Source: Romanomermis culicivorax (taxonomy: Eukaryota > Nematoda > Enoplea > Mermithida > Mermithidae). Taken from it: a stretch of 64,000 nucleotides of DNA. A program made the position numbers and the translations under genes. Positions 1 to 64,000 of this stretch are shown here, piece after piece. Position 1 is the first letter of the stretch, and each line of letters opens with the position of its first letter. A model generated the notes under the pieces. That model had not been told where the DNA came from. It did no database searches and saw only the letters and a program-made list of their open reading frames with translations. The stretch lies in contig CAWUHX010000301.1 of NCBI GenBank assembly GCA_963922205.1, positions 62,001 through 126,000 on the forward strand. Direction: 5' to 3'.

Positions 1-821
1 TCAAGTTGTATGAATCTATATTTTTTCTGTGTTATATTCATTAATTAAATTATTGATGTTTCAGATACAATGAGGGCATGTAAACTTTAATTCAAAGAAA
101 ACGTGACTTCAGCGATTCCTAAAAGTTTTACTGTCAAACTAAACACTGAGTATTTTGTTGTCGGTTAACTAACCGAGTGCTTAATGTAAGAAGGGCTAAT
201 TTAATAAGAATCAGATGAGAGTCTTATCCCTTATAAAAGTAGTAACATCAAGCATGACTTCATGAGTTGACGGTACATTAACAGCAGGTTATCAGAACTG
301 GCAAACTCACACATTTGTTTGACATCAACAAAGCAGCATTTGTGAACCATGCTATCTGTGCTAATGAAATATTTTTTGATTAGCACGAATGCTAATGGAA
401 CTCGTGCTATAAATCCCTGATTCAAGAACTCGTTGTTACCTACCAGTGATTTCAAATAACTAACTATGATCCAAAAACCAAATTGATGTATAAAGTCAAA
501 TCCCAAACGTCTCTGAACAATTGCTTCCGGCAGAAAGTAAAATTAAATCATCCGATTCAATAACAAATAAAGTCATAGGTTGTAACATTTCGTTTTTGGC
601 GAACAAAATTTTGTTAAATTTAATGCAAACTGAAATGGATAAAAATCCGGTTATGACCGGATCTTGATCTATGACAACATCGGATCCGGATCCAAAAGAA
701 TTTGGTTCATCGGACCCGTATCTAAAAACTTAGGCGGATCCGGGTACCCGTCCCATCCCTAATAATTAGATAATAAAACGATATCAAGTTGCCCCGTCAA
801 TCCATTTCCAATTTACTTCAG
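1..821. other. Left-edge non-coding sequence, probably an ELP2 intron
   Basis: No convincing coding sequence is visible. The next ELP2 exon begins at 822 in mid-protein, so this is most simply intron sequence, with the 5' exons lying to the left of the window. At about 640-740 there is a cluster of GGATCCGG/GATCCGGG motifs like those that make up the termini of the large element at 26.6-52.8 kb. This suggests a fragment of a related element. Confidence 0.5.
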
Positions 822-3800
822 GCAACAGGAAATATATTGTATCGTGCGGCGGCAATAAAGCCGTTCTTTGGCATGTTGACTTCGACCTGACTCCGATCGC
901 TGAAATGACACATACTTTATCATGTACGCACGCTTGCGGTCTATCAAACAATGATAATCACGTTATTGTCGTGACTTGTGGAGCGGACTCGACGTTCAAG
1001 ATTTTTTACTTCGATGAAAACCTAGGTATTTATTGTTTTCTATTGATATATTTTGAGACAGTAGAGCGCGAACATTAGAGCGCAGGACATTAGGACGCAA
1101 GGGACAATATAGCGCGAATATTAGAGCGCAAGGACTTCATAGTGCACTTGAAAATTGGTTTTTTCGAACTGACGTTCCCTGGTCTTAAACGTGAATTTTC
1201 AATTATTTTTCAACATAATAAAGAATATTCAACAAGCAGCTTTAGTTCAAAAGCTGCCAAAGTTTTCTTGTAAACTGCGCGTATGATTCTGATTGTGAGT
1301 TCGAAATCCATGAGGAATTTGAAAATAACAAAAATGAAACAATTTGATTCATAGGTTCAAAGCTTAAATAGTTGCAATTTGTTTGTGTCTCTTCGCAACT
1401 TATGTGTGGAGAATGTGCATACCCTACCTTTGTATCAATTTTGCGAACAATCATTGATTCCGCCGTTTATCTACTCCCAAAGTGCTTTAAAAAACGGAGA
1501 CAAAAAGAATTCCTACGGTCGGTCCATCATATCTGAACATTGAAATTTAATTTAAAAGATATTAGTGTGCCACAGTTCTTGAAAGTAAGCTCATGCACGA
1601 CTGAATAAAGATGTAGGAAGAAAGAATACGAGTAATGAAAGAGTGAACGAACTGTGAGATATAAAAAGAGTAATAGAGAAAAACGGAAGAAAATGAGAAC
1701 AAAGAGAAAAAAGACGAAAATGACGAAATAAGAGGAAAGGGAAAAATAAACAGAACAAAGGGAGAAAAAACTTTGTGATAGAAAAATGTATTGACATGAA
1801 CTGCTCCAGAGTCTCGAAAACTTGTGAAGAATCAGGTTTTTTGAGCTGAAATATTGTTTTTTTTTCAAATTAATTTATTCTCGGTTTCCTATTTAGCCCT
1901 GATATAATGTTTTTGAGCTCTAATGTCTCGGTACCATTTTGTTGAGATTCTTAAGCTTCTGTAAAATTTTGCTGAAATGATTCAAATCCTACTAGGTTGC
2001 GCTGGAAATGATTTTTTTTATTTTCATACGTTTTTGTGTGGTTTTTGGTGTTGTTTTCTGCAATCAAATATACATTCTTCAGCTCGTAAATTTTCAATTT
2101 AATCCTGTTGAAAAAGACTGATAAGTAATTGTATATATCATGGGAAATTGGATCCTTAGGCCATATGTTGAAAACATACATGTAATTGGGGGGGGGGGTG
2201 CCATAGGAAATCTCCCCAGATATCATCGACCATATGGCTAGACATTGGGTGATGTCCCAAAATATTTGATAATCCTATGGCTAGCCGTATCGTGGTCATA
2301 GGTGCCACACTTTTGGTCGGAAAATACTGAAAATGCCAAATTTTAAACAAAAATGATTAAAAATGATGATTTTCTCGGCACTTTGCGCCATGAATACATT
2401 TTTTACGGCTTTTTATACGAATATTACTATTTTCAACTGTTTTTTGTGAAATAATCAAGTTTTTTCTTCAGGAAGCCCTCCCTAAAGTTTCAGGGAATGG
2501 GTGACGCCCGGCCCCAGAGTCGCTCGACCCAACCCAGGCCTCAGGGCTCCGTTACCTGCGTAGTTGAAAGATTGTAGCTTTTAGGTTAAATGCTACTAGA
2601 GACCAAGCTATGTTTTGCTATATGGTGGCTGCATCTTTAGTCTGTTTTTCTAAAAATGAAAGTGAAAGCGTGTAGCATTTCATATTTTTACGATTTTCTG
2701 TCGAACTGTATTTGTTACAATTGATTGAAAGTTTGTGAGCATGCTCTATTCACATTTAACAATTTTTGAAGTGAAAAATTTTATAATTCAAGTTTCATGT
2801 AAACGATTTTGACGAAAACATCGCTTTCAACTTACAAGCATTTTATTATAAACATACCATGGACTCTTAGCATACCATTTAGCTGTTGCTGCGGCAGAGA
2901 CAAACATTTTCTGGGGTAGAGCACAAGCTAGGTTAACATACTGCCTCTTTTGACAACAGTCTTGATTCATCATAGTGATAATCGCCGATATCATAGGTCC
3001 TCAAGGTCAAATTTCCCAGGTTGGAGGTAAAGTTGAAAATTTTTCGGGGCAGTGTAACTAAATGTCCACTATATACTTCATGTTGTCACAAAAATAGACA
3101 ATCAGTGATCAATTTTTTGGAGTTTATGTAGGGGTAATACTCCCCTCATACCCCTACCTATGGGGCGGTCTGGCTGATATTTAGTGTTGACAATTGTAAT
3201 GACTTATTTTTGACTTCATATTTATAACGTAGTTACGTAATGTGTCATTTTCAACTGCAGGCTTGATAACTCAGTCGCAAAATTTTGATTATGGAAGTGG
3301 GTTCGCATTGTGTTCAGATATTTGCCGTACCGAGAAAGGTAAATGCAATATTGAATTTCGCTATACCGCATTACGGGGTCATTTGCCCCAAGGTATTAGA
3401 ACTTTTACACAATGGCGATAGAAAAATTTTCCCAACATTAGTGTATATAATATCTTTTGTTGATGAAATAACTTCAGTCCTGGAAACACTTATTATGTGG
3501 AAAATAAAGAGACAGTACGTCAAATAAGAGTCCACGCCTTGGTTAAGTGACTGCTTTTCCATCGATAGCAAATGTTTTCCATTTTGGTTGTAAACCTTTC
3601 TTTTAGAAAACTAACTTATACCACAGTACTACCCTATCTTTAGGGTGTAGCTGTTTGCATGTATGCTTTACTAACTGGGTGATATTTGATACCTGAGGAC
3701 AGTGTTTTTTCTGCAGACTTTTTAGGCTCCGTACATAATTTTTTTTGATCATTTTTGCACTGGCGCAGAATTTTTTGAGTTATGTGTTTGATCCATACAT

Positions 3801-6800
3801 GTAATGGGGTCCCGAGGTCTAGGGGGGTCGGACGACTTTTTTCAGGCCGGGGGTCAGTAATTCCCTAAATTTTGGAGGGAGGGGTCTCTCAAGGAAAAAA
3901 ATCGATTTTTCCACGAAAAAAGTCTGAAAAATAGTTCAAAAAATAGTAATTTTTGTCTAAAAAGACCGAAAAAATGTGTTCATGGCCCGAAGCGCCCAGA
4001 AAATCATTTTTGACCATTTTTTGTTCGAAAGTTGACATTTTTCATCAAAAAATTAACATTTTTCCCACCAAAAGAATGGGGGTTCCTACGGCTACCATAT
4101 GGCTAACCATAAGATTGGAAAATCCTGGAGGGGCGGTCGCCCAATGGCTAGCCATATGGTCGGCGATTTCTGGGGGTCCCATAGCAGTCCCCCCCCCCCC
4201 AATTACATGTATGGTTTGATCACACATACTCTTCTATAATGTGCTGAACTTTTGCCATTGCTGAACTTTTAAAATCAATTATTTTTCTTTTAAATTCTTT
4301 TAAATACGTTGATATGCCTAGTCAAAAATTTATAAATTCTTTCAAATTTAACTACACATTTAATTTGCCTTTTTTCATATATTCACTACTATTGTGTTGG
4401 AACTGGCACTGTTTTTTCCCCCAAAGCGTGCTTCTTGAGGAGAAAAATTGGGAAAAGGGGAAAAATTTTGGGCTCTACTTATTTGGGGAAAGAAATAATG
4501 GAGATTGGAATGCAGAAAAGATGCATTTTTCTGCATTTCAGAAGGTCATAATCTCACAATTTTCCCGCGCTTCGCACCAGTTATAACCTTAATAATCATG
4601 ATTATGTACCTGGCTCAGGCACGGCTTTTAGCATGTTTACCTTCACTTACCACGTAATCTATAATAGTTTTCATCATCTTAAACGTATTATTTCATGTTT
4701 TAATTGGTAATCTTCAATATTTTATATTGATATTTAATGAAGATTCACATTCTTCCTTGACACTTTTTTTTGAGAAAGATCAATACGTCAAGTCTCCAAA
4801 CTTCTTGAAGTGATTATTCCTTTCTTAACGTAAAATCAACTCAAAAGCTTCATGGAAGTATTTTTCGAAAATTTCTACTCTTATTACTCAGATGTTTTCG
4901 GCTAAGTTCATGAGAGTTTACGAACAAATTAATGGTTTTAAAATTTTTAAAATAATGAAATTCTAGAAATTACGACTTTTGAACATGAAATTCGAATCTA
5001 ATTCTTGAAGCAAATGTTCGGAAAATTGATTTTCCAGCGTCACAGGATAGCAATACCTAAAAAAATTTTTAGCGCTTCACGCCGGAAAGATTAATATCTT
5101 TTCTTGGCTGGTCACTTGTCATCATAGAGGACTTGACTTGACCGTCGATTTCTCATGTAATTCAAAGTCTTTAAGCTCTTGGATAGTTTGCTGGAAACTT
5201 TGTTCCACAATGCTTGTAGATTAGACTCCGATCGAACTCGAAAATTTAATTTCCCCCCCTCAATTTTAATGAATTAACGGCTCCAAAAACACCAGAAGGT
5301 TTGAAAAAGCTCAAAAACCCATAAATAAAGCGTTCATGAGCATTAAAAACAACTTCGGAAAAATGAGGAAAAAATTTTTGACCCCTTCCCCCATTTGGGT
5401 AAAACGCCCAGGAGAAAACCGCAGCGCAGAAACTTTTTTTGACTTTTCTACACTGTGCAGAAAGCCGGGTGCAGAAAAAAACACTGCCTGAGGCGATATT
5501 TCTTGATTCTGCAATGCATTGCTGTTTTAAGGGCTGATTTTTGTTGGGTTGTGTATTTCGCGGTCAAATCTTGGCTGACGTTGGCAGTGTGCAGATAATT
5601 TCATTCAGCTAGGTAGTATTGTCAATAAACTGGAAAACGGAAAATTCAGCTAGAAATCCGACAAAAAAAAATCCAAAATCCGAACAATATAAAATATTAT
5701 TACCTAATTAATGCTAAAACTGGCATCAAGCTCAAGTATAAACTTGTCTACCAGCAAGGAATACTCACGTTACCGCGCACTGACTCCGGTCGGAATTGTG
5801 CATAATGTTTCAAATTCACACTTCAGAAGCACAAACTCATCACTGAATTAAAATATTTACAGTCTGTTTTTTTAGAAAATGCTTATAAGCTGAAAAATCA
5901 AAAAATTAGCGCTGTTATAGAAATCGTTTACGCTATGCGTAACTATAAAATTTGCAACTCAAAAAAATGGTTGGTTGAGTATGAGAACACAGTTTTATTA
6001 TGTGGCATAATAATTTATCAGAAAATCTCAAAGGCGTGAAATACTGCTTAATTTCAGTTTATGATTTAGTGGCATTTTAAAAGACACATACTACAATATC
6101 CCTCATTCGGTTAAGTACCGAAGATGGACTATCACTCAAAAAGTTGAGCAGAATGGCTAGTGAAAATAATTTTTTACAACGTTCAATCCAATGGTTTATT
6201 GTGAATTTTTTGACTTCAAATGCTTCCTAGCATAGTTTTTTTTAGCATTTTACAAGCCATGGCTTGTTGGACTGACAAAATGGCTTGTAGAATTTTAGTC
6301 CAACAAGCCAAAATGGCTTGTCAGAATTTTTTGAGTCATGTATTTGATCATATCGGATACAGGAAAGATGCATTTTGGTGCATTTTAGAAGGTCATAATC
6401 TCAAAATTTTCCGGCGCTTCGCGCCGGTTATAACTTAAATAAGCATTATTATTTATTTCCTGCTCAGGCGCTGCTTCTAACATGTCTACCTTCACTTATC
6501 ATTTAATCTTTAATAGTTTTAATCATCTTAAACGTATTATCTCATGTTTTAATTGGTAATCTTCAATATTTCATTTTGATATTTAATAAGGATTCACATT
6601 TTTCCCTTGACACATTTTTTGAGAAAGATCAATACGTCAAGTCTGTAAACTTTTTGAAGCGAGTATTCCTTTCTTAACGTAAAATCAATCCAAAAGCTTC
6701 CTGGAAGTAGTTTTCGGAAATTTCTACTCTTCTTACTCATATCTTTTCGGCCAAGTTCATGAGAGTTTGTGAATAAATTAATGGTTTTAAAATTTTTCAA

Positions 6801-9800
6801 ACATAAAATTCTAGAAATTACGACCTTTGAACAGGAAATTCGAATCTAATTCTTCAAATAAATGTTTGGAAAAATGATTTTCCAGCATCGCAGAATGTCA
6901 ATACCCAAAAAAATTTTGCGGCGTTTCAGGCAGGAAAGATTAATAGCTTTTTTGGGCTCTCACTTGTCATCCTAGAGGACTTAACCGTCGATTTTTCATG
7001 TAATTCAAAGTCATTATGTTCTTGGATAGTTTGCTGGAAAATTTGTTCCACAATGCTTGTAGATTAGACTTCGATCAAACTCAAAAATTTCCTGAATTTT
7101 AATGAATTAACCATTGAATAAATGTTGAATGACATCTCTTTTTTGATCGACTGCCGTGATGCTCAATATATACGTTCCTTTAAAAAATAACCTAGCATTA
7201 AAATTTATTCACGTATATTGATATTATAAAATTGGCTTGTAAAAATTTGGAATGGCTTGTAAAATTTTAGGTCAACAAGCCACTTGGCTTGTGACTCGTA
7301 GGTCAAAAAAAACCCTGCTTCCTAGAGTCACTCCTTTTCTTTTCTTTCATTCAGTTCTCACCGAGAACGTAGCTTCAGATAGTTCAACTAGACTTGATGA
7401 TGCTTCAGGAGGACTCATAAATGACCTTGTCTAATTTATCCCCGTAAGGCTGAAATAGCTGTTTTTCAATATTTGGTTCTACAGAAAAACCAAATTATGC
7501 GCAAATTTTTGTTTCTCGAGTGAAATATTGTTGGTTCTGCTCTCATAATTATATGTATGTTGATGGTTGTTTGATGACACTATTTTGAGGTGGGATTTTG
7601 ATCGCAGTTGGTACAGATTCAAACAGAATTGACGTTTACTATCAGTCTCACACTGATAAAGTAAGAGAATTACGAATTTCTCAATTCGTATAAATGTTTA
7701 TATACATCATTTATTTTCTAGGCTTTCGACCTTGCTGTTACTCTCCTTGGTCACGAAGACTGGATTAGAGACGTTAATTTTTCTCATGAAGGTCTTGATA
7801 ATTTCTCTAAATTTTCGTATTTCCACATTCATAACTATTTTCTTTCGTTATAGTGTTTGTTGATTCGATGTTGCTCGCCAGCTGTTCTCAAGATAAATAT
7901 AGCCGTGTTTGGTCTTTCACAAAAAGCTTACATCAAAGCAGTGAAATTTCGGCAAAAGATGAAATCAAACTGCGGAAACATCAATTTTTTCTGGGCGGTA
8001 AAAGCTTGTTTTTTCTTTTAAACGTTAACAGATCAGAATTAACACATTGTCCCAATACTTACAAACTCAAAAATTATACATGGCACGGTTTAAAGTTAGA
8101 AATTTCGAAATAAATACTTTTATGCTCATTTTTGAATGACTCATTTACCCCAGAGTTTTTGACTCATCATCCACGTATTTATGAAAAGAAATGACATTTC
8201 TGAAACTCGAACTGAGTCGAGAAACTTGATGAAAGAAAAGAATTTAAGAATAAATAGAATGTCTACCTTGCGCTCAGCTGAGCTCTTATCTATTTCAGAT
8301 GATCATTATTGCGAGGTAACACTGGAAACTGTTTTGGCGGGTCATGATTCATGGGTCTATAGCGTTCGATGGTTCCCAGGTATCAACCCTTTAAAAATTT
8401 AACAGAGCAGAATCCGGTTTCATCAAAGAGACTAGCATATAGCTGAGCTGCAGCTTGACTCATACTCGCAACATCAAGAAAGTTAAACTGAAGCTCAGCT
8501 GTTGCTTAAGTCTGCTTGGTTAAACTGGCCCCAAAAATTCATCTTTCCTTTCGTACTTGTTCTAGGCAATCCAAGGCAGCTACTCACTTCTTCACTTGAT
8601 AAATCAATTTTCATTTGGGAATTCGATACGTCTTCGGGTCTCTGGATTGTTAAAGTATAACTTAAGGCGCTAGAAATTCGTCCGAATTATTTTAAACAAT
8701 AATGTTTAATCGTATTTTCAGACTCAGCTGGGCGAAGTTGGTGGACCAGTGGCGGGTTTCTACGGTGCCGTTTTCAGTCCCGACGGTAAAACTATTATTG
8801 CCCACAGTTTTACCGGTGGATTATATTGCTGGAGACGTTTTGATGATGTAAGAAAAAGTTAGATTTTGAAAGAAAATTTCTCCGACTTTCTTCATGAAGA
8901 GTCTTGGTAATGTGATGTGTTTGAATGAATGTTTTTTTATTCACTAAGACTTTCTGAAGTAGACACAATTAGTACTGGGCAAAGTTACCGTTAAGTACTT
9001 TCTATTCTAGTAGTGATGTTTCAGTGTCGACCTTTTTGTCGGCGCCTTATACGTACAACATGTCGATTGATGAACATACAGATTGAGGTGAAAAATAGTT
9101 AGAAAAAATATCCCACGCAATATGACAACTGCAGTTCTTAATCAAACAAAATCTGCAATAAATGATCGTCGTGTAAAGTGATAGAAATTCAAGCGACCTA
9201 AATCCATTCGATCATTGCTGAAGCGTTAGTCATAAGGACGTAAAAGCTTTCTTAAGCCACCACTAGAATAATGCGCGCAAAATTAATGTGTTTTTTGAAA
9301 AATGCGGGAGTTGAAGACTGAATTATCACTACATTGAGAGAAATAAAAACATATCATGAGAGATAGATATTGTTGAAATCTCTTTCTTGTAGTTCCCTTA
9401 TTTTTCTAGAATGACTGGAGAATTAGCGTCGTTCCTACTGGTCACTCGAATTCTGTGGAAGATATTGACTGGGAACCTGAAGGCCAATATTTACTGTCTT
9501 GCAGCTCAGATCAAACGACGAGACTCTTCTCCAAATGGAGGAAAGAGGGATGTAACGTACGTTAGTTAAATCCTATCTGGTTTCAATCATGTACGTTACG
9601 TCTTGCAGATTCATTTTAGGATTCGTATGTCGAAATATCGCGACCTCAAGTTCATGGACATGATATGCAGTGTTTAGCTGTTGTGAATAGGTAACCTTGA
9701 CAAAACTGCACTTTCTTAGTATATGTACGTCAAAAGAGTTTCTTGTGGTTCACACCATCTTGATGTTCTCCAAGCCAGACGTGCCAGCCCACTTCATTCT

Positions 9801-12800
9801 TTTAATTTGTAGCGCATAATGTTAATCTTTCTTCAGATTTTGCTTTGTTTCTGGGTCAGAGGAGAAAATATTGCGAGCCTTTGTTGCTCCAACAAATTTT
9901 GTGGAGAATTTATGCAAATTTTCAGCGTTAAACTCGAAACTAATCGATGAGGTGATTCTGTCTTGTGCTGATTGTTGAGTCGTTTGTCACCTTCCTTACT
10001 GTGTTGTAGTTCATATCGGAGTATGGTAAAATTGAAGGAGCAAGTCTTCCCGCTCTAGGTCTATCGAATAAAGCAGTTTATGCCCATGATTTAGAATCAA
10101 CTCAATCTGAGAAAAAAGAAGACGCTTCAAATGAACGTTACCCTTTGTTCTATTACGACAGAGTCAAATTGTCGGGTTAGTGTTGAACTTTTTCTTTGAA
10201 GATTTATAAAAATAATTTTCAGTCATATGTATGCGCCGATTTTATTTGCGTCCTGCATAGTTTTTTTGTACTTTACAGACTTTTGGCTTGAGTACAAACA
10301 AAAATTTGGGCCTTGTTTGTACCTGTAAAAACAATTTTGTGGTATGAAAATTCAATTTGATATATCAATCACAGTGTAACCAATGAAGTACAAACAAATT
10401 TTAGACCGTCGTTTGTACCAGTACAAACGGGTCGAGTACAAAAAAAACGGTGGCGTCCTGGCCAGTTGGGTCGATTTTCTAATGCGCCATTGTTTTATGC
10501 ACAATATGCATTTGCGATATGTGTATAATGCGCCAACTGCATATGCGCTTTTTGAGAATGTATTGTCTCTGTGTTTACCTTCCATAAAAACAATGATGCA
10601 TCTGTAAATACGTAAAAAGGTGACAATAGACAGAAATTTACAGAAATACAAAATTTCTCTGCAGAGTCTCCGTGTCCTCACACTTATGCTTTGTTCACCA
10701 TGTTTAATCGTCCTGCGCCTTTGTAACTCAAATACCTCCAGAAACAGGGCTTTAAACATTTTTCTTAATTTTACTTGAGTTAACGGGTCAAAATGACAAA
10801 ATCTGAAAATTTATGCAATGATGAAAAGAAATATTTTTACGGGAGCTGCCGTTCTTTACACAGTTCCATTTCCTCCTTTCTCCAAATACGGCAACTGATT
10901 GATAAATGAAGCCATCAAAGCCGCAAGCAGGTTTAGCTTTTTGCACACCGAAAATTCCATGAAAAATATAACAAGATGTAGATAATCACCCATTTATTCC
11001 AATAATGCAGAATGTTTTTAAAATCCGAAAAATTTGCAGATTGATGAGAATTTACAACTCTGTGGCTTTGTGACTAGTGTCTGTATGGCTGTCACATAGG
11101 TTACAATATTGTATGTTTTTGTCCAGACTGGGTGATCTTCATAACTGTATTATGTGTATGTTATCCCATTTCGTGGGCTGTTTTAGCCCAACGAGAATCA
11201 TGGCGCAAATGAACAATGCGCGTTCAGTAATGGCGCATATGAAAAATGACCCATTTGCAAATGGCGCATCTAACAGGGTCGGTGCCAGATCCGCTACCCA
11301 GTGCACAACCGTTACCTAGTGCACATCCGCTTCCGTAGTCAGTTCCGCTACCTAGTGCACATCCGCTACTTTCTGACTGGCATACATGCACGTGGGGGGG
11401 GGGGGTTTGGGGGGTTTTGACCCCCAGCAGATTCTTGCTGACCCCCAGCAGATTTGACGCCCCCAGCAATAATTGAGAAATTGATGAAGAAGAATGAGCA
11501 AGAGAGAAGAGAAAGTCGTCATAAAAATGGAAATGATGCTGTAGTTTAATAATTTTTCTAAACAAGGCATACTTGATCCCAAAGGAGTAACATTATAACT
11601 TTAAAATGTGCATTCTAAGATAATTATTCTACATATCTGACTAATATAGTTGTAAGAATATGCTGTTCGGACGTTAGAATACCTTTCTTTTCGTTATCAT
11701 GAACGAAAAAAAATTTGTGTTCCACCCCCTGTTCTGGCTGACCCCCAGCAGAATTTCTATGCTGTGCATGTATGCTGACTGGGATATATAATTTGGCGGA
11801 ATAGGCAAAAGCGCTAATGAAAAAGGCGCAGTTAGCTGCACCCCATAAAAATAGATCATTCAACATAAATTGTTTTTTTCTAGAAAGAAAAACTCTTTCT
11901 AGAAGACATTGAATGTCAAATTCCCAGTGGATCTTATTCTCTACATTCACGATTTTAATTTCTTATAGAACCGCCTTCAGAAGATTTCTTAGTTCAAAAT
12001 ACACTTTGGCCCGAAATTCATAAGCTGTATGCTGAAAATTTGAAGAAAGTTACATAATATGAATTATACTATTCATTTTTAGCTACGGACATGGTTACGA
12101 AGTATTCAGCGTCGCGTCCAATCATAAAGGAACATTGATTGCTTCGGCTTGTAAGGTGTGTTTAAACTTTAATTTTATCGTGTGCTTCTATCGACTTGAA
12201 TTGTCATTAAAATCGAACGGGTGCTTAAAGTAACTCTATTAAATTCATAAATTTATGACCAATAAGTTAAAAGAATTCTCGTTTTTCTTTTTTCTATCTT
12301 GTAAAATATTCGTAAATAAGGTCTTTCCCATATCACATTACATATCGAAAAATTGCTGAATTATTCGAAGTCATTAATGCTATCAAAATTTGGCACGATG
12401 ATTTAGTCCTCCAGTTTTTTCTCATCGAATCTTGCGTAAGACGTACAATATTGCGAATTACAAAGCATACATGTTATTCTAAATAACAATTGAAAATTAT
12501 GTGTAAAATGTCACCAAAATTTTTTACGGCGAGTATACTATAAATTCAAGTTTCATCGGCAGCGGGAAGATTGTTCAAAAACTTGACTATCTTGGAGTAA
12601 TGTTTAGCAATCAAAAACGTTCTTAAGGCAAGCAAAACCGAATACGCTAAGGTGATATTGTGGTCGACGCAAGATTGGCAACAAAAAGCTCAACTTGATG
12701 GACATGCTCTCACGGTAACGCAAATAATGTTTTCGCCCGACGACCGATACCTCCTCTCGGTGTCCAGAGATAGGACTTGGATCCTTTATGTTGGTTCCAA

Positions 12801-13802
12801 TGAAGGTAAACTACATTTTGCTGAAGTAAAATAGACGTACTGAAAAATTTTCCTATTCAAAATCTAATTTTTATCGTCAAAACAGAGAAGAGATATTAAA
12901 GTTTTTTACAGTTTCTGTATCGTCGTATATTTTTTAAGAATTTTCCTGGCAGAAAGTAGCCGCATTAGATAAGAAGACGAGTTTGCATTGTAGAATCATA
13001 TGGGGCTGTAGTTGGACGCACGATTCAAAATATTTCGTCACGGTATCCCGCGATCAGAAAGTGAAATCCTAAATATTTTTATCGGTATTTATTCTCCTTA
13101 ATGTTTTCTGATTTTCAGGTCGTTGTCTGGAACGTCGAGCAATGTCTTTCAAATAATATATCGTCCGTTACAGAGCCCTTGAACACAATGGACTCAGCGA
13201 CAGCTGTTGCTTGTGCTCCGAAAGCATTGAATCTAGGATGGTAAAAATATTTCATAAAACATTTACTTAGGCGTTGCACGAATTCTGGACAGAAACTGTT
13301 TTCAAAAAGCACTACATTTTCAGTATCATAACTTTTACCGAGTCAATAATTTGTTAGTTGCTGATTTGATTCAGAAATTGTGGTAATTGAAAGAATGAAT
13401 TTCAAAAATTGAGGAGGCTGGAAGGATGTATTTTATTTGTATAATTCTAGTCTACTCACATTACTCGTGTTGTTCATGATTGATTATTTTTAGCTACCTT
13501 ATCGCTACAGGCTTAGAAAATGGTCAAATATTGTTAATCGTTTTTGATTCATTATCCAGATCGTTAAACATACTTGGCCATTCAAAATGCATTGAGTAAT
13601 TAATGCGCAAAATGTAATTTCTTTCAGACCAGTTTCATCGCATTAATTTGTTTTCAGTTTCGGACACGCATTAACTGTGAAAAGATTGAAATTTAGGCCC
13701 CAAGCGACTGATGCCATGGAACAAGATGATGAATATTTACTAGCTTCTTGTTCGGACGACCATACCGTTAAAATTCATAAGATAAAGTTGAAACTCGAAT
13801 AA
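822..13802 (+). CDS. ELP2: Elongator complex protein 2 (WD40 scaffold), 5' partial, 18 exons visible
   Basis: ELP2 is the double WD40-propeller subunit of the Elongator complex, which modifies wobble uridines of tRNAs. Exons were read at 822-1025, 7608-7660, 7722-7791, 7854-7997, 8299-8379, 8566-8654, 8722-8847, 9410-9556, 9620-9690, 9837-9951, 10010-10175, 11969-12026, 12083-12155, 12628-12789, 12953-13060, 13119-13240, 13494-13595 and 13658-13802. All junctions are GT-AG and the frame is kept throughout, giving about 677 residues plus a stop. Family landmarks include [84 protein letters not shown] and a C-terminal [11 protein letters not shown]. The human protein is a little over 820 residues, so roughly the first 150 are missing to the left. 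The 3' end of the 12628 exon is uncertain: 12789 keeps the frame, and another GT follows at 12806. There is no in-frame stop, so the gene looks functional. Confidence 0.93.
1064..1140. repeat. Short degenerate tandem repeat in ELP2 intron
   Basis: About four imperfect copies of a 20-bp-class unit built on ATTAGAGCGCAAGGAC lie just inside the large ELP2 intron. No function is evident. Confidence 0.5.
2175..2562 (-). mobile_element. hAT-like MITE copy A (CATACATGTAA family)
   Basis: The element starts CATACATGTAATT followed by a long G run. It ends in a degraded inverted copy of that terminus (TTACCTGCGTA). The flanks are GTTGAAAA (2167-2174) and GTTGAAAG (2563-2570), an 8-bp duplication with one change. 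Its internal sequence is the inverted, diverged counterpart of the copies at 3794-4213 and 19939-20371. An 8-bp target duplication and CA...TG ends are typical of non-autonomous hAT elements. This copy looks the oldest of the three. Confidence 0.75.
3700..5486. mobile_element. hAT-like non-autonomous element E with a nested MITE
   Basis: The termini are CAGTGTTTTTTCTGCA on the left and its inverted counterpart ending TGCAGAAAAAAACACTG on the right. The flanks are CCTGAGGA (3692-3699) and CCTGAGGC (5487-5494), a 7-of-8 target duplication. The interior at about 4500-5270 is a direct-repeat homologue of 6365-7120 in element D, so D and E descend from one family. The MITE at 3794-4213 is inserted inside. 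No transposase frame is present. Confidence 0.75.
3794..4213 (+). mobile_element. hAT-like MITE copy B (CATACATGTAA family)
   Basis: It starts CATACATGTAATGGGG and ends CCCCAATTACATGTATG. It is flanked by a perfect 8-bp duplication GTTTGATC (3786-3793 and 4214-4221). The length is 420 bp with no coding capacity. It sits inside element E, so it inserted later than E. It is the same family and orientation as the copy at 19939-20371. Confidence 0.85.
6231..7317. mobile_element. hAT-like non-autonomous element D
   Basis: The left end is CATAGTTTTTTTT and the right end is AAAAAAAACCCTG. Subterminal inverted ACAAGCCA/TGGCTTGT motifs lie on both sides. It is flanked by a perfect 8-bp duplication CTTCCTAG (6223-6230 and 7318-7325). 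The middle (about 6365-7120) matches the interior of element E at about 4500-5270, including a stretch near 6405 and 4560 that mentions the GCGCTTCGC core. There is no transposase; the copy is 1087 bp. Confidence 0.82.
10256..10452. mobile_element. 197-bp hAT-like MITE F in ELP2 intron
   Basis: The left end is CATAGTTTTTTTGTAC and the right end is GTACAAAAAAAACGGTG. Internal inverted GTACAAAC/GTTTGTAC motifs are present. It is flanked by a perfect 8-bp duplication GCGTCCTG (10248-10255 and 10453-10460). The CATAG plus T-run end resembles element D, so the same transposase may mobilise both. Confidence 0.85.
10474..11275. mobile_element. Probable non-autonomous DNA element with ATGCGCCAT subtermini
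   Basis: The left side reads TCTAATGCGCCATT. The right side carries the inverted counterpart AATGGCGCATCTAA, with further ATGGCGCA motifs near 11200-11240. GGGTCG flanks both sides (10468-10473 and 11276-11281). The exact ends and duplication length are uncertain. It lies in the ELP2 intron between exons ending 10175 and starting 11969. Confidence 0.45.
11285..11372. repeat. Short minisatellite in ELP2 intron
   Basis: About four imperfect copies of a unit built on CTAGTGCACATCCGCT occur in tandem. It lies between two transposon insertions. No function is evident. Confidence 0.6.
11381..11774. mobile_element. hAT-like MITE G (CATACATGCAC family)
   Basis: It starts CATACATGCACGTGGGG and ends with the inverted GTGCATGTATG. 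It is flanked by a perfect 8-bp duplication CTGACTGG (11373-11380 and 11775-11782). The length is 394 bp. Internal short repeats of ACCCCCAGCAGA are present. The terminus is close to that of copies A-C, suggesting a related family using the same transposase. Confidence 0.85.
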
Positions 13803-13803
13803 A
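13798..13803 (+). promoter_or_regulatory. Possible poly(A) signal overlapping the ELP2 stop codon
   Basis: AATAAA spans the TAA stop of ELP2 (13800-13802). It may be the polyadenylation signal, giving a very short 3' UTR, or it may be a chance hexamer. Confidence 0.35.
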
Positions 13804-15049
13804 GTTGAATGTTCACCAATCTACAGTCTGAAGAGTTGACTGAGACTTAGTTCAAGGTACACATCCTTTTGAACGAAAAGAGCAGTGCGTAGTATCCCTA
13901 TCCAGTGTGTTATGCTAGAAGATTTCTGTCATTTCTAGTCAGAATTCACTTGAATTCAAGAGGCTATGATGTCTCATCTCTTTTTTCATTTCAATTATGC
14001 TATATTCGAATATTGTGCATTGCGAGGTTTCAATAACAGATTTCAGGCGTGACCATTGCGATTTACATTTATTAATGTTCGAACAATCTTAAGCCCGGGT
14101 TCATACTTCTGCTCGTTGCGCGGCGAGCACAGCGTCGAGCAAGCTGCCCGGCGCACGAATATTTGCTTGGCGAGCAGAACCCCGAGCACAAAAAATTTGC
14201 TCGCCGAGCATGCTCGGGGTAGTAGAAAATTTTTCTACTCCTCTGAGCATGCTCGGCGAGCAACACATATTATAAGTATAGACGCGTCTCAGACTGGGAT
14301 AATTTATCAAAAATTAAACAATTCGCGCACGGTCAATGCCAAATTATGGGCGCTCTGATCGGTCGGTAGAAAGCATGTATCGGGGCAGAGAATATCGGGT
14401 TGGGTCAGGTAGTAAAAATACTAAATCGGATCACGTCACGGGTCGAGTCGCAGACATCCAGCAAACCAGGTCAAGAGTCAAAAAAATATGTTCAGTTCAT
14501 AAAGTGTAACACAAGCACATACTCGCCGTTGTACATATTTGTTTATTATTTAGTGTAAATAAACATTGAAAATGAGAAATGGCTATTGCTTTTAAATAGT
14601 AATTGCTGCTTTGAGAAACGACACAAGGGAAATGAGAAATAAATAAAATCTTTCTCTTATTTCAAGGCAAAGAATGAAAATCAATCCGATCTACGATAAT
14701 TGGAAACAGATTTAAAAATCTGAAATGATAGACGATGATGGCATGCCCTTCTTGATTCCCGAAATAATGTTTGTTAAGAATTTCATTTTCAGCTTAATCT
14801 AAAAAACTGCTCCTTGAAAACTTTCTCTCAGGTACATACAAGCCTTATTTTCGTCTCTTTTTTATTAAGTGCTTCTTGTAAATTAAAGAATGACCAACAT
14901 CGGGTTCACACAAAAGTTTCGCTACAGAACATTTTGAATACAATAGAAATTATAGAACACTTAATTTGAAACAGTATTTCACCTCGAAAAGTTTTGCTTT
15001 CAACATGATATTATTGAATAATTCTTTGTGAATTATGGAAATTGAACGA
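13803..15049. other. Intergenic stretch downstream of ELP2
   Basis: No gene is visible between the ELP2 stop and Element 1. The stretch includes the ELP2 3' UTR and the GC-rich palindromic cluster described separately at 14.1 kb. The rest is unremarkable AT-rich sequence. Confidence 0.5.
14098..14285. repeat. Palindromic GCTCGGCGAGC cluster
   Basis: Several copies of GCTCGCCGAGCA and GAGCATGCTCGG occur in both orientations within 190 bp. Some are near-perfect palindromes and would form hairpins. The block is markedly more GC-rich than its surroundings. It may be a small foldback element; CATACTT on the left and AAGTATAG on the right could be remnants of termini. I could not find a target duplication. 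Confidence 0.5.
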
Positions 15050-15057
15050 CTTTTAAG

Positions 15058-15380
15058 GGGTGTCACTAATCAGCGGCATCCGCGTGTGGAGGCCGATGGC
15101 GGATATGGTCTAACTGGCGGATGCGGATATTGTCGGCAGATAAATAATCGGTGGATATAAAAGGCAGAATCCGCCTTTTTCGAGCCGATATTGATGTCTA
15201 ATTGCCAGATACAAAAAATGAGGATATCCGCGACTGGCATGTCTAATCGGCGGATATTTTGTTGTCAACCTTCAAATATTTTGTCGTAGCTGTCAACCTT
15301 TTTGGCGGATATGCAGGTCTAATCAGCGGATATCCTGCCGTATGGTGGGGAAATATCCGCCATCCGCAAAATGCAGATAT
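15058..15380 (+). repeat. Element 1 left terminal inverted repeat
   Basis: It begins GGGTGTCACTAATCAGCGG and contains repeated GGCGGATAT and CTAATCGGCGGATAT motifs at short intervals. It aligns in inverted orientation with 26090-26426. Shared landmarks include the TTTTTGGCGGATATGCA and TGTCAACC blocks. The inner edge is approximate. Confidence 0.8.
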
Positions 15381-17699
15381 CAAAAATTTATTATATGCGT
15401 AAATTGTAAAAGGATTGAACATCAATAAGGTTTAGACCGATTAGAACAGATAGAACAGTTTGCTAAGTCCTTGACTTAAACATCAAATAAAGCAGGGACA
15501 TGTTTGATTCCTGTTTAGTTTGTTCAAGTCCTAATGTGTGTTTATCTGTCGAAGAATATAAACATGAAGAAAGCATTTAAACATCATGTCTATGGGAGAA
15601 CATAGAATAAATGCTGGTATAAAAATAAAGTTAGTGAAAGCTGTGAAAGGAATGAACAACCACGAGGTTGGTTTGGGTTTGTGTTCGTCAATATATGATA
15701 GAACAGTCATTAAATCGATGACTTTATATTCCTCTTTGTCCTCTTTGGTTTGTCTATATCCTACTGAGGCTTTTTCCCTCACATGTAAATAAACAGGAGG
15801 GAAGTGTTGAAACATCAAATGTATGGGTTAACACAGAATAAAAGTGTGTCTATTGAAAAACGTCTAAAATGCAATGAACTGCAAAAGGTTTGAACAACCT
15901 CCAGGTTTCAATGAAGGAATGGTTAGGTAAACCATTCAATTTCATTTTTGGATAGAATGATCATTAAATCCACGACAAACCTGTTTTGTAGGTTCAAATC
16001 CTAATGAGGAAATTTCGGGTACATGTATATACGTGTGAAAACATGTGTAATATCATATCTACGGGAAGACAAAGAATGCATGCACTTCTTATTCAAAAAT
16101 GTAGTTGACTGAAATCTAAAAACTACAAATTTATTACTCTTTGAGAAAACATAAACTTGTATATTAACATTGCAAAAATCATGAAATGTCTTCAAAAAAA
16201 TTTAGTGCAAAATGCAAAAGGGTTGAACAACCGCCGGGTCAGATTAATTTTTTCAATATTTCATAAGCGGAAAATGCCAAAATAGGCAAATGATAGAACA
16301 GCTGTTAAATCGTTGATGTTATTTTCCTGTTTGGTGTGTTCAAATTCTAATTATTTTAATTTTTCACAGTATATAGCCTGGACAAAAGTGTTGAAACATT
16401 GTATGTATGGGTTAACACAGAATAAAAGCAAATTTAATAAAAAGTTTGACCTAAACTGTAAAATGATTGAACAACAACAATGAATTCAATAATCCCGGAC
16501 AACATCAGTCGGATGTTCCACATCGAATAGAATGGTAGTTAAGCCTTTGATGTTGGATTCTCGCTTAGTTATGGGATTTTTATTTGGTTGGTTCAATAAC
16601 ATGACAAAGTCTATTGTGGATGTGTATATAAAGAAGAGAAATGAATTGAAACATCAAATCTAGGGGATGACAGAAAGAAAATGTGTATTGAAATGTGTAT
16701 TAAAAAATTTCTCCACGGGTGTCTATCCGTGTATATATTTCTTATCTGGGCAAACAAAACCTGGTTTTATTGCATTTACTGTACGGATGTGGATCATGAA
16801 CTGGTTTTAATGCAAATAATTGAATATGTTTACGCAGCACTTGGTGGATGTATTTTAAGAATTTTCACAGTTATTATGAATTGGTTTCATTGTTTACTAT
16901 TATCTATTATTGAATTGTAAATTTTAATGATCAGTGCAGTTTATTGGTTTTTAATATTTAGACCAGACCAAAGTCCCTAAATGTTATTTGTATGGTATGA
17001 CACATTGCAACTGTTTGTATATAAAAAAATTTAGGAAAAACAGTAAAAGGATTGAATAACCACCACGAAACATTATTGTGATTGCCATAATTGCCAATTG
17101 CCATAATCGGCAAATTGATAGAACAGTAGTTAAGTCGATGATTTTATATTCCCATTTGGTCTATTCAAATCCTGATGAATATATATGTCCTCCATGTATA
17201 TAAAAAAGAGAGAATTGTTGAAACATTGTATGTACGGGTCAACACAGAATAAAAGACGTCTATTACAAAATTATACCTAAACTCCAAAAGGATTGAACTA
17301 CCACCAGGTTGGATGAACTACTGCCTGGTTAGGTATATCATATTAATGATACCATAATCGACAAAGTGATAGAACAGTCGTTAAATCGCCTATAATCCTG
17401 TTTTGTATGTTCAAATCCTAATAAACCATATGGGCAAGATGTATATAAAGATAAGAAAAGTGTTGGAACATCACGTCTACAGGATCGGATGGAATCCATT
17501 AAAAAATTTAACCTAAAATGCAAAAGGATTGAACAAATTAAACTGATAGAACAGTTGTTAAATGGATAATATTAAATTCCTTCTGGGTGTTCAAATCCTA
17601 ACAAGGCCACTTCAGCTACATCTATATAAACATGAGAAAACTGTTGAAACATCATATCTACGGGATAACATAGAATAAAAGCATTTATATAGTCGTATC

Positions 17700-17765
17700 C
17701 ACCCTTTCTATATACCGATTAGGGTTTTACATCCCTAATCAGTGGATATAATCGGCAGATATCAG
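17700..17765. repeat. Internal head-to-head copy of the Element 1 terminal motif (1)
   Basis: CCGATTAGGG and CCCTAATCAGTGGATAT face each other across about 10 bp. They form a palindrome made of the element's own subterminal motif. An inverted relative lies at about 22560-22620. Confidence 0.55.
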
Positions 17766-18514
17766 TTAAACTCATGCCCTGGAATTATGTCAAATTTTAG
17801 AATGTCGTTGTGTAATATCTTTAATTGTTAACTTAATAATTTTAATTTGTTATTAATTGGAAAATTTTTTTGTGCGAAATTTTAAATTGGGTATATGCAA
17901 AAAGTATAGAATTTTGTTGATGTCGAAAAAGAAAGTTGAAAATATATAGGTGTTCATTTCTTATACATACATGATAGAACAGTCATTAAATTTTTGAGAA
18001 CAAAGTTTAGACTGTTCTATTTTTGTAATTTTTCCAAATTTCTTTTTAGTATTTGTAGATATTGTTGTGTAAATTTGGAAGTTATTTAAAAAACTATACT
18101 TTTAAAATGGAATAAGTGCATTTGGAGGTTTGTTAAAAAGCAAAAGATTTGAACAACCTCCAGGTCTGAATGAGCAACGGAGGTAAACCATTAAGGCTCA
18201 TTTTTTGATAGAAAAGTCCTTAAATCCTTGATAATCCTATTTAGTTATTTCAAACCTAATGAGTTCTATCAGCCACACGTATATAAAGTAGTGAAAACTG
18301 TTGAAACTTCAAAACTATGGGACCAAATAGAATAAATGGATTATAAAAAAATTAAGTGTTCTACATTGGAAACTAAATTTAATTTTTAAAACTGTTATTG
18401 TTATTAAATTGATATATAATTGATACTAAACATTTGGGCTGTCATAAGAGAAGCTATAACATAACCAAAATAACCAAAAAAATAGTTACAATTCATATTC
18501 GTTCCACTGTCTCA

Positions 18515-18600
18515 ATATCTGCCTTTTATATCCGCCGATTAGTGTTTTTGTCTCCCTAATCAGCGGATATAATGGACGGATATAATCTGTGCATGTCAAT
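18515..18600. repeat. Internal head-to-head copy of the Element 1 terminal motif (2)
   Basis: ATATCCGCCGATTAGTG is followed after a short spacer by CCCTAATCAGCGGATAT. This is a head-to-head pair of subterminal motifs like that at 17700. It lies within the unit array. Confidence 0.55.
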
Positions 18601-19938
18601 TAAACTCATGTTTCAAATTTTGTTCAATGTTAAAATAGGTTGTTAACCCGTAACTTTGATGTTTCAACAGGAAAGTTGAAAATATATACATCTTGGCCTT
18701 TCCTAGCAGTAGGATAAAACAGTCCTTAAATCTTTGAGAACAAGGTTTATCGTTAAATCTTTGAGAACAAGGTTTTTCTATTTTTGTAATTTTTCGAAAT
18801 TTCTTTTTAATATTTGTTGATATTGTTTTTTAGTTGTTTGTTAATTAATCTATTTCGAAAATTTTGAAATTTTTTACAAAACTAAACTTTCAAAATGGAA
18901 TAAGTGCATTTGTAGGTTTGTCAAACTGCAAAAGGTTTGAACAGCCTCCAGGTCAGCAGACCATTCAAGGTCATTTTTGGATAGAAAAGTCGTTAAATCC
19001 TTGATAATCATGTTTAGTTATTTCAAACCTAACAAGTTCTATTGGCCCATGTATATAAAGTAGAGAAAACTGTTGAAATGTCCCATGTACGGGAAGACAA
19101 GGAAACCTTTGTTAAAACATTGAAAAATACTGATGAATTTCGAATCTTTTAGTATGTTCTATATTGTCTTTGAAAACGTTAAAATTATTCACCTATTTTC
19201 TATTTGAAAAATTCACATATTTTGTCTTTGAAAAGTTCTATTTTGTCTTTGAAAATGTTAAAATTATTCACAAAAAGAATCAACTCTGCAAATCTATTAT
19301 CCATCTCTCTTATTTTGAAGTAAGTGATGCAAATTTGGATGAAGAAGCCAAATTTGCTAGTATTATTTCTGTAGCATGTTGCTGTCTGTCCCCTTTTTTA
19401 TTGATACAAAATATGTACAAAACAAAACAATGAAAATGTACAAAACAAAACTGTAAAAATGTACAACAACTCAACAACTTATGAATATTGACCATACTCT
19501 GTCAGTAGAACTTTTAATCAAGTCTTCAATGATTCTGGTTTTTTGGGAAGCAAATATTCTTCTCAACTTTTGGTCAAAACTCTCATTTCATCAGCAGGAA
19601 TTGCAGAAACTGACAGAATACTGACAGTAAAAAATTGTAAACACATTTAGAAAATAATATTGTCACTTATGGCCTTACCTCACTGTCTCACCAACGCCGC
19701 TAATCTATCCCCTTCTTTCCTGGCATCCTTGTTTCTTTTCCAGGAGGCCCACTCCATTAACAAATGACGTAATGCGCGCACAAGGTATCCGTATGCGTAT
19801 TCCAAAGTCCAGTCATATCGCCAGTTGTATTTGCGGGTCTTCATTATGTAACTGCACATGAATTTGAACATTTGGGCGCTTTTCACATTCTCGCTTATAA
19901 ATTGGATATTGTTTTTGCGCTAGTAATCATACACAGAG

Positions 19939-20371
19939 CATACATGTAACGGAGCTCTGAGGTCTGGGTTGGGTTGGAGCACTTTTTTGGGCTGGGGGTC
20001 AGTAATTCCCAAAATTTTGGGGGGAGGGGTCCCTGAAGGAAAAAAATTCGATTTTTTCATGAAAAATGTCCGAAAACCAGTTCAAAAAGTAGTAATTTTT
20101 ATATAAAAAATGATAAAATATGTACTTATGGCGCAAAGCGCCGACAAAATTGAGGTTTTTGACCATTTTTTGTTCAAAAATTGACATTTTTCATGAAAAA
20201 ATGACATTTTTCAGTATTTTTCCAACTAAAACTATGGGGGTCCCTAGCGCTACCATATGGCTAGCCATTCGATTGGAAAATCCTGGGGGGGGGGGTCGCC
20301 CAATGGCTAGCCATATGGTCGACGGTTTCTGGGGGGGTTCCCATAGCACTCCCCCCCCAATTACATGTATG
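19939..20371 (+). mobile_element. hAT-like MITE copy C (CATACATGTAA family)
   Basis: It starts CATACATGTAACGGAG and ends CCCCAATTACATGTATG. It is flanked by a perfect 8-bp duplication ACACAGAG (19931-19938 and 20372-20379). The length is 433 bp. It is inserted in the 3' part of the helicase relic of Element 1, so it arrived after the helicase cargo was in place. Confidence 0.88.
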
Positions 20372-22555
20372 ACACAGAGTAAGGCTGTCTTGACAAAGGC
20401 CTAACCAAAACTCGAAAAAGGTCATGGCGTGCAGATGGATCCGCACACGATGGCGACCGAGGACTAAAAATTGACAACAATGTAAATGGGAGGTATATTT
20501 TTATGCATAGTTTTATGTTACATATACCTTCAAGTCCAAATTTTTTGGCATATTGGGGATCCTCATTGTGCAAATTTTCCACAAAGTGAGGTAGCCATAG
20601 TTTGTCTCAGAATATGGACAATTTCTTTATTTCACAAGATTCGCCCCTTTTTGCAACATTGGCCTCCAAAAAGCATTTTCGTGTTTCTGTAACATAAATC
20701 TAACAAAATGTGTATGTTGACACAATCATATGGAATGTTTACCTCGCCACAAGTTATCAAGCTTGTGTACTTTTTGGCGAACAAATTCGAGCATCAGTTG
20801 GTGTTTGCTTCCAGGAATGTTAGAAACAAGTATTTCGCCCCAACCAGCAACATAAGTTGTGGGAGGGGTAATGTAAATGGTGCAATTTTCCTTGACAAAT
20901 GCTGGAAGGCAAACAATACAAAATTATGTGATAAGGTGTTCATGAATGCTGATTGTGATTGCATTTGCCAAGGCCATAATTTCTAAAAAAAGTAAATTGT
21001 CAGTAAGGGTGTTAATAGAATGTGAAATTTATGTTTAATAAATTTCTCACTTTGCACAACCGATTGTTGTTCTTCAGATTCAATAGCTCCGATGCAAGGC
21101 TACAACCTCTCGTGACGTAATTGTTCATACTTATCACTGATGTTCAATGTGCACCAATGGGCAATACACCTATAATTGAAGTACTAACTATGCCCAAACA
21201 GTACCAAATTTAAAACAACAGGTGTAAAATTACCATTTGACTAAATTGTGACATTTCTCTCATCCAGGATTATTGTCCAGTTCTTTGCTTACAAAGGTTT
21301 GGCCCTCTTTCAATGAAGGGAACATTGTCACATTTCCTACGATGAATAAAAGGCATTGAGCCGGGCTGATGGCAACATTCAAAACGCTTATAATTTTTGA
21401 GGAATCTCATGGAGAAGTAGGGATTTGATCGAACAATATTGTTTATTACAATATCAGATTCTTGGCCCTCGAAGAAAGCAACATTATTGATTTGTGTGTA
21501 CATTACCTACTATTCTTTTATACTTGAAAACTGTCCATGGTGCCAATTCGAACTCTTTTCAAGTCGTTTTTCATTTGGGTAGGGAGAGGTATCTGTTCTG
21601 TAGATAAGTCCCCCTTTATTGCTTTGCATGCATGGTATTCCACAGTAATTTGACCTCGGTGCTGTAGGAAGTGATGATGACTATATTTTCGTTTTTAAAC
21701 CTTTGCAGGCCGATAAGAGTGGCTGCCAAATTGAAAAGGGCTCTTGCTTCCTGAATGTTTTGTATAGAGGGAGAATTATCCTCCAAGGGAGGTATCTGTC
21801 ATCTGGAAAACCTTTTACATTACTTAACAATAAAATTCATTAATATTAAAATTACCTTTTTTAACACCCTTTTGAATAGAATTCTTGTATCATAATTCAC
21901 TGATCAGGCTTCCAATCTCTGGATGCATGCGATATTGTTCATTCAGTAAGGCATACAGCAAATTCACATTGTGAAGGTGTTCAAATTATGTTTGAGCCTA
22001 GTCCAACTCTTGTGCTTCTTGGGATGTGATGCATGGGCCCAACTGACATGGATCGCCCAATAGAGTAACCTTAATAGATGTATTACAAGTTTAGACATTA
22101 GTGACATTTGTGAGAACTAAAAAATTTACTCATCCGCTAATATGAAGATGCATAAATGGTATGAGCATTGCTGTTTCGGTATCCTGAGCCCCTTCATCAA
22201 TGACGATTAATTTGAAAAAGGTTCCAGTCAATCGTGTGTCAGCAGCTCCATTGCACGTTGAAAAAACTATGTGGAATTTCGAATGTAATAGTAATTTTTT
22301 GTACTTGAACAAAATGGAATCCACCTTCTTTTCCTCCTCCTTCCAGGATCGGGGCTGTACTTCAGTAGAATTCAGTGACGCCATTGTAGTTTGCTGTTAG
22401 GGTAAACATTAAAAATTATACTTTTTAACATTTTTTAAAAATTTTAAAAATTTAAATTTTTTCAAAATTCACTTTTTCCATGTCCAACAACCATAAAAAC
22501 ACCAAAAACAGTCATCAAAAGCAATTTCCTACACCTAGGAGCCCAAAAAAAGCAT

Positions 22556-22625
22556 ATCGGCCGATTATATCCACAGATTAGGGATGAAAAACCCTAAGCA
22601 GCGGATATAATCAGCAGAGATCACT
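22556..22625. repeat. Internal head-to-head copy of the Element 1 terminal motif (3)
   Basis: CCACAGATTAGGG and CCCTAAGCAGCGGATAT face each other. The block is the inverted counterpart of 17700-17765, including its AACTGAT/ATCACTTAGACTC flank. It lies inside the helicase relic, where the Walker A exon would be expected. Confidence 0.55.
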
Positions 22626-23340
22626 TAGACTCAGTTCCTGGAGCCAATTTTGGGTTTTGGACCGTGGAACTACTTCGATTTTATGGTTATGACGAACAAC
22701 TAAAGTAGTAATAAGAACTATTGAAAACTACAGCCCAAATAGAATACTGAGTGCTTACATTTTGGCAGCATTCCTTCGAACTTTAGCATTCCTGTTGTTA
22801 AATTTGGTGGATCAAGGACAAAATCCATGTAACTAAAATGTTTACTGCTCTCACGGAGCATGTTGTTGTTTTCCCTGGTTTCGAGATCCAGACAGTACTT
22901 CATTGTTTTGATGTACTCATTTGAGGTATTGTACCTGAAAGTAAATTACCAAGTTTACATGGTTTTTGTAAACTGTAAGCAAATGGTTTTTGGTCATTGT
23001 TGGTAACTTTTCTGTTTCAGGGGAGACTCCACATTCGGAATTTGTGAATATCTTACGTGGCTTCTTTGCATTTGATGTTTTTGAGTTCTTCTTGTGTTTT
23101 AAATCCTTGACTCACACAACTTGGGAGATAATCGAATGAACACTTGGTGCCATTGAGATCATAGTGTGTTGTGTTGAGGGCCATTCATCGAACATCCTCT
23201 GATTCATCTGTTAGAGGCGGAGGTATCCATAATTCAAATAAATCCTCATCGTCATCATCAGATGTCTGCTCTCCAATCGGCGGCTGAAACATAGTACTCA
23301 TAATAATATTATACATTTGAAACAGAATAAATGATGTAAA

Positions 23341-23412
23341 TGAGTTTTTACTTGAAGTAGCACTGAGTTTTTACTTATGAGTTTAAATGAGTTTTTACTT
23401 GAAGTAGCACTG
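23341..23412. repeat. Short direct repeat
   Basis: The string TGAGTTTTTACTTGAAGTAG occurs twice about 47 bp apart, with a partial third copy between. It lies beside the 5' exon of helicase copy 1. No function is evident. Confidence 0.6.
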
Positions 23413-23529
23413 GTTCACTTATTTTCCTAGCCATCAAACTTTCAATTCGAGAAAATAGGGAATGGTCACTTGAATAAAAGCATAAATGACAATTAGTTGT
23501 AAACCAATTGTTACACAACAGTATCATAA

Positions 23530-24781
23530 TTACCTGAGGCATCTGTATTCCAATAATCCTACGGATTTACAATTAGGAGCTACATGTCCAAGTTGTCCAC
23601 ACTGGAAGCATGTGGGTTGCCTAGGGGTGGTATTGTTCCTGTAAGCATTATTCCTGCTGAAAGTATTGTTACTGAAATTGTTGTAGCTACTCTGTTGTGG
23701 GGGTTGAGGTTTTTGTTTGATCTGCAACTGTAAATCTTTTACTTGTTGTTCTAACTGATGCAAAAGGTCCTGTTGGTCTGTATTTTTGGTCAGGGAAAAG
23801 ATGGGTTCGGGTTTTGGGGGTATAAATGGAAGGGCGTTGGACTTTAACTCATTTCTAAGGATTTGCTGTTCAATGTAAGCTGCTTCGTCTGACATTTCTT
23901 TTAGAGTTGGGAACCGTCTATACTTAATTGCTTCCCTGATTTCGTTTTGCATGCCTTCTACAAAAAGGGGTTTTATGATCATTTCTCGTGCGTCTGTGTT
24001 AAAGTTAGGGTGGGCGAGGGTTGCGAGGTGTTCTAGATCAAACAAGAATTCGGTTACTGTTTCTGATTGCTTTTGTTTTCTCTCGCGTAAAAATTGTTGA
24101 TGTAGCTCATTATCTCGATTGTTTGGGAAGAAGGCCTGCAATGCGATTTTATACTGCTCGTATGTGTTGGGAGGGTTTTCAGAATTGGCTAAACTTGTGA
24201 ATTTTGCTAACGCAGCTCCTCCTAAATGAATCTCTAAACATGCCAGCTTTAACTGTACGTCTGTATCTTTCATGCCTTGAAGTGCCATGAACAGCTCTAA
24301 TTGTTTATTCCATTCACCAAAATGTTGGGTCACGCCGCCCGTGAATACTGTAGGTTTTGGGTAAAAATTATTTGCCATGTTATTACGAATGTTTGCTGTT
24401 CTTAGATCGTCTATTAGGGTAGGGTTTACTGTATTCTGATTCAGTTGTGTGCGTAGAGTACGAAAATGTTCGGAAAATAAATCGTTTATCTGTTCTCTAA
24501 GGATTTCTCCTAAATGATCTTGTGTTTGGTGGGTCATTCTTGGTTTATGCTGGGATTCCTGCTTAAATGCTTCAATTTTTGCTTCACGCTATATTCGTTT
24601 AAATGTATCGCTTAATGTTTCATTGGAGGGGATTTCCAGTTTGCTTTCTACGAATACTGTCTTACTGTAGGGAATAATTACTACTCTATTATCTAATGCT
24701 TCAAAATGCCCGGATAAGAGTACACCTAATTGGGGGCAGGGAGTTCCAGTGGTTAACGGTACGGTACGGTCACCAAAATAT
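23530..24781 (-). pseudogene. gag: Ty3/Gypsy gag, truncated element R1
   Basis: Gag forms the retrotransposon particle. The 335-codon frame 24537-23530 has a retrotransposon-gag core (about residues 60-210, with the KQSETVTEFLFDLEHLA block) and a CCHC knuckle CFQCGQLGHVAPNC near its end. The same frame continues upstream of the first ATG to about 24730, interrupted by one TAG at 24589-24591. The natural start was therefore probably further upstream, and this copy carries a nonsense change. Nothing downstream is recognisable as protease or polymerase, so the element is cut off about 20 codons after the knuckle. The gag is related to that of the element at 29.7-38.1 kb. Confidence 0.85.
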
Positions 24782-24796
24782 GTAACAACCAGATTT

Positions 24797-25557
24797 TGTG
24801 AAGCACTTTACTTTAACCAAACGGACGTTACGACAACAAAACAGGGCGCGGGGGAGACGGGCCATTCGACAATACGGGGCAATATGGATACTAATCGATG
24901 GCTGCTTTGAGACGTCGACAACAATAAACAAAAGAACGAGGTCTCAGCTTGCAAATAATGAACGGGCCTCAGTTTAACTGCTTTCGTAAAAATGACTGCT
25001 TGCAAATATAAAAGGAGATGAGTGCGGTTTGAAAAAACAAAGAATTCAATAATCACCAATAATAATAAAATCACGCTTTGCTTCTCTTTTTATATGACGT
25101 TTTTGGCCACTCCCTGGGCGTCGCAGGAGTTCTTGCTTCTGTCAATCTTCTTCCGCCAATCGTCGCTTCCTGCTTTGCTTTTCATGCTTACTTAGTCACC
25201 CCCTTCAACGCTTTTCTAGTACGGTATGCTTTTCGTGTATTGCTTGCTTCCTACAGTGGGCTTAGCCACACCTCTGTGCTTCTGTGCATGCTTCCTGTAT
25301 CTGTTTCTCTGTGTACACATGTTTTGGTGGGACCATCGCTACCATTGCACTTGAGACTACTGTCTGGTGGGGCTTTTACTTTCTACTGCATGCAGGTGTT
25401 GTTTACGATTTTTATGAGGGATTACTTTAGTCGTGGAATGTGTATTTTAGTGTAGGTTCTAGGGGACCAGCTGCCATTGTGCAAATTAATTGGGGCGTCT
25501 TAATTGGGTCAATAGTGGCTACTGGGGTGTGGGCGGATCAAAATAAAGTACTTCACA
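24797..25557 (-). repeat. LTR of Gypsy element R1
   Basis: The 761-bp block begins TGTGAAGCACTTTA and ends AAAGTACTTCACA. It therefore has TG...CA ends and a near-perfect 13-bp inverted terminal repeat, longer than usual. It lies just upstream of the gag on the - strand, as expected of a 5' LTR. No partner LTR is in the window. I could not assign the primer-binding site with confidence. Confidence 0.75.
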
Positions 25558-26089
25558 TAATTTTACAGGAATGTTTGGGTGTGAATCCCAGACACCCTTG
25601 AGACGATAAATTACTAAATGAGATAATATTTAATAAATGAATATCACATAATGTATTCTACATATTTACAGTACTGTGTTAGCAGGTACGTTAGATACGT
25701 TTTTGTTTGTTTCAAATCCGTTTTACATATCTAGTTACCCGTTCTTGTATATATATTTGTTGTATATATATGTTGTATATTGTATATATTTCTTGTTGTA
25801 CATATTTGTTGTATATTGTAAATATTTGTTGTTGTTGTTGTACATATTCAATTTTATGTTTTTGTATGTTGTATGTATGTTGCATTTTGGTTGTTTACTT
25901 TGTTATTGTTTTTTTTGTTATTCATCCATATGTAGACAAAATGTATAGTAAATTTTGATAAACATTCGAGCCTAGATATTTACACATTACCAATAAACAT
26001 TTGAGCCTTCAGATATATACACATAGCAATAAACATTTTACATATGAATCTGCATTGAGATGGGTTTTTCATCCTTGAAATTAATACTT
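25558..26089. other. Non-coding stretch between the R1 LTR and Element 1 right terminus
   Basis: This is low-complexity TTGTATATATTTGTTG sequence (about 25740-25870), followed by about three tandem copies of CAATAAACATTTGAGCC with intervening ATATTTACACAT (about 25960-26045). No gene is visible. Open frames here come from simple repeats. Confidence 0.5.
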
Positions 26090-26426
26090 AGGATATCCAC
26101 ATATCTGCACTACATATCCGCAGATTAGACATTGTGCAGATGGCCAATATTTCTCTGCCATCCTGCAGGATATCTGCTGATTAGATGTGCATATCCGCCA
26201 AAAAGGTTGACAGCAACAACAACATATTAGACAGTTGACAACCAAATATCCACATATACGCAAAACATATCTGCCAATTAGACATGGAAAAAGCGGATTC
26301 CGCATCCGCGGATTAGACATAAATATCGGCAAAAAAAGAGCGGATATTTATCTGCGGACAATATCCACATCCGCCAATGAGACCATATCCGCATCTGCAC
26401 ACGGATTCCACCGATAAGTGACACCC
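26090..26426 (-). repeat. Element 1 right terminal inverted repeat
   Basis: On the - strand it begins GGGTGTCACTTATCGGTGG and follows the same order of motifs as 15058-15380, with point changes and small indels. The divergence between the arms suggests an old insertion. The inner edge is approximate. Confidence 0.8.
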
Positions 26427-26434
26427 TTTTTAAG

Positions 26435-26569
26435 CACATTTTTTCAGAAGGTGAAGGCTGAAAATTATTCATCAACCATTGTGTCACAATGCATTGAAGG
26501 TAAAAAGCACATTGTCATTTCATTCAAAGTTTTTCTTATCACAATTAACCAAAAGTGACCCAAGATTTA
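26435..26569. other. 135-bp host spacer between Elements 1 and 2
   Basis: This is the only sequence between the right target duplication of Element 1 and the left one of Element 2. No gene or repeat motif is visible. It may be the original host DNA, or part of an older element that received both insertions. Confidence 0.55.
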
Positions 26570-26577
26570 CACTTGCC

Positions 26578-27440
26578 GGGTATGACTAAAACCTGGATCG
26601 GGTTCACAGATCCGGGTCCAGATGGGGTGCCTAAAACCTGGATCACCACAGATCAGCGGATCATGGGTTTTTCTACTTAAACCATGGTTTTAGGTGCCTG
26701 AAACCTGGATCACGACAGATCAGTCCAGTGATCCATATCCGTGGAAAATATGCGTAAGACCGGGATTTTCATCATGGATCACCACCCACAAATCAGGTTC
26801 CAGTGTATTAATTTTTGATCAAGATCAAGATTTTTTGATCTGGATCAAATTTTTTTTCAATTTTTCACCTAAATTAAATTTTTTCGAAATTTTCCGTCAT
26901 GATGAGTAAATTCACACCACATATTCAGATTTTGATCCAGATCAATATTTTTGATCCAGATCATTTTTTTCAATTTTTTACCTACATTAAATTTTTTCGA
27001 ATTTTTCCATCGCAATGAGTAAATTCATGCCATATTTAGATTTTGATCCAGATCAATATTTTTGATTCAGATCAATTTTTTTTCAAATTTTCACCTAAAT
27101 TAAATTTTTTCGAATTTTTCCGTCTTGTTGAGTAAATTCACACCACGTATTCAGATTTTGATCCAAATCAATATTTTTGGTTTTTTTTAATTTTTTTTTA
27201 TGTCGTCATGAGTATTTCATACTTTTATAGGGGAAAAATTCAAAAACAGTAGTCCAGCCAAGATTGTTCATCATATTGGTGTGGTTTAACTCCAGATTAA
27301 CCAATATAATGTCCTACTGTTTGACAATGTAATTCATATTTGGTATATGTATCTGGTGCAATTCATTGAAACATTATTTCTATGGGTTAGAACAAAAATT
27401 TAGCATGTCTTTTTAGTACGAACCGATCCGTGAGATCCTA
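26578..27440 (+). repeat. Element 2 left terminal inverted repeat
   Basis: It begins GGGTATGACTAAAACCTGG. It then has repeated CCTAAAACCTGGATCAC motifs. After these come about 3 tandem units of roughly 115 bp (TTTTGATCCAGATCAATATT, then TTCGAATTTTTC, then GAGTAAATTCACACCACAT), and finally an ACAGTAGTCCAGCC...GGTTTAAC block and a GAAACATTATTTCTATGGG block. The same order is found inverted at 51985-52824. Confidence 0.85.
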
Positions 27441-27599
27441 CATTATCGGTTTACTATTCATGAATTATTTTTACTTAAAATCGGACCCAGACTCACTGTA
27501 ATATGTTGAAAACAGTTACAAAACATATTATCATCAAAAGTTTTACAAAAACAGATGCATGTGGTTTAACATCAGCATAACTGACATCGGCTGTCTTAC

Positions 27600-29480
27600 T
27601 GTCTTAATCTTCACTCGTCTTTTTTGTTTGTTCATTGATCGGACATGATCTGGTAGTTAAGCCTTTGATATTGTGTTCTTCTTTAGTTATGGGATTCTTA
27701 TCCCATTTGTTCAATTCATAATGAAGTCTATTGTGCACATGTACATAAAGAAGAGAAAAGCATTGAAACATCATGTCCATGGGATGATAGAAAGTAAATG
27801 CATGTGTATTAGAAAAATTTTTTCACAGATCTAGATCCGTGTATATAGTTTTTATATGAGCATACACAAACTGCTTTATTGCATTTTGTGTACGGATCTG
27901 GATCCATCTATAATGTTATTTGAGCAAACATTAACCAGTTTTATTGCAAATAACCATATATATTTTACCCAGCCATTTTGTATTTGTGTGTCAATAGGTG
28001 GATGAATTTACACAATTTTTACAATTATTATGAATTTGTTTTGACTTTTTACTATTATCTATTATGGAATTGTCGATTTTAATGATCATTGCAATTAAAA
28101 TGTTTGTCAATAAATTTGCTCTATTAGGCAATCAAGAATTGGCATAGTTTTCTGCCTGACAGGATTAAAGAAATGATCAGGTTAGTCATTGAACAAAGTC
28201 TTGGTTTTTAATTCCAAGACTTTATAAATGTTTGTGTGTAAAAAAATTAGCAAAAAATGTAAAAGGATTGAATGACCACCAGGAAACGTTATGGTAATTG
28301 CCATTAGTGGCAAATTCCAAAATGGGAAAATTGATAGAACAGTATTTAAGTTGATGATTTTATATTCCCATTTGGTCTATTCAAATCCTGATGAACATAT
28401 ATGTCTCATATGTATATAAAAAAGAGAGAAGTGTTGAAACATTGTATGTACTGGTTAATACAGAATAAAAGCACGTATTTAATCAAAAATCTAGCCTACA
28501 TGTTCAAAATGGAATAAATGAATTTTTATTCTGTAAAACTGCAAAAGGATTGAACCACCTCCAGGTTTAAATGACCAATTTTTACGTCAAATCCGACCCG
28601 GACTCACTGTAATATGTTGAAAACATTTACAAAACGTATCTATATTATTATTAAAAGTTTTACAAAAAGAGTAGTCAGCCGTAAATAAAGCATTTGATTG
28701 CTTATCAGATGCATGTGGTTTAACGTCAGCATAACCTACAGCGGCTGTCTTACTGTCCTGTTTATCTTAATCTTCACTCATATATCTATCTACTGGATTT
28801 GAATGAAACATTATTTGTACGGGTTACAACAAATGTTTAGCATATCTTTTTAGTTTGTCCATTGATCCGACATGATCCGGTCACCTTGAAAAGTTTGTAA
28901 AAGAATTTTGAAAAAGAAAATTTTGTAAAATGATTGAACAAAAACCATGAAGTGAATTCAATAATCACGAATAACATTGATACAATGTTCAACATCTGAT
29001 AGAATGGTAGTTAAGCGTTTGATGTTGCATTCTTTTTTTGTTATGGGATTTTTATTCTGTTGGTTCAATTACATAACAAAGTCTGTTGTGCTGGTGTACA
29101 TAAAGAAGAGAAAATCATTGACACATCATATCCACGGGATGACAGAAAGAAAATTGTTTTATTGCATTTAGTTTAAGCATCCGGATCTGGATCCATGTAT
29201 TTTTTTGTTATTTGAGTTTTTTTTGATTTGGTCAATCATGAACCAGTTTTGTTGATGTTTAACCTAAACTGCAAAAGGATTGAACAACCGCAATGTTTAA
29301 ACCTAAATTCAATCTTGCTGTAGTCGACAAAATAAACTGATAGATCAGTAGTAAAGTCATCAATATAAAATTCCTTTTTGGTTTGTTCAAATCCTGATGA
29401 GGCCATATCTGGCACATGTATATAAAGATGGAAAAACTGTTAAAACATCACATTTACGGGTTGGCAGTGTATGATAGGCA
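27600..29480 (+). repeat. Array of tRNA-like/TATA-like units in Element 2
   Basis: Units related to those at 15.4-19.1 kb are present: GATAGAATGGTAGTTAAG or GATAGAACAGTATTTAAG, then GTTCAAATCCTGATGA, then TATATAAA or TACATAAA (near 27745, 28415, 29100 and 29420), then GAAACAT, a GGG box and AGAATAAAAG. One variant has a CAGATCTAGATCCGTGTATAT tail resembling the TIR motif of this element. A solitary unit at about 38095 follows the Gypsy insertion. Confidence 0.6.
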
Positions 29481-29690
29481 AATAGAAAATGTAAGTCAAA
29501 AACCAGATCAAAAATAAGCAAGTGCAGTCACTAGATCAATACTTTTGGTTGTCAATGCTAAAATAGTTTTCCAACCCATTATTTATATGTTTCAACAGGA
29601 AAAATGAAGATATATTGTAATGTATAGCTGATTTAGGTCATTAGCATAAAAATATTTAAGTTTTTATGATTACATCACAAAAACAATTCA

Positions 29691-30209
29691 TGTTTTCAAA
29701 AAATAATTTAGACATGCAACTTTTGGCATTATGATTTAGTAGATACTATGTCATGATTAAGTACAAAAAAAGTGCTAGAAAATGACGTTTTGAGTCATGA
29801 GGAGGGTCATGAGTAGAACAAAAATTAGTTTAACTGCTATACTTAGCATTAAGTTTAATTAATGAGAGAAAAGTATGAAATATGTCAAAAATAAATTATC
29901 TTAGAAAACGTCATGAATTTCTAGAATATCTGAGAAAATAAGAATATTATATATAAACTTTAAGCAAAATGTATAGTAGAGTTGTTATTTCGAGTTTTCC
30001 TTTCTTGCTGTTATTCACGGTCCTTCACGACATTCGGTTATATATATATTTATTCATATTCATGTACAAATATAAGGTAGGATATGTTATAAATAAATTA
30101 TTAGAAATAACTCAGTTTATAGTCCTTTGGGTATTCTCTCCCTGCATTTGCTTAATCCCAAAAAGAACCTGCTTGTCACAGAGGTCCCCTTGGCCCCAGG
30201 GACATGACA
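29691..30209 (+). repeat. 5' LTR of R2
   Basis: It begins TGTTTTCAAAAAATAATTT and ends near CCCCAGGGACATGACA. It includes a TATATATATATTTATT stretch (about 30040) that could serve as a promoter TATA region, and an AATAAA signal at about 30090. It is directly followed by TAATTTGGTGAGTCTTGG, whose TGG suggests the primer-binding site; the tRNA was not identified. Confidence 0.85.
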
Positions 30210-30435
30210 TAATTTGGTGAGTCTTGGCATTTTTTTTCTCTACATAAAAGAGAAATAACCCTTCTTTATAGGTTTGGTTGTTGAAAGTTATTTCCCTTTT
30301 CTTTGTCTCTTTGGAGTATTTTTCCAATACTTTTGGGAAAATTTGGTTTTAGCAGGTCAGGGAAAGAACATAAACTTTGGAAATTCAAATTTTTGGGATA
30401 AATTTCATTTGGGTAATTAATTTGCTGGGGATTAA

Positions 30436-31520
30436 AATTTTAAGGTAGATTCAAAAAATATTAGACGTTCTGAAAGGTTAAAGGCCGACCCACACAAAAC
30501 TAACTCATCTTTAAGTGAGCGATTTGCTCAAATTGTTTCTAAAATTATAGAGAAAACGCATAAGGAATTGAAATCTCTTTTCCGGCATATTTCTGTTGAA
30601 AATAAAGGTCAAACTTCACCTACGAAAATGCCAAATGTGGATGATACTGTGGCCCTTGAAAATACAGTGAGAATGGCTTTTACAGACATGCTTACCCCTT
30701 GGACCCATACAATGGAGGCATTGAATTTAAAGGTGGATGCCATCCAGGCAGGGAATCCGGATGAGCACTTACGGTCAAGCTTGAGGTTTAGCTCACTTTT
30801 TGCTTTTAGGCCACCACCATCCTTTTCCAGTGGGATTGGGGAATCTTTTGTAGAATTTGAAGAGAAATTAAGGCAATACATGACCTTACAAGGGGTTACA
30901 GCTGCAGACGAGGAATATAAGATGGCTTATTTTGAAGCTAACCTGGTTGGGGCAGCGCGAGCAGCTTTTAGGGAATTAAAAAAGGGTCAAAATGCACACA
31001 ATACTTATGCAGCCTTTATTGATGAATTACAGAATATTTTTCCAGAAGGTTGGGATTCCGATTTGCAACGGCAAATCCTACAGGATAGAAAACAAAAAGA
31101 AACTGAATCAGTTACTGAATTTTTGGCTGGTTTAAAAAGTTTGGCCCGGTTGGCATACCCCAATTTTAATGAGCAGTCAAGGAAACTATAGTAAAACCCA
31201 TATTTTTGAGGGGACTGCAAGATGAGATCAGAGTGGGAATGAAATTTAGAGATTTTCCTACCCTTGCGGATGCAGTTAGCACAGTATATTGAGTCAGAAA
31301 TTGAGAGAGACCTTTTACAAGGTATGGATAAAGTATTTTTTTAATAGTTATATTTTGCCTATTTTAGAGATGCCTCGAAGAACCTTATGGAATCAGCTCG
31401 AAACGTGAAGAAAGGTTTCAACGAGTTGCAGCTCGTTGTTTTTGAGACCAACGTGCACACTTTGAGGGCAGATGTTGCTACTTTTGTCACCAAAGTGGCC
31501 ATTTATTAGCTACCTGTCCA
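30436..31520 (+). pseudogene. gag: gag of R2 (broken)
   Basis: The particle protein frame is open from 30436 to 31191 without an early ATG; the first ATG is at 30628, so the start is uncertain. It holds the same gag core as R1 (RKQKETESVTEFLAGLKSLA near 31090-31145). A frame change after about 31185 moves the rest (IVKPIFLRGLQDEIR) to another frame. A CCHC knuckle CYFCHQSGHLLATC lies at about 31468-31510. The copy is therefore inactive. Confidence 0.82.
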
Positions 31521-31886
31521 CAAATTAGTGGACTAAGAAGAATACAAAGGCATCAAGGTAATAATGATACAAAAAGATAAGGTTGATTACAATACAAAAA
31601 GATAAGGTTGAAAAACTATGAAAATGATAATGATACTGGAAGAAATATTCAGGCTATCACCGGAAATATTGATCACCTCATACCAGCTTGTCAAGGGCAA
31701 ATGTATAAAGTGAATGATATTGATGATGAAGGATTAATAACTGTAGCCAGTACAGTAGCTGAACCACAAATCCCCCAATTTTCAGCAGTTTCAGTCCCTC
31801 GACAGCAATCATCAACAAGCTGAAGGAATCAACAAGAAACAAACCTGATTGCAATTATCGCAATTGAAGATTGAGAGGTTGAAGAA

Positions 31887-32261
31887 ATGCCATCCCAACG
31901 GGATCAAATTGAAGTAAAATCGTCACCTAGCTCACCAGTGTCACTCTCCCCGGTGTCAGTTCATGAGCCACCAACTCCAATGAGAAGGTCACCACCGCCA
32001 TCTGTCACATGTATAGAATTGGAAAAAGAAGACATACGATTCGATATTCATGTCCTTGAGGTCAAAAGAAAATATGCCACCACTACACAAAAAGAAGCCC
32101 TAGAAAACGAAACCCAAGAACTAAATGATCACCTGTCCAAACTCAGAGGTAAATCAAAAGATATTTGCATAAATAGTACTCTACATTCGGAAAATTTGCA
32201 GGACCAAAATTTCCACCCTGTATCAGTTCAACAACAAAAGAAGTGCCGCAAAATCAAGTGA
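31887..32261 (+). CDS. Hypothetical frame between gag and the envelope-like gene of R2
   Basis: The 124-codon frame is rich in Ser, Pro and charged residues (SPSSPVSLSPVSVHEPPTP), with a charged, probably helical, C-terminal half. I do not recognise it. It could be the end of gag, the N-terminal part of the next gene, or non-coding. A preceding frame at 31608-31823 is of equally unclear status. Confidence 0.35.
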   Translation: MPSQRDQIEVKSSPSSPVSLSPVSVHEPPTPMRRSPPPSVTCIELEKEDIRFDIHVLEVKRKYATTTQKEALENETQELNDHLSKLRGKSKDICINSTLHSENLQDQNFHPVSVQQQKKCRKIK

Positions 32262-32399
32262 AAAAAAAGTTGTCAACTGCTTGGAAATACTCGTGTAGTG
32301 ATACTCACATGATAGATTCGTGTAGTATTATGTATTTTACTGATGACAGTAGTAAATAATCAGAATAGGGTAGCTTGTCTCTAAACTTGTGGAACAAGT

Positions 32400-33966
32400 A
32401 AGAGTAGTATTGCCCTTGAAATCCCAAAACTGGTCAATTGTAAATTCTCTGATGGACATGACATGAAGATAGAAAAGGTCAAATTGTCTGTATATACACC
32501 TAGGGAGGAATTAGCTCATTTTCCTGCACACAAATGCTTCAAGTGTAGACGTACTGTATGTACATATACTGGATTCTTGGGTTCAAAAACTATTCTGAAG
32601 GATGACATCAAAATTGAATATATAGACCCTCCCACAGGTTGTACAATAGTTCAAAACATGACATTTTTGGATAAATCCCTCGTAAAAATGAACACAGGGG
32701 TATATTCCACAAACAATATGTTAAATATTGATTTTCAGTGGTGCCGTAAAGATGTATGTAAATCAGTAACCAATGTGTTTGTTGAAGAGGGTAAAATTGC
32801 CACTGTGGACAGTAGAACAATGGTAAGTGACCTAGGAGACATTGGCGGATTTCACACCAAATCAGGTCAATGTAATAACCCAGAGGGAATTATTATCTGG
32901 GATGGGTCAATGATTTCTAACGCTCGTTCTAACATGTTTAAAAGAAACTATACAGGAGATAGAAAAAATTTGGACATAATTATAAACCAGTTACAGGGTG
33001 CCTTTACATTAGGTGAAATATCCACACATTGTAAAAAATTAAAAGATGCATTTACGACGGAATGAGGCATCTTGATTAAAATATTGCCCACTGTGAAAAA
33101 ACAGCATTTGGTGAAAAACAAAAGTCAAATACAATAGAAAACTGGGTTCTACTACTAGGAAACCCCAGAAACAAAAAACGATGTGCAAAATACTATTTTT
33201 GTTCCATTTAAAGAGAAAAAGAGAGTAAAAGAAGCTGATCTGATAAATGCTGAACTTAATTACCTAGAAAATAAAATAATTGAGCAAGAAAATGACAATT
33301 TTAGACAGGTTTGGTTGGAGATATGCAAGAATGCACAAAGACACCTGGATACAGTTTGGCAACTCATGCAATTAGATGCAACTATCAGAGCAAGGACAAT
33401 CACCACCACGTCGGACTGTTTAAAATAAATTCGACATGGGTCTCACCAATGGGACTTACACATGTAAACAGGGTTCCTTATGAACTTACATGGAAAGTAA
33501 ATATAAGTATGTTCCATTTTATACCCCGACAGTTTTCCATGACAAGTTAACACTAGCCAACCAAGGTTCACTGTTCTTTAAGCAGTATGTGTACAAAACA
33601 CAACGTATACAGAGCATACTTAAACATGTAGTCGATCATGTAAGGGAAGTTTCCCTTGACTCGACCACCCTATATCAAGCCCTAAATGGGGCAGGAGTTG
33701 CCATAATGAACACACTGGATGGCACAGGTTCAGCCTTGGAGCATATCATTGAAGGGGAAAATATAGTGGCAAAAACATTCTTTAGCACATTATTGAAAGG
33801 GCCACTCCTACTGATAATTAATGTGCTCATGTTTCTGTTAATCCTAGTATTACTAGTATATGCTGGCTATCTTTACTTTACATGGCCCACAACTATACAA
33901 AGGCCACGTGTTGTGTCTGGTTTTGTTAATGCCTTAGTTAGTTTGGCCAGAATGATGAATAATTAA
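32400..33966 (+). pseudogene. env: Envelope-like glycoprotein gene of R2 (broken), between gag and pol
   Basis: This is a candidate membrane-fusion glycoprotein of an endogenous retroelement. The N-terminal portion (to 33065) is cysteine-rich (CFKCRRTVC, then WCRKDVC) with N-glycosylation-type sites such as NMT and NYT. A middle stretch (33183-33428) follows in the same frame after stops, and the C-terminal part (33490-33966) is in another frame. That part has one strong membrane span at about residues 105-127 (LLLIINVLMFLLILVLLVY), preceded by a Gly/Ala-rich helix-like region (LNGAGVAIMNTLDGTG) and followed by a short tail. The overall layout recalls class III viral fusion proteins (herpes gB, rhabdo- or chuvirus type), but this is inference only. 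The coding sequence is dead: TGA at 33063-33065, further stops and a frame change. No furin-type site was identified. Confidence 0.6.
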
Positions 33967-33990
33967 AGTAACAGTTCAATGGAAATGAAC

Positions 33991-34410
33991 ACATTAGTTC
34001 AGAATTCTGTGACTTATATCTGGAAAAGACCAAAATTTTTGCGCACACCACATGTGAATGTTGAAGTGAATGGTGAATTGTTGATCACAGCTTTAGTAGA
34101 TACTGGAGCAGTATTCTCTTTAATTGATTCAATTGTATGTGAAAAACTCCAAGGTTGAAAATTTTATGAGACAATAATACAACCAATAGCGGCAAATGGA
34201 GATATAATACCTTTGGTAGGAGCTACATTTATAACTGTAAAAATTGGAAATGTAACTGAGACAATCTTGGTCTATATACAAAACAATTGCACAGCAGACG
34301 TAATTCTAGGGGTAAATTTCCTTAATAGATTCAAAAATCTGACTTTCCAATAGGAAAATGCATGCATTCGTTTCAAGGAGGAATGTATCCCATGTGAGGG
34401 AATGATGTAC
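33991..34410 (+). pseudogene. pol: Aspartic protease region of R2 pol (broken)
   Basis: Retropepsin-like signatures are LVDTGAVFSLID (about 34093-34130, catalytic Asp in DTGA) and ADVILGVNFLN (about 34300). One TGA at 34156-34158 and a TAG at 34351-34353 interrupt the frame. The gene begins about 25 bp after the envelope-like stop. Confidence 0.8.
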
Positions 34411-34879
34411 AATTCGCCCAAAAATAGGGGGCAAGTCAATATTGATTCAGGATTAATGATGGAACCATGAACGATAATGAGAATAATGGTACCAGTATCC
34501 AAACTTTGTCAAAATTCACCATGTGTTAAATTTGAACAAAATTTTTTCAAGCAAATGAGCAATGTTTATTTTGCTTCTAGCATATTCCCAGTCAAAAATG
34601 GTAGGATACCTGTACATTTAATGAATACAGGCAAGTACTGCATCAAATTGCACCCACAGACATTTATTGGAAGTGTACAACATTTCACAGAAAACGAAAA
34701 GATAGATTCATTTGATTTTCCTCGAGAAAAGTTACAAAGCTGGAACTTACAAAGCATAATGCTACCAGAATTTTTCAGCCAATCTCAAAAAGTGGATATT
34801 GTGAAATTATTAGCAATAACTACAACAACATTTATGCTCAAAGTGAGAAGGACTCTGGTCAAAATAATCTAGTCCATCA

Positions 34880-36107
34880 TGAAATTAGGATGGGAGAAAA
34901 TTTTCCAATTAAGAAATTCCCATTTTGTACAGCTCCAAAACAAAAGGAGATAATCACAAAAGAAACTGTTGAACTAGAGAAATGGGAAGAAAAAGCATAT
35001 CCCCGTGGACCACAAATGTAGTTTTGGTACAAAAAAAGGAGGTGGTCACCAATTATGTATAGACTTCAGGGGATTAAATGAAGTTACAAAGAAGGATGTA
35101 CACCCTTTACCCCCCATCAATGACATTCTTGATACTCTCAATGGAGCAAAATTTTTCACAACCCTTGACCAAGCAAATGCCTATTGGACGATACCATTGC
35201 AAGAGAAGGACAAAGAAAAAACAGCATTTTCTACATCTATTGGCCTGTATGAATTTAATTATTTGCCATTTGGACTCTGTAATGCACCGCCACTTTTCAA
35301 AGATTAATGGATATACTGTTATCAGGGTTACAATGGAAAACATGCTTAGTATACCTTGATGATATTTTAATTTTCGCCAAATCATTCAAAGAAATGATGG
35401 AAGCGCTAAAAGAAATTCTAGATCGTCTACAGAAGGGAGGCTTAAAACTTCGATTAAATAAATGCAAGTTTTTCCACACTGAAGTTTCTTATTTGGGACA
35501 TGTTATATCAGAATATGGTATTCAGCCAGATGAGACCAAAATGAAAGCTGTGCACTACTTACCTGTGCCGAAAAAGACAAAAGACATCAAATCATTTCTG
35601 GGATTGATCTCCTACTATTAAAAATTCATTCCAGATTGTGCTAGAATTTGTCAACCCCTGACAAAGCTCTTGAAAAAGGAAGAGAAATTCAAATGGGCAG
35701 AGAAGCAACAGAGAGCGTTTGAACTTTTAAAGGAAAAAATAATGAAACCACCCATTTTGAGACATCCAGATTTTGCAAAACCTTTCATTTTGCAGACAGA
35801 CGCCTCACATCATGGGATAGGAGCAGTATTTAGTCAAAGGGATGAGAACCATGTAGAACACCCTGTTGCTTTTGCAAGTAGATCTTTAAAACCAGCTAAA
35901 AAGAACTGATCTAGAGACATTAGCAGTTGTTGAATTTGTGAAATATTTCCGTCCATATTTGTCCCAACAAGAAGTCACAGTTGAGGCAGACCACACTGCA
36001 GTAAAAGCAGTGCTCCAAAAGCAGAATGCGTCATCAAGAATAGCCAGATGGGGTCTCGCTTTGGCTGGGATCAAATTAAACATACAACCTAAGAAGGGGA
36101 AGGTCAA
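34880..36107 (+). pseudogene. pol: Reverse transcriptase and RNase H of R2 (broken)
   Basis: Reverse transcriptase landmarks are QLCIDFRGLN, FFTTLDQANAYWTIPL, FNYLPFGLCNAP and the catalytic box YLDD (about 35350). A frame change at about 35305 separates the fingers from the palm YLDD part, and a TAA follows near 35620. RNase H shows the catalytic start LQTDASHHGIGAVFSQ (about 35790-35840), with another frame change at about 35905. The order and motifs are typical of Ty3/Gypsy. Confidence 0.88.
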
Positions 36108-36379
36108 TCAAAATGCAGACGCACTGTCTAGATTGCCAAACAAATCTAGCAAGCCTATATTTGATATAGAAGTGGATCAGAGCACACACCCACTTATCAA
36201 TACAGTTTTTTATAATGAGACAATAGACCTGAGTGTAATACAAAAACAAGATTCGCAGTTCGCTGAAATTATGTCTACATTAGGGGAAGCAAATGAATCT
36301 GAAAATTTCATCATACAAAACAATATTCTCTACAACGAGGATCAACAGTTAGAGAAAATAGTGGTACCAAAAGTACTAC

Positions 36380-37566
36380 AGAGGCTCATCATTGAAACTC
36401 ATCATGATGACGAATTTTCTGAACACTTTGGAACCAGAAAAACAAAACATCTGATATGACGAAAATATTATTGGGATACCCTACAAAAAGATGTGAGTAA
36501 TCATTGTAAACTATGTTATTCATGTCAAAAGAACAAGCCGACAAGACAAAAAAATAAAAGCTTTTTTGAAACCAATTTCTGTATCAGGACCATTTGAAAG
36601 ATTAGCTGTGGATTGCATGGGTCCCTTACCTCTGACAGAAAGAGGAAATCGTTTTATTGTAGTCTTTATAGATCACTTTACTAAATATATTGAGGCCTTT
36701 GCACGTCAAATATTACAGTGCATACAATAGCAAGGTTATTTGTTGAGCAGATAGTATGCAGACATGGTGCACCGCTGATCTTATAATCAGACAGGGGCAG
36801 TGATTTCACATCAAAACTCATGAGTGAAATAGTTAAACTTTTCGACACTCATAAGGTACACACAACTCCATATCACCCAATGGCTAATGGAGAAGTGGAG
36901 CGGGCAAACCAAACCTTAATTACAAGAATAAGAATGTATGTTTATAGTAATCAAGGACATTGGGATTTGCACCTCCCATTTGCAGTATTTTCGACAAATA
37001 TCCATACAAATGAAAGTACAAAATTTGCACCATTTGAAATTGTATTTGGAGGATCCCCGAAATTGCCCATTGATACTGTAATCAAACATCAAATGCCATT
37101 ATATTTCATAGACCTTGAGTCATATGAAAATGAGGTCAAACAACATTTTACCAATGCATTGACAATAATCCAGGGGCACATACAAGATGCTCAAAACTGA
37201 TATGAAAATAAATAGAAGAGAGCACATAATCAAACTTTCAAGGTAGGCCAATGTGTACTCATGGAGTCAGAAGTAATCAAAAAGGGTTTAGCAAAAAAAC
37301 TACAACCAGTCTACCTATGACCATACAAAATTCTGAAAGTTAACTATCCAAATTTAACAATTCAAGCATTGGACAATCCAAAGCATAGCAAAACAATTCA
37401 TGTCAACAGAACCAAAAAATACCACACTAATGCTGTTCTTGAGACAAATGCAGAAATACAGAAGAGCAAAGAGGCCATCGACAAACCTGATGATCAAAAT
37501 CAAAAAGACCAGTGCCAATACAATTTGAGAAATCGAATGAGGATACCCGATGTTTTCAAAAAATAA
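36380..37566 (+). pseudogene. pol: Integrase of R2 (broken)
   Basis: The HHCC region begins near HHDDEFSEHFG (36400) and continues with CKLCYSCQ (about 36505). The catalytic core includes AVDCMGPL (about 36606), SDRGSDFTSKLM (about 36790) and the glutamate block PYHPMANGEVERANQTL (about 36870-36920). Several stops and frame changes occur between 36457 and 36800, and a TGA follows at 37198. The C-terminal frame ends inside the 3' LTR. Confidence 0.85.
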
Positions 37567-38069
37567 TTTAGACATGCAACTTTTGGCATTATGATTTAGT
37601 AGATACTCTGTCATGATTAAATACAAAAAAAGTGTTAGAAAATGAGGTTTTGAGTCACGACGAGGGTCATGAGTAGAACAAAAATTAGTTTAACTGCTAT
37701 ACTTAGCATTAAGTTTAATTAATGAGAGAAAAGTATGGAATATGTCAAAAATAAATTATGTTAGAAAACGTCATGAATTTCTAGAATATCTGAGAAAATA
37801 AGAATATTATATATAAACTTTAAGCAAAATGTATAGTAGAGTTGTTATTTCGAGTTTTCGTTTCTTGCCCTTATTCACGGTCCTTTACGACATTTGGTTA
37901 TATATTATTTATCGATATTCGTGTACAAATATAAGGTATGATATGTTATAAAAACAATTATTATAAATAACTCAGTTTATAGTCCTTTGGGTATTCTCTC
38001 CCTGCATTTTCTTAATCAGAAAAAGAACCTGCTTGTCACAGAGGTCCCCTTCGCCCCAGGGATGTGGCA
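37551..38069 (+). repeat. 3' LTR of R2
   Basis: It has the same start (TGTTTTCAAAAAATAATTT) and a length of 519 bp, ending near CCCCAGGGATGTGGCA. The last few codons of the pol frame run into its first bases. The copy differs from the 5' LTR by scattered point changes and short indels in the TATA-like stretch. Confidence 0.85.
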
Positions 38070-40277
38070 ATATACATAATTGCTTTTTAGCTAGTATGAT
38101 AGAATGGTAGTTAAATCATTGATAGAATGTTTAGCCTGTTCTATTTTTGTAATTTTAATTAAAATGAAAATTAAATTGGAAAAAATGGTGAAAATGGGGT
38201 CTAACAGCAGTTCAACTTCTGATTAAACTGTCATTGAACCACACAAACAAGTAGAAATGGAAGTTTTTATATATCTGTGTTTTGGTATGAAACATAAAAG
38301 CTACGGATTGGAAGGGAATTAATGCATATAGTCAGAAACCACATAAAAATACTTGGATGACAGAGGGATTATCTTATTTTCATTCAATCCCAGGACTGCT
38401 ATTAGTATGTATATGTACCAATTTTTATTTTCATCCAAACAAACAACTATGTGCATCGAATGTAATAGAAGTAAAGTAAAATAATGAAAAAACAATATGA
38501 AATTAAAAGTAAATCAAGAGAAAAAAACTAAATACAAAATCTGAAAGACAGAAAAGTAAAAAAAATAAAAATAAAAACAAAACAAAGAAAGCCAAACAAA
38601 AGTAAAGCCAAAAAATAACTAAGAAAAGCCAAATAAAATTAAAGCCAAAACTCAAAAAACAAAGAATAAAAATTTAAAACAAATAATAAAAACAAATGCA
38701 AAAATGAAAGAGGAAAATTGTACGGATAATGAACAATTACAATACAAATATGATATATTAAAAGCAATAAAATTTTAACAATGAATAACAGACGAGGTAA
38801 AATTTAAAGATGTTGATAAAAATTTTAAAACAAAGGCATAAAAAATTGCACGAGGTATCAAAACCAGTAAATCAATGACAACATGAGAAAATTAAAATGA
38901 ACGAACAATTAAAAATATTATTTAAAAGTCTAAAAAGTACAAGACATATTGTAGAAGATGCTTTTTTCCACTACCTTGTGTTACCCCTTCCATTCTTTCT
39001 TCCAAGTCATCGCAAAACAAATACTCTTTTGTTGCTGTCCCCGTTCAAAGAAGGATGCATGTGAAGTGATCATTGAGATGAATGATAACTGACAAAAAAA
39101 GTCATCTCTGTCGGCCAATCATAAAACGTCATCAAATGACGCAGTGCACAAGTATACTGGTCGCAGTATGAGTAGCTGTTGCATTGTGAAGGTAGGTGCA
39201 AAATGCATTCTTATTCCCAGACATTTGACCGACCCATTGTTGTGCCTTTGTCCACATATTTTCTTATGTTTACACAGATGTTTACTCACAAAATTTTCCA
39301 TCATTTTTTCTTTCAGCCTTCATAAACATAAACTGTAAAGTTTGAAGTTCGAACACACATTCTAACTTGACTTGTTTCCTTTACTCACTAGCATCCAGGA
39401 AGCACGTTGGGACCAAAATTTTGAAATTTTAAAATTTTTAAAATTTTTTTTAAAATTCTAAAAAAAATTTAAATTTTTTCAAATCTATTCAGAAATGTTT
39501 GGTGTGCTTAAAAACGTAGGAAAACAAGTTTCCGAAATCCTAAATGCAAATTTTGACTGTAAAACATGAGTGATTCATGGGGAAGTGATCCGGGTTTTAG
39601 TCATGCATGACTAAAACCCCGATTGGCTACTCACGGATCACTTCATTTTCAAACTCAAAAACATCGAAAATCCTTTGGGAACTTGTTTGCTCTATTCACA
39701 AACATCAGGGGAACACATTGAAACCAAAACTTTGAAATTTTAAAATGTTTAAATTTTTTTCTAAAATCTAAAAATAAGACTAAAAAAAAAATTTTTTTAA
39801 CTTTTTTATCTGATTTTTTACTCTTATTTTTAAACTAGGAAAACATGTTTTTAAAAGATAAGATGTCCAAATATTGCAACTGAATTCATATTAAAAAACA
39901 AAAGACTTACATTGCATAGCCTGTAATTTCTTTTGTAATAATTTGCATTGGGCATTTGGCTACGGAACACTTGCTAGGGCGTTGTAGAGTGTACATGCTA
40001 CTGACATGGGGCAAGAAATACTCATTGGCACTACCGTACAAATAGATTGAGTTGATTAAAAATTTTGACTTGCTTATCTTTCGTTTGTCTGCCCATCACA
40101 AAGAAGTGATGTTTCTGTTGGCCTTTAGGTGGACAGGTAAATTACAGGACATAGGAGCAGCTATGAAGTGGGTGCATGCTTTGTCCCTGCTACCACAGCT
40201 CCTAGGGTTGAATCGAACTAGGTAGAGGTTACCCTTTTCAGTTACGTTGAAGCACTGGAAAAAAATTGCAAACTAAT
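38070..40277. other. AT-rich non-coding stretch between R2 and the transposase relic
   Basis: It contains one tRNA-like unit at about 38095, an A-rich tract with repeated AAAGCCAAA (about 38500-38720) and a foldback block at about 39396-39790. No gene is supported. The open frames around 39119-39338 have no recognisable domain. Confidence 0.5.
39396..39790. repeat. Foldback block with head-to-head Element 2 terminal motifs, copy 1
   Basis: The block is flanked by A/T-rich arms with AAATTTTGAAATTTTAAAA. At its centre (39591-39620) CGGGTTTTAGTCAT and ATGACTAAAACCCC meet head to head around TGCA. This is the terminal motif of Element 2 (GGGTATGACTAAAACC) in two opposite copies. An inverted relative lies at 49890-50345 and shares the flanking TCCTTTGGGAACTTGTTTGC block. 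Confidence 0.65.
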
Positions 40278-42060
40278 TCAAATATAGGCAACCATGTCAA
40301 TAACAACATTATGAATTTTTTCCCTTGATAGGGTGTCCTGCACCACCTTTCCATTTTGGACTAAAAACTGGCCAATTTGGAAATTTGAATCAGCATTTCC
40401 AGCAGGATGTGATTTTGGCTCTACCTGCTTGGGTAGCTGTATGGAAATTTGGCCAAATCGACAGTATTGTAAAATTTTTCCTGGTTGGATTGTTTCTCTT
40501 TGCTGCATTTCCTTTGCAGGCCTTAGTGGAGTGTGGTTGTTGAGATTGAAATCCCCCAGTCCATATTTGGCACGGTCATATTCAATGTTGTAATATTGGA
40601 AAAGGCTATAGAAAGCCAGAACAGCCACATTGATGGGAATTTCTTTCCAAGAAGTCCAGGTCTTGAGGACTTTGTTTGAAACTTTTGCTGGCATTGGTCG
40701 TTACGTCTAAAATGTATAATGTAATTAAATTATAGAAACTGTAAGGAGTTATATAATTTGAATATAATATAGTTTTGAACTAAAGTTATATAATTAAAAG
40801 TTTGTATTTGAAGTATGAGTGCACTTAATCTGGACATGTGTATATAGTATACCTGAGAAGCTGGAGTATAACCCAAGCGGTTCCAACACCCATTTTCCAC
40901 TCCTTTGAATAGCTGGCACAATGGATGAAAAGAAATATTTTTTGAACTTTTCAGGCCAACTTTCACTTAGTTCTTCTGCTTTTTCGGCTGCTAGTTTTTT
41001 GGAGTTGGATTTTAGAATGGAACGTAAATTAATCACTACCACAACATGCAAGTGGTTATCTTTCGGATATAATTCCATAATTTTTTGACTAATGTTTTCT
41101 ACTAAATGACGCCAGCAATAAAGGTGCACCGTTTTTGGCGTCAAATTTCAGAAATCGAATTTGGGGTTGGTAATTATGACGACTTTAATTATCCTATTCC
41201 TAATAGAAATGGGTAGCTGTCAAAAAATTTGCTGAATAAATCCTCAATGGTTTTCCTTAAATTTTTTCATGTATTAGGATGCCTAGTAGAAAAACCGTGT
41301 TGCTGACAAGGCTCTTTTGGCAATAAATTGCCGCTGATGCATAAAAATGGCCCAATTCAAAGGTAGTGTTGTAAAGAATGACAAACGGCTCGCTTAGATA
41401 TTCCATTATTAATTATTAATGATCTCAGGCCTTTCCGGCAACATACACGATACTAGAAAGTCCAGCCATTTGTTCGATGCTCATTATAAACTGATGTTTG
41501 TTCTCAGGGATGAAGGTGTTTAAATTGTGAATGGCATCCTTTGTTGGCCGGAATTTGTTTTGTACCACGTGAAGTACACCATCTAAAACAGTAATTTTAA
41601 TTTTTATCACATTAAAATTTCTAACACTTAGTGTTAGAAAATATTGTAATACTTAAGTTACCAATTTAAATATATTCACCTGTTTTCTATCTCTGCCGTT
41701 TAAAACAGCCTCCAGGCCTGGTGGAGCAGGATTGGCAGTTTTAATTTCCTCGTACAATTGAGAAGGCGTTAGGTTCGGATCTTGTTGCAGTTCGACTTCA
41801 ACCAACTTCTTGATTACAGGAGCATTTTGAATAAATACCTCATCAGTGTTGGCATTGAGGTGCTTTCATTTGACACCATCTTTTTCATCTCCAACATAGT
41901 GGACTACTCCTACAAATAGATGATTGTCCGAAGTCGGATTTATTTGCCTATATTCCATTCTTTTAAAGTTTTTCTTTGATTTTGTATTTGGGTTGCACGC
42001 GACGACCTAGTGTGTTGGGGAGTACCTTGGATCAGACCTTGGAATTTTTCAGACTCCATC
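40278..42060 (-). pseudogene. MULE-type transposase relic of Element 2
   Basis: Read on the - strand, the pieces in order are: TPSQLYEEIKTANP (about 41750), MSIEQMAGLSSIVYVAGK (about 41440), EYLSEPFVILYNTTFELGHF (about 41400-41345), LGILIHEK (about 41270), TVHLYCWRHLVENI (about 41120), a W..KFKKYFFSSIVPAI block ending SGKWVLEPLGLY (about 40880), and the C-terminal SWKEIPINVAVLAFYSLFQYY plus YGLGDFNL (about 40640-40550). These resemble animal MULE-clade transposases with a DTTF.LGDFY motif, a C.RH signature and a YF..GLGEY-like end. The expected DTTF aspartate reads Asn (YNTTF, 41359-41370). Stops and at least one frameshift (about 41270) show it is inactive. The family call rests on remembered motif resemblance, not on a search. 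Confidence 0.68.
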
Positions 42061-42548
42061 ATTTATCTAATTGTAACAATCGCAAAGAAATGATTCTATG
42101 AGAAAGTACAAATATTACTAAAGGTTCATGGACACATAAATAAGGTGACAAGTATATTACTATCTTCTTTGCGGGAGTACGGAAACAGGTAAATGTCTCC
42201 TCCCTTTGGAAATGGTGAAGGTTTGTTGATTAATTGCTCTGCGTTAGCTGAAACTAAAATATATTGTTAGATACAGTTGAAAAATATACAAACAACTAGG
42301 ATTTCATTTAGGATGTAGTTTTAGGAAAAATAAATAATTTGTTTACCTACTAACTTATCTAAATCCCTTGGTTCTAATCTTGATTGTTTGTTTATCAGTA
42401 CAGGAATGGAACATCTTGAAGCTGGCATTTCATCAGTTTCGGATGATGTTGTGATTGAGTTTCTTTTGGATCTTCAACTTGCAATGGTAGACCTGGAGTT
42501 GGCTTGAAGTCATCATCTGAGTGGTATTGGTTTTCATCTGACTCCATA

Positions 42549-42625
42549 AAATGAGTAGCTGTAAGCGACTTCATGGAAAGTCAATTAAATGAGTAGCTGT
42601 AAGCAACTTCATGGAAGGTGAATTA
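42549..42625. repeat. Tandem duplication with GAGTAGCTGTAAGC motif
   Basis: A unit with ATGAGTAGCTGTAAGC and CTTCATGGAA occurs twice in tandem about 39 bp apart. It lies upstream of the transposase relic, in the interval between the two divergent genes of Element 2. It may be part of a promoter or transposase-binding region. Confidence 0.6.
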
Positions 42626-43469
42626 TTGTTGAGGATTGAGTAGCTGACATTGTAGAGAGACTGACAAAATTTGAAATGCTGAATTTTGTAAGTTGGCGGG
42701 TAGACTAGATCGACAGTGAAATGTTGTTGACGTATGAGTAGCCGATGTTAAAGCGATAAATTGTTGAATTTTCATTTTTGTACATTGGGGAGTGAGTTGA
42801 GTAGCTGTTGATCCTCTCACATAATTGTGAAGCAATACTCTTTCATTCCTTTGCTAATGGCAATCCTGTGGAAAAAATAAAAACAATCCATACATTGACA
42901 AATTTAAGCAAAGAAGGCTTAAACAATAACTACTATTTGTTGTCAATCTTACTTTTAGGCATCATTTGTCATTTCTTGGAATCCTGATGCATAAAGCTGC
43001 TGGCAAAAAATTGTATCTGCACAATATAAAACATGGCACGTAAGACAATTTTACAGTAAACAGCTCCCTGCAATTTGAAATGTAATATGTGTACAAACTT
43101 GAGCATAACATTGTCTAACAGTCACAATAGTTTTTCTATGTAAATTATATACTCACATTTAAGTGACCTTAGGTTTTTTGCCTAGATTTTGCTGCTGTTT
43201 CAACACAAGCTAGCAAAACTGTATTGCTACATACAATTTCATACATAACCCAAGATTCAAACTGAAGATTCATACCATTCCTCATTGCTCAACACATAAT
43301 CAGTTTACGCTTCCTGTCCATTGTCCACAATTGAAAGAGTGACCAGTAAACATTACAGTAGGAATGTTTACTTTTATGCACAAACATGGACTTTGCCCTT
43401 ATGATGTCCCTTTGTAGAAGAGTATATCATTCTTAGAAGAATTACCCAACAAACCTTTTTTCACTAAAA

Positions 43470-44212
43470 ATGCCTCGCATTCATGTATCAGTAAGGGTTA
43501 GAAGACAAACAAGAAGAGTGGTCAATGCCCCACATCGTCCACATCATTTGCGTAGACGGGCCAGACAGCTACTCAATGGCCATGAAGATCATGTCATTGA
43601 TGCCGATAATCTGATTGGGGAATTTAACCAATGTGAACATACCCCCTTTCCCTCGCAAGAAGAACAGCTACTCAATGCGGAAGTGTATGAACAACCATTA
43701 AATGATGATAATTTACCACTGATTCTAAGTAGAGGACTCCATAGAGGTGAATAGATTCTAATTTTTAATCTTATGTTTGCAAAATTAGTAAAACTTTTCA
43801 TAAAATAAAAATTATAAATATTGTTTTGATTTTTAAAGTTGGTATGTTAAAAGATAATGTGGGTCAACCATACACCTTATTAAATAATTTTTTGGTCTAT
43901 TGAATGTGCAGCTCGATGAGGACAACAACATCAGGGGTGCAACAATCGACAAATAGGGGTTAGATGTCGGGACATGCGATGTGGTGGAAATCATCCACAC
44001 ATAGAAGAAAATGCAGATGATCCAATGATCAATGAACATATTCATGTTAATTCTGATCCGTTCAAGGATGTAATTATTAATGGAATCAGTGAAGGCTTTG
44101 CACTTTGCAGAAATGGATAATCCGCCACCTATATTCGAAAACATGGCTGTTGGCGCAGACATTGATGTTGGCCAAATTGGAGGTGCTCACCGAGTTTGCT
44201 GGCGAATTGGGG
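43470..44212 (+). pseudogene. Possible 5' exons of the Element 2 helicase gene
   Basis: An ATG at 43470 opens a 92-codon Arg-rich segment (RVRRQTRRVV, RRRARQLLNG) that ends at a GT at 43747. An acceptor-like TGTGCAG precedes 43912. The second segment has a Cys/His-rich stretch (GCNNRQIGVRCRDMRCGGNH) and ends at GG|GTAAGT (44213). One TGA near the start of the second segment and a frame change near 44090 are visible. It is in the same orientation as the helicase exons, with the next clear exon 1.7 kb away. Joining them into one gene is inference. I recognise no domain. Confidence 0.45.
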
Positions 44213-45887
44213 TAAGTTTATGTAACAGAGTACATTGGTGGGATTCTAAGGGTTGGGTTCAATACCAGTTCAATACCAGTCTTAATTTCTAATTCTTATA
44301 AAGTATAATGTATGTTATTGTGTTTGATAATATTACTCTGAGTGTTACTTCTATTGTGATTGTGTGTGTATGTGTTTATGGTTAATTTCTAGTCACCATG
44401 TATTGTTAAAGTATGTAGTTTTTTTCAAACCATCTAGTGAGGTCAGTATGCTCACAAATTTGCAGCCCTATACAAATATAGTGGAAAATATACAGGAAAA
44501 ATGTGAAAAATTAAAATACTACTTGCTATTCACTTTCTTTATCTAGAAGCATTTGAAGGAAAACAGAAACATTTTACAATTTCAAATTGATGACACCTTT
44601 ACATCTATTTCGAATGTTTATATTACCAACTGTTTGGAAAAAACTACACTTTATATATATGTACCATTACAATATTTTAATTTTTGCACGTTCATTTCAT
44701 TTTAAGTTATGTGAACATTTGTTTTAATTCATTTTGTTTTTATTATATTTTATTTAAATTTTATGTCAAATTAATGTTAATATTTTTTCCAATTTGTTAA
44801 ACTTTACTTTTACTTTCTTTAATTTTGTTCATGTTATATAATGCACATTTATAAAAACCCTCCCAAAAAAATATTTAAAAACCAAAAAAAAATTAAAAAT
44901 ATAAAAAAATTAAAAAAAATCTTTAATCTCCCAATTCTGTCTCTATCCATCTGTGTTTTCTAGTCATGGTTGTGTATATTTGTTCGGCATATTTGTTTTA
45001 CCTTTTGCACTGTTTTTTTAAGTTCTTTAAGTTTTGCACATTGCTGTGCATATCCTCTGGGCCCACATCCCCATGGCTGGGCAATAATGCAATTTAATTT
45101 GCACTAGTGGCAAATGGAGGATTTGAGTAGTAAAATATTGTTTGTTTTTGGAATACTTTACTGACAATCAGTATGAGGGACAAACAGTATTCACTGCCGA
45201 TTCATACTACCATGAAACTTCATAAAATTTACATATAAATGTTGCATGAAAACATTACAACTAATATATCAAATAATGCAAACAAAACTATATTTAGGTT
45301 AAATATGCGTTTTGTGTTATGACAACCAAGTTGTATCCCAGCCCTGAAATTGAATGGTTAGAATGAAAAGTTTACTGTATAATGATTTATTCACAATGGG
45401 ACACATATTTCTGTGAAGTTTTTTAAGAACACTGCCGCCCAGGGCCCAGCCCATTCCTTCTTAAAAGGGGGAAGCCAAGACCTTGTGTCATAAATCGTAG
45501 CAACTGTGGAAACTACAGGTAACCGTTATTTAATCTTGGGTACATTGATTTACGTGAACCATCAATTTTTTACTAAGTTACATTGTAACAACATGTTATA
45601 CAGCTACTGACATTTACAATGATAAGCTTTACGATTTATTTCTTTCGTTGATTGTTGAGAGAAGCGGTGGCTTTTTGTTTTACTTGTCTACTCAACGTGT
45701 TCTACAGCTACTCACATTTAAAACGATAAGCTTTACGCTTTATTTCTTTCCTTGATTCTTGAAGAAGTGGTCCCTTTTCGTTTTAATTGTCTACTATGAC
45801 CCACATTGATGAGACAGCACCTTTTGAAGTAATTTTCTCCCAATACCACATGTTTGTAATAAATTTAAAATAATCAATCAATTATAG
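44213..45887. other. Gap between the putative 5' exons and the helicase exons
   Basis: This is AT-rich sequence with an A-tract (about 44868-44930). No exon is supported. A near-duplicate pair of about 110 bp (TACAGCTACT, then AAACGATAAGCTTTACG, then TTTATTTCTTTC) lies at about 45598-45770. It would be one long intron if 43470-44212 belongs to the helicase gene. Confidence 0.5.
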
Positions 45888-48800
45888 CCTCCGATCAACA
45901 TCGAAGTGGAGGATGACATTGATGAATTAGATGCTGTAGAAGTTCACAATGATGAAAGCCATGTACCCCAAGAACCCATCAAACAAATTGCGCCCAATAC
46001 TTCCTCGTATGATGATAACAATGTGGAATGCAGTTTCAATTATGAAACTGGATTTGGCACATTTGTGGAACGAACAGTCAGATCATAGGAAGTTGAAAAA
46101 TCATGTAAGAAAGCTGCGTAAGTCATTGTTACTTCGTGATATGAATGTATAGCCAGCATGGTTTTTTTCGGGAATTTCTTTCTGTGCATCACATTGAAGA
46201 TAAAATTAAAAACATGACCAGTATGGAACCAGATTATGAAATGTTTTTTAAAATTAATTACAATTTTGTTTTTAGGTATCATTCGCCGTACAAATACTAC
46301 AATACCTTTTTACACTCGATAAATCAACAAGCCGATGATACTGATAAAATGTTGTTGGCGTTCAGCAAACACTTTCAGTCAATTGACTACTTGCTAGATC
46401 CACCTACATAGGCCACAGGAAAATTGAACTTCACTGGAAAGCTACTCCATTGTGAGAATCATGTGTTTTTAATTTGTTACCTTTCAGTTCTTATTGCAAC
46501 TAATATGCAATATATATCTTTAGTCGTTGGACCGAATGAGAAGATTTAATTGACGATTTTGTAGCTAAGAGGTGATGGCAAGTGGTACGAAATGGATGCA
46601 TATTGCGATGCAACGCTACTCAATTTACCCCATAGTGAGTAAATATGCAGAACTAAATTTAATTAAAACTCTTCCAAGCAATTATTTTTAGACAAAAGCA
46701 AAAATGTATCTGTCGAAATCCTAACGTTTCAAATAAACAAGTTGCAAACATGAATGGCATCGAAACAAGCACCATTTGACCTTGATGCTGAAGATCAAGA
46801 TGATGCAGACAACGAACTGGAATGGGACTAAGATGCAGCCAATGCCCTGGGAAAATTTGTCGAATTAAGTCGCCAACTGGGCCACAAAAAGTGCAACATC
46901 CTTTGGAAAGTAGATGAGACGGTGATGCAAAGGTATTTGTGTATCTAATTAATTACTACGATTAACATCAAACGAGTTTTGATTGTTTGATCGTACTAGT
47001 GTTGAACACCATCATTTATTTAAAACACTAAACTGCCTCAACACCATAAAGCACTTGAGCATGGTGGACTCCAACACCACAATGTGGCGGTTAAAATTGA
47101 AAGAAAAAGAGACGGGCAATTTGTATATTAACAAACCCTCCAGAATGCTGCTCTGACCTCTCAATGAAATGGCACCGCAGATTAGCAAAGCAATTTGCGA
47201 TCTACTGATTCACAAAAAATTTCACGATCCAACAACTACTTGTAAATATTACCATGTTGCCGCAAATCACAACAATGTGTTGGACTCTTCCAAACTGAAC
47301 ACATCTCAAAATAAGGCCATTCACCTTTCAGAAACGATTTATATTTCGATAACACAGGTAGCTACATATATCTAGATTTACAGTTTACAAGTACACCAAA
47401 ACTTCTTTCAATACTCAAACTAAACTTGTTTGTACAGGGCCCCCTGGAACGGGAAAAACATCTACAGCTACTTGTATTATCAGATGAGCATTTTCCATAC
47501 ACAAAGGTCAAAAAATATTGATAAGGGCGCCTTCAAACACTGCCATAGACAATATAATACAAGCACTTTTGAAGAGTGTTGAAAATGCAGGCAATGAAAG
47601 AGAATGCATTCAAAACAACATTGTGCGCCTTACCAGCCAAGCTAAGTATTATCAGCTGAACGCTGATATTGTACCCTACACAATGCGAGCCGTAGCAATG
47701 AAGCCAGAAAATTTGGCATTTTGGTAACAATTAGAAACATTTTAATATACATTTGTTTCATTGTTTTAAGATAGATTATTTTTTCCAATTTTTATCTTAA
47801 CCACAAATATTTAACATCAGCAAACCAAACTGGCGGTAATGCATCAAAATGAAGTATGGTGTTCGACAACAGACACTGCTGACGAAAGAAGAGGACAAAA
47901 TGGCAGATGCTTGCCTATTCAAATATGAAAAACAGCTACTCAATAGAAAATATGGTATTATCTTTACAACTTGCAATTGAGCAGCCAATGCCTGCTTAAA
48001 AACGTCCTTTTTCAAACTGGTATTGATCCATGAAGCTGCCCAGGATACTGAATCAACCAGCTTAATTCCAATTACAAGACTTCGCATAAGTCGAAGAATA
48101 AGTAATCTTTAAATATTTTTCTCGGAAGTGCTATGTTTTGCTTTGATTTTCGTGTTTCCAACTATTGTTTAACCTAATTTTTAACCAACATTCACTCCTC
48201 TTTCAGGTCACCCTTTTAGGCAATCCATGTCAACTAGGACCGTGCATGACTTCCAGAGAAGCAGAACAAATGGGATTTGGACATACCCTGTTCGAGCGAT
48301 TGTACTACATGCATATTCCGTACATGTTATTGAACCAACAATACCGAATGCACCCAGCTATAGGGAGCATAGTCAGTGATTTGATGTACGGCAATCGGGT
48401 ACAAAATTGTACCAAGAAAGGTAACAATGTGCCTCAGTAAAAGGACAATGTTTTAAATGATGTTAGTATGAATAATATTTTACATTTGCTCATTTCAGTT
48501 TTAGAAGATTGCATTCTCCCACTTCCAAAGTCATTTCCGATAATGATGAATGGCTACCCTATCGCTTGGATTCATATTGCAATAGAAGAATCAGCCGACG
48601 AAAATTCCAGATCAATGCAAAATATAGGCAAAGGGATTGCTTGTATCAAGGTGGCCGCTTCGTTAATTGGACAATACAAAATGTGCAGTGACCACATTAT
48701 CATCATAACATCGTACAGCGCACAGGTGAAACAACTATGAGCTAAAATGGACGAAGCTTGTGAATCCATCTTAAATGGCATATATTTGTCGAATCACAGC

Positions 48801-50792
48801 TACTCAAGCAGCCAATTATTCATTGCGGATCTATGTAAAATTCAAATAGGCACTGCAGATGGCTTTCAGGTGGTAAATTAGGATTACTACTTCAATCACA
48901 ATCAAATACTTATGTTGGTAAATGATTTTTACAGGGACAAGAATCCGACATAGTCATCTATGACATCGTGTGGTCAAATCAATATCTGACCATGGGATTT
49001 TTGGAAAATTTTAAATGTTTAAATGTGGCGATTAGCTGAGCTCCATGCTTGCTTATTATCGTTGACAATGCTACAATGTTTCCATCATTGGAAACAGGAT
49101 TGTGTTTCATGGTTAACAAACATCAAATCAACACTGAGGGCGGACAACATTGGCGTAAAATAATAAAATAGTAAGACATGATTGATTCAATATGTTTATA
49201 ACCATAATTTTATTTTAGTATATTTCAGTGCACTTTGTAATTTTGTTCCATTCAATGAAATGTTAATGTTTAGGTGTATTAGTCATCGTTGCATACTCGA
49301 TGTAGTCGGCAATGAAATATCGCCTCCGTTTGAAGCCACTTGGCCTTGCATAGGCGACAAACACGAAATGGTGTTGGTTAAAAATGAGACAGAATGATTT
49401 ATATCAATCATTTACAAATTTCACAATTGCATTTATTTGTCTGGTTTTAGAAAAGATGTTGATGCAATATGCACTGACCGTTGGCATACACCAACATTTA
49501 GTCTATGAATTTCATCACGTCGTATTGCCAATTTTGGTCGAAAATCAATGCCATGTGTACATGGCTCCCGTGTCCACCTATGTTGCTGGTTGGGCTGAAA
49601 TTGTTGTGTCAGACATACAACAGAGACTCCACGACCACATTGTCAGCATAATTTCGAACACACTGCAAAATTATGACAAAATGCGAGTCTGTAGGTAGTA
49701 TTAAATGAGACATGTTATACGATTTTTTCTTTATTTTCTGTATTTCCCATCACAGTTAGATTTTTTCCATGACAGTTCATACATTTTTCATTACAGTTAC
49801 ATTTTTAACAGCAACGAGATGTTGTTTCGTTTGTCTATTTATGGATGTGTTTTTAATGATTTTGAGACATTCGTAAATTGTTTCTTCTAAATTTTTTTAA
49901 AAAATTTAAATTTTTCTTTTAAATTTTAAAAAAATTGAAAAAGTTTTAAAATTTGAAAATTTTGGTTTCAAGGTGTTCCCCTGACATTAGTGAGTAGAGC
50001 AAACAAGTTCCCAAAGGATTTTCGATGTTTTTGAGTTGGAAAATGAAGTGATCCGTGGGTAGCCGATCTGGGTTTTAGTTGTGCACAACTAAAACCTGGA
50101 TCACTTCACCATGAATAACTCATTTTTTAAAGTCTAAATTTGCGTTTAGGGTTTCAGAAACTTGTTTTCCTACGTTTTCAAGCATGCCGGACATTTCTAA
50201 ATTGTTTTTAAAAAAATTTAAATTTTTTTCAAAAATTTTAAAAAAATTTTAAAAATTTTAAAATTTCGAAATTTTGGTTTCAAAGTTTTTTCCTGACATT
50301 AATGAGTAGAGCAAACAAGTTCCCAAAGGATTTTCGATGTTTTTTGAGTTTGAAAATGAAGTGATTTCATACATTTAATCCACTATTTTGTAATAAATTC
50401 ATCAATTATTTCAGTTATTTTGTGATGCATCATTGTGTGGCATATACATCTACGCCACGATATTTTCTGATTGATGGTGGGGCAATTGACCAAACACCCC
50501 TATTCCATTTACAAAGAATGTAAGAAACACAATATTCAGTTGATAACTGAAGATGGAACCATGGCCTTTGTGCATGAATTTATGTGCGGATATTTGAGGA
50601 TGACGCGAGGTTATAGACCAAAAGAACAATGGAGCCTCAAAATGGCCTACAATTATTTCGTTGACTGCTTGAAGGACCTATTGACCAAATGGGCATCGTG
50701 GATTAAAAATCAAGAGGCAAGGAAGTGGGCCGATGAATTGGCCAATAAAGCCCATCAAATGGGTATATACATCTGGATGGACATATTTTATT
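45888..50792 (+). pseudogene. UPF1-like SF1 helicase relic, copy 2 (Element 2 cargo)
   Basis: This is a spliced SF1 helicase in decay. It has an acidic exon starting PPINIEVEDDIDELD after a TAG acceptor (45888), a 1B-like block SKHFQSIDYLLDPPT (about 46370), and Walker A GPPGTGKT (47438-47461). These are followed by Ia-like APSNTAIDNI (about 47530), motif II as HEAAQ (48029-48043, expected DEAAQ), motif III GNPCQLGP (48219-48242) and motif IV QYRMHP (48339-48356). Later come IIIITSYSAQV (about 48705), GQESDIVIYDIV (about 48940) and motif VI NVAIS followed by TGA (49037-49039) where the arginine is expected. The C-terminal module has STYVAGWAEIVVSDI (about 49575) and the tail LTKWASWIKNQEAR (about 50680). 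QYRMHP is typical of the UPF1/SMG-2/NFX1-type group. Stops in most exons make it a pseudogene. The Element 1 copy aligns throughout. Confidence 0.82.
49890..50345. repeat. Foldback block with head-to-head Element 2 terminal motifs, copy 2
   Basis: This is the inverted relative of 39396-39790. At its centre (50066-50102) CTGGGTTTTAGTTGTG and CACAACTAAAACCTGG meet around TGCA, flanked by GATC motifs. Symmetric AT-rich arms surround it, each with ATTTTGGTTTCAA and a GTTCCC or TTTTCC edge. It lies in the interval between two helicase exons, presumably in an intron. Confidence 0.65.
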
Positions 50793-50794
50793 AG

Positions 50795-51984
50795 TTTTTG
50801 TACTTTTTCGTTATTTTTTTTGTTATTGTTACTAGTTTACCGGTGTTCCGGGTGCTGTTTTCATTTGTATTTGATTTTTGTACATACTAGTCCACAGCAA
50901 TTTTTCTTAAAAGTAAAGTAAGTTTCCCACTTATATTGACTGATGGGCACACTCTACAGTGAACTCTACCGTGAAAATTCGTTTTTAATATTTTTTTCTT
51001 AAAATTAGTATCCCACCACTACATATATAAATTCATGGACAAGAATAACATACAATACAAACTAAAAACAAGTGCCAAATAGTTGTTCTAACTCATAGAA
51101 ATAATGTTCCATTCAAATGCAGGGAATACATATACCAAACATGAATATTGTTGTCAAACAGTAGGACAACCATCGATTATGTTAAACTGGAGTTAAACCA
51201 CACCAGTCATAAAATCGGAAATTATTAATTTCCAGGGATTGACTACTGTTTTTGAATCCCATTAGAGTATTTTTTAAATAAAATTGACAACTATCTACAT
51301 TCAACAACATTGTTATGCATTGTGGATACACGTCAGATCAGTCTAGGCCCGGGTCAGTCTAGGCCACTGCAAACTAAAAGGACATGCTAAATAATTGTTC
51401 TAACCCGTAGAAATAATGTTCCATTCAAGTGCAGCAGATTCGTATAGCAAATGTGAATAATGCTAACAAGACAGTAGGTCCGCTCTGTTATTCTGTCGTC
51501 AAATGACACTCATCGAAAAGCTGAAAGCAGCTTTGAAATGCTCAGGCTGAAGAACTAAAAGCAAGAAGCAGGTTCAACTACTGTTTTTGCACACTTTTGG
51601 CATTTTTTTTTGCACACCATTGTGTATGCCTTTATGGTTGTTTTTGACCATAACATTAATCAGATCATGTCGGATACAACCGATATACAACAGATCACAC
51701 TACAAACAAATAAGACATGCTAAAAATTTGTTCCAACCCGTAGACATAATGTTTCACTTAAATCCAGTGGATACATTATGTCATCGACATAAATGCTAAC
51801 AAGATAATTGGACCAGTCTATTAATCTGTCGTTAGACCACACTCAGGGAAAAGCTGTAAGTGGCTGGTTAAGCCAAAAAGCGATAAGCAAATGGCTGGTC
51901 CAAATTATCTTTTTTTCTTTTTTAAATCTTTTTTCCCATTTCCCTCCATTGTGTTATGTGTATGCCAGATCAGACAGATCACAC
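50795..51984. repeat. Subterminal repeat region of Element 2
   Basis: From about 51000 there are three to four diverged units, each with AACCCGTAGAAATAATGTT, a TGCTAAC/ACAGTAG block and GTTAAACC. These are inverted relatives of the 27250-27450 block and of the GAAACAT/GGGTTA part of the tRNA-like units. No gene is supported. Confidence 0.6.
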
Positions 51985-52824
51985 TACAATGCTGGATCAG
52001 ACGGATCACACTACAAACCAAGAAGACATGCTACATTTTTGTTCTAACCGGTAGAAATAATGTTTCACTCAAATCCAGTGGATACATATAGTCATCATCA
52101 TAAATGATGGCAAGACAGTAGAACAGCATGTCAAACTGACGTTAAACCACAAATTATTGAGCAATCAGATGCTCTATCTTCAGTTGACTACTGTTTTTGT
52201 AAAACCGTTTTTTATTTGATCTTGATCAAAAATACTGAATCAGTGAGGTGAAAATAGTCTTCACGAAGAAAAAATTCGAAAAAACTTAATCTAGGTGAAA
52301 ATTTGAAAAAAAATTTGATCCGGATCGAAAATATTGATCTGGATCAAAATCTGAATATGTGGTGTGAATTTACTCATCACGACAGAAAAATTCGAAAAAT
52401 TTTAATCTAAATGAAAAAATTTAAAAAAAAACATGGTCTGGATCAAAATCTGAATATGTGGCGTGAAAATACTTATCACAACAAAAAAATTCGAAAAAAT
52501 TTGATCTAGATCAAAAATTTTGACTCGGATCAAAAAAAATTGATCCGGATCATACAAATCTTGATCGCGATCAAAAATTAATATATTGGAACCCGATCTG
52601 TGGGGGGGGGTGATCCGTGATGAAAACCCGGATTTTAGGCGTATTTTCCACAGATCTGGATCACCGGACTGATCCGCCGCGATCCATCGTAATCCAGGTT
52701 TTAGGCACCTAAAACCATGGTTTAAGGAAAAAAACCCCAGATCTGCCGATCCGTGGTGATCCGGGTTTTAGGCACCCGATCTGGATGCGGATCCGTGGAC
52801 CCGATCCGGGTTTTAGTCATACCC
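51985..52824 (-). repeat. Element 2 right terminal inverted repeat
   Basis: Read on the - strand it begins GGGTATGACTAAAACCCGG and has the same motif order as 26578-27440: the AAAACC/GGATC terminal block, the GATCCAGATCAAT tandem units, the ACAGTAGTC block and the GAAACATTATTTCTA block. Differences are point changes and short indels. The inner edge is approximate, because related subterminal units continue inward to about 51000. Confidence 0.85.
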
Positions 52825-53019
52825 AACTTGCCCAGTAAGTAATCACATGCAGGGTTGATTAATGCAAAAATCAGGATATTATCAATCATAGCTCGCCCAA
52901 AAAACCATCGGCCGATATGTAAAAAAGTCAATTATCAGCCGATGCTAATACATCGATCATTCCCTATCTTCATTGGGAAACTACCGAGAAAATTTTATTT
53001 TTGAAATCTATGTAACTAG

Positions 53020-54582
53020 TTTATTAGAAAATGCCCCGATAGGGAAGAAAAAAGAATATACTTGCTTGGATAGTCGCCAAGCTAGAAAAAGGATCGAACT
53101 AGATTTTTGAGAACTTGGGTTGGAGTTGGAAAAAATTCACTTTCGTTATATTGGATTTTCATTCTTTCTCAAAAGAAATTTTCCATGTCTGTGAAAAAGT
53201 ATATTCTGCAGCATCGTGCATTTTGTCCTTCCCCTGGCATTAACTACAGCAAAGTTTTTCTATATTAAAATTATATGCACATGACTTCAAATGTAAAGAA
53301 ATGGTAAACCAATAGCTTTCTAACTCCCGACCGATTCGAAACTCCTGCCTGAGGTTGAAAACCTGAGGTTGGCTGCACTAAACCAACATGAGGATAATCT
53401 CAACATCGGGATTTAATTGCTGATCCTGAATTTGAGCTAATCGCAATGTCCAAAGTATTCTCTTCCAGTGCACAAACAGTACTCACCTCAGGATTAACTA
53501 CTACTGAAGTGTAAGTTCGAGTTTGAGAATTGCAGACATTTTTATATTTATTTGCTCTAAAGATAAGAAAATTATGGGAAAATGTTAGTCGCTTTTTTGT
53601 TCGAGATTATGTTGAGCTCGAGCTCAGACCCCTTTAGTGCAACTGGGCCTTGGTTACAGTCATTGGGCACCGATCTGCAAATGAGCAAACAAGATAAAGC
53701 ATACAAAAATGCTCCTGGTTCAGCCGTGCCTATTAGGGGTGTGCACCAAATACTGTATCTGGTTCTCCCCGACCCTACTCGCGCTCCCACTGCAACAGTA
53801 CGACTTTTTTGAAAGCAGGACCAGAGCGACAGAGATGGGAGAAATTGCTTCTCGTCTGCGATCCCACAAAAAGCGCTATTTTCGCTAATTTCTGTTTAAA
53901 TTGAAAAACTGTGAATGACGCTATTTTGTTGAATAGTTAAATAGAATAGAATATATTTGTTTATAGCTAGTAATCAGTAGAACTTATAAAGTGAATCCTA
54001 TGCGATATTTTATGTAAAATAAGTGAATTAAACATATCTTGCACTATCGATTTAGTTTTAAGATGACTTTCTGATATAGCTTTTTTTCTAAAAAAGCCGA
54101 CTGGAATTTCACGTGCCAATTTTTCGCAGTTGATTCCTGTTTTATTGACACTAAATTTAGCAAAAAAGTTCAACGCAGTTAGAAGCACACATGTGTGAGG
54201 GAGGACATGGGGCACAAACTAACCCAAAGGTTTCGAAACTGGAAAACTTGTTATGAAAAAAATTTTTGGTCAACTTCTTTTGAATTTTTTGTCTCAAAAA
54301 ACGCCAGAAAATAAAGGTCCAGCCCTGTACTCTCCTCAAAATTCCGGAGATCTACATGTTTGGTTGGAAAGTGTGTTGATGCACTCTGCTGCAGAATATA
54401 GTTTTTCACAGACATGGAAAATTTTTTTTGAGAAAGAATGAAAATCCAATATCACGAAAGTGAATTTTTTCCAACTCCAACTCAAGTTCTCAAAAATCAG
54501 TTCGATCCTTTTTCTAGCTTGGCAACTATCCAAGCAAGTATATTCTTCCTTTTTCTGTCCTATCGGGGCATTTTCTAATAAA
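53020..54582. mobile_element. Element with about 205-bp inverted arms
   Basis: The left arm 53020-53223 begins TTTATTAGAAAATGCCCC. It is matched in inverted orientation by about 54377-54582, and the arms differ only by scattered point changes and short indels. CTAG flanks both arms directly (53016-53019 and 54583-54586), which may be a 4-bp target duplication or part of a longer AACTAG palindrome. The interior has no recognisable protein. I cannot assign a superfamily. Confidence 0.68.
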
Positions 54583-54586
54583 CTAG

Positions 54587-57165
54587 TTCACTTCTTTTTA
54601 GTGGGCTTCAACCATACGAGAAAACCTTCATAGAACCGCATCGCGGTTTTAAATTTGGTCATCTTCACATCAAAGAAACAACAATAAAAAAATCTTAAAG
54701 CTACGAATTCTCACTTTCAGTGAAAGTAAAAGATGTTTAAACTGCATAGAATGTAAAACGCGATGTAAACAGAGTGTAAAGTGAACATTTCCATAGAATT
54801 CCCCATAAACAAGAACCCCTCAACCCAAAAAACCCGGAGAAGTACCTTTGTTTTAAATACACACAGGACATTTTTTTGTGTGTAGTGATTGAATTCCACA
54901 TGGTCAGAAACCCCTCCCCTCAAAAATCGCAGAAATACATTTGAAATACACTCAATATAATCTTGTGTGTAAAGTGATAGCATTCATTAAATTCCCCGTC
55001 GTCAAAACCCCTTCCACAAAAAAATCACGAAAATAAGCCTGAGTACGCCCAAGATAATTTTTTTGAGTAAAGTGACACATCCATTGATTTCCCGCAGCCG
55101 AAAACCCCTTTCACAAAAAAATAACGAAAATACGCATGTTTACTCTGTGAATAAGTTTTGTGTAAAGTGATCGCATTCATCAAATTCTTCGTATCCAAAA
55201 ACCCATCCCCGAAAAAATTACGAAGATACACTTGTATACACCAGGGATAATTTTTTAAGTAATGTGATCGCATTCATCAAATTTCCCGTGGTCGAAAACC
55301 CCTTCCGTCAAAAAATCAGGAAAATACGCCAGTTTACACTCGGTATAATTTTTTGTGTAAAGTGATCCCATTCATTAAATCCCCCGCGGTCGAAAACCCC
55401 TCCCACTAAAACGCTTGTTTACACTCGAGATAATTTCTTGTGTACAGTAATCGCATTAATCAAATTCCCGCGGTCGATAACTCCTTCCACTAAAAAGTCA
55501 CGAAAATACGCTTGTTCATAACCGGGATAATCTTTTTCTGTAAAGTGATCGTATTCATCAAATTCCCCATGGTCAAAAACCCCTTTCACAAAAAAATCAC
55601 GAAAGTACGCTTGTTTACAACCGAGATAATTTTTCGTGTAATGTGACCGCGTTCATCAAATTCCCACTGGTCGAATACCGTTACTGCCTAAAAACCCCAA
55701 TAAGGCTACCGGTTCAGTTGAAACTGCAAAAAATTAGTAGTGCATTATGTTGCAAAAAATTATTTTTTTGAAGCCGTAAGTATTATATAACATAATTGGG
55801 GAATTTGGCGTTTTCCGGGCTTTTGGACTACCATATAATTGAATTGGGGCCATATTCTAAAAAATAAGAAATTCGCATTTGAGATTGCGCCCCCAAGATG
55901 CTCAGGCCGAAGTATGAACCTTGGACATGCCACCCCCATTGCTGGGCATGGTGGAACTAGGGGGGCCTTAAAAAGTGCGTTTTTTCATGTTTTTGGGGCC
56001 CCCACCGAGCACCACTTGCAGATAGAGGCGAAATGACAAAAGGCACCCATTAGTTTGCCCGTGCAAAAAACCCGAAGGTTCTAGCTCTTACCGTTTTGGC
56101 TCTAGAGGGGCGGGGACATGAAATTTAGGGGCCAAGTATGTTATAGGTTGACGCTATCGCGCCACCTATGATAAACTAGTTCACCTCTTTTTAGTGGGCC
56201 TCAATCATGCGCGAAAACTTTCATAGAAGCACATTGAAGTTTTAAATTTGGTCATCTGCACTTCGAAAAAACAATAAAAAAAAACTTCAAGCAACGAATT
56301 CTCACCTCCGGCAAAAGTAAAGGATGTGTAAACCGCATAGTACTTAAAAAACGTTGTAAAGATACTGAAAGGTGACCATATCTATTGAATTCCCCATGGT
56401 TTAGAATCCTTCAACCCAAAAAATCCCAGAAATACCTGTGTTTACACAAATGACTTTTTTTTGTGTAAACTGACTCCGTCCATTGAATTCCCTATGGTCA
56501 GAAACATCTTCCCTCAAAAATCGCAGATATACATTTGTTTACACTCAATATGAATTAGTGTGTAAAGTGATCACTTTCATTAAATTCCCAGGGGTCGAAA
56601 ACCCCTCTCACAAGAAACTCACGAAAACAGGCTTGGTTAAATCCGGAATAATTTTTTTGTGTAAAGTGACACATCCATTGAATTCCCCGCAGTCGAAAGC
56701 CCCTTCCATAAAAAATCACGAAAATACGCTTGTTTACACCCCCAATAGTTTTTTTTTGTACGATGATCACATTCATCAATTCTCGGTGATCGAAAACCTC
56801 TTCCAGCAAAAAATCACGAAAATACGTTTGTTTACACACGGGATATTTTTTGGTGTAAAGAGATCACATTCATTGAATTCCTCGTGGTCGAAAATACCCT
56901 CCACAAGAAAATTACGGCAGTGCGCTTGTTTACACCGTGGATAATTTTTTTGTGTAAAGTGAGGACGTCTATTGAATTCCCCGCGGTCGAAAACTCAGTC
57001 CACTAAAAAATCACGGAAATACGCTTGTTTACACCCGGGATGATTTTTCGTGTAAAGTGACCGTGTCCATCAAATTCCCAATGGTCGAAAACCCTTGCAG
57101 TCCAAAAATCCCAATAAGGCTACAGGTTTATTTGAAACTGCAAAAAAATTAGTAGCGCATTATGC
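54587..57165. repeat. Satellite: about 95-bp monomers within a roughly 1.6-kb higher-order repeat
   Basis: Monomers built on TCATCAAATTCCC, CGAAAACCCCTTCC, AAAAATCACGAAAATACGC, TTGTTTACAC and TGTAAAGTGA recur every 93-97 bp (about 54980-55660 and 56400-57060). The start block (AACTAGTTCAC, then TTTTTAGTGGGC) recurs at 54581 and 56174, a spacing of 1593 bp. Each higher-order unit ends with a monomer-free block of about 0.5 kb (seen at 55680-56165). The second unit is interrupted by the retroelement at 57166 and resumes at 63600. Open frames inside it are artefacts of the period. Confidence 0.82.
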
Positions 57166-60100
57166 ATGTATCTGTAGGTATCGTAATTATTCTGGATAAT
57201 TATTGGTCTCGCTATCTCATTATCCAATTGAAACCTAGCCTCGTGTCCGTACAGTAGGCTATGGGGGGAATTTTTCGTTGTTTTGTGCGGCGTAATCCGA
57301 TATGCAAATAAAATTTGCTCGAGATAGTGTGGCCAATCGTCCGGGTCGGTTATCGCGACTCTCCTAATTTGTTCTATTAACGTTCTATTGAATCTCTCCA
57401 CCATACCATTGCATTGCGGGTGGTATGGTGTTGTATTTATTTTCTTTATTTTTAAGAGGTCGCACACGTTGCGCATTAACTCGGACATGTATGCTGAGCC
57501 TTGGTCACTCAGCAAGTGTTTCGGTGTTCCGTGCGTATAAATGACCTTTTCCATAAATGCCTTCACTATTGTGTCGGCCTTTTGATCTGGGATGCATTTT
57601 GCTTCGACCCATTTCGTGAAATAGTCCATAAATACAATAACGTATGGTCTTTTTTCTCGAAGGGGCGAAATACTGACCACATCGGTTGCTACTATCTCCC
57701 ACGGATACGAGACGGGTATTGGGTTAAGCGGTTGGATCGGATTTGCTATGGGGCGGCACAGTTGGCAAACGACGCAGGATTTTATCCATTTAATAACGTC
57801 GTTTTCCATATTTGGCCACCAAAACTTGTTTCCTATCGCGGCGATAATTCTATCTATTCCCTGGTGCCCCATTAATGTATCGCCATGATATTGATGTAAG
57901 ATGAGGTGTCTAAGTCTTGATGGGATTACTAGTTGGCTTTTTCCATGGGCATTTTCGCGGTATAATACTCTGTTTTCCAAGTGAAAGCTATTAAAGTATT
58001 TTTTCAAACTATTTTCACCAACATTCCGAAAAATGTCCACCAACTTCGGATCCAATTGTTGTTGTTTCTTAACTAATTCCAGGGAGAATAATTCGGAATC
58101 TTTTTTCACTTCTTTCGGTGTTTGATCTATTTCTTGTTGCGTCGGCGGTGGGGGATCAATGAATGTTTCCTGAGTCTCGGGTTCAAGCATTTGCCTCGTC
58201 ATGGCTCTCGTAACCGCCATGCATTCGGGTTCCGTAGTCAATTTCTCCTCCTCGATTTCTTTCCTTGTTTCTTGTCTCTTATTTCGAATCTTTTCCTTTT
58301 CTTCGGACCGTGATAAGAAATCTGCGAAGGCGTTTTCTCGTCCCGCTACGTATTCGAATGCATAATTGAATTGACCAAGATATAAAGCCCATTTTAACAA
58401 CCTTTGATTTTGCTGTTTCTCTGCGGAGAGCCACGTGAGTGGTTTATGATCTGTCCTGATTGTGACCCTAAATCCCATCACGTAGTGCCTATACTGCTTG
58501 AACCCGTAAACTACCGCCAAACATTCTCTTTCTGTTGTCGAATACCTTGTTTCCGCGTCGTTTAAAACTTGGCTCGAGTAGGCTATTGTCCATCGATCGT
58601 TTTCCGTTTCCTGATACAAAATTGCCCCTATTGCCGTTCCTGAGGCATCTGTTTGAATTACAAATCTTGCCGATCCGTCGAATACTGGATATCGGAGGAA
58701 GGGTGCCGTCATTAGGGCATTCTTTACACTTTCAAAAGCTGCCAACTGCTCCTCTGAAAGTTCAAACTTTTCCTTCCTATTCTTTTTTGTGAGGGCTTTA
58801 AATAAGGGTTGGGCGATAAAGGCTAAATTATGAATGAAACGTTTAGACCACTGCACTAATCCCAAGAACTTTTGCAGCTGCTTGATGGATTTGGGTACTT
58901 CGAAATTTTTTACGGCTTCTATCTTTTGGGGATCTACTGACATTCCGTTCTTGTCCAATATGTGGCCTAAGAACTTTACGCTGGCTGGCATAAAGGAACA
59001 TTTGTCAGGTTTTAGTGTGAGGTTCGCGTTTGTTAGACATCGAAATATTGTCTCCAAATTTTCTATATGCTCTTCGACGGTTTTTGAAAAAATTATAACA
59101 TCGTCGATATATACTAGGCATATTTTCCATACGTATGGGTACAAAATTCGTTCCATGAGTCGTTGAAATTCTGCGGGAGCATTCTTTAAACCGAACGGCA
59201 TCACCTTGAACTGGAACAAACGTTCTTGACATATAAATGCTGTTTTTTCTTTTGATTCGGAGTGCATCGGTACCTGCCAATACCCAGACTTTAAATCCAG
59301 TGTTGAGAAGTACCGTGCTCCTCCTAGCGCATCTAAATAATCATCGATTCGCGGTATCGGAAATTTATCGTCTTTCGTCACTTGATTGATCCCTCTGTAG
59401 TCGACTACTGGTCTCCATGTGCCATCTTTTTTACCTACTAGAAACAATGGCGCAGCCCAAGGGCTTCTAGAAGGCTCGATGACACCCTTTTCCATCATGT
59501 CTTTTACATGTTCTCGAATTATATCTCTTTGCATAATTGGAGCTCTCCAGTAGTGTTTTTGGACAGGTAACGCGTCTCCTGTATCGATCTTATGCTCCGC
59601 TTCGTGAGTCATTGTTAAAGGGTCGTTCTTCATGCTAAATGCCTGCCTATGCTTGAGTAGGACATTCATAAGCTGTTGTTGTCCTTTCCTATCGACACTC
59701 GATTCTTTTACCAACTGCGTAACAATTTTTACGAATTCCGGTTCGGCTTGCCATTGAGTTTGAGGCTCCGACTGCAGTTGATGTATTTTTTCATCAAATT
59801 CTGGCCCCACGAACTTTGTTTTGGACTTGGCTATCAACTCGTTGCTACGCAGTTTGATTCCTTTGTTTGTCTCATTTATGAGTAGGATACGAAAATTATT
59901 GTCTCTAGCGTCCACAATTGAGGCATCAACGTCAAATAAGGTATTTTTCCCCGTCTCTTCTACCACTATGGGACCCTTTGCCCAGTCTTTCTGTGGCCAA
60001 ACCACAGCTTGCACAAAAGAAGTGGTATTCCGGGGAATATATGTCCCATTTTTCGTCCAAATAAAGGTTTCTTCGTTCATTTCAGTAATTCGCATCACTT

Positions 60101-62732
60101 GCTCTAGATCCTCGTCACTTTCTAATTCAGGTAGATCTTCTTCTTTGACTTCCTCTTGTAGAGGTATGTAATCCAGGACCATTGGATTCGTAGGGATCGG
60201 TAAACGGGACGGTATTTGCGCATCGTCGAATAATGTCTCACTAATAATTTGTTTCTCTACATTTGCTAGACGTATGTGGCCGTTTCGAAAATCGATAGAC
60301 GCCTGTATACTAGGATGGGTTAGAAAATCTAGACCCAATATAATACCTTCATTTAGGTTATCTAGTAATGCGAATCTGGCCAGAAAATTTCCAAAACCGG
60401 TTCCAACGTACACAAATGTAGGACCATATGTTGTCACTCGTTTTCCGACAGCTGTTACGACTGAATTTAGGATAGGGAATTTTGTTTTGGGCGTATTCAG
60501 TAGCCTTGACGCTGTATCTGTCCTCATGAAGCTAGATTGCGCTCCCGTATCTATTAGGGCTTTAAATTCTTCTCCGCGTATCCTAACGGGTATCAATAAC
60601 GGTTGACATTTGCGAAAATTTTCCAAAAATAGATGCTTGTTATCATTGGCGAGTCTCGGAGGGTTATTCACCGGTTGCGATGTTGTTGCGGGTACAATAT
60701 TTGGCGGTGGCTGCGGGGCGTTATTTTGGCGGTAATAATATGCCACATTTGGATTCTGTTCGACATTATTATTATGATATGGCAACCGTTGGCCGAAATT
60801 AGCAAATCCTCCTCTTCCACGATTTACAAAGCCGCCGCGATGGTCAAAATTTCGATTATAAAAATTATTGCCGCGATTCCACGACCTCCCTTGATCCGTT
60901 GGTTGGATCAATTCCGGGTGTAAGATAAAACAATTTTCAGACGAATGGCTATTCGATTTGTGGTATGTACAATACGGTCGACGATACGGATTTCCCAAAA
61001 TTCTACCAGGTAAATTGTTATTATATGGTACATTATTAGGATTATTATTGACTCCCCAACGATTAAGAGTTGGAGGGCCCTGACTCCTAATTGCCTCATT
61101 AACCATTTTCATAATATCCTGTTGAGACAAAGGGGTTTGAAATGCTGGTGGCGGCGGGAAAATTTGTTGAGGCCGTATAATCTGTTGTTGTTGACCAGTA
61201 TTAGTATCCTGCGGGCGAAATTGTAAATTATTAAATCTTCTATTTTCATAGACTCGATTCAACCGATCATCTTCGCCGTCTTCCTGGTCCTCGCTGAATT
61301 CCTTCCAGGCCGTCGTATCGGCTTTCAACTTGTTTACGAATTCCGCCAAAGAGGCGATATTTTTGAACTCGTGCAGCCGACCCTCCATTCGCGTCTGGAC
61401 ATAAACTGGAGCCTTGTGAAAATACGTTTCGATGACAATACGATTTCGTTCATTTTCGGTTTTTTCGTAATTTAATAAATGAACATAAGTTTTTATTCGG
61501 CGTAAAAAATCCTTTGTAGTCTCCCCTTTGCGTTTTTTCATATCATGTAACTCCCTTCTAAGTGCAGGAGTGTCCATTTTGGGAGCAATCATTCTTATCA
61601 CGCTTGCCTTTCCTTCTTCATAGCTACTATTCTTATCCACGTATGTCGAAGTTTCAAAATCGCAACATCGCCAAAGTACTTCAATTCTTAGGTCTTCGGT
61701 ATCTTCAGGCTTGAATGTGCCTTCCAAGCAGGCGAAAAAATTGAGTATCTCTGCGGCCTCCATTTTATCCGATATTTCTTTATTCTTCATTCGACCTAAA
61801 ATTATCTTGATTCTTTTCTCGGGATCTTCACCATATCGTCCATAATCTTGCGGATTTCGATTTATACTTCCAGACACAGGTTGTTCCATTCCGCGACCCC
61901 ATGACGTCGTTGGTATCTCATCTTCCATCCTTCGATATTGTGCACCTTGAGCGTGGGCCTGGGCGAGATGATTTTCAAACCAATTCAATTTTCTCTCTAA
62001 ACTTCTGTCTAAATGGTCTTTACCCGGTTCAGACTGAAGTATTTCTGTATTTTCATGATTCAATATTCTCTCCTCGAGCTTCTTATCCGTTTTCCTCATC
62101 AATTCTCGCATTTGTTTTTCGACCTCTTCCATTATCTTTCTCGCATTCTGTTGCTCCTGTTCTCGTAACCTTTCTTCCAATAATTTTCTCTCTGCTCTTT
62201 CTTGCATAAGTTGTTCTAATATTTCTTGTTCCCGGAGCGCTGCTTTCGTTCTTTCCACATTAACGGCATTTGTTGATTTATCGACTGCTCTTTCCATTGA
62301 TTCCAGGATGGCTAAAGTGGCCACATCCTGCAAATTCCCTTTCGTCAGTCTTTCGGTTTCATTCCTCAGTTTCGTTTCGATACCAACTTTTGCGTCGATT
62401 TCCGGTATTGTAGGCGTGTATTTCGAATTATGAAATGATACCACATTCGTTTTTGGAGTTACATTAATCTTTTCGAAGGATGATACTGAACCAGAGGACG
62501 TCTGTATCCCCTGATCCGTATAATCATATGTCTCTGCGTCAATAGTCTGATCTTTGTTGCTATCATCGGGTGAATTCGCAAATTTCTTTGCTACTTGTTC
62601 GATGGTTGCTTCCATATTTGCCATTCGTTCGTCGTGATCCTCTTTATTCAATTCCATTTGCGATAATGTTACTTTCGGCCGTCGTCCAGGTTGCTTCCGT
62701 ATCGTTAATTTCGGCTTCGATACTTTCTTCAT
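57120..62732 (-). CDS. gag-pol: Gag-pol polyprotein of R3, single open frame truncated in integrase
   Basis: The 1870-codon frame encodes particle, protease, reverse transcriptase, RNase H and integrase with no internal stop. The N-terminal gag has a long Glu/Arg-rich coiled-coil-like stretch (about residues 140-240), the gag core (about 300-480) and a Cys/His knuckle [14 protein letters not shown] (about 590-605). The protease Asp is in LIDTGAQSS (D728). Reverse transcriptase has YIDD at about 1207-1210. RNase H begins at [14 protein letters not shown]. The integrase HHCC region starts at about 1610, and the D, D, E residues fall at about 1685 (ATDVV), 1742 (SDQGS) and 1778 (GMVERFN). The last 15 or so codons come from host satellite, so the integrase C-terminus is lost. 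The first ATG at 62732 follows an open leader and is the likely start. Confidence 0.9.
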
Positions 62733-63599
62733 CTTTTACCTTCGTAGCTGCACAAGTCACCAATGTCGTATTAACGTGGTCATATACCCTCGGCTGCCTA
62801 CCTGCGGTTCTTGGGAGATCCAATCTGGTACGGCCCCTGACACTAACCCGGTACTGATTACGGTCCTACTGCAGTGAGTTGAGACTGGAAGTACGTGAAC
62901 GTTTATTGGTGAGCAAAACACAACAGGTAGTGGAACACAATGAGGAATGTAAGTACGAAACAAAGGTGCAGAGTGCCGAAAATATAAACACTAACGCCAA
63001 CAACCTCCCTAGACAACTGATCCTTCCAATTTGTCCCTGAGCAGCGAGCTACAGGGCCAATGGGATCTCTCAGGCCACGGCCTAAGCTGAAACTTTACCA
63101 AGAGTAAGTGAACTGAATCAAACAACCACTCACGGGTTCCTCTCTTCAAAAAGGGAACGTCGAAAACGTCTCAGGCCGCGTTATCACTCAAAATTCGCCC
63201 ACGGCGCGTATCACGAAATACAAATAAACAAGACGACGATCCTTCCCTCCGTCACCGTCGTCAAAAATAACACAGCGTCCGAAAACTACGGTGTGGACGC
63301 CGATACTACGCAAAGGAGAGGCGATTCTCCGGACGACAATATTTGTCACAATAATAATAATAAGAAAAACTAAGAATGAATAAAAACGCTGGCGCGCGTC
63401 TAACATCGACCTGCAAGTGATATGCAAAACATTTGCGCCAACCATTTGTTTATTTTAGACCAAAAATATGAGTGACACAAACCGTTTTATCGGTTTGTTT
63501 ACCTGAGAATAAATGAAAACACTTTAGCAATAAAGAAGCTTTAGAAAATGAAATGATGTAATTAGAGGACCAAAGGTCAGAGGAATTGACCCTCTGACA
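57166..63599 (-). mobile_element. Young Ty3/Gypsy element R3, 3' truncated
   Basis: The element is on the - strand. The right end reads TGTCAGAGGGTCAATTCC on the - strand and abuts host satellite at 63600, as expected of a 5' LTR start. The left end stops abruptly inside integrase at about 57166, with no 3' LTR or polypurine tract. A 113-bp host segment is present on both sides (57053-57165 and 63600-63712, one mismatch). The intact reading frame suggests a recent insertion. Confidence 0.82.
62800..63599 (-). repeat. Probable 5' LTR and leader of R3
   Basis: The outer boundary at 63599 is set by TG...on the - strand and the switch to host satellite. The inner boundary and primer-binding site could not be fixed because the partner LTR is missing. 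The block is more GC-rich than its surroundings. Confidence 0.55.
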
Positions 63600-64000
63600 T
63601 AAAGTGACCGCGTCCATCAAATTCCCAATGGTCGAAAACCCTTGCAGTCCAAAAATCCCAATAAGGCTACAGGTTTATTTGAAACTGCAAAAAAATTAGT
63701 AGCGCATTATGCTGCAAAAAATTATTTTTTTGAACCCATAAGTATTATATAACAAAATTGGGGAATTTGGTGTTTTCCGGGACTTATGGACAACCATATA
63801 ATCGAATTGAGGCCATATTTCGAAAAACAATTCGCATTTGAGATTACACCCCAAAGATGCTTAGGCCGAAGTATGGAGATTGGATATGGCACACCGATTG
63901 CTGGGCATTGTGCAACTGGGGGGCCTTAAAAAGTGCGTTTTTTACCTGTTTTTGGGGCCCCACCGAGCACCACTTGCAGATAGAGGCGAAATGACAAAAG
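63600..64000. repeat. Resumed higher-order satellite unit
   Basis: It starts with the 113-bp duplicate of 57053-57165, then continues as the monomer-free block seen at 55752-56039 (TGCAAAAAATTATTTTTTTG, then GGGGCCCC, then ACCGAGCACCACTTGCAG). The unit runs off the right edge of the window. Confidence 0.8.

Follow-up and report, generated by a model that had tools for sequence, protein, structure and literature searches.

Two adjacent transposons in a 64,000-nucleotide window of Romanomermis culicivorax DNA, the window being the whole stretch that was analyzed, represent two sister families of Mutator (MULE) transposons, one dead copy of each, and it is very likely that this lineage comprises a MULE with an integral UPF1-like helicase. 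The best overall explanation, which is considered probable, is that both are dead copies of a MULE whose autonomous form uses this helicase as an accessory protein.

Element 1 (E1; 11,369 bp, positions 15058 to 26426, ends GGGTGTCAC...GTGACACCC) and Element 2 (E2; 26,247 bp with a nested retroelement counted in, positions 26578 to 52824, ends GGGTATGAC...GTCATACCC) are spaced by 151 bp, which amounts to the approximately 135 bp given in the initial annotation once the target duplications are subtracted. The inverted termini starting with GGGT that had been described for both elements were found exactly at these coordinates, and the flanks read as the proposed target duplications, each pair matching in 7 of 8 bases: CTTTTAAG (15050 to 15057) and TTTTTAAG (26427 to 26434) for E1, and CACTTGCC (26570 to 26577) and AACTTGCC (52825 to 52832) for E2. 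The TIRs of E2 extend over 26578 to 27171 on the plus strand, taking in most of a 113-bp tandem repeat (26813 to 27179), and over 52216 to 52824 on the minus strand; positions 1 to 594 of E2 share 80% identity with its opposite end. Those of E1 (15058 to 15373, plus strand; 26130 to 26426, minus strand) are patchier and shorter, with a piecewise identity of 82 to 86%. The motif iteration previously claimed for the TIRs is reflected in word counts far above those of shuffled controls: GGATC/GATCC occurs 7 and 9 times in the outer 240 bp of the two E2 ends (controls: mean 0.5, maximum 4), and CGGAT/GCGGA-type words, iterated in the left TIR of E1, number 22 and 19 within the outermost 330 bp at the two ends of that element (controls: means 1.1 and 0.8, maximum 5). 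A DNA comparison of the left ends of E1 and E2 gave no alignment; the kinship of the termini is based on the first dozen bases, and that of the two elements on genes and layout.

As annotated initially, both elements contain a paralogous UPF1-type SF1 helicase gene, located on the minus strand in E1 and on the plus strand in E2. The E1 gene is a remnant represented by exon matches between 19650 and 23208; it is broken: the Walker-A exon of the reference copy is unmatched, and motif VI has SPAQ in place of SRAR. In E2, 12 exon matches (45888 to 50791) containing stop codons identify a pseudogene. E2 also harbors a decayed MULE transposase gene on the minus strand (39913 to 42547), in which the first catalytic D is replaced by N, stop codons are present and the PHD exon is unmatched. 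In E1, the transposase would be expected between the N-terminal end of the helicase and the right TIR; this place is occupied by a gag-like ORF of 352 amino acids (23533 to 24588, minus strand) with a zinc knuckle above and a Ty3 capsid match below the cut-off, which is probably a piece of a retroelement. An 8.4-kb LTR retroelement is nested in E2 (29690 to 38062, plus strand; LTRs at 29690 to 30202 and 37550 to 38062, 95% identical); judged by eye, it has gag-, glycoprotein- and pol-like ORFs, and it is an insertion and no component of the transposon. This nested retroelement, the death of both helicases and the remains of a transposase gene opposite in strand to the E2 helicase had gone unnoticed before. 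The helicases match each other beyond the core and gene order is alike, which bears out the common descent of E1 and E2 proposed earlier.

Both families are represented elsewhere in the genome. The E2-type terminus occurs 141 times, as compared to 0 for the reversed control, and a terminus search also retrieved E1-type relatives. Among 20 end pairs, 10 have perfect 9-bp duplications, 3 have near matches and 7 have none, and the duplications are without fixed sequence. Perfect duplications also flank copies C174, C294 and C405. The perfect pairs indicate a duplication length of 9 bp, which replaces the 8 bp of the initial annotation. This genome has seen recent activity of the E2 family. Its whole copy C2 measures 22,675 bp, with TIRs of 614 bp (93.7% identity) and no matching 9-bp duplication in its flanks. 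C2 contains a DDE/CxxH/SWIM transposase with a PHD-like part and a divergently encoded helicase, the core motifs of which are intact in a gene model of 1,089 amino acids with an uncertain N-terminus; gene models were computed without transcripts. Because about 0.35 kb between the first two helicase exon matches is unlike E2, the C2 helicase gene may be interrupted there. A cysteine protease suspected by eye at positions 4227 to 4743 of this copy had no Pfam match.

A Pfam scan of the C2 transposase protein gave no hit; five of its six relatives bear PF10551 (MULE), with a best E value of 2.5e-56. In alignment with these relatives, the DDE and CxxH residues lie in YDTTF, ITDREF, YCWRH and SESFN, and a CxxH between the second D and the E is the MULE signature (excerpts of PMC9587614). 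For the fold match, the rmsd was high and the Z score middling, and the Pfam match of the PHD-like part was under its curated cut-off. The transposase, the 9-bp duplications and the CxxH/DDE signature place the E1 and E2 families in the Mutator (MULE) superfamily, so that the claim of a new transposon type was not upheld.

Several other identities were rejected. A hAT- or KDZ-type element had been prompted by 8-bp duplications, which are actually 9 bp long. A Helitron is excluded by the TIRs and the 9-bp duplications, and a Kolobok with RecQ helicase by duplications of 9 bp with no fixed sequence in place of TTAA. Chance inverted repeats do not agree with termini that recur with duplications across the genome, and host UPF1 or ZNFX1 copies were likewise discarded as the identity of the helicase genes.

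The best PDB matches of the helicase, and thus its closest solved relatives, are UPF1, followed by SEN1 and IGHMBP2/SMUBP-2. Identity with fly UPF1s is 33 to 34% over 42% of the query, and the core scored 1.3e-46 with UPF1 versus 2.3e-19 with ZNFX1. A tree that drew on 51 of 120 listed proteins (53 rows, host UPF1 left out) gave no firm support to a place of the helicase beside UPF1 (support of only 42, branch length of 2.5). The CH domain of UPF1 (PF09416) was absent from a Pfam scan of the model, of uncertain N-terminus, to an E value of 0.1, and the scan detected none of the NFX1-type zinc fingers that characterize ZNFX1. No Pfam family was listed outside the core by best stretch (E <= 0.1), and none of 527 candidates for the C-terminal region reached E <= 0.001.

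At least 21 of 28 listed end pairs enclose a helicase match among the matches listed, and transposase-gene DNA was detected at the expected position in all ten sampled helicase-bearing copies, as assessed in ten 401-bp stretches; damage among these includes a stop in L128 and an altered first catalytic D in L127. The dN/dS values, obtained in a comparison in which E2 is a pseudogene, were 0.34 for the helicase and 0.25 for the transposase. The similar place of the helicase in many TIR-bounded copies, together with this purifying selection, implies that it is an integral element gene and not chance cargo, in line with the initial annotation, and its task can be proposed by inference. Two of the observations named earlier as refuting this link were made in part, but do not refute it. 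Seven of the 28 paired-end copies are without helicase among the matches listed, and C174 had no match to the helicase or transposase ORFs of E1 and E2; the helicase is therefore not required in cis, and such copies are as would be expected for non-autonomous derivatives. Conversely, 7 of 40 listed helicase matches are without a listed end within 40 kb. One of these, C162, does have an end that is one base off the pattern. For C47, another of these helicase copies, 901 bp (1467000 to 1467900) are without element DNA, but the spacing of C2 would put the right end at about 1466.6 kb, just ahead of this stretch.

The presumed autonomous form would be about 22.7 kb long with TIRs of about 0.6 kb, and would encode on one strand a DDE transposase with SWIM zinc finger followed by the PHD-like part. 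The opposite strand would carry, in divergent orientation, a spliced gene for a UPF1-like SF1 helicase of about 1,100 amino acids. The transposase would bind the iterated terminal words, cut at GGGT and insert with a 9-bp stagger. The helicase would be an accessory protein retained because it aids the spread of the element, and selection for such spread is likely. It would most likely act on nucleic acid of the element itself when this very long element is mobilized, possibly in end opening or repair, or in the restart of synthesis in the gap, and help at the DNA level is tentatively proposed.

It is rather unlikely that the helicase instead provides RNA-level counter-defence, shielding element transcripts against, for example, nonsense-mediated decay or small-RNA silencing. 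Its nearest solved relatives are RNA-metabolism helicases, and MuDR transposons with an anti-silencing protein (Vandal) or SET genes are named in parts of PMC12730594. However, since neither the CH domain nor NFX1 zinc fingers were found in the Pfam scan, it is questionable whether the helicase could dock to known RNA-decay partners. The C-terminal part gave no relative, and the scan listed no Pfam family with its best stretch outside the core at E <= 0.1. It is also doubtful that this MULE lineage has made the helicase essential in a two-component machinery, permitting efficient DDE cut-and-paste beyond 20 kb or a switch to a replicative route. A partly replicative route in particular, with an essential helicase performing copy-out or peel-off unwinding and the MULE transposase cutting the ends, is improbable: an element-encoded SF1 helicase and a high copy number despite great length would fit it, but ordinary 9-bp duplications and helicase-less copies agree with plain cut-and-paste.

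Equally improbable is that a host UPF1-family gene was captured by the ancestor of both families and is carried unused. MULEs capture gene fragments (Pack-MULEs; excerpts of PMC6431247), and the copies lacking the helicase are consistent with dispensable cargo, but its dN/dS value is low although E2 is a pseudogene, and the gene has kept its introns, sits at a similar place in many of the young copies and is present in two diverged families. The unalignable left ends might even suggest that the two elements are unrelated, or that UPF1 paralogues of the host are flanked by inverted repeats by chance. This is highly improbable given paralogy beyond the core, identical gene order, and ends that recur genome-wide with duplications, at a copy number that speaks against it.

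A helicase in a MULE has partial parallels in known systems. Mutator/MuDR elements, such as the animal Phantom (excerpts of PMC6446971), are alike in the DDE transposase bearing CxxH and a SWIM finger, the long TIRs and duplications of 8 to 10 bp, usually 9 bp in the superfamily, and relative P0003, on the MULE side, has PHD and protease domains. Unlike these elements, the E2-family form of about 22.7 kb carries a divergent UPF1-like helicase gene; the word "helicase" occurs 0 times in the main text of PMC6446971. KolobokH and Kolobok-1_CCri are TIR transposons with a DDE transposase and their own helicase, on the complementary strand in one family (excerpts of PMC9587614). They differ in their RecQ helicase, TTAA duplications and Kolobok transposase. 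RecQ helicases belong to another superfamily than UPF1-like SF1 enzymes. Helitrons have a Pif1-type helicase and are not known to have TIRs or target duplications. They have a transposon-encoded helicase in common with E1 and E2, as a Rep-helicase fusion (excerpts of PMC6431247). UPF1 (NAM7, RENT1) shares the SF1 core, whereas the element helicase is a mobile multicopy gene with no CH domain found and with long N- and C-terminal parts for which no relatives were found. The literature searched, which included parts of PMC3169594 and mostly excluded subscription papers and Repbase reports, gave no account of a MULE that encodes a UPF1-like helicase. The pairing of a MULE with its own UPF1-like helicase was thus not found described, and TIR transposons with other helicases are known, namely, Kolobok with RecQ.

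The efficacy of DNA transposition is reported to drop markedly beyond approximately 6 kb of cargo (excerpts of PMC6431247). A recently amplified 22.7-kb MULE with a helicase offers a natural test of whether an element-encoded helicase lifts this cargo-length limit, and an alternative question is whether UPF1-like enzymes have been recruited by transposons to evade RNA surveillance. Young copies carrying long open helicase frames exist in the genome, so that both questions look testable.

Re-reading of the window sequence confirmed two adjacent TIR elements, E1 (15058-26426) and E2 (26578-52824), with the termini GGGTGTCAC and GGGTATGAC, flanking duplications agreeing in 7 of 8 bases, and terminal words iterated far beyond shuffled controls. 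The paralogous helicases that the initial annotation assigned to both elements were also recovered: E2 possesses pieces with GPPGTGKT and QYRMHP, E1 one with QYRMHP, many exons match between the two genes, as do internal repeats, and the joined E2 pieces match AAA_11/AAA_12 (Pfam). Self-comparison identified an LTR retroelement (29690-38062; LTRs 95% identical) nested within E2, which measures about 17.9 kb without it. The gene order of this retroelement is odd, with two ORFs resembling a membrane glycoprotein by eye (32385-33966) between gag-like and pol-like ORFs. A further small transposon has probably inserted in E1 at 19939-20371, where a repeat shares 82% identity with 3794-4213, outside the element, and has a match in an element on contig C174 as well. 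Beyond E2, a 1,871-aa open frame on the minus strand (57120-62735), by eye a Ty3/gypsy-type gag-pol, adjoins a 98-bp tandem array (54957-57110) that is partially repeated at 63600-64000.

The 359-Mb assembly, in which the window lies within contig C301, contains at least 162 matches to the E2 terminus (best 40 scored of 285 candidates) and at least 44 to that of E1 (best 40 scored of 227). The pattern GGGTANNACTAAAACCCGGATC occurs at 67 forward and 74 reverse places, whereas the reversed control has none in either orientation. Among 20 end pairs read, the 9-bp flanking duplication was perfect in 10, near-perfect in 3 and absent in 7. Ten further pairs, with E2 itself and C1 included again, comprised perfect duplications in C174 and in the E1-type copies C294 and C405, matches of 8/9 in C59 and 7/9 in C28, and none at the flanks of C21 (two pairs) and C197; the reference copy C2 also has no matching 9-bp flanks. 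Since perfect 9-bp flanks recur genome-wide, the target duplication is 9 bp, the Mutator length, rather than the 8 bp initially proposed, and both 7/8 flanks in the window would be aged versions of it. Two full elements 104 kb apart on one contig (C45:559575-582469 and C45:686907-708804; L081-L084) share a 9-bp flank crosswise, TCCTCAAGA lying left of the first and right of the second, which suggests either ectopic recombination or mobilisation of a 149-kb stretch as one unit.

C2 (C2:2987960-3010634) is a whole copy of 22,675 bp with a 614-bp TIR (93.7%). It aligns end to end with E2, in blocks of 75-88% separated by gaps. Its gene models comprise a minus-strand transposase (748 aa), a plus-strand helicase (1,352 aa if two basic ORFs upstream of it are counted in, otherwise about 1,089 aa) and a PHD-like gene or gene part whose PHD match is under the cut-off. 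About 0.35 kb unlike E2 lies between helicase exon matches one and two, and this helicase copy may therefore be interrupted. Minus-strand frames at 4227-4743 of the element (L076-L077) resemble a cysteine protease by eye (NHF...CDD), but lack any Pfam match. Between C2 and E2, dN/dS is 0.34 for the helicase (1,056 codons; 13 more omitted for stops) and 0.25 for the transposase (582 codons; 8 more omitted). Because E2 is dead, constraint on the living lineage was probably stronger than these values show. In the E2 transposase the first catalytic D reads N. E1 retains the helicase body, with motif VI changed and no match to the Walker-A exon, and has a gag-like piece at the expected transposase place; the E1-type copy C28 retains a decayed transposase and only the helicase N-terminus. 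Combined, they give a divergent two-gene layout identical to that of E2 and C2. The gag-like ORF of E1 (23533-24588; zinc knuckle, weak Ty3 capsid match, no visible LTRs) may be left over from a retroelement or represent a captured gag.

A 352-aa helicase query gave at least 262 genomic matches (best 115 scored of 320 candidates), many of those listed nearly equal in score, with a 463-aa open frame. Ends were paired with 40 listed copies of the QYRMHP exon over contigs C1-C194, using the first 100 of the 141 GGGTANNACTAAAACCCGGATC places, which reach C194, and 13 from the E2-terminus search. Correctly oriented ends lay within 40 kb on both sides in 21, on one side in 12 and on neither in 7, the chance expectation being about 0.7% per side. 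Helicases outside TIR elements and ends without helicase had both been named as evidence against the association. The seven exons without a listed end are candidates for the former, but one of them, in C162, does possess an end that departs from the pattern at a single base. As to the latter, 21 of 28 end pairs enclose a listed helicase match, whereas seven do not. The helicase and transposase ORFs of E1 and E2 both went unmatched in C174:166828-178322 (L069, L070), an E2-type copy 11.5 kb long whose 9-bp duplication is perfect. In nine copies of 21.9-24.2 kb the helicase exon lies 14.7-16.6 kb from one end; the remaining pairs span 17-49 kb, with the exon positioned differently. All ten other helicase-bearing copies sampled carry transposase-gene DNA at the expected place (88-98% identity; eight stretches span the DDE core, two the preceding exon). 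One stretch (L128) contains a stop codon and another (L127) a changed first catalytic D; the copies are therefore not all intact.

By the features tested, the element is a MULE and not a new type of transposon; it is shown to be of the cut-and-paste type, with 9-bp duplications, two conserved genes and many copies. The transposase would bind the iterated terminal words, and the helicase may aid in moving or repairing so long an element; the main rival is that the helicase serves RNA-level counter-defence instead of acting on DNA. Kolobok families with RecQ come nearest as a precedent for a helicase in a TIR element (PMC9587614). Helicases are not mentioned in the main text of a MULE survey (PMC6446971), and a giant-transposon review (PMC6431247) names them for Helitron and Teratorn and, more generally, for giant viruses. 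No report of a UPF1-like helicase in a MULE was found in the literature searched, in which subscription papers and Repbase reports are thinly covered.
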